The notes below the pieces were generated by a model. That model ran no database searches and had not been told where the DNA came from. It was given only the letters and a program-made list of their open reading frames with translations. DNA of 44,294 nucleotides from Sarcina sp. DSM 11001 (lineage in GTDB: Bacteria; Bacillota; Clostridia; Lachnospirales; Lachnospiraceae): assembly GCF_900101015.1 (NCBI RefSeq), contig NZ_FNFZ01000008.1, forward strand, positions 1-44,294, given 5' to 3'. A program made the position numbers and the translations under genes. Below, in pieces: positions 1 through 44,294 of the stretch. How positions within the stretch are numbered: the stretch's first letter is position 1; each line of letters begins with the position of its first letter.

Positions 1-140
1 GCAGTTCCAGAAACCGCTGACATTCCTGTACAGGCACTGACGCCGGCCCGGACTGATCCCGTGCGCGGTCTCCGCTTGCGGTGTCCGCGCACGGCCGGAC
101 CCGTCCTTTCGGCTCACGGCTCATCGTAACGGGTTCTCCC

Positions 141-176
141 GGCAAACAGGCAGAGAGATATCTCTGTCTGTTTGCC
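141..176. other. Long perfect-looking hairpin (inverted repeat)
   Basis: Two 16-nt arms (GGCAAACAGGCAGAGA and its near-complement, one G-T wobble) flank a GATA loop. No T-run follows on either strand, so it does not look like an intrinsic terminator. A second, smaller inverted repeat (GTGCGCGG/CCGCGCAC) lies at 61-92. Together they could be part of a leader of a gene transcribed leftwards off the window edge: an open - frame starts with ATG at 124, after a GGGAG about 11 nt upstream, and runs to base 1. The function is unknown. Confidence 0.5.
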
Positions 177-280
177 ATGCCCAAAAAAGATCCTGGATCC
201 CCGCTTGTCCCTCTTGCTTATATGCAAGCCTTTATCGGACCTGCCTATACGTCCTTTTTCGCCCGATTATAGTGCATATG

Positions 281-556
281 CGTCATCCGAGGGATAACTC
301 AACTGATTGACATTGGGTGTGACCAGAAACCAACGGACTTAGATGTGAACCCTAATGTGGGGTGATTAGGGAATGGCTTCATGCCCCGGAGGACCAGAGA
401 GGAAGCCCAAGAGACGGTTCCATGGTCCGTTTTCCGGCATACATACCTCGGCGTATGGACCAGAGAATAGTCCCGTTCCTTGGCCACACTGCCTTATAGA
501 AATCATAGTGACATTAAATCAGCCCTGCAGTGTCTAATCCCTGCAGGGCCGATTTT
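281..556 (+). ncRNA. Candidate structured non-coding RNA, family not recognised
   Basis: No plausible protein is encoded here, but a nested set of helices can be drawn. An outer stem pairs 317-325 with 481-489 (9 bp, one A-C mismatch). A second stem pairs 332-339 with 469-477 (8 bp, one bulged C). Inside are three hairpins: 350-356/365-371 (CCCTAAT/ATTAGGG), 375-380/402-407 (GGCTTC/GAAGCC) and 423-428/457-462 (TGGTCC/GGACCA, extended by CATAC/GTATG). The core is therefore a multi-branch junction of about 170 nt. A TATAGT box at 268-273 and an intrinsic terminator ending near 560 fit a + strand transcript of about 280 nt. It does not match my memory of tmRNA, RNase P RNA, SRP RNA or 6S RNA. 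A clade-restricted Firmicutes RNA motif is possible. Strand and ends are inferred. Confidence 0.45.
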
Positions 557-560
557 TCTT
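516..560 (+). terminator. Rho-independent terminator of the candidate RNA
   Basis: AAATC-A-GCCCTGCAG pairs with CTGCAGGGC-C-GATTT across a 10-nt loop, and the 3' arm runs into TTCTT on the + strand. The stem is almost symmetric, so it could also act, more weakly, on transcripts of the leftward adhesin remnant. A diverged second copy occurs at 840-883. Confidence 0.65.
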
Positions 561-575
561 GACGTTATATCAGTT

Positions 576-736
576 TCATCGAATCATTCTCCATCTTCTC
601 CACAGCAATACTCCCGTTCCAATGAGTAGGATGCTGTCGAGGATCGTGAAGAACCGTGTGCCGGGGCCGCCGGTGCCCGGCAGTTTCACTCCGGCATCAT
701 TAACTACTTTTAATTGGTAACCAGGAATGTCATTGA
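576..736 (-). pseudogene. 3' remnant of a second sortase-anchored adhesin
   Basis: The frame encodes the end of an LPxTG surface protein: a short linker, LPGTGG, a hydrophobic segment (FFTILDSILLIGTGVLL) and a basic tail (RRWRMIR), then stop. It closely resembles the C terminus of the giant adhesin just downstream in the window (LPNSGG, FTILGSILIAGAG, LLWRRRRLI). Everything upstream is missing: the frame is interrupted by the palindromic element at 737-811, and the residues read through that element do not look like protein. A complete small gene is unlikely. It is most likely the leftover of a tandem duplication, or of a recombined adhesin gene. Confidence 0.75.
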
Positions 737-811
737 GACGGTCCTTTTGTGTCTGTCCCCCTGTTTTTCTACTGGCATGAACAAGGGGACGGATACAAAA
801 GGTCCGTCCCC
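737..811. repeat. REP/MITE-like long palindrome
   Basis: A 29-nt arm (737-765, beginning GACGGTCCTTTTGT) is matched by its inverted copy at 780-808 with four mismatches, mostly wobble-compatible. A nested perfect inverted repeat GGGGACGGA/TCCGTCCCC lies at 785-811. GGGGACGG/CCGTCCCC palindromes are a recurrent class of extragenic repeat in Clostridia. A related GGGGACAG hairpin is at 20157-20212. The element sits exactly at the broken end of the adhesin remnant. Confidence 0.7.
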
Positions 812-839
812 GCAAGTCTTTTGAAGTTATCATGCTATT

Positions 840-883
840 AAATCAGCTCTGCAAGGTTCTGTACCTGCAGAGCCGATTCTTCT
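840..883. terminator. Terminator-like stem-loop after the giant adhesin
   Basis: GCTCTGCA (846-853) and TGCAGAGC (866-873) form an 8-bp stem 28 bases past the adhesin stop codon. Flanking AAATC/GATTC may extend it. It is a diverged copy of the stem at 516-560, so the terminator was duplicated together with the adhesin 3' end. The T-tract is modest on both strands (GATTCTTCTT on +, TGATTTAATA on -). Confidence 0.5.
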
Positions 884-910
884 TGGAATTATTTCATTAT
901 CGTCAAATTG

Positions 911-3900
911 TCAAATTAGTCTCCGTCTCCTCCAAAGCAGCCATCCTGCTCCTGCAATCAGGATAGATCCAAGGATGGTGAAGAGCCTTGTCCCAGAACC
1001 GCCGGAGTTCGGGAGGGCTGCGCCGGGTTCGTTGCCAACGACAATATCATAATTAGCAATACTCACCATGTCTGTCGCATTACCGTTAATAGGATCACCC
1101 GCTTTATGACCATCATTGTCGTCACTTCTATATACGAGTAAGACTGTCGGTGCAATGTTTTCATTATTATACTTCACCTGGAAAATCGGGTTCTCGGTTA
1201 CCTGGATGTAGCCGTCGGGACATTTCATCTCTACAATCTCATAATACCCGGCATCCAGATTGATGAAGGAGAAGATCCCAGGATTCTGAGGATTGTCCTT
1301 AACCACTACAGACTCCCCGGCAGGCACTTCTGCGGACTGTCCGTTTGGACGCCAGCTCGTGTCCTTGACCCATTCCCAACGAGAAACGCCCTCATCTCCG
1401 CTCATCTTCACCAGTTTTTTCTTCACCAGCTGGAACTCGGCTCCTTTCAGCAAAGTAGAACGATCTGGGATATTATCCTTGTCCACCTTGTAAAGGGTAA
1501 CCTCAATCGGTGGCTTTTTCTGGTTGGTAAGTGTCCACAAGTCGGTTTTTTCTTCGGTTTCTTCATCGGTTTCTACACTCTTTTCCCACTTCACGAGATA
1601 TTCCGAAGTCTGCCCATTCCAGTATGTAGGCGGATCGGGATTCAAATCGATCGGCGGCGGATTGGTTGTATTCACTGAATCCGCAGTAGAACCTGCAGCA
1701 GGGCGAATTCCTGTTTCCTTGACCTCATACTCGTAAACATAAGACATAGTTTCGCCTTCATGGTACTCGAATAGCATGAGGTTTGTGAAGCTGCCTTCCC
1801 AAATATTTTCCTGGGAGCCTGCTGCTTGCGCCCCTCCTTGTATACCCGCGTCATCATTTGCAATAATCGTGGGCAATCCATTGGCGTCTGTTGTTGTGAG
1901 CTTCATAGTGTATTCGTGCGTTTCTTCAAGGACCATAAGATCCGTGACATCTTTCTGGTTGTCGAGTACTTTTTCCAACAGCTCACTAATGTCCCATATG
2001 ATCCCCTGAGGACTATACATGGTGACTTTCCACTTGTGGTAGTCTCTCTCATTCTCAGCAAAATCTTCATACCACTGGTCATTACCGGCATGCAGATCAA
2101 GGGTAATCTCTGTGGCAGAATTGATCGCAGGAATCGTGTATGTTACACCGGAACGGTGGTCTATGCTGGCAGAATCCGCACTAAACCCATAGCCCTCTAC
2201 AAAATGATCATACTGATTAGTAACTCCGGTCGGGTTTGCCTCAATTGGAGTAATATTGAATTCGGCTCCTGCCGGGACATAAACTACAGTAGATAATTTG
2301 TTCTTAACATGTCCTGAACCAGGAACACCCTTCTCATCCTTCAGAACGACCGTTATCGGATAAAGCTTAGCCGTATGTCCATTCACATCTGTCGCCTGTG
2401 CTTTGTATTTCCGTTGTGTAACAGTGAAAACAACTTCTTCGTTCTTGTGGTTGTCAAGATTCAAATCCGGCTCGCCGTTTGCATATTTCCATTGTTTCTT
2501 GACATCGAAGTGTGTCACTTGATCCGTCGGACCCAGAGGCTCATTTGTGATGGTGAAAGAGTAGTCGCCAGGCTGCATTTCTCCATCTTCCTGCTGGGTA
2601 TCATCTCCCGGCTGTGGATCATCTCCCTGTAGATCATCATCCCCCTCTTGCTGGCTACTATCTCCTTCTTGCTGTGGATCATCCTTTTCTATTATCTCAC
2701 CACCTGAGATCATAGATTTGTACTCAGTGAGAGGAGTATCCTCTGTAATGAAGTACTCGTATTTATAGTATACATACTCCCCATTCTCCCCAATCTGCTG
2801 ATCCCACGAGGCACCGGTCTTCGGAAGCTTATAGACAGTTTCTTTCCATTGGTTCACGGCATAACTAAGCTCCCCTGTATATCCGTCCATCGCTGAAACG
2901 AGGATCTTAGTCACATCTTGTGAATCAATATATTCCCATTTCTTTTGCCCTGGATTCTCATCATCATCAACCCACTGGTAGCGTTTTCTGTGGATCGAGT
3001 ATTTGATAGTCTCAGAATGGTTAGCACCATTTGGCTGATCATCTGTCCATACCTTCTCCACTTCAACGGCGGTGGTATTGATGTTGTTGGTGAAGATTGC
3101 TTCAGGCGAATCATCTCCATTCACGCCGGGCAATACCTTTAACGTTGTGTAATTGATAACATCTGATGCTGTTCCATCATCCGGGTCATCCTCATTACCC
3201 GGGTCATCTCCGTTATTCGGGTCATCCCCATTGCCCGGATCATCTCCGTTATTCGGATCATCCCCATTGCCAGGATCATCTCCGTTATTCGGGTCATCCC
3301 CATTACCCGGATCATCTACGTTATCCGGATCATCCTCAGGGATTTTGGATACGCTGACCAGCTTTGTTCCGTTAATTGGATCTATCTCGGTAACTGTATA
3401 CACACCCGGAAGCATATCTGTCACAGTGACGGTATTTTCAACCCCGTTTGTTATTGTAATGCTTACCTTGCCATCTTCGATCAGAGTTCCGTTTACCTTA
3501 CCCTTTGCAGGTTTTCCCTCTGCATCTGTAATGGTAAAGAAGTATACGCCATCTGCATAGTCTGCCCAGTCGGTTTCTACTGCAGAAGCACCATCTACGG
3601 TTACATTCTTTGTGATCTTCAGGGAGCCTGTATCAATCTTGTTCTTAAAAGTAAGGTGGTTATCCCGGTTCCCGACAATTTCTCCGGTAATAGTATTATT
3701 ACTTATGGAAGTAATGGTCTGGCTGGATTCAACTGTAGTGCTGACAGTGCCATCTTCATTTTCTGTCTCTACTTTGATCTGCTTCAGAATACTTATCAGA
3801 TCATAATCGTCATATCTGTGATCATCGGGATCCTCACGATCAAGAAGCTCTTCGATCGTATAAGTTGTTCCCACCGGTACATTCGCAATGTAGAGAGTCT

Positions 3901-6900
3901 CAGTCTGGGTGATCGATAAAACCGCAGAAACCGTTGTCGTGGACGTTGTTTCAATTGGATTGCCCTCTCCATCCTCACCGTGATCTACTGCCGGTGTCAT
4001 CTGATTGCCATAGAGCACAACCGTGCCAGTCTCGGGCTCCTCTCCTTCATCACTGATAAGGTAGGTAATAGTCTGTGCCCCAACCCGGTTTGGGTCACAC
4101 TCACCTTCGTGAACAACCTCAACCATATTGCCGGTTCCATCGTCTTCTTCCCACGTGCTGCTGATAACTTTATAGCTTTTGCCGCTTTCATCCCACAGCA
4201 TCCACACATTTTCATCCGTATCTTCATCATGAACGATATCTATCTGATAATAGTTTTCGTTTCCATCGTTATAGAAAAGTCCCTTAATATATGAGGGTAT
4301 GCTTATACCATACCAGGGAATATGATCTCCTTCAAAAGGCCCTGGATCCGTTGGGCTGACCAGCGTAATCTCATATTCAAATTTCGTATCATCATAAGGA
4401 ATGTTGTTCTGGTTCTGGTCAACCACAACTTTGTCCAACTTGATATAACCGCGTAAGGTGTTCTCAATTTGAAGTGCTGAGAGACTCGTCCCTGCAGCTG
4501 TCATACTCTTAATTGACCCGTCCTGATTAAATTCTACATTTCGAATCACACCGTCAACCAGCATGGGATGATATACCGGCGCGTCAAAGTCAAACTCATA
4601 GCCAATATTTTCTCCACGCTCTTTGATCGTATAATCGTGCCCAGGTTCCAAAATGTAATATGTCGTACCCTCATGAGTGACAGAGGGATAATCATAATCA
4701 TCCGGATCCATATTATGGGCTATCATCTGAGCATAGCTGAGCATGAGGCCCGCAGAAATGGAGAAGTCCGCCGCCCAGCGAGTGCCAATCTGATGCGTTA
4801 CTTTACCATATCTTACTGTCTTCATTGGGCTGCCAGGTGCCCAGACATAATGGCCTCCCACAACCTCGCCCTGATCATTATATTCGTTTTCCCATCCAAT
4901 ATTGACCGTTCTATAAGGAACTGTGTTATCTCCCTGATAGATATCGAACGTAACCTTGAATTGTTTTGAAGTACCATCAGGATTATACAGATACTGTGCC
5001 AGGATGCTGGCATCTCTTTCCACGTTCCACTGCTTCTCCAGCCTTGACTTGGTATCCTCCAGCTTCATTGGATCCGGGAAATCCATGGGGATCGGCTCCT
5101 GTGGTACAACACTGACCACTTCTCCGTCCTCTGTTGTGAGGATCGAATAATCAAGTTGCTGCCCATCATTTGTCAGAACAGCAAATCTGCCATTGTATAT
5201 ACCTTTATCGAAATCGTCACCGACTCCGGGATAATATGAAATACTTGGATATTCGGAACAGCCGCCCGTATAACCTGTTATATTGCCGTCTTCATCCGTC
5301 ACCGGTTTTGCCCGATAATACAACACGTTGCCGTTCTCATCTTTAACAGCTTCTGTGCCGTCCTGGTCCCAGCTGATAGGAATCAGGACAGCATATGTCC
5401 CTGGCTGCTCATCTTCTCCGGGATAATATGCCAGTTCCGGATACTCTGTAGACCCGCCAGTATAATACAACACATTACCTTCTGTATCCGTTACCGGTGT
5501 AGCGTTCTCCTCATTCCAGGTACTATCGGCACCCTCCGGTACGTTATTGAAATCAGGAAGCACTGTAAGCCCATTGTTCAGCGCCGATACATAGTCATAC
5601 GCATCCTGATTGGGCCAGACAACAAAATCCGCCTCATAGGTGTAGTCGTCCATGAGCATCCCAATGGGTGACAGATCCCAGATAAGCTTACCATTGTTAT
5701 TGACATCCGCCAGAGCCATCTTATACACCGTCTCTGTTCCGTCGTCCCCGGTCAGTGTGACGGAGTAATACACACCATCATCATAGGAATTCTTCGGGTC
5801 AGATGCTACCGGATCGTTCGGATCTGACGTTTTTTCGTGCCTGACCACCTGAACATCACCATTCGGATAAGTTACATTGTTGATCGTGAAGGTCACATCA
5901 GGATCGCCGCCATCCCCAGGCATAGAAGCTGTGACGGTGTATAGAGGCGTCGTGCTTCCTTTCTTTGTGACTTTATAAAGGGCACTGGTAGGCTTGCCAT
6001 CCGTAATATTGAACGTCATGGCATCCTGCCGGAGACCGTCTGTAATCTTGACCTGGGCGTGAGACTGGGTCACAGATATTTCAGAAAAAATATTCTGGAA
6101 TGCCTGAACAAGTTTTTCGGTGTCTGTGGCGTTGGTGAAATATTTCTGAGCTGCTGGAGAATCCGGAAAATAGTCTGTTGGTTCCTGATTGTCATGAACG
6201 TTATCATATTCATATTCAGATTCACCATATGCGTAATTCGTTAAACGAACCAGATATTTATAGTCGTCGTTAGTACCATATGTGAAGATATTGTACAGCT
6301 TATAACCATTTTGTACTATTTTTCTGGCTTCATCTGTAGAATCCTCATAAGCCGGTTCACAGGAATTTCGGGGACGATTTCGATTATCTTTCTGCGTCGC
6401 ATTATGACCACTTGTTCCATAATAAGCACCGTCTTCTTCAGTAATCGACCATGTGGTTGCAGTCGGACCGCCGTCGGTCAAAAAAACGACGTAATAATCT
6501 TCTTCGTCACCATCCCCGCCTACTCCATTCACTCCATTCTTTTTTTTGTCAATTACATCATATGCATATTTTAATGCTTCTTCCCAGTTAGTTCCCCTGG
6601 CGACACTTGAATCATCGTTGATACCGTTCATCAAATTAGTCTTATCAGTTCCCGTTTGCCAGTCTACCTCAGTATGGCTATTCCAATTTCCACCAAGATA
6701 GTTCTTTTCCTGATCCTTCCCTTTAAAGGTGGCAAAGCTGATAACAGCTATCTCGACATTATCACTATTCTCTCCGCTGGCATCATTCTTTCTCATGAGG
6801 TTGGTAATTACACCATCAAGGGCTGCCTGCTCTGCGTCTAGCCTCGTACCATTTGTAATTCGATAATAGATTCCATTTGCGGGATTATACTCGTACGGAA

Positions 6901-9900
6901 TCCCCATTCGTGAATAACGCCATACACCGTCATGATAAGTAATCCAGACATAAGAACCATTAACATTGCCGTACAATGTTGGCCCATTCTCATAATCGGT
7001 TCCAGAATATTCAATATAAGCTTCTCTGACAGTATTAGTCACCATACTGCTCGAGCGGTCCATAACAAACAGTACATTAGATTTTTTTGTCTCTGTAACG
7101 GTATATTCTTTACTGTCACCAGTCACGCTCAAAGACAGTGTATACGTACCATCTTCTTTTCCATTTTTCTCGTTCGGAACAAGACTCTTCTTAGGGTCAG
7201 GTTTTTCTAAAGGTGCAGGCGTACCTAAAGACGACAGCCTAAGTTTGGGAACATGAAGTGCTCCTTCAACATCTTCCGTCTTATGACCGACATATGTTCC
7301 TATTACAGAGAAGCTGTCCTGATCATAACGATATTCTATCAAACGACCTTCTTCGTCTGTCTTTGTCTCAATTTCTTCAATCAGTTCAACCTCTTCATCA
7401 TTCTTAAAATGAGAAACACCAGTAAGATACTCTTCAATTTCGTCAACACCTAAGCCTTCTTCGTAACTGATATCCACCTGTACGGATGTTTTCGGTTCAA
7501 TCTTATTTTCCCCATGCATTAGAGTGATGTCGAAGAAACGAGCCTGGTCAATATTCACCATCGGGACATCTTCAGGAATATAATCCTCATCCTGATCACG
7601 TTGTTCTTCCTGTTCGAAATAATCTTTATTTACCTCTATCCAGGTTCGGCCAATAAGCTCCCGGTATTCGTCTGTTCCTTTCTCGATTTCCGTCACTACA
7701 AGTTTCGTTCCCGCTGGAATCTCAGCATCATCGTCGAATGTCAGCGTAATTTTATATGTCTTTCCATCTGCAGTCAGAACATTTGTACTAATTTGATAAT
7801 CTGTCACCCGGATGTTAAATACTTCTCCATCCTTCATCGTCACAGTCAGACTCTCTTCGCTAGTGAACGGGAGCATGCTAATTAAAGCCCAGTCACCGGC
7901 TTCCACTGTCTGCGCATTAATCTCCGCAATTTGCTCTTCTGTCAGCTCCGCGCTGTACTGACACTCCAGCTCACGACTCTCCTTAATCTGACCAACTGTG
8001 GTTTCTTTCCCAACTTTGCTTACATCAATCAACTCAGGGCTGCTGAATTCCACAGAAGCAATATCCGTAACAAATTTCTTCGCCGCATCGTTTGCCTCAA
8101 CATCAAGCATGCCCTTAGCATCCTGTGCTTCATCGTCTTCTATTTCAGCATCATTTTTATCTGAGTTTGTATCACTAATTACACCCAGCACTTCCACGAG
8201 ATCAATAAAGCTGACAAATCCTCCCCCGGGGAGTGAAAATTCGTATACTTTTCCATCCACTTCCCAGTGAAAGTCCACGGTATAAACAATGGCGTAAATG
8301 GAGAAGGAATCAGCATCAAAAGTCAGAGTATCTGCCGGTTCATTTCCAGTTTCTTTTTCTGTGTCTTTGGCAGTTTCGTTTTCATTTTCCTTCTCAGTTT
8401 CTTTTTCCCCGTTTATATCCTTTTCCGCATCTTCCTCTTTATTTGCATCTTTTCCGATGTCAGTGGAGGATTCCTCTATAGTTTCCATTACAGTCGGTTC
8501 CTCTTCCACATGCACGACAACAGGAGCCGTGGTCTGGTCTTCGACTGCGGCTTTTATAGCGTCTGATGTCATGCTGACCCGGATCTGTTTTCGCGGTTCA
8601 ATCTCTTTACCGTTTGCGTCACGGAAGGAAATGTCCACGGCATGGAAGCCGCGGGTCTTATTGCTGACGGAGTCGTTGGAAGTCACTGCATTTTCCACAG
8701 CCTCTGCGACGCTGTCCAGGTCATCTCCGGTCACATTGGCGAGGACCATGGTAGTACCCTCCGGGAAGGTGTCTTCATCCGCTTCGACATGAACTTTTAT
8801 GGTCGTTGTCTCCGCAGCGGACTCCATCGTATCTGTGTCAGATCCCAGTTTTCCGCCATGGACGAAAATACTCTGGTCAAAGGTAACTGCGGGCATACGA
8901 ACAGAAGACTGCCGATCCTCCTCTTCAGCCTTTTCTGAATTGTCCTCTTGAGATTCATATTCCTCAGATGCTTCTATTTCTTCGACACGCACTTCCTCCA
9001 TCTTCAGTGTTGTACTGATTTCGTCAGTGCCCTTAATACCGAGTTTTTTATCCTCCTTTACTTTCTCTGCAAAAACGATTTTCGCTTTCTTTTTGACAGT
9101 TGTTGTAATGATTTTTTTCACAAGCTGCTGTCCGGCGAGGTTTTTGTCTTCAGAGACCTCTTTCTTTTCATCGGTCTCAGCATCATCTTCTTTTGTATCA
9201 GCTGTCTCAGCTTTGTCTGCCGAATCTGCCTGGTCTGAGGTCTCTCCATCGTTGGCTTCCGCATCTGCCTGGTCTGCATTCTCACCATCGGCAGCTTCCG
9301 CATCTGCCTGCTCTGCGTTCTCGCCATCGGTGGCTCCCGCATCTGCCTGCTCTGCGTTCTCGCCATCGGTGGCTCCTGCATCTTCCATCCTTACATCGGT
9401 GTCCGTATCCGTCGTGATCCAGTCCACCTGCTGCATATTGAAATCCAGGGTCAGCCAGCCGCTGACTGTCTCCCCGGCCTTGGTCGGCTGTCCGCCGGCA
9501 TCGTAGCCGTGCCGGTTTTTCTCGATCGTATAAGGAGAGAAGGTGATGATCAGGTCCTGTCCGATCAGCTCTCCGGATCCACGGCCGGATTCGTCCAAAT
9601 CAAAGACATTCTCAACCTTGACGGTTGCGCTGACGCATTCTGTGCCGTCTTGTTCCGGATGCTCTGCCAGGTACTTTTCCCTGTCATCAGAAGGATTTCT
9701 GCTACCTTCCACAGCCTCCAGCCCCAGATAGGCTTCATGCTTTTCCTGGTCAGTTATTTCAAGAGTGTTGAGATTCACATAGCTCTTTGAGATCCCGTTC
9801 TCAGTCTGATTGATCGCCTCGACCTGCCGGTCGGTGAGGTGCAGGTTTGAAGGCAGGCGGTATCTGGCCACCGGATTCGTCGCATTGAGATTACCCGCCG

Positions 9901-11554
9901 GAATCGTGTATGCCAGATAAATACGGATGAGATCACCGGGAGCAAGAAGACTGTCAGTTCCATCTTTGTCATCTTTTGCGGCATCATCCATTTTCTTCCA
10001 GTCGGTAACTGCCAGACTGTCTTCCACCGCTTCTCCGTCAGATGCTTTATGATAGTAAATCCCGGTACTGTTAGTCAGAGCCCTGTTGAAATCAATCGTA
10101 TCCAGAACAGGGGTATAAGTGTTCTCTGCCTGGTTGATTCCTCCGGTCTGTGCGATAGCGCTGTTTTCCGGAACTGCTGCAGCTGCCCCCGAGGAGCCTG
10201 TTCCGGCTGCGGCATCGGTACTCGTCTCTGTATTTGTAACAGTTCCTGTTTCTTTACCTGCATCTGTTGTGTTTTTGTCTGTGTTTGCAGCTGTATCCGT
10301 TGGAGCTGCATCGCCCGCATCTGCGTCCGTTGACTGTGCGTTGGCTGCATCCGGATCAACTGCATCTGTTCCTTCTGCATTATCGGCATTGCCGTTCTCA
10401 GAATCTGCGTCGACGGCTTCATCCGGGTCTTCCGATGATTTTTCATCTGCTTCTGAATCCGCTTCCGCCGGGTCTATTGAGTCCGCCGGATCCTGTGATT
10501 CTGCTGAATCCCCTGTGCCTTCATTCAGCTCGTCCCCGGAAGCAGAAGCATCCCCGTTGTCCTGCAATTCTTCTTCAAAATCTTCCTGCAGGCTGTCATC
10601 ATCGCTGCCTTCATGGCTGTCTGTATACTCATCGTCCGAATATCCATTATCTGCCTGGTCAGCTTCCTGGCTTCCGGAATCCTGATCATCTGTCTGCTCA
10701 CCATCAGTGAGTTCCAAATCAGCCATTTCCTGGCTAATGTTTCCCTCGACGGACATAGTATCGAAATCAGACGCTCCATCTTCAAACGACAGATCATCCT
10801 CTGTTGGCAGACTATCCTCAACCGACAGACTGCCCTCAACCGACAGATTTCCCTCCATTGACATGTCAGACAAATCCGACATATCTGACAAGCCATCTTC
10901 AAAGGATGCGCCAGCCTCGTCAGACAGGTTGTCCTCTACTAAATCGCTTTCTTCGGCAGGCAGGCTGCCATCTTCTGACGCGTTTTCTTCAAGAGACAGA
11001 CTGTCCCCTGCAGACGTTGTTTCCCCATCAGGCAGACTATCCCCGTCAAACGTGTTTTCTTCGAAGGGCAGATCTTTCTCATAAGATGAATCTTCCCCGT
11101 AGGGCAGATCATCTCCATAAGACGAATCTTCCCCATAAGACAGATCTTCCCCGTAGGACAGGTCTGAAGTTTCTGCTGCTGCCGAGTTCAGGCCTTCTGT
11201 CACCTCAGTTTCTTCAAAATCTGCCGTTTCTTCCACGCCTTCATAACAAGCAGCAGAATGCGTATGCGCCTCAAGCCCACATATCAGAACCTCTTCATAG
11301 CAGTCCTCTGTATGTTCGTGGTCTTCGGACTCCTCCAAGCCGCACACAAGCATCCTTTCATAACAAGAATCATCATGCTGATGCGCAGGAATTCCGCATA
11401 AAGCCTCCTCCTCCATTGTAATAGCGGGGAGCACAAGCGCATATGTAGTGATAAATACGACGACAGCCGCGGTAATCGAGACAAAACGTGTAAGAAGCCT
11501 GCGATTCTGACGGCTGCGAAGCTTTTCATAAACACGATTGATTAACGTTTTCAT
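911..11554 (-). CDS. Giant LPxTG-type adhesin with VWA and Cna-B domains
   Basis: A 3547-residue cell-wall surface protein. I start it at ATG 11554 (MKTLIN), preceded by a GGGAAAG site; an in-frame TTG 17 codons earlier looks weaker. Order: basic N terminus and membrane segment (about 17-46, ending LVLPAITM), a Cys/His-rich motif (about 52-100, repeats of CGL..H.H..CY), a long acidic low-complexity stalk (about 105-430), adhesin-type beta domains, a VWA domain (about 1490-1790) with MIDAS-like DRSSS near 1497 and FLTDGG, and several Cna-B/SpaA-like beta-sandwich repeats. A DDPGNG/DDPNNG linker lies at about 2739-2793. The end has LPNSGG (about 3514), a hydrophobic segment and RRRR. LPNSGG differs from canonical LPxTG by Ser for Thr. 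No sortase gene is in the window. Ligand unknown; host or biofilm adhesion is inferred. Confidence 0.93.
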   Translation of the reverse strand: MKTLINRVYEKLRSRQNRRLLTRFVSITAAVVVFITTYALVLPAITMEEEALCGIPAHQHDDSCYERMLVCGLEESEDHEHTEDCYEEVLICGLEAHTHSAACYEGVEETADFEETEVTEGLNSAAAETSDLSYGEDLSYGEDSSYGDDLPYGEDSSYEKDLPFEENTFDGDSLPDGETTSAGDSLSLEENASEDGSLPAEESDLVEDNLSDEAGASFEDGLSDMSDLSDMSMEGNLSVEGSLSVEDSLPTEDDLSFEDGASDFDTMSVEGNISQEMADLELTDGEQTDDQDSGSQEADQADNGYSDDEYTDSHEGSDDDSLQEDFEEELQDNGDASASGDELNEGTGDSAESQDPADSIDPAEADSEADEKSSEDPDEAVDADSENGNADNAEGTDAVDPDAANAQSTDADAGDAAPTDTAANTDKNTTDAGKETGTVTNTETSTDAAAGTGSSGAAAAVPENSAIAQTGGINQAENTYTPVLDTIDFNRALTNSTGIYYHKASDGEAVEDSLAVTDWKKMDDAAKDDKDGTDSLLAPGDLIRIYLAYTIPAGNLNATNPVARYRLPSNLHLTDRQVEAINQTENGISKSYVNLNTLEITDQEKHEAYLGLEAVEGSRNPSDDREKYLAEHPEQDGTECVSATVKVENVFDLDESGRGSGELIGQDLIITFSPYTIEKNRHGYDAGGQPTKAGETVSGWLTLDFNMQQVDWITTDTDTDVRMEDAGATDGENAEQADAGATDGENAEQADAEAADGENADQADAEANDGETSDQADSADKAETADTKEDDAETDEKKEVSEDKNLAGQQLVKKIITTTVKKKAKIVFAEKVKEDKKLGIKGTDEISTTLKMEEVRVEEIEASEEYESQEDNSEKAEEEDRQSSVRMPAVTFDQSIFVHGGKLGSDTDTMESAAETTTIKVHVEADEDTFPEGTTMVLANVTGDDLDSVAEAVENAVTSNDSVSNKTRGFHAVDISFRDANGKEIEPRKQIRVSMTSDAIKAAVEDQTTAPVVVHVEEEPTVMETIEESSTDIGKDANKEEDAEKDINGEKETEKENENETAKDTEKETGNEPADTLTFDADSFSIYAIVYTVDFHWEVDGKVYEFSLPGGGFVSFIDLVEVLGVISDTNSDKNDAEIEDDEAQDAKGMLDVEANDAAKKFVTDIASVEFSSPELIDVSKVGKETTVGQIKESRELECQYSAELTEEQIAEINAQTVEAGDWALISMLPFTSEESLTVTMKDGEVFNIRVTDYQISTNVLTADGKTYKITLTFDDDAEIPAGTKLVVTEIEKGTDEYRELIGRTWIEVNKDYFEQEEQRDQDEDYIPEDVPMVNIDQARFFDITLMHGENKIEPKTSVQVDISYEEGLGVDEIEEYLTGVSHFKNDEEVELIEEIETKTDEEGRLIEYRYDQDSFSVIGTYVGHKTEDVEGALHVPKLRLSSLGTPAPLEKPDPKKSLVPNEKNGKEDGTYTLSLSVTGDSKEYTVTETKKSNVLFVMDRSSSMVTNTVREAYIEYSGTDYENGPTLYGNVNGSYVWITYHDGVWRYSRMGIPYEYNPANGIYYRITNGTRLDAEQAALDGVITNLMRKNDASGENSDNVEIAVISFATFKGKDQEKNYLGGNWNSHTEVDWQTGTDKTNLMNGINDDSSVARGTNWEEALKYAYDVIDKKKNGVNGVGGDGDEEDYYVVFLTDGGPTATTWSITEEDGAYYGTSGHNATQKDNRNRPRNSCEPAYEDSTDEARKIVQNGYKLYNIFTYGTNDDYKYLVRLTNYAYGESEYEYDNVHDNQEPTDYFPDSPAAQKYFTNATDTEKLVQAFQNIFSEISVTQSHAQVKITDGLRQDAMTFNITDGKPTSALYKVTKKGSTTPLYTVTASMPGDGGDPDVTFTINNVTYPNGDVQVVRHEKTSDPNDPVASDPKNSYDDGVYYSVTLTGDDGTETVYKMALADVNNNGKLIWDLSPIGMLMDDYTYEADFVVWPNQDAYDYVSALNNGLTVLPDFNNVPEGADSTWNEENATPVTDTEGNVLYYTGGSTEYPELAYYPGEDEQPGTYAVLIPISWDQDGTEAVKDENGNVLYYRAKPVTDEDGNITGYTGGCSEYPSISYYPGVGDDFDKGIYNGRFAVLTNDGQQLDYSILTTEDGEVVSVVPQEPIPMDFPDPMKLEDTKSRLEKQWNVERDASILAQYLYNPDGTSKQFKVTFDIYQGDNTVPYRTVNIGWENEYNDQGEVVGGHYVWAPGSPMKTVRYGKVTHQIGTRWAADFSISAGLMLSYAQMIAHNMDPDDYDYPSVTHEGTTYYILEPGHDYTIKERGENIGYEFDFDAPVYHPMLVDGVIRNVEFNQDGSIKSMTAAGTSLSALQIENTLRGYIKLDKVVVDQNQNNIPYDDTKFEYEITLVSPTDPGPFEGDHIPWYGISIPSYIKGLFYNDGNENYYQIDIVHDEDTDENVWMLWDESGKSYKVISSTWEEDDGTGNMVEVVHEGECDPNRVGAQTITYLISDEGEEPETGTVVLYGNQMTPAVDHGEDGEGNPIETTSTTTVSAVLSITQTETLYIANVPVGTTYTIEELLDREDPDDHRYDDYDLISILKQIKVETENEDGTVSTTVESSQTITSISNNTITGEIVGNRDNHLTFKNKIDTGSLKITKNVTVDGASAVETDWADYADGVYFFTITDAEGKPAKGKVNGTLIEDGKVSITITNGVENTVTVTDMLPGVYTVTEIDPINGTKLVSVSKIPEDDPDNVDDPGNGDDPNNGDDPGNGDDPNNGDDPGNGDDPNNGDDPGNEDDPDDGTASDVINYTTLKVLPGVNGDDSPEAIFTNNINTTAVEVEKVWTDDQPNGANHSETIKYSIHRKRYQWVDDDENPGQKKWEYIDSQDVTKILVSAMDGYTGELSYAVNQWKETVYKLPKTGASWDQQIGENGEYVYYKYEYFITEDTPLTEYKSMISGGEIIEKDDPQQEGDSSQQEGDDDLQGDDPQPGDDTQQEDGEMQPGDYSFTITNEPLGPTDQVTHFDVKKQWKYANGEPDLNLDNHKNEEVVFTVTQRKYKAQATDVNGHTAKLYPITVVLKDEKGVPGSGHVKNKLSTVVYVPAGAEFNITPIEANPTGVTNQYDHFVEGYGFSADSASIDHRSGVTYTIPAINSATEITLDLHAGNDQWYEDFAENERDYHKWKVTMYSPQGIIWDISELLEKVLDNQKDVTDLMVLEETHEYTMKLTTTDANGLPTIIANDDAGIQGGAQAAGSQENIWEGSFTNLMLFEYHEGETMSYVYEYEVKETGIRPAAGSTADSVNTTNPPPIDLNPDPPTYWNGQTSEYLVKWEKSVETDEETEEKTDLWTLTNQKKPPIEVTLYKVDKDNIPDRSTLLKGAEFQLVKKKLVKMSGDEGVSRWEWVKDTSWRPNGQSAEVPAGESVVVKDNPQNPGIFSFINLDAGYYEIVEMKCPDGYIQVTENPIFQVKYNNENIAPTVLLVYRSDDNDGHKAGDPINGNATDMVSIANYDIVVGNEPGAALPNSGGSGTRLFTILGSILIAGAGWLLWRRRRLI
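3178..3339 (-). repeat. 18/36-bp tandem repeat coding DDPGNG/DDPNNG linker
   Basis: About nine 18-bp units alternate between codes for DDPGNG and DDPNNG, giving a 36-bp higher-order period. It lies between Cna-type domains of the adhesin and probably forms an extended acidic spacer. Such arrays are prone to length change by slippage. Confidence 0.9.
9222..9377 (-). repeat. 39-bp tandem repeat (13-residue acidic unit) in adhesin
   Basis: Four exact-length 39-bp units start at 9222, 9261, 9300 and 9339. They encode variants of QADAGATDGENAE. The last two are nearly identical in DNA, which suggests recent duplication. Confidence 0.9.
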
Positions 11555-12160
11555 AAACACACTCTTTCCCTGTACTTTTACAGTTATTCCGAAATCATTG
11601 CACAAGGTTTTCCCATCGATATGTCAATATGTTTATATCTCTCCAAATGTTCAATCCGTTTTAACGTACCTGATTAAATCTGTCTGTTACTGTGTCTGTT
11701 ACCATCTTTGTTTTCTTTGTTTTGCGCATCAGGTTTCTGTTACAAGGCTGAAGTTTATCCTGGATTTATACTAAAATAGCTTCAATTTATACAAATAAAT
11801 ATAGGTATACTATCATACTAATTTTAGCAAAGACACTATCTAATACTCCGTCAAAACATCGGCTATCAGTGTGCATTTTCGGGTGTTAAAATGTAAATTT
11901 TTTGTGTCTAAAATATGATGTTAAAACATACTTTCAGGGTTGTGATATTCCGGCTCCGAAAGGCTAAGGTCACCTATGACAGGGGAAAGATAAAGCGATA
12001 TTCCGGCTCAGAAAGGACAAGGTCACCTATGACGGGAAATAGTAAAGCGATATTCCGGCTCCGCAAGCACAAGGTCACCTATTCCTGCGAGACAGCAAAG
12101 CGATATTCCGACTCCGGAAACACAAGGTCTCCCACTTGGAAGTCTGCCTCTAATTTGAAG
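11555..12160. other. Intergenic region upstream of the giant adhesin
   Basis: About 600 bases without a convincing gene. The half next to the adhesin is AT-rich and should hold its promoter. A TTGACA occurs near 11630 on the - strand without a good -10 partner, and several TATAAA-like boxes lie around 11770, so I cannot place the promoter. The distal half is filled by the 53-bp repeat array described separately. A + strand frame of 101 codons across the repeats looks non-coding. Confidence 0.6.
11944..12150. repeat. Four imperfect 52-53-bp tandem repeats
   Basis: Copies begin at 11944, 11997, 12049 and 12102, each with GATATTCCGGCTC. A conserved block of about 34 bp (ending AAGGTCACCTAT in the first three copies) is followed by a more variable 12-15 bp and AAAGC. 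The variable parts are too short for CRISPR spacers. The array sits between the HAD-gene terminator and the adhesin leader. Confidence 0.85.
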
Positions 12161-12187
12161 AAAAAAAAACCGGCCGAAGCCGGATTT
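12161..12187 (-). terminator. Rho-independent terminator downstream of the HAD gene
   Basis: Read on the - strand, CCGGC-TTCG-GCCGG (a UUCG-type tetraloop) is followed by a run of eight or more T. It is the first good terminator after the HAD phosphatase gene, so the transcript would include the 24-bp minisatellite as its 3' untranslated region. Confidence 0.8.
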
Positions 12188-12271
12188 TCCCTAATTTTAA
12201 GTGAACCACTGCTTGCTTAATGTGATAGCCCCCTGCCTGTAAAAATCAACAAAGATCACCCGTGGATTCTG

Positions 12272-12487
12272 TCTGGAGGACGGCAGAAATACAAGCCTGG
12301 CAGACTGCAGAGATACAAGCCTGGCAGACTGCAAAGATACAAGCCTGGCAGACTGCAAAGATACAAGCCTGGCAGACGGCAAAGATACAAGCCTGGCAGA
12401 CTGCAAAGGTACAAGCCTGGCAGACTGCAAAGATACAAGCCTGGCAGACGGCAAAGATACAAGTCTGGCAGACAGTAGAAATGCAGA
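12272..12487. repeat. 24-bp minisatellite, nine copies
   Basis: Consensus CTGGCAGACTGCAAAGATACAAGC. Eight near-identical 24-bp units run from 12272 to 12463, and a ninth diverged unit follows. The array lies between the HAD gene stop and its terminator. All frames stay open because the unit is a multiple of three, giving artefactual 8-residue repeats. I see no start signal and do not regard it as coding. Confidence 0.92.
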
Positions 12488-12520
12488 AGGAATGCAACAG
12501 AAATACAGACGAAATGCGAA

Positions 12521-13633
12521 TCAGCTGCGCTGTCGCCGAACGATTTCGGGGATCTCGCTGAGTGCAAAGATTCGTGGAACTGCGTCCAGAACGGCGCGGC
12601 TCTCCAGAGCTTCGGGGTCCTGCAGCGCCCTGGCAAAAGCGGGCTCAAGGTCTTTGGAAGCTTCTTTTGGGAAAAGACCGTCTGCTGCTGTGAGGAATCC
12701 GGACGCCGGCTTTCCTTTACCGTTCATCTCGCTATCTGTTCCATGCTGTGCTATGCCGGGATGTACTGTACCAGGCTGTTCAATGTCGACTCGTTCAGTG
12801 CTGGTTTTTGCCCGGTCGGGATGCAATGTGCCGGGCTGTGCCGTACTGATCTGAGCCATACCAGGCTGTGCTATGCCGGGATGCACTGTACCGGACTTTG
12901 CAGTACCGATTTGTGAAGTACTAATTTGTGCAGTACTGGTTTGTGCCATACCAGGCTGTGCCAGGCTGGGCTTATCGGCAAAAGCAGTTTCAGAATGACG
13001 TAAGTGATTCTTTTGTTTCCAAGGCGGGATAAACCAGCGCGCCTGCATGCCGGCCGCTGCTGCGCCGCCGTAATCGCGGACGATATTGTCGCCGATAAAA
13101 AGGCACTCTCCGGGCAGGCAGCCGGCCTTCCGTGCACAAAGCATGAAGAAGGCGTTTCCGGGTTTGTCAGTGCCGGCTTCCTCGCTGGATACAATGAAAT
13201 CCATGTATTCCATGAGTCCCAGCCTGATCAGCTTTTCATACTGCATATAGACAGTCATGTCAGTCCCCAGCCCGATCCGAACGCCCATCCTCCGAAGCTC
13301 CTCCATTATTTCCCGGGCTCCGGGAGACAGTGCCATATTGTCAAGCACTCCGCGCCAGTAGGCCTTTGCCATCTCCAGGGCATGGGGATGGAGCGGCAGC
13401 TTCTTCTCCTCCAGAAGGTTCTGAAAGCGGAGCAGGCGATTATGGGCAGAACCCACATCTCCCATTCGCTCTGTGAGTTTCTCCCTGGACTCCTCGTACA
13501 AATCCTTCATCCTTGGATAGTCCCATCCGAAAACCGGCTCCGTATAAGCTGCAAGCGCCCGGATCCCGAACTCATTCGCTGCGTCAAAATTGTACAGCGT
13601 GTTATCCAAATCAAAAATAACAGCTTTAATCAT
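12521..13633 (-). CDS. HAD-superfamily hydrolase with pentapeptide-repeat insertion
   Basis: A 370-residue cytosolic phosphatase of the HAD superfamily. The start is ATG 13633 with GGGAGG five bases upstream; an in-frame GTG two codons earlier overlaps that site. Motif I is DLDNTL (residues 8-13), motif II is in GLGTDMT, the motif III Lys is in GTDKPG, and motif IV is GDNIVRD. The fold resembles pyrimidine 5'-nucleotidase/YjjG-like HADs, but the substrate cannot be read from sequence. After the core, residues 225-299 are fifteen five-residue units of the type AQPGM/AQIST, then a linker. The chain ends in RIFALSEIPEIV, which looks like the normal C-terminal helix of such HADs. The repeat is therefore an internal insertion that makes the protein about 130 residues longer than usual. 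Confidence 0.85.
   Translation of the reverse strand: MIKAVIFDLDNTLYNFDAANEFGIRALAAYTEPVFGWDYPRMKDLYEESREKLTERMGDVGSAHNRLLRFQNLLEEKKLPLHPHALEMAKAYWRGVLDNMALSPGAREIMEELRRMGVRIGLGTDMTVYMQYEKLIRLGLMEYMDFIVSSEEAGTDKPGNAFFMLCARKAGCLPGECLFIGDNIVRDYGGAAAAGMQARWFIPPWKQKNHLRHSETAFADKPSLAQPGMAQTSTAQISTSQIGTAKSGTVHPGIAQPGMAQISTAQPGTLHPDRAKTSTERVDIEQPGTVHPGIAQHGTDSEMNGKGKPASGFLTAADGLFPKEASKDLEPAFARALQDPEALESRAVLDAVPRIFALSEIPEIVRRQRS
12737..12961 (-). repeat. 15-bp in-frame tandem repeat inside the HAD gene
   Basis: Fifteen units of 15 bp encode pentapeptides (AQPGM, AQTST, AQIST, SQIGT, AKSGT and so on). Several units recur almost unchanged (VHPGI-AQPGM, AQPGT), which points to expansion of multi-unit blocks. 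It follows the HAD catalytic core. Confidence 0.88.
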
Positions 13634-13905
13634 CTCCACCTCCCGGAGAGTGCGCCAATTCGATAACTGATATGTGCCAGTTATAACGATCTATCCGAAA
13701 TGCCGGCTAAAGCGGTTTACGGTAATTCCCAATAAAAAACTGCCCCTTAAAGACCATATTAATGACCGTAAAGCCATTATGTGTAAACAGGGAGGCGTGA
13801 AGCCTCCCTGCTGCGTTCTTTCGGACATATTTTAAACACAACGCATTAAAAATTCCATACATTATCATAAAAATTATAAAGGCCTTCAGCGCAAAATTAT
13901 AACAA
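13634..13905. other. Intergenic region with leader-type inverted repeats
   Basis: No gene is seen here. It should contain the HAD promoter (- strand), which I cannot place. A hairpin CAGGGAGGC/GCCTCCCTG lies at 13788-13810. A looser inverted repeat TTTACGGT/ACCGTAAA spans about 13715-13775. Either may shape the HAD leader, or the first may be a weak terminator. Confidence 0.4.
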
Positions 13906-13960
13906 ATCTTCAGCGTAAAAATCTTCAGCTCAAAAATCTTCAGCGTAAAAATCTTCAGGT
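13906..13960. repeat. 15-bp tandem repeat ATCTTCAGCGTAAAA
   Basis: Three full 15-bp units (13906, 13921, 13936) and a partial fourth, preceded by degenerate versions. The array merges into the terminator arm of the next gene, so it may have grown from the terminator sequence. Confidence 0.85.
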
Positions 13961-13985
13961 TACAGGAGTACAGACCTACCTGAAG
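13946..13985 (-). terminator. Terminator of the DUF6465-like gene
   Basis: On the - strand CTTCAGGT pairs with ACCTGAAG (8 bp, 17-nt loop) and is followed by ATTTTT. It lies 35 bases after the stop codon. Confidence 0.7.
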
Positions 13986-14020
13986 AAAGGAAGGGGACGG
14001 TCTGAACTATAATATCTTCT

Positions 14021-14530
14021 TCAGAAAAGCTCCACTGCACCTGCCGCTTCGCCGTTCACGACATAATAGGCCCTGCCTTCTTCCGCCTTGACATAGATTT
14101 CGAGAGATGTGATTTCCTGAACTGCGACAGCATCCTGAACCTTCTGGACAACAGCATCATATGTGATCCCATTATCGGCTTTATTCTGAATCACGAAGTT
14201 CGGAACGACTGCTTTCTTCCCGGGCTTCCTGGTGCGCTTCGGCTTCTCTGCAGCAGCCTCACCCTCAGAAGCGGTCTCTTTTTTCGCAAGAGATTTGCGC
14301 GTGCGCTTCGGCTTCTCTGCAACAGCCTCACCCTCAGAAGCGGCCTCCTTTTTAGCGCGGGGTTTGCGCGTGCGCTTCGGTTTTTCAAGTGTGGGTTCTG
14401 CAGTAGCAGCTTCAGCCCCGGGAATCCCGGAAGGCTCTTCGGCCTCCTGAAGAGCCTGCATCTCCCTCATTGCTTCTTCCAGAGCTCTGTATTCAATCTC
14501 CGCAAGTTCTTCTCTTGTCTTTTTTGCCAT
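14021..14530 (-). CDS. DUF6465-like protein with basic repeats
   Basis: A 169-residue protein with AAAGGAGG about eight bases before the ATG. An N-terminal charged helix (1-30) is followed by a Lys/Arg-rich region of two full 23-residue repeats and a third partial one (each starting EKPKRTRK). The C-terminal domain (about 108-169) has PNFVIQ, SLEIYVKAEEGRAYYVVNG and an end GAVELF. That domain matches my memory of the DUF6465 family of Lachnospiraceae; the assignment is from recall. The basic repeats resemble histone H1-like tails, so nucleic-acid binding is possible but unproven. Cytosolic: no signal or membrane segment. Confidence 0.75.
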   Translation of the reverse strand: MAKKTREELAEIEYRALEEAMREMQALQEAEEPSGIPGAEAATAEPTLEKPKRTRKPRAKKEAASEGEAVAEKPKRTRKSLAKKETASEGEAAAEKPKRTRKPGKKAVVPNFVIQNKADNGITYDAVVQKVQDAVAVQEITSLEIYVKAEEGRAYYVVNGEAAGAVELF

Positions 14531-14642
14531 TATCTGTGCCTCCTTTGTCAGAAATTGAGTAACCCCTTGAATTTCCGGACAGCCGCCTGCTTTTTTCAGG
14601 TATCATAGTCTGTAGCAGGAGGATCAGGATTGTCCACGGGGG

Positions 14643-14670
14643 GTTATAATTCTATTTAAAAAGTTTTGAA
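14643..14670 (-). promoter_or_regulatory. Possible promoter of the DUF6465-like gene
   Basis: On the - strand TTCAAA (-35) and TATAAC (-10) are 16 bp apart, about 110 bases before the start codon. Both match consensus only moderately. Confidence 0.35.
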
Positions 14671-14725
14671 TGTACTAACTGTATATATTGAACACTTTTC
14701 TGTCAAGTAAAGAGCACAGACATCA

Positions 14726-14856
14726 GCTGACATCACCGGCTGCCCCCACGGAAAGCTTTACCGGCTGCGTCCACGGAAATCATCACCGACTCCCTCCCGG
14801 GAAAAAACACCGGCTGCGTCACAGAAAAGGCCACCAGCCGCCTCCGCGGAAAACAT
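14726..14856. repeat. Five degenerate 24-29-bp tandem repeats
   Basis: Units follow ACCGGCTGCGTCCACGGAAA with variable ends. The array fills the intergenic space between the divergent DUF6465-like and zinc-ribbon genes. To its right, 14857-15017 is the zinc-ribbon gene leader, with a weak TACAGT box near 14963. Confidence 0.7.
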
Positions 14857-15017
14857 CACCACATCACCTCTTCGTTCCAGTAAATACCACCTATGCACCC
14901 CGGCAAAAAATGAACATTGCGTAAACATAAAAATACGACAGTACAATCTCCCCTCTTTCTGTGGTACAGTAAATCAGAAAGGTAAAACAAAGACAGCAAA
15001 GACATAAGGAGCCTTTT

Positions 15018-16997
15018 ATGTACGATTGTCCAAACTGCGGGGGAAACCTGCGCTTCGATATTTCTCTCCAGAAGCTCCACTGCGATTATTGCGGCACCGA
15101 TCTGGATCCTTATTCCTATGAAAAAAAGAAAGATGCCGTCGAGAGTCAGGTGTTTGAGACAACGGTTTATACCTGTCCGCAGTGCGGCGGGGAGATCATG
15201 ACCACTAATGTGTCCGCGACGGGGTTCTGCACCTACTGCGGGGCCTCGACGATCCTGGACAGCCGGATCCGGAATGAGAAGAGGCCGGCCCGGATCATCC
15301 CTTTCCAGAAGACCAAGGAGGACTGCAAAAAATCTTTTGCCTCCATGATGCGGCGGTCTCTGTATGCGCCGAAGGAACTCAAGAGTTCGGAATATCTGGA
15401 AAACTTCCGCGGGATCTATATTCCCTACTGGATGTACGATTTCAAGATCAACCAGATCAAAGGTATGCGCGGCTCAACTTCCGCGAGGCATGGGGATTAT
15501 ATTGTCACAAAGCATTATTCCCTTAACTGCGATATGGACACCTCCTATAATGGTGTCTCCTTCGATGCGTCTTCCTCTCTGGATGACAGCCTGAGTGAGT
15601 CCATCGCCCCCTTTGACGCAAACGGGGCAAAGGACTTTACGCCATCCTTCCTCTGCGGTTTTTATGCGGATACGGCGGATGTACCGGCGAACACTTATAA
15701 AGGTGATGCGCTTTCTCTCATTGCTGAAGACGTCGTTGACCGGGCAAAGTCCCAGATCTTTCCAGGCAGAGGGGCCGTGACTCCCGCGGACCCGGAGCGT
15801 GTCCTGCGGTACAGCAGTTCCAAACCCGCCTGCGCAATGTTTCCCGTCTGGTTCCTGACCTACCGGCACAAAGACCGCGTCGCCTACGCTGTCATGAACG
15901 GGCAGACAGGAAAAATCTCCTCTGACCTGCCTATCGTAGAAGGAAAATACCTCGCGGGTTCTCTTATTTTCGCAGTCCCGCTCTTTTTCCTGTTTAATGC
16001 GGTACTCACCGTGACCGCCCCCACCGCCCTCCTGCTCACCATGATTCCCGCCGCCGCGGCCGGATTCGCTTTCCTTTCGGAGATCCGCGCGCAGATTGCC
16101 CTGGAAGCGCATGAAGGAGACAAGGGATACCAGACTGTCGTCCGCATTGCTCCCGAGGCCAGTGTACAGGAGACAGCACAGGTAACTGTTCAGGAAACAG
16201 GTCAGGAGACAGATCAGGATTCGGTTTTTAAAACTGCCCAGGAGGCAACGCAGGAACCTGTCCAGGATTCGGTTCAGGAAACAGCCCGGGAGACAACACA
16301 GGAATCCGTTCAGGATTCAGTTCAGGATTCAGCCCAGGAGACAACACAGGAATCTGTCCTGGATTCGGTTCAGAAAACTGCTCAGGAGTCAGCTCAGGAT
16401 ACAGCTCAGGATACAGCTCAGGAAACGATTCAAGAAGCCGGCCCGGAAGACAAAACCACAAAGAATTCTGTAAAGAATCCTGAAAACGATTCTGAAAATA
16501 ACCCTGCCGGGAAATCAACAAAGAAAACCACAAAGAGTTCTGCAAAAGGCTCTGTTAAGAAGAATGTCAAGAAGGAAAAGAAGAAAAAGGGCGGGAAAAG
16601 TTCCCTGACGTTCGCCATACTGGCCATCTGTTACTTTTCCTACTTCATATTCGGATCTATTGATTCCTTTACAGATGTCGTCCGCCTCGCCCTGACTATT
16701 GTTCCTGTCCTGCTGGGAATCTGGCTGACTATCCAGAGCATACAGCTGCACCGGGAGCACGGTGCAGCGAAAGCCGGCGTTTTTCCGGGCATCGGCGGTG
16801 CCATCCTTGCGCTCGCCGTCGTTGAACTGGTCACCATTTTTCACCCGGTCTCCGACCTCTACTATTACGGTGCGGGAATAGCTTCGATCCTCCTCACCGG
16901 CTTCACACTGATTGCGGTCGTCCGCCGCTACAACCTCATGGCAACAAGACCGCTGCCGTCCTTCTTTGACCGGAAAGGGGGTGATGTACGTGGATAA
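15018..16997 (+). CDS. Double zinc-ribbon membrane protein (YdjG-like)
   Basis: A 659-residue membrane protein with TAAGGAG seven bases before ATG. Two zinc ribbons open it: C4-x2-C7 with C22-x2-C25, and C53-x2-C56 with C71-x2-C74. A soluble domain (about 80-310) follows, then hydrophobic segments at about 313-353, 528-577 and 588-637. Between the first and second hydrophobic blocks lies a low-complexity stretch (about 381-474) rich in QE/QD/T/S, followed by a Lys-rich segment. The N-terminal organisation and the TPM gene immediately downstream recall YdjG-YdjH of B. subtilis, which belong to the SigW-controlled pspA-ydjGHI envelope-stress operon (established for B. subtilis; inferred here). 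The stop overlaps the next start by 14 bases. The repeat region roughly doubles the length relative to YdjG. Confidence 0.85.
   Translation: MYDCPNCGGNLRFDISLQKLHCDYCGTDLDPYSYEKKKDAVESQVFETTVYTCPQCGGEIMTTNVSATGFCTYCGASTILDSRIRNEKRPARIIPFQKTKEDCKKSFASMMRRSLYAPKELKSSEYLENFRGIYIPYWMYDFKINQIKGMRGSTSARHGDYIVTKHYSLNCDMDTSYNGVSFDASSSLDDSLSESIAPFDANGAKDFTPSFLCGFYADTADVPANTYKGDALSLIAEDVVDRAKSQIFPGRGAVTPADPERVLRYSSSKPACAMFPVWFLTYRHKDRVAYAVMNGQTGKISSDLPIVEGKYLAGSLIFAVPLFFLFNAVLTVTAPTALLLTMIPAAAAGFAFLSEIRAQIALEAHEGDKGYQTVVRIAPEASVQETAQVTVQETGQETDQDSVFKTAQEATQEPVQDSVQETARETTQESVQDSVQDSAQETTQESVLDSVQKTAQESAQDTAQDTAQETIQEAGPEDKTTKNSVKNPENDSENNPAGKSTKKTTKSSAKGSVKKNVKKEKKKKGGKSSLTFAILAICYFSYFIFGSIDSFTDVVRLALTIVPVLLGIWLTIQSIQLHREHGAAKAGVFPGIGGAILALAVVELVTIFHPVSDLYYYGAGIASILLTGFTLIAVVRRYNLMATRPLPSFFDRKGGDVRG
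16155..16437 (+). repeat. In-frame 12/24-bp-type repeat (QET/QDS units) in zinc-ribbon gene
   Basis: Units such as CAGGATTCAGTTCAGGA and CAGGAGACAACACAGGA recur about 20 times. They encode alternating QE-T and QD-S motifs between hydrophobic blocks. The stretch is highly hydrophilic and probably disordered. Confidence 0.8.
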
Positions 16998-17802
16998 AAA
17001 ATATAGTATCCTGTGCCGTTCACAGCAGGAAAACAGAGCTGAAGCGAAGTCTCTCCTCACAGCAGCTCTGGTCCTGACCCTGTTTTTTGCTGTAATTCCC
17101 TTCCTGCAGATAACGGCAGAAGCCTCCGTTTACAAAAACTCTGAAACCGGCTGGCAGGTCATCGTGGACGACAGGGCGGACCTGTTAACAGACGAGGAGG
17201 AATCCCGACTGGCTTCTGAAATGGAGCCGGTCACAGCCTATGGAAACGCTGCCTTTATCAGCTGCTACGCGTCCGGAAGCACTTCCTCCTATGCAAAAGG
17301 CCTGTACCGGGATTTATTCGGCTCTGACAGCGGTACTATTTTCATGATCGACATGGAAAACCGCAATATCTGGATCCAGAGCAACGGTGCCATCTACCGC
17401 ACCATCACCAAATCCTATGCCAATACGATCACGGACAATGTCTATAAATATGCCTCCCGGGGCGACTATTACGGATGCGCCTCCAACGCCTTTTCCCAGA
17501 TCTGCACCCTGCTGGAGGGCGGACGCATCGCGATGCCGATGAAATACGCCAGCAACGCCCTCCTGGCCCTCGCAGTGTCCCTCCTGGTTAATTTTTACTA
17601 CGTGTTCTTCTTATCCAGAAGACACGCCCCCTCCCGCAGCAGACTGACCGAAGTCTACCTCAAAAAGTTCCAGTTCGACAATGCAAGCGCCGTTTACACC
17701 CACACGACACGTGTCTATGATCCCCCCTCCAAATCCAGCGGCGGCGGTGGCGGCGGTGGAGGTGGCGGAGGAGGTGGCGGCGGTGGCGGCCACTCCTTCT
17801 AA
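16984..17802 (+). CDS. TPM-domain membrane protein with poly-Gly tail (YdjH/YgcG-like)
   Basis: 272 residues from ATG 16984, which has GGAAAGGGGG just upstream and overlaps the previous gene by 14 bases; translational coupling is likely. A signal/anchor segment (about 24-45) is followed by a TPM domain (about 50-180) with DDRADLLTDEEE near its start. A second membrane segment lies around 190-210, followed by a short cytoplasmic part. The chain ends in 17 consecutive glycines and HSF. Gly-rich tails after a membrane segment are typical of YgcG/YdjH-type TPM proteins. TPM domains include acid phosphatases and photosystem or envelope assembly factors; activity here is unknown. Its partner is presumably the zinc-ribbon protein. 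Confidence 0.88.
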   Translation: MYVDKKYSILCRSQQENRAEAKSLLTAALVLTLFFAVIPFLQITAEASVYKNSETGWQVIVDDRADLLTDEEESRLASEMEPVTAYGNAAFISCYASGSTSSYAKGLYRDLFGSDSGTIFMIDMENRNIWIQSNGAIYRTITKSYANTITDNVYKYASRGDYYGCASNAFSQICTLLEGGRIAMPMKYASNALLALAVSLLVNFYYVFFLSRRHAPSRSRLTEVYLKKFQFDNASAVYTHTTRVYDPPSKSSGGGGGGGGGGGGGGGGGHSF

Positions 17803-17859
17803 TGTACCATCTCAATCATTAATGAAAACAACGCACATGTACGGGGGGCAGCGAAAAAG

Positions 17860-20055
17860 ATGGCAAGGAAAATAGCGATCATCATCTGTATTCTGATGAC
17901 GGGAATGCTGATCTGCATATATCCCGGTGTCCGGGAAACACTACAGGAGACTTTTGAAGGGATAGCAGCGGATGAACAGACGGCGGATGCTGACACAGCC
18001 AACGCTCATGCGACCGATGCCCGTGCAGCGGATGAGCAGACGGCGAATGTTCGTGCAGCGGATGCTCATACACCTGATACTTACCTACCTGATGAGGCCG
18101 CGACAGATACGTTTGGTGACAGATTCCCCGATTTCCAGAATTATTCTCCGGTGACCGTGATTCCGGAAAATATTTCGCCCGGGTCCGCTGCAGGACAGGT
18201 TCTGAACAGCATTATGCCCGGAGATGAATTTGATAAAATAAAGTTGGATGCGAGCGGAAAGAGTCTGTCCTCCGATGATCTCTCCTGGTTCGGCGATGCA
18301 GCAGCGGCGGACTTCTCAACAGGTATTGTATATCTGCCCTGCAAAATAGTGGGCGCAGAAGCTGAAGGCGGAGGGATGTCGCCGAAGCAGAGCAAGGCTG
18401 TCTGGGGAAGCCTTCTGGCCGGTCTTACTCCGGTTTCCGGGGCAGAAAAAATCTGGTATCGCGAAGATCCAATGACAGAAGATCTCGCCGGAGCCATGGA
18501 AGAAGGGCACCTCTTTGAAGCCCTCCTGCAGAAAGCGGATGGCACTGTGGCATTTTCTGTGATGGTGTCAGGACTGCCCTTCCTTATGATCGACCAGACA
18601 GACGGGGAAGATATCGTCGACCAGGAAGACCATTCCGGCCAGATCGCGGTATTTCCACTACAGACATTTGATGTTTCCAAAATCCATGCAGGTACAGGTG
18701 ATGAGAAAGCAGGTGCCGGCTCAGATGCAGAACAGGCCGACGCTGGTGCAGAGAAGACAGATACAAGTGCAGTGGAAACAGATGAAGAAAATACAGAAAA
18801 AGCAGATGCAGGTATAGAGAAGGCCGCGTCCGGAGCCGCAGGAGGTCTTGAAAGCATTCTTGAAAATATCGCGGATATTATGGAGACAATCGAGCGTACA
18901 GGTACAGGAAGTGCTGCATCCGGAACAACACTATCCTGTCCATGTAGCTTCCATGTGCGCGGAAATTTTGCCGCTTCCATGGATAAGAAGCCCTGGAAGG
19001 TATCCCTGAAAAACAAAAACGGAGAACAGCTGAAAGAGAGCATCCTCGGGATGCGAAAGGATGATGACTGGATCCTGAACCCCATGTACTCGGACATGTC
19101 GAGGGTGCGCGAGAAAACCGCCTACCAGCTCTGGGAAAAAACCTCTGCCGTGACAGAAACCTATGTGCCCTCCTCCCGCCTGCAGTACGTGGAACTCCTG
19201 TTCAACGGATCTTACCATGGAATCTACGGACTGACTGAACCGCTGGACGGCAAACAGGTCGGTCTTTCCGATGGTGATCTCCTCTACAAGATCCGCCAGT
19301 GGCCCTGGGAATTTGACTATCTCTCCCTGTACAGTCAAAGGGAAGGAGAGATGGAAGTAGAGAACGGACGCGGCGGTGCAGCCGTCCGGATGACCTATCC
19401 CAGGGAATGGACAGAAGCTGCGGACTGGGGGCCGATGGAGGCCTTTCAACAATTTTGCTTCAAGACCCGTGACCTTTCCACCCTGGAGGAAGCAGGAATC
19501 GGCTATGACCGCGACAGCGTCATCCAGCTCAGCCTTTTCTGCAGCCTGATTCAGGCGCCGGACAACACCTGGAAAAACTCTATCCTGATTGCAAAAAAGG
19601 TGACTGATGAAACAGACCAAAACGGCGATTCAGTTACAGCCGGCCTGCGCTATGTCCTGTACCGCGACACATGGGATCTGAATTACACCTTTGGCGATCA
19701 TTCAGTAAAACCCGTTGAGATGAGACAGACCGAATTCAGCCTGGACAGAGTCGCCAGTTTTGACACCGGCTATGACTGCACCTATGATTACAGCACCTTC
19801 CGGGCTGCGGACAGCAGTGTAAAGCAAAGGACACTGGAACTCTGGACTCTCTGGCGGGAAAACGGCATAACTCCGGAATATCTCTGCGGACTTGCCGACA
19901 CTGCACTGGAGGAACTCCGCGCCAGTGGTGCACTCTCCCGCGAGATGCAGCGCTGGCCCCAGGATCAGGATCCCGCAGATGCTGTCGAAAATATGAAAGA
20001 ATGGATCCGTCAGAGATTTGCTTTTCTGGACCGGCACTATGAGCTGACCCATTGA
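17860..20055 (+). CDS. CotH-type protein kinase, membrane-anchored, secreted side
   Basis: 731 residues, with a G-rich site (GGGGGG) before ATG and 57 bases after the TPM gene, so probably the third gene of the operon. An N-terminal hydrophobic segment (4-20) makes it a lipid-free anchored or secreted protein. An Ala/Asp/Thr-rich repeat follows (about 36-75), a predicted globular part (80-280), a second acidic/Ala-rich repeat (about 283-325), and the CotH domain (about 360-690). The CotH signature is clear: FHVRGNF..S...KPWKVSLKN, LGMRKDDDWILNP.Y.D..RVREK, YVELLFNGSYHGIYGLTE, and WDLNYTFGD. CotH proteins are atypical Ser/Thr kinases that phosphorylate spore-coat or secreted proteins. The substrate here is unknown; a surface protein or the TPM/zinc-ribbon partners are possible. 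Confidence 0.88.
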   Translation: MARKIAIIICILMTGMLICIYPGVRETLQETFEGIAADEQTADADTANAHATDARAADEQTANVRAADAHTPDTYLPDEAATDTFGDRFPDFQNYSPVTVIPENISPGSAAGQVLNSIMPGDEFDKIKLDASGKSLSSDDLSWFGDAAAADFSTGIVYLPCKIVGAEAEGGGMSPKQSKAVWGSLLAGLTPVSGAEKIWYREDPMTEDLAGAMEEGHLFEALLQKADGTVAFSVMVSGLPFLMIDQTDGEDIVDQEDHSGQIAVFPLQTFDVSKIHAGTGDEKAGAGSDAEQADAGAEKTDTSAVETDEENTEKADAGIEKAASGAAGGLESILENIADIMETIERTGTGSAASGTTLSCPCSFHVRGNFAASMDKKPWKVSLKNKNGEQLKESILGMRKDDDWILNPMYSDMSRVREKTAYQLWEKTSAVTETYVPSSRLQYVELLFNGSYHGIYGLTEPLDGKQVGLSDGDLLYKIRQWPWEFDYLSLYSQREGEMEVENGRGGAAVRMTYPREWTEAADWGPMEAFQQFCFKTRDLSTLEEAGIGYDRDSVIQLSLFCSLIQAPDNTWKNSILIAKKVTDETDQNGDSVTAGLRYVLYRDTWDLNYTFGDHSVKPVEMRQTEFSLDRVASFDTGYDCTYDYSTFRAADSSVKQRTLELWTLWRENGITPEYLCGLADTALEELRASGALSREMQRWPQDQDPADAVENMKEWIRQRFAFLDRHYELTH

Positions 20056-20156
20056 TTCCCGCTTCATCGGGATTGACCCATGCCGCGAAAAAACAAAAGC
20101 AATACTTCGGTTCCATAAGCACGGGGCATCCATACCGCAAAAAACAAAGCGAAAGA

Positions 20157-20218
20157 GACAGGGGACAGACCTGTGTCTCCTCCCCGGAGAAAACACAGGG
20201 CTGTCCCCTGTCCCTTTT
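20157..20218 (+). terminator. REP-like hairpin acting as terminator after the cotH-type gene
   Basis: GACAGGGGACAG pairs perfectly with CTGTCCCCTGTC. One mismatch further in, CCTGTGT pairs with ACACAGG, and a small CTCC/GGAG stem caps it. The hairpin is about 56 nt and is followed by CCTTTTTA. It belongs to the same family of GGGGAC-type palindromes as the element at 737-811. Confidence 0.7.
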
Positions 20219-20252
20219 TAAAAGATTTTCTTAAAAGAGATTGACATTATTG

Positions 20253-21227
20253 TCAGTAAAAATGCCTGTAGAAGGCGAACATGTACTGCTGGTAAATCCC
20301 GTTATAGGGTGAATATCGGTCAAAGGGATAACCTTCCGGATACTGCTCTGCCAGGATCCTCTTCATCCAGACGTCGATCGGGAAGGAATCTATATGATGA
20401 AGCCCGAAAAGAGATACGCAGCTTGCCACCTTTATACCGACACCGAACAGGCCTGTCAGAGCATCCGTGGCTGCTGCATCATCTGCTTCCCGCAGACTAT
20501 TTAAATCAATTTTCCCGTCCTCAACCGCTCTGGCAGCGGCGTGGACGTATTTGCAGCGGTATCCCAGCCTGCAGTCCGAAAGTTCCTTCTCCGTGAGGGC
20601 TGCCAGCGCCGCGGGTTCGGGGAATGCATAGTATTCCAGTCCTCTTGAATCTGTTTTTTTCTCACCGCAGGTCTCCGACAGCAGTTCCACTGAGCGGCGG
20701 ATCGCCGGGATGTTCCTGTTCTGGGAAATTATGAAGGTGATCAGCATCTCCCATGGATCCTGCCGCAGGATCCGGATCCCTTTTTCGTGCTCTGCCGCCT
20801 CCCACAGAAAGGGGTCCTGAACAGGGTCGATCCTCCTGCGAATGCTCCGATAGTCTTCTTTGAGGTCAAAATAGTCCTGCCAGAAGCGGCTGTATTCGTT
20901 CTCTGAGCAATCGAGTTCAAAAAAACCGTTTCCCAAATCAGTAATGTACAGGCAGGATTTCCCTGCAATAATGCGATACGTACAGCTGTCGGTTCCGCAT
21001 GCGGGAAATGACTGGCTGACAGAAGCAGGGCAGGCAGCATATGCCAAGTCGGTTCCGCGTGCGGGAAATGACTGGCTGACAGATGCAGGACAGGCGGCAG
21101 ATGCCAAATCGGTTCCGCATGCGGGAAGTACGTGCGCTTCCTGCTTTGTCCAGCGGAAGCATTGGCCGCTGTCGGCAATTCTGTCCAGATTGAAATCGTC
21201 GTCTGTCTTTATAAGCAGAGCAGCCAT
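20253..21227 (-). CDS. ogg: 8-oxoguanine DNA glycosylase with internal repeat insertion
   Basis: A 324-residue bifunctional glycosylase/AP lyase of the HhH-GPD superfamily that excises 8-oxoG. GQCFRW (21-26) marks the OGG N-terminal domain. PWEMLITFIISQN and the helix-hairpin-helix DALTGLFGVGIKVAS carry the core. Catalytic Lys266 (in GIKVA) and Asp285 (in FPIDVW) are 19 residues apart, as Lys249 and Asp268 are in human OGG1. Residues 31-80 are a tandem 20-residue repeat (two full copies and part of a third) inserted between GQCFRW and YRIIAG, where ordinary family members have a short loop. The start ATG has GGAG nine bases upstream. It runs opposite to the + strand operon and ends against its terminator. 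Confidence 0.92.
   Translation of the reverse strand: MAALLIKTDDDFNLDRIADSGQCFRWTKQEAHVLPACGTDLASAACPASVSQSFPARGTDLAYAACPASVSQSFPACGTDSCTYRIIAGKSCLYITDLGNGFFELDCSENEYSRFWQDYFDLKEDYRSIRRRIDPVQDPFLWEAAEHEKGIRILRQDPWEMLITFIISQNRNIPAIRRSVELLSETCGEKKTDSRGLEYYAFPEPAALAALTEKELSDCRLGYRCKYVHAAARAVEDGKIDLNSLREADDAAATDALTGLFGVGIKVASCVSLFGLHHIDSFPIDVWMKRILAEQYPEGYPFDRYSPYNGIYQQYMFAFYRHFY
20988..21127 (-). repeat. 60-bp in-frame tandem repeat in ogg
   Basis: Two full 60-bp copies (20988-21047, 21048-21107) differ at only a few positions, with a 20-bp partial third copy. The encoded unit is roughly TDLASAACPASVSQSFPACG. Confidence 0.93.
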
Positions 21228-21230
21228 GCG

Positions 21231-21316
21231 TTTTTCTCCGTCTTAAAGGGGCGCCGCTCCCATCCGTGACGTTATCGGGGTAGTATACACTTTTTCTACG
21301 TCTTAAAGGGACACCG
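21231..21316. repeat. 26-bp direct repeat, 60-bp period, upstream of ogg
   Basis: TTTTTCTMCGTCTTAAAGGG is found at 21231 and 21291, exactly 60 bases apart, spanning the gap between ogg and the MFS gene. A TATACT box on the - strand (21282-21287) between the copies may serve ogg. Confidence 0.7.
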
Positions 21317-21326
21317 AAGGATCACA

Positions 21327-22598
21327 TCAGGCAACCTGCACTCTGTGTCTTCCGGTTCTGTGTCTGTGTCCCACAACAGTCTTCTTTTCTCCGGGTCTTT
21401 TGATCAGGATAGAGATCAGGACGGAGGCAGCCACAAATCCGAAAAGGAGTATGAGGGAGCTGTAGAAGGAGTTCGTCCGATCATAGAGTCTTCCTGCGAT
21501 GACGGTCGCGAAAGATGTAAACAGGGTATTTGTAGGGATGATGGAAAAGTTGATCGAATACCATGTCCTTCCGTAAAAGTCCGCCATAAGGGCAGGGCTG
21601 GTAGAACAGAAAGCCCCGTAGGCAAATCCTCCCACCGCGAATCCGATGACGATCAGCGGGAAGAATCCGGTATGGAAGGCATACAGCATCAGCAAAGAAG
21701 ATAATCCGAAGGTGCCCAGTACCATATGCATGGTGCCCTGGTAGCCGAAGCGGTCAAAGACTGTCCCGTTGCAGATGCGGCCGATCGCGTTCATGATCGA
21801 GATCATTCCCACTACTGTTGCGATCGTATTCTCGGACAGGTTTCTGCCCACTTCCTCGGCGATGCCGCTTGCCTGCCCGATCAGAATGAGGCCGGCACCG
21901 GTCAGGAGCGAGACCCAGATGTAATACAGCCAGAAGGAGCCTGTGCGCAGCATCTGTGAGGGGGGGATATCGCATGCAGGTTCTCTGTGGTGTTTTTTGG
22001 GGGCTGCGCCCGTCTCAATTTCGTTCTGTTCAGGAAAACGGAAAAGAGCTGCGCCCGTCAGAACCGCGGCCAGAAAGAGCAGGGCAAGGATGCGGAGTCC
22101 AGTTCCCCAGGCGCGTCCCCCGTCTGCAGGGGCAAATGCCGCAAACAGTTTGCCGGTGATAAAACTGCTGAGTCCATAGGCTGCCAGCAGAAGCCCTGAA
22201 ACCATCCCCTGCCGGTCCGGGAACCAGGCGGAAACTGTGCTGACAACAGAATTATAACACAGTCCGGTCGCCAGTCCACACATAGCGCCATAACCGATGT
22301 AGAGCTGCAGAGGGGTCTGTGCCAGGGTGGCAATGACCATGCCGCACGGATAGAGAATGGCAGCCGCGAGCATGATCGGACGCGGTCCGGTCTTTTTGAT
22401 GAGGAAACCGCTGACCAGACCTCCCAGCGCGTAAACCATCATCGTGACAGTAAAAGTCATTGACAGGGTCTGTGCGTTCCAGGACGGGAATGTCGCGGAA
22501 ATTGACTCTGAAATAATGCTCCATGCGTAGATCGTGCCAGCCAGGAACATGATCACAAATCCAACAGGCAGAAAAATAATACGATTTGTTTTTTTCAT
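21327..22598 (-). CDS. OFA-family MFS transporter
   Basis: A 12-helix major facilitator with about 423 residues from ATG 22598; an in-frame TTG six codons earlier is an alternative, and neither has a strong ribosome site. The start GFVIMFLAGTIYAWSI with SISATFP and the pattern SGFLIKKTGPRP are characteristic of the oxalate/formate antiporter (OFA) family. The second half repeats the MFS motif as GRICNGTVFDRFGY. The substrate is probably a small carboxylate but cannot be told from sequence. No partner genes for oxalate use are nearby. The tail is His/Arg-rich (GHRHRTGRHR). Confidence 0.88.
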   Translation of the reverse strand: MKKTNRIIFLPVGFVIMFLAGTIYAWSIISESISATFPSWNAQTLSMTFTVTMMVYALGGLVSGFLIKKTGPRPIMLAAAILYPCGMVIATLAQTPLQLYIGYGAMCGLATGLCYNSVVSTVSAWFPDRQGMVSGLLLAAYGLSSFITGKLFAAFAPADGGRAWGTGLRILALLFLAAVLTGAALFRFPEQNEIETGAAPKKHHREPACDIPPSQMLRTGSFWLYYIWVSLLTGAGLILIGQASGIAEEVGRNLSENTIATVVGMISIMNAIGRICNGTVFDRFGYQGTMHMVLGTFGLSSLLMLYAFHTGFFPLIVIGFAVGGFAYGAFCSTSPALMADFYGRTWYSINFSIIPTNTLFTSFATVIAGRLYDRTNSFYSSLILLFGFVAASVLISILIKRPGEKKTVVGHRHRTGRHRVQVA

Positions 22599-22616
22599 AG
22601 CTTCTTCTTTGTCCAA

Positions 22617-22825
22617 CCTTCTTTTCTTCTTTGTTCTTCTTTGTCTGATCTCTTCTCTTTTTTGTCAACGTTGAGTATGGTACTCTTCCGACCAGCACAA
22701 AAAAACCCGTTTCGGGACAAAGATTGTAAAAATCGGGACAAATGTCCAGCAATGTCAAAGGTCAGAAGAAGGGCTGACCCGCGTCTTTTCACTGATTATC
22801 CTGTAAATTTTCCTGTAAATCCTGT
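22617..22825. other. Intergenic region before the MFS gene
   Basis: T-rich/C-rich on the + strand near the MFS start (several TTCTTC runs, hence A/G-rich leader on the - strand) and otherwise featureless. A short TCCTGTAAA repeat (three copies) lies at about 22799-22829, next to the pckA terminator. I see no gene. Confidence 0.5.
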
Positions 22826-22860
22826 AAAAAGAAGCCGCCACAGATCAGTGTGACGGCTTC
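22826..22860 (-). terminator. Terminator of pckA
   Basis: On the - strand GAAGCCGTCACA pairs with TGTGGCGGCTTC (one mismatch, 6-nt loop), followed by TTTTT. It lies about 70 bases after the pckA stop. Confidence 0.88.
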
Positions 22861-22928
22861 TCCTGTATTTTATAGTTTGTTCATTGCCCCGTTAATGGCA
22901 ATACCGGGTTATCAGAGGCAATAATCTC

Positions 22929-24542
22929 TTACAGCTGGGGACCGGCAGAAACGAGAGCCTTGCCTGCATCGTTGCCGGTGTACTTGACAAAGTTCTTGAT
23001 GAAGCGGTCTGCCAGGTCTTTTGCCTTCACTTCCCATTCCGCGGGGGTGGCATAAGTGTCGCGGGGATCGAGGATCGCGGGATCAACGCCGGGCAGCTCA
23101 GTGGGAACTTCGAAGTTGAAGATCGGGATGTTCTTGGTGGGTGCCTTGAGGACATCGCCGTTAAGGATCGCGTCGATGATGCCGCGGGTATCCTTGATGG
23201 AGATGCGCTTGCCGGTGCCGTTCCAGCCGGTGTTCACGAGGTAAGCCTTGGCGCCGCTCTTCTGCATACGCTTGACAAGCTCCTCACCGTACTTGGTGGG
23301 ATGGAGCTCCAGGAATGCCTGGCCGAAGCATGCGGAGAAGGTAGGGGTGGGCTCTGTGATGCCGCGCTCTGTGCCTGCGAGCTTTGCTGTGAAGCCGGAC
23401 AGGAAGTAATACTGGGTCTGCTCGGGGGTCAGGATAGAGACCGGAGGCAGTACGCCGAAAGCGTCAGCGGAAAGGAAGATCACGTTCTCAGCGGCAGGGC
23501 CTGCGGAGATCGGGTTGACCTTCAGGACGATGTTCTCGATGTGGCTGAGCGGATAGGAGACACGGGTGTTCTCTGTGACGCTCTTGTCCGCGAAATCGAT
23601 CTTGCCGGCAGCGTCCACGGTGACGTTCTCGAGGAGGGCGTCGCGGGTGATGGCGTTGTAGATGTCGGGCTCGGATTCCTTGTCAAGGTTGATGACCTTG
23701 GCATAGCAGCCGCCCTCGTAGTTGAAGACGCCGGAATCGTCCCAGCCGTGCTCGTCGTCGCCGATGAGGAGACGCTTGGGGTCGGTGGAAAGGGTGGTCT
23801 TGCCGGTGCCGGACAGGCCGAAGAAGACAGCGGTGTTCTTGCCTTCCTTATCGGTGTTGGCGGAGCAGTGCATGGAAGCAATGCCCTTGAGCGGCAGATA
23901 GTAGTTCATCATGGAGAAGAGGCCCTTCTTCATCTCGCCGCCGTACCAGGTGTTAAGGATGACCTGCTCACGGCTGGTGATGTTGAAGAGGACTGCGGTC
24001 TCGGAGTGAAGGCCGAGCTCTTTATAGTTCTCAACTTTCGCCTTGGAAGCGTTGTAGCAGACGAAATCGGGCTCGAAGTTCTCAAGCTCCTCTGCCGTGG
24101 GAACGATGAACATATTCTTGACAAAGTGTGCCTGCCATGCGACTTCGACGATGAAGCGGATCGCCATGCGGGAATCCTTGTTGGCGCCGCAGAATGCATC
24201 GACGACGAAAAGACGCTTGTTGGAGAGTTCCTTCAGAGCGAGCGCTTTGCAGGCTGCCCATGTCTCCTGGGAGGCAGGGTGGTTGTCGTTCGGATACTCA
24301 TCGCTGGTCCACCAGACGGTGTCCTTGGAGTTTTCATCCATAACGATAAATTTATCCTTGGGAGAACGGCCGGTGTAAATGCCGGTCATGACATTGACAG
24401 CGCCCAGCTCAGTCTCGACACCTTTGTCAAAGCCCTCAAGGTCTTTGTTCATTTCTTCATTGTAAAGAAACTCATAGGAAGGGTTGTGGACGATCTCGGT
24501 TACGCCTGTGATACCATACTTTGTCAGATCAAGATTTGCCAT
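22929..24542 (-). CDS. pckA: ATP-dependent phosphoenolpyruvate carboxykinase
   Basis: 537 residues, normal length for the ATP-type enzyme, which interconverts oxaloacetate + ATP and PEP + CO2 + ADP. In rumen and gut anaerobes it often works in the carboxylating direction towards succinate or amino acids. The P-loop is [11 protein letters not shown] (about 241-251). The metal site is in [17 protein letters not shown] and the kinase-2-like [20 protein letters not shown] is clear. TGRSPKDKF and the N-terminal substrate site are present. AGAGG lies about eight bases before ATG. Codon use is strongly biased, as in highly expressed genes, and no tandem repeat interrupts it. Transcribed alone, with its own terminator. 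Confidence 0.97.
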
Positions 24543-24586
24543 TCTAGTACCTCTTTCTGGAATTCTATTTCCGGCTTCTATAGTTA

Positions 24587-24618
24587 ATTATAAGTTAATT
24601 ATAAAAAAGTAAATTATA
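24587..24618 (-). promoter_or_regulatory. Cluster of three TATAAT boxes before pckA
   Basis: On the - strand TATAAT occurs at 24613-24618, 24598-24603 and 24587-24592; the latter two read TATAATTAAC. No convincing -35 is at 17 bp from any of them (a TGACG lies too close to the first). One is probably the pckA -10. The rest of the gap to 24973 is AT-rich with no gene. A weak TTGTC/GACAA stem followed by TTTTT near 24905-24930 may end the phosphatase transcript. Confidence 0.45.
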
Positions 24619-24973
24619 AAAACTACCTGTACGTCAGCGGGACTTTTCACACAGTAGTCGGGAAAAATCACGCGGATTTTCGGAAATAATTAAGCAGCGG
24701 TTCTTTAGTTCCTGTGTCATTATATACAGAACACAGCCTGAACGCAACTGATAGAACCGACTTAATTACCTGTCCGGGCATATTCAGTTTTATTTTGAAC
24801 TGTTTTTGCTGTTTTGTCTACTCCCGTCTGCTATACTCAACTTTTCCTCAATTTTCAGTCAATTTTAAGCCATTTTTCACATTTTAAACCATATCAAAAT
24901 CAGACACCCCTAAAAATCAAAGTTGTCCTTGACAAGGGGTACACTTCAAAATCATATTTTGTTTCCCCCTGCT

Positions 24974-25750
24974 TCAGATCACCTCCTTCATGGAGTGGTC
25001 AAGGGCCTCGACGATGGTCGGGACGACCAGGGTGACCCGGTCCTGAAGTTCCTTCGGTGCGTAGGGGAAGGTATAGGAAACATCGGAGGCTTCGATCAGG
25101 GGCAGATCGTTCATGGAGTCTCCTATGCCGTAGAGACGGATGTCTCCGTATTCTTTTTTCATATATTCACGGAGGAAGCGGACGCCTTCGCCCTTGGAAC
25201 AGCCCTTGGGCGCGATGTCGATCTCGATGACGTTCTGGAAGGCGTTGACGGCGTCGCCGAACTCGGCATTGATCTCAGCGGCCATGCGGGCGGCGTCTTC
25301 CAGGCACTCTGTGTGGATGGAGACCTGGTGGATCAGGCCTTGGGGAGCATCCTCTACACCTGTGATGATGTAATATTTTCCGGGATAATCCATTTCATTG
25401 AAGACGCAGATATCGCCCTCAACATCAAGGGTAAAGCGGAAGTTATCGACACCGTATTTTTTGATGATGGCATCAGCGACTCCGGGATCGACACCCCTCT
25501 TGCGGATCTCTTTAAACTGAGTGTCCACGATGTTGGCGCCGCTGCTGGTAATATAGAAATCCGGCTCCACAAACCCGGTGATGAAGGGAGTGAGACCGCC
25601 GACCTGACGGCCGGTGCACAGGCCGAAAAGATTGCCCGCAGCCTGATATTTGCGAATCTTGGCCACATTTTCCGCAGGAAGTTTCCTGTCATCTTCGGCG
25701 AGGTAGAAATAAAGTGTGCCGTCAAAATCACTGGCAAAAACTTTTTTCAT
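24974..25750 (-). CDS. Cof-type HAD phosphatase
   Basis: 258 residues from ATG 25750 (MKKVFASDFDGTL) with AGGA/TAGGA seven to ten bases upstream; an in-frame TTG two codons earlier is less likely. Motif I DFDGTL, motif II in LCTGR, the motif III Lys in KGCSKGEGV, and motif IV GIGDSMNDLPLI mark the Cof/YidA (type IIB) HAD phosphatases, which dephosphorylate sugar phosphates or similar. It follows the GH32 gene by 43 bases on the same strand, so the pair is probably an operon and a sugar-phosphate substrate is reasonable. Confidence 0.9.
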   Translation of the reverse strand: MKKVFASDFDGTLYFYLAEDDRKLPAENVAKIRKYQAAGNLFGLCTGRQVGGLTPFITGFVEPDFYITSSGANIVDTQFKEIRKRGVDPGVADAIIKKYGVDNFRFTLDVEGDICVFNEMDYPGKYYIITGVEDAPQGLIHQVSIHTECLEDAARMAAEINAEFGDAVNAFQNVIEIDIAPKGCSKGEGVRFLREYMKKEYGDIRLYGIGDSMNDLPLIEASDVSYTFPYAPKELQDRVTLVVPTIVEALDHSMKEVI

Positions 25751-25793
25751 GATCAATTCCTATCCTTTTTTATTATTTCATCACAGATGCAGG

Positions 25794-27269
25794 TCAGATG
25801 ACAAAATCATCCTTTACAGAAGGGGCCAGCCTGTAGATCTTAACACCGGCTCCGTCTGTGACGGTGTAGTGGAATTCCTCCGTTTCGGGGTAGGAGTGGG
25901 TGGTAAAGACGGCTTCGCCGTCGTTGACGAAGTATTCGGTGGAACTGCGGTCAACGAAAACGCGTAGGCTCCTCAGCGGGTTCTCGAGAGGCATGTCCAG
26001 GACCTCGCCGACAGCCATATTGAAGCGCTTGTTGAGGCCTGTCCGGTCGATCGTGCAGGTCTTTGAGGCAGCGTCGTAGTGGAGGCGTAGGCCGCCTGTA
26101 CCGTTGACTTTGGTGTAGAGGTTAAAATCAAAGTCCTGAGTCTCAATGTCCGGGCCGGCGCCACGATTTACGAGAATCTCGCAGGCAGGCGGCAGGGTGC
26201 CGTCGGCGGGAGCTTCGCCGTCGCGGAGCTCTTCAATGCCGGAAATGGGGGTCTGGAGCAGCTTTCCGTCTTTAATGCGGAGCTCGCGGGGCAGACTCAT
26301 GCTGCCCTCCCAGTCCTCTTCCTCCGTCGGGTAGTGGTTGTCCGGCAGGCCGATCCAGCCGATGAGGATGGCCTTGTCGGGATCTCCGACATTGGAGGCG
26401 CCCTGGGCGGCATAAAAGTCAAAGCCGTAGTCGAGATGCCTGTAGCCGGAGGCAGGGGTGAAGGTCAGGGTGTCATAATCCATCTTCCCGATCAGATAGA
26501 CATTGTGATTGGTGCTCTCTGAACGCCCCGGAAGCTTTGTGTACTGAGGGGAGAAGATCAGGACGTCATAACCGCTGATGTTGACAATATAGGGGCACTC
26601 CCACATACCGCCAAAGTCCTCGAAGCCGACCACATTCAGCTGTCCCGCAAAAGACCAGCCGGAAAGAAGATCTTCGGACTGATAAATGAGGACAGTGCCC
26701 TTCTTGTCGAGGGTCTGGGCTCCTATAAATATGTAGTATCTGTTCTTTTCTTCGTTGTAAACGACCTTGGGATCACGCTGATGCTCGCTGTAGTCATCGC
26801 GGGGGCCGAAAAGAGGTTCCGGGAGCTTCTCGGGCCTTCCGTCGGCCCCGAGCTTCGCGGCGCAGGTATAGGGGGTGCGCACCCAGTTCTCGTCGCGGTG
26901 GTTCCCCGTATAGAAGAAATAGAGGTCGTCGCCCGCACAGATCGCGCTGCCGGAATGCGTGCCCTTATTATCATAAAAAGTGTCCGGCTTTAAGCCCACA
27001 CCCGCGTTGGACCAGTGCACAAGATCCGGAGAGGTCACGTGGTACCAGTATTTCAGACCGTGCACAGCACCCCAGGGGCACCACTGATAAAACAGATGCC
27101 AGGTTCCCTTGTGACAGGTAAAACCGTTGGGATCACTCGAAAGACCGGTCACAGGCTGTACATGATATGTCTGCCTGTAAACTGATTTGCTGATCCGTTC
27201 ATACAAATCCCTGACATCTTCAGGGCTTTCCAGCACCCTGTAGCGTTCCTCCTGTGTCCATTCTCTCAT
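25794..27269 (-). CDS. scrB: Sucrose-6-phosphate hydrolase, GH32 family
   Basis: 491 residues, cytosolic (no signal peptide). It resembles ScrB of streptococci, which cleaves sucrose-6-phosphate made by PTS uptake into glucose-6-phosphate and fructose. GH32 markers: the nucleophile Asp in SDPNGF (about residue 46), FYQW, SGSA, QRDPKV (transition-state Asp) and MWECP with the acid/base Glu. ScrB-typical HGLKYWYHVTSPDLVHW and FYTGNHRDENWVRTPY are present. The first motif is normally NDPNG; here Asn is replaced by Ser while Asp is kept. A C-terminal beta-sandwich ends with DRSSTEYFVNDGEAVFT. AAAGGAGG stands about 12 bases before ATG. No PTS gene is in the window. Confidence 0.93.
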   Translation of the reverse strand: MREWTQEERYRVLESPEDVRDLYERISKSVYRQTYHVQPVTGLSSDPNGFTCHKGTWHLFYQWCPWGAVHGLKYWYHVTSPDLVHWSNAGVGLKPDTFYDNKGTHSGSAICAGDDLYFFYTGNHRDENWVRTPYTCAAKLGADGRPEKLPEPLFGPRDDYSEHQRDPKVVYNEEKNRYYIFIGAQTLDKKGTVLIYQSEDLLSGWSFAGQLNVVGFEDFGGMWECPYIVNISGYDVLIFSPQYTKLPGRSESTNHNVYLIGKMDYDTLTFTPASGYRHLDYGFDFYAAQGASNVGDPDKAILIGWIGLPDNHYPTEEEDWEGSMSLPRELRIKDGKLLQTPISGIEELRDGEAPADGTLPPACEILVNRGAGPDIETQDFDFNLYTKVNGTGGLRLHYDAASKTCTIDRTGLNKRFNMAVGEVLDMPLENPLRSLRVFVDRSSTEYFVNDGEAVFTTHSYPETEEFHYTVTDGAGVKIYRLAPSVKDDFVI

Positions 27270-27332
27270 GACCTGTCCCTGCCTCCTTTCTGCTTCGCTG
27301 CCTGCATGGCGGCAGCCCCGCCAGTATTATTT

Positions 27333-27414
27333 CCACAGAAAAATCATATCGGAATCATTTCTACAGGAAAATTATATTGGATTATTACCACAGAAAAATT
27401 ATACCGAAATTCTG
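27333..27414 (-). promoter_or_regulatory. 27-28-bp tandem repeats each carrying a TATAAT-like box
   Basis: Three units (27333-27360, 27361-27387, 27388-27414) each contain, on the - strand, TATRAT followed by TTTYCTGT. The boxes are at 27343-27348 (TATGAT), 27371-27376 and 27399-27404 (both TATAAT), 28 bp apart. They lie 70-140 bases before scrB and may supply alternative -10 elements. The gap to 27724 contains no gene. Confidence 0.5.
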
Positions 27415-27593
27415 TTTTTTATACAATTCATATTACATGTCTCAAAATGGAAAAACCGGGAAGTATTGTTCATGCCTCCATAAGTAAAGACGGAGCGGCT
27501 GAATAACTCTCCTCTGGTCTGGATGACTTAGTCTTGCGGGCTTAAATTTTTTGGCATATACTGACAAAAGAAGGGCTTCAGGAATTGAATTTT

Positions 27594-27604
27594 CCTGATA
27601 TAAT
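27594..27604 (+). promoter_or_regulatory. Extended -10 promoter of the AI-2E permease gene
   Basis: TGATATAAT is an extended -10 (TGn-TATAAT). A -35 is poor (TTCAGG at 16 bp). The resulting leader of about 115 nt carries three TATAAGCAG repeats and two CTGTACAG motifs at about 27606-27675. Confidence 0.45.
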
Positions 27605-27724
27605 CGCTGTACAGATACTGTACAGATATAAGCAGAACAGCTATAAGCAGTTATAAGCAGTAAAAACACTGTACAGCTTTTTCAGCCCGCTTTTGATCTA
27701 TTTGTCATCACAGGGACTTCTGGA

Positions 27725-29233
27725 ATGAAATTCAACAAAAACCTTTTAAAAGAAAAATGGGTGGCCTATACCATCGCTCTGTGCACTGCCGTGCTTTTGT
27801 ATATGGTCCTGACACATCTGGGGGCCATAGGGGGAATACTGGGTAAACTGTGGAAGGTCTGCTCTCCGGTAATCATGGCCTTTGTGATCGCGTTTGTGCT
27901 GGACCCCCTGGTGAAGATCTACACAAACTATGTCTTTAATGGTATTTCCTCTGACCGTCTGCGGCACAATCTGTCCGTGATCCTTTCTTTTGTGACAGTG
28001 ATCGTGTTTTTTACGATCCTGATGGTCGCTCTGGTGCCTCAGATCGTAGACAGCGCGGTGACCTTTGCGGGAAACCTGAACAGCTATGTCCGGTCCTTTC
28101 AGGGTCTTATGCGGCAGCTCAACCGGTTCGCCTTAAATCACGACATTGACCTGTCCCAGTTCATCACATCCAGTGACGAGCTCCTGCAGTCGATCACCAG
28201 GACCCTTCCGGATAATCTGAACAAAATCGTCAACGTTTCCTATGGATTCGGCACAAAGCTTTTTGACTGGATCATCTCTATCATTCTCGCAGTCTATCTG
28301 ATGATGGACGGCGCCACGCTCAAGGTCGGTTTCGTTCGTCTGATGCGCGTGCTCCTTCCGGACTCTGTCTACGAAAATACGGTCTCTGTATGGAGCCGCT
28401 GCAACAAGATTCTCGTACAGTACATTGCTTTTGATATCCTGGACGGCATGATCATCGGCACGCTCAACTGGATCTTCATGCTGATCATGAAGATGCCCTA
28501 TGTCGCGGTCGTCTCGGTGATCGTCGGAGTGACCAACCTGGCACCCACTTTCGGACCGTTAGTTGGCGCACTGCTGGGCAGCTTTATTCTGGTGCTCGCC
28601 AATCCGGTGGCCGCACTGTGGTTTCTTTTGTTTACTGTAATCCTCCAGACGGTCGACGGATATATCCTGAAACCCAGACTGTTCGGTGAAAGCCTCGGAG
28701 TTTCCTCTGTATGGATCCTGATTTCCCTCATCATAGGAGGCCGGCTGCTCGGAGTGCCGGGGATCCTTCTGGCGATTCCTTTCGCCGCCATAGGAGACTT
28801 CCTCTATCACGATTACATTCTCAACAGGCTTGAAGAGCAGAAGCTGGCGCAGGATCTTCTGAGGGCCAATATAGAGATGACGTCCAAAAAGACCGCTGCG
28901 GAAATAGCCGGAGAGATCAGCCGGGCTGCTTCCGCAAGAGCCAATGCGGTGAAGGCAGGGCTGCTCAGATCCAAAAAGGAAGAGGTTCCGGATCCACATC
29001 CGGATTCAGATACGGCCGCGCAGCCGGGACAGGAAGATAAACAAAGAATGGATCCTGCAGCGGGATTTGAAGAACCGGATGCCACAACAGACCCTGGAGA
29101 AGCAGATTCCTCAACAGACCCTGACGAGGCAGATTCCTCAACAGACCCTGAGGAAGTAGATTCCTCAACAAATCCTAAAGAAGTAAATTCCTCAACAGAC
29201 CCTGACGAGGCGGCTGAAAAGAGCTCCAGATAA
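27725..29233 (+). CDS. AI-2E family membrane permease
   Basis: 502 residues. The AI-2E/PerM/YdiK-like fold covers about 1-370: two N-terminal helices (AYTIALCTAVLLYMVLTHL; VCSPVIMAFVIAFVLDPLV), a third around 80-100, an amphipathic periplasm-facing loop, then a helix bundle with ISIILAVYLMMDG, LIMKMPYVAVVSVIVGVTNLAPTFGP and ILLAIPFAAI, all typical. Family members export small molecules or ions (Na+/H+ antiport in some); transport of AI-2 itself is not implied. The C-terminal 130 residues are hydrophilic and end in four 9-residue repeats ADSSTDPDE. It is followed by a DUF1349-like gene 37 bases downstream. Confidence 0.9.
   Translation: MKFNKNLLKEKWVAYTIALCTAVLLYMVLTHLGAIGGILGKLWKVCSPVIMAFVIAFVLDPLVKIYTNYVFNGISSDRLRHNLSVILSFVTVIVFFTILMVALVPQIVDSAVTFAGNLNSYVRSFQGLMRQLNRFALNHDIDLSQFITSSDELLQSITRTLPDNLNKIVNVSYGFGTKLFDWIISIILAVYLMMDGATLKVGFVRLMRVLLPDSVYENTVSVWSRCNKILVQYIAFDILDGMIIGTLNWIFMLIMKMPYVAVVSVIVGVTNLAPTFGPLVGALLGSFILVLANPVAALWFLLFTVILQTVDGYILKPRLFGESLGVSSVWILISLIIGGRLLGVPGILLAIPFAAIGDFLYHDYILNRLEEQKLAQDLLRANIEMTSKKTAAEIAGEISRAASARANAVKAGLLRSKKEEVPDPHPDSDTAAQPGQEDKQRMDPAAGFEEPDATTDPGEADSSTDPDEADSSTDPEEVDSSTNPKEVNSSTDPDEAAEKSSR
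29102..29209 (+). repeat. 27-bp in-frame tandem repeat at the permease C terminus
   Basis: Four exact 27-bp units beginning GCAGATTCCTCAACAGACCC (or GTAGATTCC/GTAAATTCC), preceded by a partial unit. They code for ADSSTDPDE variants. Confidence 0.93.
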
Positions 29234-29270
29234 AAAGAGACAAGCCTCTCACGATCAAGGGGGGAGCAGT

Positions 29271-29876
29271 ATGGATTTCAAGTGGACGAGAGAGCCGAAG
29301 CAATACAGCATTACAGATGAGACGATCAGGATAAAGACCGAACCGCATACCGATCTGTGGCAGAGGACCTATTATCACTTCCGAAACGATAATGCACCGG
29401 TTCTGCAAATAGAAACAGAAGAGAAGTTTTTTTCTTTTATTGTCAAAACAGATTTTTCAGGCTCGCACCATCGCTTTGACCAATGCGGCATCGTCATGTA
29501 TCTGGACAGTGAAAACTGGATGAAGGGATCCGTTGAGTATGAGAATGACCGGTTTCAGAATCTCGGTTCTGTGGTCACGAATCATGGCTATTCCGACTGG
29601 GCAACAACCGAAATTCCTGCTGATGTAAAAGTGATGTGGTACCGCTTCAGCCGCCGGGAAGATGATTACTGTATCGAATGCTCTCCGGATGGGAAGACCT
29701 TCTCTCAAATGCGAGTCTGTCATATGTGGGAGGGCTCCGGCAAGATCCGCTTTGGCATCTACGCCTGCAGCCCGGAAAATTCCAGCTTTACAGCTGTGTT
29801 TACCGACATGCAGATCACAGAATGCGCATGGAAAGCCCATGACGGGCAGAAGCCGGATGAAGAAGCCGGACAGTGA
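29271..29876 (+). CDS. DUF1349-like concanavalin-fold protein
   Basis: 201 residues with AAGGGGGGAGC before ATG. The pattern WQRTYYHF, FSFIVKTDF, DQCGIVMYLDSENWMKGSVEY and SVVTNHGYSDW matches the DUF1349 family (beta-jelly-roll, concanavalin-like; YesU-type sequences). The family is linked loosely to carbohydrate recognition, with no proven reaction. No signal peptide, so cytosolic. Close to the upstream permease gene and probably cotranscribed. The gap to rsmI (29877-29988) is short, convergent, and shows no clear terminator. Confidence 0.8.
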   Translation: MDFKWTREPKQYSITDETIRIKTEPHTDLWQRTYYHFRNDNAPVLQIETEEKFFSFIVKTDFSGSHHRFDQCGIVMYLDSENWMKGSVEYENDRFQNLGSVVTNHGYSDWATTEIPADVKVMWYRFSRREDDYCIECSPDGKTFSQMRVCHMWEGSGKIRFGIYACSPENSSFTAVFTDMQITECAWKAHDGQKPDEEAGQ

Positions 29877-29988
29877 GGGACCTTATTCACCTCCCTTTTG
29901 AAAGTCCCGGACTATTAAATTAAAAAAGCCCTGGATCAAATCGCTTTCAATGCACTGGATCAGATCATTATACTTTCGAAGTTCTTGG

Positions 29989-30831
29989 TCATTTTACTTT
30001 CAGGCGCTGGTAAATGTCCCGCCGGCTGAGGCCTCTGTCGGCAGCGACTCTGCGCATGGCTTCTTTCTGGGAAAGTCCCTGATCAAGATATTGCTGCATG
30101 TGCTCTTCCAGGGGCATCTCTTCAAATACAGCCTGTTTTTTTTCAATGAGCCTGGCCGGATCCGCACCCTCTATGACGAGGACGTATTCGCCGCGGGGCT
30201 CATTTTCTTCGTAATAGCGGACCGCTTCGGGCAGGGTGAGGGGCATGGCCTCCTCAAAGCGTTTGGTCAGCTCACGGCAGAGCGTGATTCTGCGGCTGCC
30301 GAGTGTTTCGGCAAGTTCAGCCAGCGTGGCGCGCAGGTGGTGGGGCGCCTCATACAGGATCGTAGTGCGTTCCTCGTCCTTAAGTTGGCCGAGGATCCTT
30401 TTGCGCTCCTTCTTTTCAGAGGGAAGAAACCCTTCAAAACAGAAGCGCCGGGCGGACATGCCTGACATGGTGAGGGCTGTGATCAGGGCACAGGCGCCGG
30501 GAAGGGAGGTGACCCGGATACCCTCTTCGATACAGAGGGCTGCTAGTACCTCTCCGGGGTCTGATATCGCAGGTGTCCCGGCATCCGTGACAAGAGCGAT
30601 ATTCTCACCGCGGTGCAGTCGATCCAGGAGTTCCCTGGCTTTTTCATATTTATTGTGCTCATGATAACTGGTCATGGGCTTTTTAATCTCAAAATGATTG
30701 AGGAGGCGCAGGGTATTGCGTGTGTCCTCTGCGGCGATCAGGTCCGCCTCCCGAAGAGTATCGAGGACACGAAGGGTGATGTCCCCGAGATTACCAATCG
30801 GGGTCGCGCACAAATATAGGGTTCCCGGCAT
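29989..30831 (-). CDS. rsmI: 16S rRNA 2'-O-methyltransferase RsmI
   Basis: 280 residues, the usual length. Methylates C1402 2'-OH of 16S rRNA in the decoding centre, with SAM as donor. LYLCATPIGNLGDI (start), AEDTRNTLRLLNHF, LVTDAGTPAISDPG and the central GFLP segment mark the tetrapyrrole-methylase-like fold. AGGAG lies ten bases before ATG. Last gene of the holB-ricT-trmN6-rsmI series. No repeat insertion. Confidence 0.96.
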   Translation of the reverse strand: MPGTLYLCATPIGNLGDITLRVLDTLREADLIAAEDTRNTLRLLNHFEIKKPMTSYHEHNKYEKARELLDRLHRGENIALVTDAGTPAISDPGEVLAALCIEEGIRVTSLPGACALITALTMSGMSARRFCFEGFLPSEKKERKRILGQLKDEERTTILYEAPHHLRATLAELAETLGSRRITLCRELTKRFEEAMPLTLPEAVRYYEENEPRGEYVLVIEGADPARLIEKKQAVFEEMPLEEHMQQYLDQGLSQKEAMRRVAADRGLSRRDIYQRLKVK

Positions 30832-30897
30832 TTTAGTTTTTTCTCCTGCTGTATTTTCTCTTTCTTTTTTATTGTCTCTATTGTCCTGTCTGTCTTT

Positions 30898-31023
30898 GTA
30901 TTTCCTTGTTGTTTTTGGGTATTTCCTTGTTGTTTTTGCGTATTTCCCTGTCTGGTTTTAATATTTTCCTGCCTGGTTTTTCATTCCGGATTATATTTTC
31001 ATTTCGGATTATTCCATTCCGGA
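30898..31023. repeat. 21-bp and 19-bp degenerate tandem repeats between trmN6 and rsmI
   Basis: Three 21-bp units GTATTTCCTTGTTGTTTTTG (30898, 30919, 30940) and a degraded fourth, then three ATTCCGGATTAT-type units near 30980-31023. They fill a 192-base gap between genes that are usually close together. Confidence 0.75.
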
Positions 31024-31974
31024 TCATTCATAGTAGATTTGTTTGAGTTCAGGTGTGTAGGTCCCGTCTTTTTCATATACAATGAGGGGCGGTTCTACGC
31101 GCAGCTCCGGGGCTCCGCCGCGGACGCAGTCCAGAAGGACCATATTGGGCTCTTTATCAGCGTAGGGATACACCAGGCGCATGCGTTTAGGTTCAAGGCC
31201 GGCTGCGCACAGTTTTGTCAGGATCTCAGGAAGGCGCATGGGACGATGCACCATGTAAAAATGTCCTCCCGGGCGCAGGAGCCGTGAGGCTGCGCGGACA
31301 ACATCGTCCAGCGTACACAGGATCTCGTGTCGGGCGATCGCCCGGGGGTCCGGCTCCCCGGGGATTCCTGATCCGGTTTCAATGCTCCCTTTTTGTACCG
31401 GCTTAAGCCCGGAAACATCCCCCGCGGTTCCCGCCGGTGTCCTCGTAAGCCCGGAAGTGGTTCCGGTGATCCTGCCGCTGCCTACAGCGCGATAAGGCGG
31501 GTTGCAGGTAATCAAATCAAAAGAAGCAGGTGCAAAAATGCGGTCTGCTTCTCTGATATCTCCCTGTACGATATGGACGCGGTCCTGAAGGCCGTTGAGT
31601 GCGATGCTCCGGACGGCAAGACCGGCGCTTTCAGGCTGAATCTCCAGACCTGTCAGCGAGGCGCAGTCAGTCCGGTCCGACAGGAGCAGGGGGATGATGC
31701 CGTTGCCGGTCCCCATGTCCAGTCCCCGCCGGGCCTTTTTTATCCTGACATAAGCTGACAGGAGAACAGCATCCATCCCGAAACAGAAAAGGGAGGGATC
31801 CTGTATGATGCGAAGTCCGCCCCTCTGCAGGTCATCAATGCGTTCGCCTGGGCGGAGCAGGCTTCCGTCTCCGGCACTGCTGCTTTTGTATTCTGACCTG
31901 TTATCACGGTATTTCAATCTGTTCTCACGGTACTCCGACCTGTTATCACGGTCTGTCCCGGTTTTACCTTCCAT
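31024..31974 (-). CDS. trmN6: tRNA1(Val) adenine-37 N6-methyltransferase (TrmN6/YabB-like)
   Basis: 316 residues, longer than the usual 240-250. The methyltransferase core starts at LLRPGERIDDLQ and FCFGMDAVLLS. SAM-binding motif I is DMGTGNGIIPLLL, and the catalytic NPPY (here NPPYRA) marks an N6-adenine methyltransferase. AIARHEI and the C-terminal half are typical of the YfiC/YabB family. Two additions stand out. One is an N-terminal array of three 7-residue units (residues 9-29, RDNRSEY/RENRLKY). The other is a Gly/Thr/Ser-rich insertion of about 35 residues between NPPY and AIARHEI. GAGGAAG stands upstream of ATG. The 98-base gap to ricT contains CTATTACGG-type repeats. Confidence 0.88.
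   Translation of the reverse strand: MEGKTGTDRDNRSEYRENRLKYRDNRSEYKSSSAGDGSLLRPGERIDDLQRGGLRIIQDPSLFCFGMDAVLLSAYVRIKKARRGLDMGTGNGIIPLLLSDRTDCASLTGLEIQPESAGLAVRSIALNGLQDRVHIVQGDIREADRIFAPASFDLITCNPPYRAVGSGRITGTTSGLTRTPAGTAGDVSGLKPVQKGSIETGSGIPGEPDPRAIARHEILCTLDDVVRAASRLLRPGGHFYMVHRPMRLPEILTKLCAAGLEPKRMRLVYPYADKEPNMVLLDCVRGGAPELRVEPPLIVYEKDGTYTPELKQIYYE
31888..31950 (-). repeat. 21-bp in-frame tandem repeat at TrmN6 N terminus
   Basis: Three units of 21 bp encode RDNRSEY, RENRLKY and RDNRSEY. The DNR motif is also repeated in the C-terminal tail of the neighbouring RicT. Confidence 0.85.
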
Positions 31975-32072
31975 TCTGTCTATCTGTTCTTCCTCTATAA
32001 CTATTACGGGGCTATTACGGGCTATTACGTATTACGCTTTATGACGTGTATGCGTTTATGCGCTTGTGCAGC

Positions 32073-33362
32073 TCAGGAATTATCTCTGGAAGTTTCTGCG
32101 GGGGAATTATCTTCTCTGCGGAAATCATCCTTATGGGACCGGCGGTCGCCTCTGCCTCTGCCGCGGTCTCTCCTGCCGTGTTCTCTGCCGCCGCTCTCGC
32201 GGGCACCCTGAGCTTTTCCGGCGCTTTCGTCTCTTCCCTCTCCTCTTTCTCTGCCGTCACGGGATTCCCGGGGTTCCCTGCCCTCTCTGAAAGGCCTGCC
32301 CTCATGGCGGGACCGGTTCTGGTAATCTCCTCTTTCTCTGTTGTCACGGGAATCTTTATTATCACGAGGCTCTCTGTTGTCACGGTTTTCTTTACCGTCG
32401 CGGTTATCTCTGCCTTCGCGGCTTCCCTCTTTTCCGCTGGACTGTCTGGGGGGAGCTTCTTTTTCTTTCGGAGTATTTTTCTGGACAGGAGTCTTCTGCA
32501 TGGTCGGACGGCTGGCTCCCCTGCGGCGTCTGCGCAGGATCGTCAGATCACTGACATGATATTCGTGGAGCTCTTTTTCGTCATCAACTTCTACGATGAT
32601 CCGCGCAGTCTGACGGAGAATATTGACGCTCTCGACAAGGCCGTTGAGCCCGTCTGCGGATTCCACCTCGTCTCCCGGATGAGGCAGGGTCTTATTGAGC
32701 TCCTCATAGGTCTCCGCTTCGTTCTTGAGGCAGCACATGAGTCTCCCGCAGACGCCGGAGATCTTGCCGGGGTTCAGCGAAAGATTCTGCTCCTTGGCCA
32801 TCTTGATGGATACAGGAATGAAATCCGAGAGCCAGGTGTGGCAGCACAGGGGTCTTCCGCAGCTGCCATAACCGCCCAGGATCTTGGTCTCATCCCGGAC
32901 ACCGACCTGGCGCAGCTCAATGCGTGTGCGGAAAACACTGGCCAGATCCTTGACCAGCTCCCTGAAATCGATACGGCCGTCCGCAGTAAAATAAAAAAGC
33001 ACTTTGCTGTTATCAAAAGTATATTCCGCGTCGATCAGTTTCATCTCGAGGCCGCGGCGCTGAATCTTTTCACGGCAGATCCGGAAGGCTTCCCTCTCCC
33101 GCACGCGGTTACTTTCCATCCGCTCATCATCTTCCCGGGTGCTCAGACGCAGAACAGCCTTGAGAGGCTTCTGGATATGTTTTTCACTCACTTCCATGGG
33201 CGCTCCGACTACAAAACCGTATTCTACGCCTCTCGCGGTCTCCACAATGACGTGGTCCCCGCGTGTCATCTCAAAATCTCCCGGATCAAAAAAATATATC
33301 TTGCCGGCAGTCCTGAACCGGACTCCTACGACCTTTACTTTTCCATTTTCAGTTACTTCCAT
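32073..33362 (-). CDS. ricT: PSP1-domain protein RicT (YaaT) with long charged tail
   Basis: 429 residues from ATG 33362 (MEVTENGKV), which has AGAGGTG six bases upstream; an in-frame upstream start would add 24 unlikely residues. RicT/YaaT is the core of the RicA-RicF-RicT (Y) complex that binds Fe-S clusters and guides RNase Y processing in B. subtilis. Cysteine ligands are visible as CGRPLCC (C168, C173, C174) and CGRLMCC (C205, C210, C211). The PSP1 domain ends near residue 276. Residues 277-429 are Arg/Asp/Glu/Gly-rich with DNR and GRE/GRD repeats, resembling RGG-type RNA-binding disordered tails. B. subtilis RicT is about 275 residues, so the tail is an addition. Neighbours holB, trmN6 and rsmI follow the Firmicutes order. 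Confidence 0.93.
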   Translation of the reverse strand: MEVTENGKVKVVGVRFRTAGKIYFFDPGDFEMTRGDHVIVETARGVEYGFVVGAPMEVSEKHIQKPLKAVLRLSTREDDERMESNRVREREAFRICREKIQRRGLEMKLIDAEYTFDNSKVLFYFTADGRIDFRELVKDLASVFRTRIELRQVGVRDETKILGGYGSCGRPLCCHTWLSDFIPVSIKMAKEQNLSLNPGKISGVCGRLMCCLKNEAETYEELNKTLPHPGDEVESADGLNGLVESVNILRQTARIIVEVDDEKELHEYHVSDLTILRRRRRGASRPTMQKTPVQKNTPKEKEAPPRQSSGKEGSREGRDNRDGKENRDNREPRDNKDSRDNRERGDYQNRSRHEGRPFREGREPRESRDGRERGEGRDESAGKAQGARESGGREHGRRDRGRGRGDRRSHKDDFRREDNSPAETSRDNS

Positions 33363-33536
33363 ATACTTTACACCTCTGAAATACTGCTTCGAAAATCTAT
33401 ATTCTTTAAAAAAATGGTTTTCCTGTTTTAACAAATGATTTTTTACTAAATAGTTTTCAACTAATGGTTTTTACTTTTTAAAAAGTGCTGTTGCGCCTTT
33501 TGCGGGATATTTATACCGGATAAAATCCTCCCCGGG
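33363..33536. other. AT-rich gap between holB and ricT
   Basis: Short T-rich repeats of the type AATGGTTTTTACT/AATAGTTTTCAACT recur three or four times at about 33412-33480. No gene or clear terminator is seen. Confidence 0.5.
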
Positions 33537-34715
33537 TCAGCGGCCCCGGGTCCTGTAAGCGGCGCGCAGCTCCAGAAGCATCATCTGGAGGGTCAGCTCC
33601 GCATTCACGTTGGAAAAAAGTCTGCGCCTGGCGCGGAACACCGCTTCGGAGGCCGCCTGGAGCCCGCTCCAGGAAGCTTTTTGCGCAGCTTCTTTAATAT
33701 ACTGTACTTCATCAGTAAAAATCAAGTTTTCTGTGGAGAGTGTGCTGCGGCAGACAAGGAGATCCCTGTTCCAGGTCAAAACAAAATCTATGAGGTCCCG
33801 GGTCTCCTCCTGCGCCGCCGTATCGCGGGCAAACGCCGCGATCTCCGCTGCGTCTTTTTCCGTTATCCTTCGCAGAAAGGAGATCGTTTTTTCCCGGAGT
33901 TTCGCAAAGTTATCATTTTCCAGAAGAAGGGCTGCCCTGCCTATGCTGCCGCCGGAAAAACGGGCGCAGAGACGGGCGCGTTCTTCCTCCGCGCCGAAAC
34001 GTTCCCTGAGGCAGTTTTCCACAGCGTCCTCGGGTACCGGCCTGAGGGGCAGGGTGACGGCGCGGCTCATGACGGTCGGCAGGAAATTTGTCGTCCCGTC
34101 GGCCAGAAGGAGGAGGACCGCATAGGAGGGGGGCTCCTCGAGAGTCTTGAGGAGGGCGTTCTGGGCCGCGGGTGTCATTTTTTCCGCGTCAGGGATTATG
34201 TAGACCTTATGCGCTGCCCTGTAGGGGCGGATCATGATATCGGCGCGCATTTTACGGATGTCGCCCACACCGATGCTGGTCTCCTTTTCCCGCTCCAGAG
34301 TGATGATGTCGGGGTTTGTCCCGGAAGCCGCCTGAATACAGGAGAGGCACTGCCCGCAGGGCTCGAGATCTCCCGCATCCACACCGGCAGGAGCCTTTCC
34401 TCCCGTATCCGCCGCAGGGGCGTTATCACCAGTTTCCGTCGCAGAAACGTTTTCTACCTTATCTACTGCAGGAGCGTTTTCGCCGTTTTCCGCCGCAGGG
34501 GCGTTTTCGCCGGGAGCTTTTTTATCAGACACATATTTGGCAGGCCGTGCATTTTCGCACAGCAGAGCAGCCGAAAAACTCCGGGCGATCATATGCCGCC
34601 CGGAGCCTTTTGCCCCGTTGAGGATATATGCGTGGGATACGCCGCCCGTGCGCAGCGCGTTCTGAAGATGCGAGACGATGATGTCCTGCCCTATGATCTC
34701 TGAAAATCTGTTCAT
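33537..34715 (-). CDS. holB: DNA polymerase III delta' subunit with zinc-loop insertion
   Basis: 392 residues; clamp-loader subunit of the replicative polymerase. GQDIIVSHLQNAL, HAYILNGAKGSGR (Walker-A-like, residues 34-40) and the sensor region KTLEEPPSYAVLLLL.ADGTTNFLPTVMSR are typical of the HolB/DnaX AAA+ family. The zinc module consists of C53 and C120-x2-C123-x2-C126. In other bacteria about nine residues separate the first Cys from the triad; here 66 do, because five 9-residue units (70-115, ENAPAAENG type) are inserted. The C-terminal collar domain looks normal. First gene of the holB-ricT-trmN6-rsmI series. No ribosome site of normal spacing; see the promoter entry. Confidence 0.93.
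   Translation of the reverse strand: MNRFSEIIGQDIIVSHLQNALRTGGVSHAYILNGAKGSGRHMIARSFSAALLCENARPAKYVSDKKAPGENAPAAENGENAPAVDKVENVSATETGDNAPAADTGGKAPAGVDAGDLEPCGQCLSCIQAASGTNPDIITLEREKETSIGVGDIRKMRADIMIRPYRAAHKVYIIPDAEKMTPAAQNALLKTLEEPPSYAVLLLLADGTTNFLPTVMSRAVTLPLRPVPEDAVENCLRERFGAEEERARLCARFSGGSIGRAALLLENDNFAKLREKTISFLRRITEKDAAEIAAFARDTAAQEETRDLIDFVLTWNRDLLVCRSTLSTENLIFTDEVQYIKEAAQKASWSGLQAASEAVFRARRRLFSNVNAELTLQMMLLELRAAYRTRGR
34401..34508 (-). repeat. 27-bp in-frame tandem repeat in holB
   Basis: Four units of 27 bp coding for ENAPAAENG, ENAPAVDKV, ENVSATETG and DNAPAADTG, and a diverged fifth. They are located inside the zinc-binding loop. Confidence 0.85.
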
Positions 34716-34722
34716 AACTGAC

Positions 34723-34751
34723 AGTATACCTCAGAGGATTTCAATACGCAA
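34723..34751 (-). promoter_or_regulatory. holB promoter, possibly leaderless
   Basis: On the - strand TTGCGT (-35), 17 bp, TATACT (-10). The ATG begins only seven bases after the -10, so transcription would start at or within one or two bases of the start codon. The only ribosome-site candidate (GAGG) lies 13 bases before ATG, overlapping the promoter. Confidence 0.5.
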
Positions 34752-34984
34752 TGGATGGCCTCATGACCTGTGCAGACTTATTATGGATTATTTTTGGATT
34801 ATTAAAGGAAAGGGTCATCACCTGTATTTTCGGCGATGACCCTGACATTTCCATTTCCAGTTTTGACAACAAAATTCCCGTCAATATCTACGGGGGAGAA
34901 TGTCTTGTCGACTTCTCCCAGATCCGGGACCGTGTAAAAATGTACGAAGCCCAAAAAGACAGGCTGAGAAAACGCCCTACTTAA
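34751..34984 (+). CDS. Possible small protein of unknown function
   Basis: A 77-codon frame between two leftward genes. The C-terminal half (ISSFDNKIPVNIYGGE, VDFSQIRDRVKMYEAQKDR) has a soluble, helix-plus-strand character that random frames rarely show. The N-terminal half is less convincing. GAGGA is 12 bases before ATG, and the start overlaps the holB promoter. It may be a real small gene, or the tail of a degraded one. I recognise no family. Confidence 0.3.
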   Translation: MDGLMTCADLLWIIFGLLKERVITCIFGDDPDISISSFDNKIPVNIYGGECLVDFSQIRDRVKMYEAQKDRLRKRPT

Positions 34985-35001
34985 ATATCAGAAAGCCAAT
35001 A

Positions 35002-36417
35002 TCAGAAGACCTCGATCACGCGGATCATGTTGGTGTTGCCGGCCTGTCCCAGAGGAATGCCCGCGGTGAGGACGATCTTATCACCCTTGTCCACGATACC
35101 CGATTTCCTGGCAGCGATCACGGCGGATTCAAAGAGCATCTCCTCGTTGTCCTCCTGAGGGATATTGAGGGGGACGACACCGAACAGAAGGTTCATCTGA
35201 CAGGCGACGGTCTCATGGACAGCGCAGGCCACGATGGGGCAGGTGGGTTTGTACTTGCTGATCCTGTGGGCGGTGAAGCCGGACATGGTGACGGTCACGA
35301 TGGCTTTTGCCTTGACATCCTGGGCAACCATACAGGTCGAATGGGAGATCGCGGTCGTGATGTCCGCATTGATCTCTTCCGGCCGCTGCATAAAGCGGAG
35401 CCGGTAATTGATGTCGTTCTCCGCGGCCTCCGCGATCCTGGACATGGTCTTGACTGCTTCCACCGGATAGGCGCCGCTGGCGGTCTCTCCGGAAAGCATG
35501 ATCGCCGTAGTCCCGTCATAAATGGCGTTGGCGACATCCGTTGCTTCTGCCCTGGTGGGACGGGGATTGTGCATCATGGAATCCAGCATCTGGGTAGCGG
35601 TGACGACGATCTTTCCGCGGATCTCGGCGAGATGGATGATGTGCTTCTGGTAGACAGGCACTTCCTCCATGGGGACTTCGACACCCAGGTCGCCGCGGGC
35701 AACCATTACGCCGTCCGCTTCGTCAAGGATCTCATCAATGTTGTTGATACCCTGCGTGCTTTCGATCTTGGCAATGATCTTCATCTTGCTGCCGTGAGCA
35801 TCCAGGATCTTGCGGATATCGCGGATATCCTGCGCCGTCCTTGTAAAGGAAGCGGCAATATATTCATAGCCCAGCTTGCAGCCGAATTCGATGTCTTCGC
35901 GGTCCTGGTCACTGATGAAGGGCATGGACAGGTCCGTGTCAGGGACATTCACGCCCTTGTGGTTGGAGACGGGGCCGCCGTTGATGATTCTGCAGTGGAT
36001 ATCTGTATCGGTGACGTTTTCAACCTTCAGCTCGATCAGGCCGTCATCGATCAGGATCACGCTGCCCTTGGATACGTCTTTGACCAGGTTCTTGTAACTG
36101 ATGGTAGCGCGTTCAGCTGTTCCCATCACTTCCTCGGTCGTAAGCGTGAAGCCCTTGCCCTTTTCGAGAACGACTTTCCCGCCCTCAAAATCGCGCAGCC
36201 TGATCTCCGGTCCCTTTGTGTCCATCAGCGTGGCGACGGGTTTTCCCATTTCCTTGCGGATACGCACCAGACGTTTAAATTTATTTCTGTGCTCCTCATG
36301 GGTCCCGTGTGAAAAATTGAATCTTGCGACGTTCATACCGGCGTCGATCAGCTCGCGGAGCTTCTCCTCGCTCTCACTGGCCGGCCCGATCGTGCAGATG
36401 ATCTTTGTCTTGCGCAT
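35002..36417 (-). CDS. pyk: Pyruvate kinase
   Basis: 471 residues: the standard three-domain enzyme without the extra C-terminal PEP-utiliser domain. Converts PEP + ADP to pyruvate + ATP in glycolysis. KTKIICTIGPAS and NVARFNFSHGTHEEH (start), TKGPEIRL, KIESTQGINNIDEIL, and MVARGDLGVEVP (metal and substrate site) with TRAEATDVANAI are clear. GGAGAGG lies seven bases before ATG. Strong codon bias, no tandem repeat, monocistronic. Confidence 0.97.
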   Translation of the reverse strand: MRKTKIICTIGPASESEEKLRELIDAGMNVARFNFSHGTHEEHRNKFKRLVRIRKEMGKPVATLMDTKGPEIRLRDFEGGKVVLEKGKGFTLTTEEVMGTAERATISYKNLVKDVSKGSVILIDDGLIELKVENVTDTDIHCRIINGGPVSNHKGVNVPDTDLSMPFISDQDREDIEFGCKLGYEYIAASFTRTAQDIRDIRKILDAHGSKMKIIAKIESTQGINNIDEILDEADGVMVARGDLGVEVPMEEVPVYQKHIIHLAEIRGKIVVTATQMLDSMMHNPRPTRAEATDVANAIYDGTTAIMLSGETASGAYPVEAVKTMSRIAEAAENDINYRLRFMQRPEEINADITTAISHSTCMVAQDVKAKAIVTVTMSGFTAHRISKYKPTCPIVACAVHETVACQMNLLFGVVPLNIPQEDNEEMLFESAVIAARKSGIVDKGDKIVLTAGIPLGQAGNTNMIRVIEVF

Positions 36418-36814
36418 AAAGTTTCCTCTCCTTCCATACTGCTGAATCCCGGGAACTGTTTGTAAAAAAGAGTTCCCTGCTCCTCTGTGATCATCACTTG
36501 GAAATGTGAGATCCCCATCTTCGATAACAGTGCTGTGTGTGTATGTCCTGTTGATTGTATTATAAATGAAACATCCGCTTTGATAAAGAATAAATTATAT
36601 GAAATTATTTTAATCACTAAATTGTAGTAAAACCTACGGATTCTCGTGACTTCTGTCTTCCGGGTTGTATGAGCGAGTCTTGAATACAGGGAAATGTTTT
36701 TCACGAGGCAGCAGTCCGGGTAAAGAGAAATGCAGCATAACCAGGTACAGATCTGCGCAAAAAATGGTATATCTGTATATCTGTATATCTGTACATCATG
36801 ATCCGGGGCTTTAC
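36418..36814. other. Leader and promoter region of pyk
   Basis: The pyk leader (about 130 nt) contains a GGGAACT/AGTTCCC stem-loop near 36448-36473 with a T-rich loop, which might regulate translation or be incidental. Upstream of the promoter, 36590-36760 holds nothing I recognise. A microsatellite GTATATCT (three and a half 8-bp units) is at about 36767-36798. Confidence 0.5.
36559..36586 (-). promoter_or_regulatory. Probable pyk promoter
   Basis: On the - strand TTATCA (-35), 16 bp, TATAAT (-10), about 140 bases before the pyk ATG. Confidence 0.5.
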
Positions 36815-36854
36815 AAAAAACAGCAGCCGCATGCAAATAAGCGTGCGGCTGCTG
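36815..36854 (-). terminator. Strong terminator of the large surface-protein gene
   Basis: On the - strand CAGCAGCCGCACGC pairs with GCATGCGGCTGCTG (one mismatch) across a 6-nt loop, followed by TTTTTTG. It lies about 100 bases past the stop, beyond the 32-bp repeats. Confidence 0.92.
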
Positions 36855-36859
36855 CTTTT

Positions 36860-36955
36860 CCTTGTTTTACGGGCTGTAAAGCCCTGTTTTACCTTGTTCT
36901 GCGGGCTGTAAATCCCTGCTGCTCCTTGTTTTACGGGCTGTAAAGCCCTGTTTTA
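36860..36955. repeat. Three 32-bp tandem repeats abutting the surface-protein stop
   Basis: Units at 36860, 36892 and 36924 start CCTTGTTTTACGGGCTGTAA; the first and third are identical. Each contains GGGCTGTAAAGCCC, a small stem-loop with T-rich flanks. The array ends two bases before the stop codon of the surface-protein gene, so it lies in the 3' untranslated region. Confidence 0.92.
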
Positions 36956-36957
36956 CC

Positions 36958-39900
36958 TTATTTTGTGATCTTCACGTTCTTGACCGGGCTCCAGGCGGAG
37001 AAGTATTTGGTACTGCCCGCGGTCTTGAATGTGCGGATCCGTACATAATAGGTCTTGCCCTTTGTGAGGCCGGTGATCGCTTTGGCCACTGTGGAGGCGC
37101 CCGAAATGGTCACCGAATTGTTTCCGGTCTTGAAGGTCTTGTCTGTGCTGTACTGGATCTGATAGCCACTCGCCTTGGCATTTTTGCCCCATTTGACTGT
37201 CATCTTCTTTGCGCCGCTGTTGGTCAGCGTGCTGATGGCCGGTCTGGCAACCCGGTAGGTCGTGACGCTCTTCGAGAGCGTGCTCCTGCCGGTGGAGGAG
37301 GCGCTGGCGATGATCTTGTAGGTGTATTTCGTCCCGTTGGTATTGGCTTTCTTGTCCGTGTAGGTGACGGTAGAGCCGTTTTTGATGGCCGCGATCTGCG
37401 TGCTTCCGCGATAGATGATATAGGCGTTCGCACCGGCGACCTTCTTCCAGGTCAGCATGATGCCGGTGACCTGGTTATCCGCCTTAAACGTCGAAGTTGC
37501 GGCGGGGACAACGCTGATGGTAACTGCTTTGGAGACAGCGTTGAAGTCGGATGTCTTCGCCGCGGTCACCGTGATCTTGACCTTGCCGACCTTGACGGCC
37601 TTGACAGTGCCGGTCTTGCTGTCTTTCTTCTTGACTGTGGCCAGTTTCTCTGAGGCGGACTTGAACGAGATGCTTCCCTTCGTGCCGGAGACCTTGATGG
37701 CCGTTGTCTTTCCGACAGCGATCTTTGTGGCATCCACGGTCAGTTTGATCGACTGGGCAGCCTTTGCGATGGTGAATTTCTTCGTGACCGTACCCTTGTA
37801 GTTGCCCTTGCCGGCGACCTTCACCGACGCGGTCCCCGCGTGGACGTTGTCGCTGTAGGTTACAGAGTAATCCGTTCCGGAAGCGAGTTTCTTTCCGCCG
37901 TGTTTTACTGTGACGGCAGGTTTCTGGGATTTTCCGTTGTAGGTATAAGTGCCGGAGGCAAGCGTCACATCGGCAGAGGCGAGCGCCGCCCTGGCAATGC
38001 TGAAGGTCTGTTCAAGGGTTCCCTCGTAGAGGCCTGTGCCCGTGACGGTCACCTTCGCGGTGTCCGTTCCGGCTTTAATATTGTTGCTGTAAGTGACGGT
38101 GTAGTCCGTGCCTTCCTCAAGGCCGCTTCCGTCATAGCTCACCCTGACAGCCGGTTTTTTCTCCCTGCCGTCGTAGGTGAGTCCCTCTGTTTCAAGGGTG
38201 ATGGCCGCGTTTCCGTCTTCCAGGGACCGGATGGCCGATGCTGCCTGCCGCGCGGTCACAGTGATCTGTTTTTCTTCGGCGATCTTTGTTCCGTCGAGGG
38301 CGATCTCCAGGATGCCCTGGCCGGGAAGACTGCCTTCCAGGGTGACACTGGCCAGGCCGTTTTCATCCGTCGTGACGGTCTGCTGTCCGACAGAGACAAT
38401 ACTCGGTGAGTAAGAGGTGATGGTAAGGGTCCGGCCTGCCCCTGCTTCCGCGGGAAGGACACGGATGGTCAGTTCCGTACTGTCGTGGTGGAGCATGCCC
38501 GTCTCCCCGGTGATCTCCAGGCTCCTGGGCATGACCGTGACTGCGTGCTGTCCGCTGTAGGCGGCGGCGATGGCCGTTCCGGCGTAGTTCTTCACATTTT
38601 TGACAGCTACGGTGACAGTCCCGGACAGTGCGCCTGCCGTCTGCGCCGGTCTGAAGGCGAAGGAGGAAGCATACCGGGCGGTTCCGTCATAGTTATCCTC
38701 GGCGTTGAGCGGCTCAATGGTGCCGGTGACGGCAGTTCCACCCGACGCTGTGACGGTGACATTGGACGTATTCACCGTGTCGATCTGCATGTACTGGCTG
38801 AAATCGATGTCAATCTCGCCCTCGTAGGCGCTGACGCCTGCTACTTCGGGCGCAGCCGTTGAGACCATGGCCGTGTTGACTTCGGTCTGGATGGGCGGCA
38901 CGGGCAGGTAGTGCTTTCCGTTTTCTCCCGCATAGGTCGCCGCTGCGTCATTATAACTGTCGGCGTCCTCATATCCTTCCTTGTTGAACTTGACGACCCA
39001 GCTGCCCTCCGGAACATCCCATCCGAAGATACCGTAGGTGTCCGTGGTCTGCGGGTTCACCTGGTCGTAGTTCTCCGCGTCCCATTTGACTTCTTCTTTT
39101 CTTCTGCCGGTCTCCTCTCCGTATTCATCATAATCGATGATCTCCGCATACTGGTAGATCGTCGCCGTGACGCCTTCAACACGGTTGGAAGGCACAGCCT
39201 CGTAGACGTAGCCGGACGGGTCGGCGATGGGTGTGGCCGACCGGATTCCCGTATAGCCGCCGCCGTCGGGGCCGCCGCCATGTTCGTCGGGTTCTTCCTC
39301 CGGCTCTTCGTCAGGATCCTCCTGATTGGGATCGCACTCACACTTTCCGCCGCCCTTCTCGCAGGGGCATTTATAGACATTCAAGGCCCTGATACTGTTG
39401 CGGATATAGTCTCTCAGCGAAATGAAGCCATCCTGGACCACGCCCTTGACGTCGAACAAACCTGTAACGTATTTTGTGAGGTCGCCCATCTTTTTCTCGA
39501 CGTAGCCCCCGGCTTCATTCGCGATGATGGCAGCGCCGTGGAAAACAGCCCTGCGGACGGATCTGGACACCTTGCCTCCATACCGCTTCATAGCGGCCTT
39601 GTAGAGCTTCTTGCAGCCCAGTTTGGCAAGCTTTCCGCCGAATTTCAGGACCTTTCCGCCGCAGTAATCCATCACAAGACCGGCGGCATAGGTTCCGCCC
39701 ATAAGGATATTGGCCCGCCTGACATAATCATCGATCTGCTTTTCTATATCCTCGGCATCTCTCCAGTATCCGTCCTTCATGTCCTTCGTGATGCACTTGC
39801 AGTTTTTCCGGATGATGGCGTTTTTGTACTCGCCAAGGGCATAGCGCAGGGTACTTTCATTTGCCCCGACGTTCAGGAAATCATTCCCGAGGTCGATCGC

Positions 39901-42900
39901 GTCCTGGATCCCCGTGATCTGCTTAAAGCCCTTGCCTATGTCGCCATTTGCCTTATAGCCGGCGGTAACAGTGTCTGTCCACTCATCCAGCGACAGGGAC
40001 TTTCTGGCCGGATCGTAAACCGCCGAGCCTGCCAGCGGCGCCCTGAAGCCTGCGCCGCTCTTCGACGCAGTCCCCTGGGCGGACGCGCCGGGAGTCAGTC
40101 TGACAACTTCTTTTATATAAATCTCATCATCAGGGTATGCCGTATAGATCGTATAGGTTTCGTCCGTAAGCCATCCGGCTTCATAACTGATGGAGCCGTC
40201 CGACCCCTCGAATTCCACATAGCGGTCCTTCTTCCATGCTTCAAGGTCGAAATCCGCGTAATCCAGGAGGACCATGCTGTACTCGCCGAGCTTTTCGTCG
40301 CCCGCTGTAAAATCAAAGGAGACGCGTTCGTTGGCGATCGTCTCGTTCTGGATATTGGCGAACTCTTCCACCAGCGGTCCCGCAGATTCGTCGATGTTCC
40401 TGGCCTCCGCGAGGAATTCCGCCATATCGTCCATATCCATACTGTCATCGATGGCATCGCCGCTCGCATTGTCGCATTTGACGGCCACTTTGCAGGGGAC
40501 GTCGGAGAAAGAACGGTAATCGCGGGTCCCGACCCAGACCCCGCCGGCCTCGTCGTAGGTACAGGTCACTGCCGTCCTGTCGCCGGCGGCATTTGTGGTG
40601 ATCACGCGGACGTTGCTGATGCCTTCCACACTCTCGCCCGTAAACTCCACCAGGAAGGTGAAGGTCGGATAGGACGGCCAGTAGTTATAGGTCGGCACAG
40701 TGCTTTCGGGGTGCAGGAAATCAAATACGGTCCTGTACTCCGTCGGGCGGAGGTTGGAGCTCGGATGCGCCGTATTGATCATGGTCACTTTCGAGACCTG
40801 GACAAAGTTGGCGTTATAGAGAATGCCGGCCTTCTCCGTCTCGATATCGCCGTATTCGCTGTTCTCAACCTGTGCGTAGATTTCGTGGTAGGAGTATTTA
40901 AGCGGCCGGACCAGGTCGAATTCCAGACTCCAGGTGCCGTTCTTGTTCGTCTCGGTGGTCCCGACTGCCTGGCCGTTGTCATACACTGTTACTTCACTGC
41001 CCCTGGCGGTCTTGCCCGAGACTGTGACCTTCTTAAATCCTGTCCTGGAAGGGACGGAAATGCTGGCTGCTTCGACGCCCACAGAAACCGCGCCGACGGG
41101 CTGCATGACATCTTCCGTTCCTTTTTTGAAAGAAAGATAGGCATGGGCCTTTTTGACGCCCGAGGACGTGGGCACGACGTAGAACCGCACTGTTCCCTTT
41201 CCGGTATTCATCCGGACCGTGACCTGTGTACTGCCGGTCTCGTCATCCTCCTGCACCGTGCACGCTGCTGCCCTGCCGTCAGACGTAAGGCTTCCCTGCA
41301 CGAAGGTGAGGCCGTCGGGAATTTCAAAAGTGAGCGTCTCCCCGGAGGTCTGTGCAGCCTTCTGCCTGTCGATCTCATAGGTCGCCCGCAGAGTCACATA
41401 CTGGCCTGTCGTGACCTTGCCGGCAGCGGTCCAGAAACGAGTGGCGTTATCCACTGTATAGTACAGCTTCGTCTCGTCAAGATCCGGAACGGTCACGTTC
41501 TCCAGGACCGTGATCACGCCGTTGTTGATGGTTACGTTCTGTCTGACAAAATCCGTACCTTCCGCAAGTCCGAGTTCCGCCAGTCTGCCAAAGGAATCCA
41601 GTCCCTGCAGAAGGGCTGTCTTCTCGATCAGGACCAGGGTATAGTCTCCTGCGGAAAGCGGTTTTGACGCATAGCTGCCTGCAGCTGTACCGGATTCCAT
41701 GATCCTGCCTGAGGCATCGAAGATCATCACGGTACTTCTGGAATTCTCCGCGTCGGAAGCCTTGATCCCGTCAAGCCGGAGCTTTCCGTTTTCCACAAGG
41801 AGCCACTCTGCGCTCCCGCAGCGGTTCTCGTCGAGGGTGACGGTCACATCTTCCGCCGTCAGCACTTTGTTTTCATCCTGCAGGGACAGGCGGATCCGGT
41901 CCCCGGCTGCCGCAGCGTCTCCGCCCAGATTCAGATAGGGATACTGGAAACGGAAATCCTTGACGGATTTCTGCTTTGTTTCATTGTAAACAGACAGGAC
42001 AAGCCCGTTCGCATTAGTCTGCACAGTGATTTCGGGTTCTTCCCCCGGTACCGCCGCAGCCTGTCTGCCAAGCGTCAGGGTGATCTTGTCCGCCGGTATC
42101 TTTTCCAGGACGGCGTTCACAACAGCTGTGCCCTCCTGGATACTGCTCTCGGAAACAGCATAAGCGCCGTCATAATATCCTTCCGCTGAGACAGTCAGTG
42201 CGGCACGTGCCTTTTTGGCATCCAAAGTGAAGGCTCCGGCTTCATCCGCCTGTGCCTCTACTGTCTTGTCATACATGCCGTTCAGGGTCTGCTTCAGCTC
42301 CAGCGCCGCATTCGGGATGGCAGCGCCTTCCGCGTCCTTGACGGTACCCCGGACTGTGATGGTCTCAAATGCCCTCAGGGTGATCTCAGCGGTGCCGTCT
42401 GTACTGCCGGCGGTATAGGTCACGTCATCGGGCTGGATATAGAGGCTTCCCAGTTCTTCGTTCAGGATGACCCTGCAGACGACCTGCGTCCCGGCCTGCA
42501 CGTTCCGCAGCTTTTTACCGGTGCCCAGAAGGGTATCGGAATCTGATGCGTACCAGGAGACGGAATATCCGTTTACAATTGTTTCTCCATTCGGATCCGT
42601 GACTTTGACGCTGACCGCGGATCCGGTATTGGTCAGGTTCTCATAGGAGATCCCATGGTCGATGGCATACTGCTCAGCCGTGCTGCCCGGGACTACATAC
42701 ATCACGAGGGAGGAGCTGTTGGTCTCCAGGATCGCGTCGTTGTCCAGTGTAGTGACGCTCTCGGGAACGATGAGCTGGGTCAGATTCTTTGCGTTTTTAA
42801 AGGCCAGCGATCTGATCGTGGTCACGCCGTCCGGAATCTCCAGAACGGTCAGAGACTCACAGTTTTCAAAGGCCCAGCCCCTGATCTCCCGCAGGGAATC

Positions 42901-44294
42901 GGGAAGAGTCACCTCTTCCAGGGACCTGCAGTTGATCAGACATCTGTCCGGAAGATAGGTCAGGCCCTCCGGGAAGGCGACGCCCATAAGGCTCTTGCAG
43001 TCGGTAAACGCATAGCTTTCAATTTCCTCCAGGCCTTCGGGCAGGACGATCTCCTCCAGGGACTCGCACCGCTCAAACGCGCTGTTTTTGATCGTCGTGA
43101 GAGAAGCCGGCAGAGAGACCTCCTTCAGGGCCAGGCACCGGCGCAGCGCTCTCGTGGGCAGGATCCTGATCCCATTGGGGAAGTCGATCCGCGGCAGCTT
43201 CTCACAGCCGCTGAAGACCTCCTCTCCCATTGTCCGGAGGCTTGCGGGAAGTCCGACCTGCGTGAGGGAACGGCATTCCGCAATGGCATTGCGGCCGAGC
43301 TTCGTAATGCCTTCGGGCAGCGTGATCTCAGTCAGGGTGTCGATCCAGTCAAAGCCATAGGCCGGGATCTCCGTGGTCCATCCGAGCTCATAGTCCGCCC
43401 CGGAGCCAGTGGGGCCGGCTGTAGTGAGTGCCGTGTTCCGGAAAACCTGGATGCCCATTTCATTGACTGTACCCGGCATGGTGACTTTTTTCAGAGCGGA
43501 GCAGCCATAAAAAGCGTATTCTCCAATTTTGGACGTGCCTTCCGGGATCGCGACAGACTCGAGCAGCTTGTCGTTCTCAAAAGCGCTGTTTCTGATCGTC
43601 TCCAGTGTACTGCCCTCCGAAAAGGTCACTGTCGTCAGGGATGTGCAGTCGCGGAAAGCATTGCTCCCGATCACTTTGAGCGCGGCAGGGAACTCGATCC
43701 CGGTGAGGGCAGTACAGCCGCGGAAAGCAGCTTCGCCGATCTCTGTGAGATTTGCGGGAAGCGTGATCCCTTCCATCGATGTTCTGTTCCTGAAAACCTC
43801 TCTCCCGATACCGGTGACAGTATAGCCGTTCAGCTGATCCGGGATCACGATCTCCGCGGATTCATCCTTCCAACTGAGGATCGTCAGTGTCTTGTCTTTT
43901 TCATTGACAGAAGCTGTATAGGGAATCGCCGCGACCGCTTCGTCGCCGACAGGCTCTCCGTTCCGCGTCAGAACGGCCCAGCAGGGAACGAGGCCGAAAA
44001 TGTATTCGGAAAGATCATTTTGCAGATCCAGGATGTTAAACCAGCTGTCAGCGCTTTCCATCTGGACAGCCTGCACGCCGTCACCCCGCAGAATGGTCCT
44101 GTGGGAGCCGGATGCGCGGAAGGCTTCTCTCCGGCCGTTCTGGCAGAAATTTCCTTCCAGTTCCAGTGTACCCGCGGTCAGGGTATTTTCCACATAGACA
44201 TCATTTCTGTCGCGGAAGTCGTGGAAGCCGCTTACATAGAGCTCCCCTTCCACCTTCACATAGTCATTTTCGTTGGTCATGACGAGGACGCCGC
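36958..44294 (-). CDS. Large BspA-like LRR surface protein, 5' end outside window
   Basis: At least 2440 residues. The frame is still open at the window edge, so the first visible ATG (44280) is probably internal. Residues below are counted from it. Order: a beta region (1-110), about 15 BspA-type leucine-rich repeats (about 150-540; units like TSLTTVTFSEGSTLETIRNSAF), and a carboxypeptidase-regulatory-like domain (about 637-700). Several beta-sandwich domains follow, including an Ig-like TVSGKTARGSEVTVYDNGQ (about 1073-1127). A Lys-rich helical part (about 1440-1633) and a Cys cluster CPCEKGGGKCECDP (about 1635-1648) come next, then an acidic linker, a Cna-like domain, two YDG/MBG-type repeats (about 2036-2170), a Big_2-like domain, and two Fn3 domains to the end. 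There is no LPxTG or C-terminal membrane segment. Probably secreted, with the signal peptide off-window; adhesion is inferred. Confidence 0.9.
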   Translation of the reverse strand, partial: GVLVMTNENDYVKVEGELYVSGFHDFRDRNDVYVENTLTAGTLELEGNFCQNGRREAFRASGSHRTILRGDGVQAVQMESADSWFNILDLQNDLSEYIFGLVPCWAVLTRNGEPVGDEAVAAIPYTASVNEKDKTLTILSWKDESAEIVIPDQLNGYTVTGIGREVFRNRTSMEGITLPANLTEIGEAAFRGCTALTGIEFPAALKVIGSNAFRDCTSLTTVTFSEGSTLETIRNSAFENDKLLESVAIPEGTSKIGEYAFYGCSALKKVTMPGTVNEMGIQVFRNTALTTAGPTGSGADYELGWTTEIPAYGFDWIDTLTEITLPEGITKLGRNAIAECRSLTQVGLPASLRTMGEEVFSGCEKLPRIDFPNGIRILPTRALRRCLALKEVSLPASLTTIKNSAFERCESLEEIVLPEGLEEIESYAFTDCKSLMGVAFPEGLTYLPDRCLINCRSLEEVTLPDSLREIRGWAFENCESLTVLEIPDGVTTIRSLAFKNAKNLTQLIVPESVTTLDNDAILETNSSSLVMYVVPGSTAEQYAIDHGISYENLTNTGSAVSVKVTDPNGETIVNGYSVSWYASDSDTLLGTGKKLRNVQAGTQVVCRVILNEELGSLYIQPDDVTYTAGSTDGTAEITLRAFETITVRGTVKDAEGAAIPNAALELKQTLNGMYDKTVEAQADEAGAFTLDAKKARAALTVSAEGYYDGAYAVSESSIQEGTAVVNAVLEKIPADKITLTLGRQAAAVPGEEPEITVQTNANGLVLSVYNETKQKSVKDFRFQYPYLNLGGDAAAAGDRIRLSLQDENKVLTAEDVTVTLDENRCGSAEWLLVENGKLRLDGIKASDAENSRSTVMIFDASGRIMESGTAAGSYASKPLSAGDYTLVLIEKTALLQGLDSFGRLAELGLAEGTDFVRQNVTINNGVITVLENVTVPDLDETKLYYTVDNATRFWTAAGKVTTGQYVTLRATYEIDRQKAAQTSGETLTFEIPDGLTFVQGSLTSDGRAAACTVQEDDETGSTQVTVRMNTGKGTVRFYVVPTSSGVKKAHAYLSFKKGTEDVMQPVGAVSVGVEAASISVPSRTGFKKVTVSGKTARGSEVTVYDNGQAVGTTETNKNGTWSLEFDLVRPLKYSYHEIYAQVENSEYGDIETEKAGILYNANFVQVSKVTMINTAHPSSNLRPTEYRTVFDFLHPESTVPTYNYWPSYPTFTFLVEFTGESVEGISNVRVITTNAAGDRTAVTCTYDEAGGVWVGTRDYRSFSDVPCKVAVKCDNASGDAIDDSMDMDDMAEFLAEARNIDESAGPLVEEFANIQNETIANERVSFDFTAGDEKLGEYSMVLLDYADFDLEAWKKDRYVEFEGSDGSISYEAGWLTDETYTIYTAYPDDEIYIKEVVRLTPGASAQGTASKSGAGFRAPLAGSAVYDPARKSLSLDEWTDTVTAGYKANGDIGKGFKQITGIQDAIDLGNDFLNVGANESTLRYALGEYKNAIIRKNCKCITKDMKDGYWRDAEDIEKQIDDYVRRANILMGGTYAAGLVMDYCGGKVLKFGGKLAKLGCKKLYKAAMKRYGGKVSRSVRRAVFHGAAIIANEAGGYVEKKMGDLTKYVTGLFDVKGVVQDGFISLRDYIRNSIRALNVYKCPCEKGGGKCECDPNQEDPDEEPEEEPDEHGGGPDGGGYTGIRSATPIADPSGYVYEAVPSNRVEGVTATIYQYAEIIDYDEYGEETGRRKEEVKWDAENYDQVNPQTTDTYGIFGWDVPEGSWVVKFNKEGYEDADSYNDAAATYAGENGKHYLPVPPIQTEVNTAMVSTAAPEVAGVSAYEGEIDIDFSQYMQIDTVNTSNVTVTASGGTAVTGTIEPLNAEDNYDGTARYASSFAFRPAQTAGALSGTVTVAVKNVKNYAGTAIAAAYSGQHAVTVMPRSLEITGETGMLHHDSTELTIRVLPAEAGAGRTLTITSYSPSIVSVGQQTVTTDENGLASVTLEGSLPGQGILEIALDGTKIAEEKQITVTARQAASAIRSLEDGNAAITLETEGLTYDGREKKPAVRVSYDGSGLEEGTDYTVTYSNNIKAGTDTAKVTVTGTGLYEGTLEQTFSIARAALASADVTLASGTYTYNGKSQKPAVTVKHGGKKLASGTDYSVTYSDNVHAGTASVKVAGKGNYKGTVTKKFTIAKAAQSIKLTVDATKIAVGKTTAIKVSGTKGSISFKSASEKLATVKKKDSKTGTVKAVKVGKVKITVTAAKTSDFNAVSKAVTISVVPAATSTFKADNQVTGIMLTWKKVAGANAYIIYRGSTQIAAIKNGSTVTYTDKKANTNGTKYTYKIIASASSTGRSTLSKSVTTYRVARPAISTLTNSGAKKMTVKWGKNAKASGYQIQYSTDKTFKTGNNSVTISGASTVAKAITGLTKGKTYYVRIRTFKTAGSTKYFSAWSPVKNVKITK

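What the first reader, a model, noticed from the sequence alone, without database searches (positions are those of the whole stretch)
1..44294. In-frame minisatellites interrupt housekeeping genes across the window
Tandem arrays with different units occur in most gaps (8, 15, 21, 24, 27-28, 32, 52-53, 60 bp) and, always in multiples of three, inside genes: HAD (15 bp x15), ogg (60 bp x2.3), holB (27 bp x4-5), AI-2E permease (27 bp x4), trmN6 (21 bp x3), DUF6465-like (69 bp x2-3), zinc-ribbon, CotH and RicT tails. Repeat units differ between sites, so this is not one transposing element. It looks like a genome-wide tendency to create and expand repeats at loops. The two highly expressed metabolic genes, pckA and pyk, have none.
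Basis: partly seen in the sequence, partly recalled or inferred. Interest (0 to 1): 0.72.

Follow-up and report, generated by a model that had tools for sequence, protein, structure and literature searches.

The report
Lineage-wide tandem repeats inside ordinary genes
A group of related bacteria carries unusually many short tandem DNA repeats, both between genes and, in multiples of three bases, inside loops of everyday proteins such as DNA-repair enzymes, often with a different repeat or insert at the same spot in sister species.

Summary
The observation largely holds. The window has 29 tandem arrays (one in ten shuffles together). All 17 inside genes have periods divisible by three; 6 of 12 between genes do. 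In a 604 kb sample of the same genome it is 103 of 106 against 54 of 133. Density per 10 kb is 4.3 here, 5.2 in eight sister genomes, 2.4 in the next clade, 1.5 in ten other congeners and 1.05 in five genomes of four other genera of the family, with some scatter. Where orthologues could be aligned (Ogg, HolB, the TrmN6 loop, MutS), distant relatives mostly lack the inserts, while sister species carry different ones at the same loops. The Ogg array is modelled as a disordered loop in an otherwise confident fold. Units inside genes show purifying selection in the true reading frame only (ratio 0.43; wrong frames about 1). Best explanation: a clade-wide excess of local tandem duplication, filtered by reading frame and disorder, then eroded by point mutation. 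Its cause is unknown; MutS, RecJ and SbcD are present. Two corrections: the 52-53 bp intergenic array belongs to a dispersed family on about seven contigs, and CotH has no array.

The parts
911..11605 (-). 3564-aa LPXTG surface protein with 7 in-frame arrays (12-39 bp units)
11944..12129 (+). intergenic 52-53 bp x3.5 array; member of a dispersed family in this genome
12289..12473 (.). intergenic 24 bp x7.7 array, 95% matches, unique in own genome
12834..12961 (-). degenerate 15/30 bp array in the C-terminal extension of a HAD hydrolase, after the HAD domain (residues 4-200)
13904..13958 (.). intergenic 15 bp x3.7 array
14232..14380 (-). 69 bp x2.2 array in the DUF6465 protein
14730..14860 (.). 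intergenic 25 bp x5.3 array
16203..16426 (+). 48/24/12 bp array in the linker of a zinc-ribbon membrane protein
16460..16498 (+). 12 bp x3.2 array, same linker
17740..17790 (+). 9 bp x5.7 array, poly-Gly tail of a TPM-domain protein
20988..21127 (-). 60 bp x2.3 array in ogg (8-oxoguanine DNA glycosylase), in the loop between strands E26-29 and E83-88
24592..24622 (.). intergenic 15 bp x2.1 array
27326..27411 (.). intergenic 28 bp x3.1 array
27622..27650 (.). intergenic 15 bp x1.9 array
29068..29205 (+). 27 bp x5.1 array in the C-terminal tail of an AI-2E family transporter
30898..31012 (.). intergenic 21 bp and 18 bp arrays in the rsmI-trmN6 gap; sister species hold other arrays in the same gap
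31896..31952 (-). 21 bp x2.7 array at the N-terminus of trmN6 (start codon uncertain)
32001..32029 (.). intergenic 10 bp x2.7 array
32335..32384 (-). 18 bp x2.8 array in the RicT (PSP1) tail
34387..34512 (-). 27 bp x4.7 array in holB (DNA polymerase III delta prime), just before the LEPCGQC motif
36767..36797 (.). intergenic 8 bp x3.9 array
36852..36964 (.). intergenic 32 bp x3.5 array

Best explanation
Most arrays are locus-specific minisatellites made by repeated local tandem duplication (replication slippage or template switching), a process unusually productive in this clade. Between genes, units of any length are kept. Inside genes, almost only duplications in multiples of three survive, mainly in loops, linkers and tails that can stay disordered. 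Point mutation then blurs the units, so old arrays become non-repetitive inserts, and new arrays arise at the same permissive sites. Shown: the excess, the frame filter, the disordered peptide composition, recurrence of different inserts at the same sites, absence in most distant orthologues of the genes that could be aligned, and purifying selection on the peptides. Inferred: slippage or template switching as the mutation, decay of arrays into plain inserts, and an insertion bias or weak purging of insertions as the reason for the excess.
For: Density per 10 kb at TRF score 50 or more: own 4.33 (270 arrays in 624 kb), 8 sister genomes 5.15, next clade of 6 genomes 2.44, 10 other congeners 1.49, 5 genomes of four other genera of the family 1.05, 9 genomes of other families 1.56; seven more genomes of other families have 0 to 1.0; E. 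coli 50 kb has 1 array. Frame: 103 of 106 coding arrays have periods divisible by 3, 54 of 133 intergenic ones do (Fisher p 5e-23). Selection: within-array nonsynonymous/synonymous ratio 0.43 (95% bootstrap 0.35-0.54) in the true frame, 0.99 and 1.05 in the wrong frames, on the 85 in-frame coding arrays without indels. Array peptides are rich in Q, E, S, T, K, D and poor in W, Y, F, L. Ogg: 23 of 30 rows have no insert at the site, nor has a solved bacterial Ogg (3f0z); G000 has a 60-bp repeat, G010 a different 16-residue repeat, G008, G039, G064 and G011 related non-repeat inserts, G018 a short one; the model has pLDDT under 50 at residues 33-73 and 90 or more at 251 of 324 residues. TrmN6 loop: G000 and the six sister species whose sequence covers it carry inserts that by eye share only their ends; 15 genomes outside the clade have none; the G010 array (60 bp x3.6, 98%) duplicates the conserved flank itself. 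HolB: 27-bp array in G000; an independent 42 bp x2.7 array at the same site in distant G072 but no array in its nearest relative G003. MutS: six clade members carry different inserts at one loop, outgroup G069 has none. rsmI-trmN6 gap, TRF threshold 40 for all: arrays in 5 of 7 clade members, not alike by blastn except G008/G039; in 1 of 8 outside. Clade supported 100/100.
Against: Density scatters: sister G009 is 1.47, while G110 in another genus is 3.75 and G027 in another family 4.25 per 10 kb, so the excess is not exclusive to the clade. Most genomes were sampled at only 3 to 60 kb. Not every clade member has every insert: Ogg of G067 and G009 has none. Not every outsider lacks them: sparse G015 has a MutS match split at the same place, and G018 has a short Ogg insert. 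MutS (9 of 9 clade genomes), SbcD (9 of 9) and RecJ (8 of 9; G014 in two contig pieces under the cut-off) are present, so none of these losses explains the excess. No copy-number change within one species was observed. At least one intergenic family is dispersed rather than local.
Confidence: 0.72

Rival explanations
1. The duplication rate is ordinary; purging of slightly harmful insertions is weak in this clade (relaxed selection, genome growth), so arrays and long intergenic gaps accumulate.
For: Density correlates with genome size among 24 congeners (Spearman 0.68, p 3e-4, not corrected for phylogeny). Called coding fraction is 0.72-0.81 in the dense genomes G000, G008, G010, G039, G049 and G064 against 0.86-0.92 in G004, G013, G016, G044, G047 and G058.
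Against: Other sparse congeners have low called coding fractions too (G015 0.60, G005 0.61, G069 0.70, G063 0.71; the caller is weak on small samples). Array peptides are still under clear purifying selection (0.43). Near-perfect arrays exist between genes (20 of 133 with 98% or more matches; 2 of 106 in genes), which points to recent births. Genome-wide dN/dS was not measured.
Confidence: 0.4
2. The arrays are adaptive: disordered linkers are favoured, for example to tune interactions or solubility, and tandem duplication is the raw material.
For: Purifying selection in the true frame; recurrence at the same sites.
Against: Intergenic density is about four times the coding density (9.97 against 2.25 per 10 kb), so the main effect is not protein-specific; inserts at one site mostly share no visible sequence between species.
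Confidence: 0.12
3. A family of mobile or dispersed repeats seeds the arrays.
For: The 52-bp unit occurs as arrays or single copies on C41, C32, C45, C48, C26, C53 and C24, in both orientations, beside unrelated genes.
Against: Only 13 of 258 units have an off-site match in the 604 kb sample and the strongest window array is unique in the genome. The sample is about a seventh of the genome, so more families may exist.
Confidence: 0.06
4. Assembly or binning artefact.
For: The genome is a draft in 76 contigs and many congeners are fragmented and incomplete.
Against: Window arrays are only 29-224 bp; several separate assemblies show arrays at the same sites; frame filter and codon-position signal hold.
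Confidence: 0.02

Closest known systems
Bacterial minisatellites / VNTR loci
   Same: Head-to-tail units of about 9-70 bp, in genes and between genes.
   Different: Here they are dense genome-wide and lie in internal loops of housekeeping enzymes, with different units at orthologous sites. In one E. coli comparison non-palindromic minisatellites made up 18 of 1,037 variable loci (PMC2884548, passages read).
Rickettsia palindromic elements (RPE)
   Same: In-frame insertions into many unrelated metabolic genes, predicted to be compatible with protein structure (PMC10969869, passages read).
   Different: RPEs are about 150 bp members of ten shared families with a conserved peptide; here units differ at nearly every site.
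Low-complexity insertions of Plasmodium housekeeping proteins (recalled, no call)
   Same: Species-specific repetitive inserts in loops of conserved enzymes.
   Different: A bacterium of about 50% GC, not an AT-rich eukaryote.
Contingency loci (phase variation; recalled)
   Same: Tandem repeats thought to arise by slippage.
   Different: Periods inside genes keep the frame, so copy change would not switch genes off.
Small dispersed repeats / REP-like elements (for the 52-bp family only)
   Same: Short repeats, tandem in places, at several intergenic sites.
   Different: No stable hairpin in the one unit folded (z +1.6 on both strands); no partner transposase was sought.

Membership tests
Minisatellite / VNTR | tandem head-to-tail units of about 9-100 bp beyond chance | tested here: met
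Minisatellite / VNTR | copy number varies between strains of one species | not testable with these tools
   one genome per species is held; between species, arrays differ at the same sites
Rickettsia palindromic elements | the same sequence family at many insertion sites | tested here: not met
   13 of 258 units match off-site in the sample, mainly paralogous coding repeats and the 52-bp family
Rickettsia palindromic elements | in-frame insertion in unrelated metabolic genes | tested here: met
Contingency loci | repeat changes shift the reading frame | tested here: not met
   103 of 106 coding periods are multiples of three
Contingency loci | promoter repeats switch expression | not tested
   intergenic arrays were not tested for effects on promoters
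REP-like dispersed repeat (52-bp family) | found at several unrelated intergenic loci | tested here: met
REP-like dispersed repeat (52-bp family) | palindromic hairpin | tested here: not met
   one unit folded on both strands, z +1.56 and +1.61

The most novel reading that the evidence does not exclude
The clade carries a heritable tandem-duplication mutator state, a change in replication or recombination enzymes that raises duplications of about 10-70 bp without loss of MutS, RecJ or SbcD. It continually creates new disordered loops in housekeeping proteins, including repair and replication proteins (MutS, Ogg, HolB, SbcD) that themselves carry inserts.
Probability: 0.3. Interest if true: 0.78.

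Novelty: new variant of a known kind. Interest (0 to 1): 0.55.

Why it matters
How insertions arise and are tolerated in conserved proteins is usually inferred from rare, ancient events. Here many apparently independent, partly recent in-frame births can be compared at the same loop in sister species. That makes loop tolerance and insertion bias measurable in a bacterium, and it warns that length differences in MutS, HolB or Ogg need not mean new function.

Tried and rejected
Loss of MutS, RecJ or SbcD as the cause: all present in the clade (RecJ of G014 lies in two contig pieces under the cut-off). Over all 25 genomes searched the cut-off was reached in 24, 23 and 22. MutL, RecG, PolA, ExoVII and others were not searched. 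A DNA motif driving the arrays: 4-mers of intergenic units are at most about 1.6-fold enriched over other intergenic DNA. Microhomology signature: the extra length beyond two copies is most often -1 to 2 bases with a long tail (75 arrays), and TRF thresholds bias it, so nothing was concluded. Known RNA families: none at gathering threshold in the window. Hairpin-forming units: of two units folded, the 52-bp one folds worse than its shuffles; the 24-bp one gives z -0.94 and -1.63. HAD orthologues: the best hits were 41-42% identical (G005, G069) and covered only the HAD domain; my script then recovered only the G000 frame, so the birth of that array was not dated. Zinc-ribbon linker: 12 loci given, the script recovered G000 and three usable orthologues with shorter linkers, a weak comparison. 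DUF6465, TPM, surface-protein and intergenic arrays other than the rsmI-trmN6 gap were not compared between species. A first MutS alignment used a wrong frame for G069 and was redone. Inserts at one loop were judged different by eye in alignments; a formal pairwise test was run only for the rsmI-trmN6 gap. Paper searches for this phenomenon in Lachnospiraceae: 'tandem repeats + Lachnospiraceae + minisatellite' 0 papers, 'variable number tandem repeats + Lachnospiraceae' 2, neither about it by title and abstract start; wider searches listed nothing equivalent by title and abstract start. Absence from print is not claimed beyond these searches.
Full report
OBSERVATION. TRF on the window gives 42 rows, which reduce to 28 merged intervals or 29 one-per-site arrays. 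Ten dinucleotide-preserving shuffles give one array in total. With a simple hexamer-based gene caller of my own (19 genes), 17 arrays lie in genes, all with periods divisible by three, and 12 lie between genes, of which 6 have such periods. Ten of 19 genes and 8 of 16 gaps over 50 bp hold an array. Seven coding arrays are in one 3564-aa LPXTG surface protein. CotH has none at this threshold, and the HAD array is degenerate. pckA and pyk have none, but neither do seven other genes.

GENOME-WIDE. The window is contig C41 of a 4.15 Mb, 76-contig draft. A sample of 33 usable stretches out of 41 (604 kb, window included; 8 dropped for 100 or more N) has 258 arrays: 106 coding (103 with period divisible by 3), 133 intergenic (54 divisible, against a third expected, p 0.08) and 19 straddling. 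A slightly larger set (624 kb) gives 109 of 112 and 59 of 140. Intergenic density is 9.97 per 10 kb, coding 2.25. 67 of 426 called genes carry an array. The three coding exceptions have periods 19, 20 and 31.

COMPARISON. Pooled densities per 10 kb are: own 4.33; 8 sister genomes 5.15; next clade, 6 genomes, 2.44; 10 other congeners 1.49; 5 genomes of four other genera of the family 1.05; 9 genomes of other families 1.56; at score 100 or more these are 1.73, 2.22, 1.33, 0.62, 0.32 and 0.41. Seven further genomes of other families, not pooled, have 0 to 1.0. E. coli K-12 has 1 array in 50 kb. Individual samples scatter: G009 in the clade 1.47, G110 outside the genus 3.75, G027 in another family 4.25. 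The clade (9 rows with G000) is supported 100/100 in an RsmI tree. Density correlates with genome size (rho 0.68, 24 congeners), not corrected for phylogeny.

ORTHOLOGOUS SITES. Ogg: 36 of 61 genomes gave a match and 30 loci were read. In 23 of the 30 the protein runs from QCFRW to YRIIAG without an insert. G000 has a 60-bp repeat there, G010 an unrelated 16-residue repeat, G008, G039, G064 and G011 related non-repetitive inserts, and G018 a short one; clade members G067 and G009 have none, and no Ogg was found in G014 and G049 to compare. The nearest solved bacterial Ogg also lacks an insert. An AlphaFold2 model of the G000 protein (15-sequence alignment, mean pLDDT 86.6) puts residues 33-73 below 50, between strands 26-29 and 83-88, and 251 of 324 residues at 90 or more; the conserved GVGxKVA and DVW motifs are kept (their catalytic role is recalled). 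TrmN6: at an internal loop, apart from the window's N-terminal array, G000 and the six sister species whose sequence covers it (G008, G010, G014, G039, G049, G064) carry inserts that by eye share only their ends; G009 is masked there, G067 and G058 are partial, and 15 genomes outside the clade have none. In G010 it is a 60 bp x3.6 array (98%) whose unit contains the conserved flank, direct evidence of local duplication. HolB: the 27-bp array is seen in G000 only; G049 has a non-repeat insert and G003, G013 and G036 shorter ones; distant G072 has its own 42 bp x2.7 array at the same site while its nearest relative in the tree, G003, has no array, so that birth is recent. MutS: G000, G010, G039, G049, G067 and G014 hold different inserts at one loop, G069 none; but G015, a sparse congener outside the clade, also shows a split match there. 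SbcD of G000 and G010 shows the same pattern by eye. The rsmI-trmN6 gap, at TRF threshold 40 for all, holds arrays in 5 of 7 clade members, not alike by blastn except G008/G039, and in 1 of 8 outside. RsmI and PckA align without large inserts. AI-2E tails are low-complexity in all six sister orthologues aligned and RicT tails in many congeners inside and outside the clade, so for these two the tail itself is not special to G000. HAD, DUF6465, TPM and the surface protein were not usefully compared.

SELECTION. Between adjacent units of the 85 in-frame coding arrays without indels the nonsynonymous/synonymous ratio is 0.43 (0.35-0.54) in the true frame and 0.99 and 1.05 in the two wrong frames. 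Array peptides are enriched in Q, E, S, T, K, D and depleted in W, Y, F, L. So the arrays as a set are translated, kept disordered in composition, and moderately constrained.

DISPERSED FAMILY. The 52-53 bp unit at 11944-12129 recurs on C32, C45, C48, C26, C53 and C24, with a downstream tail that also occurs alone on C29 and C54. Neighbouring genes differ, for example an AAA/ClpB-D2 protein, a folD-type protein, a pyruvate-ferredoxin oxidoreductase subunit, a VanY-like protein and a P-type-ATPase-like protein. Among 60 congeners only G008, G011 and G064 show weaker matches. In the sample 13 of 258 units match elsewhere, against 0 in three sets of shuffled units; the 24-bp array is unique in the whole genome.

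MECHANISM. Shown: excess, frame filter, disordered composition, recurrence of different inserts at the same sites, purifying selection. Inferred: slippage or template-switch duplication as the source, and either a raised duplication rate or weak purging as the reason. MutS, SbcD (9 of 9 clade genomes) and RecJ (8 of 9) are present, so the cause is open. The tools give one genome per species, so within-species copy change was not tested.

VERDICT. A real, lineage-wide and unusually strong case of a known kind of DNA (minisatellites), with the new feature that different arrays and inserts recur at the same internal loops of housekeeping proteins across sister species.

Noticed in passing
11944-12206: Dispersed composite element: 52-bp tandem units followed by a tail with a terminator-like stem (CCGGC..GCCGG) and a near-palindromic AGTGGACCACT-like motif; tail-only copies on C29 and C54 (L213, L217).
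   Followed up: partly
L286, L287 (G000 C33 and C69): The genome encodes two SbcD homologues over the family cut-off; the C33 copy has a Ser/Gly-rich insert where G010 has a different one.
   Followed up: no
911-11605: 3564-aa LPXTG-anchored surface protein with SpaA and DUF7604 domains and an acidic low-complexity N-terminal part.
   Followed up: no
36958-44280: 2440-aa protein with BspA-type leucine-rich repeats and a fibronectin type III domain.
   Followed up: no
L185-L186 (G110) and L071-L072 (G027): Two genomes outside the genus also show raised array density (3.75 and 4.25 per 10 kb), so dense states may have arisen more than once.
   Followed up: no
L172:13760-14403 and L170:834-5008: Congeners G072 and G013 hold large arrays with a 63-bp period.
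   Followed up: no
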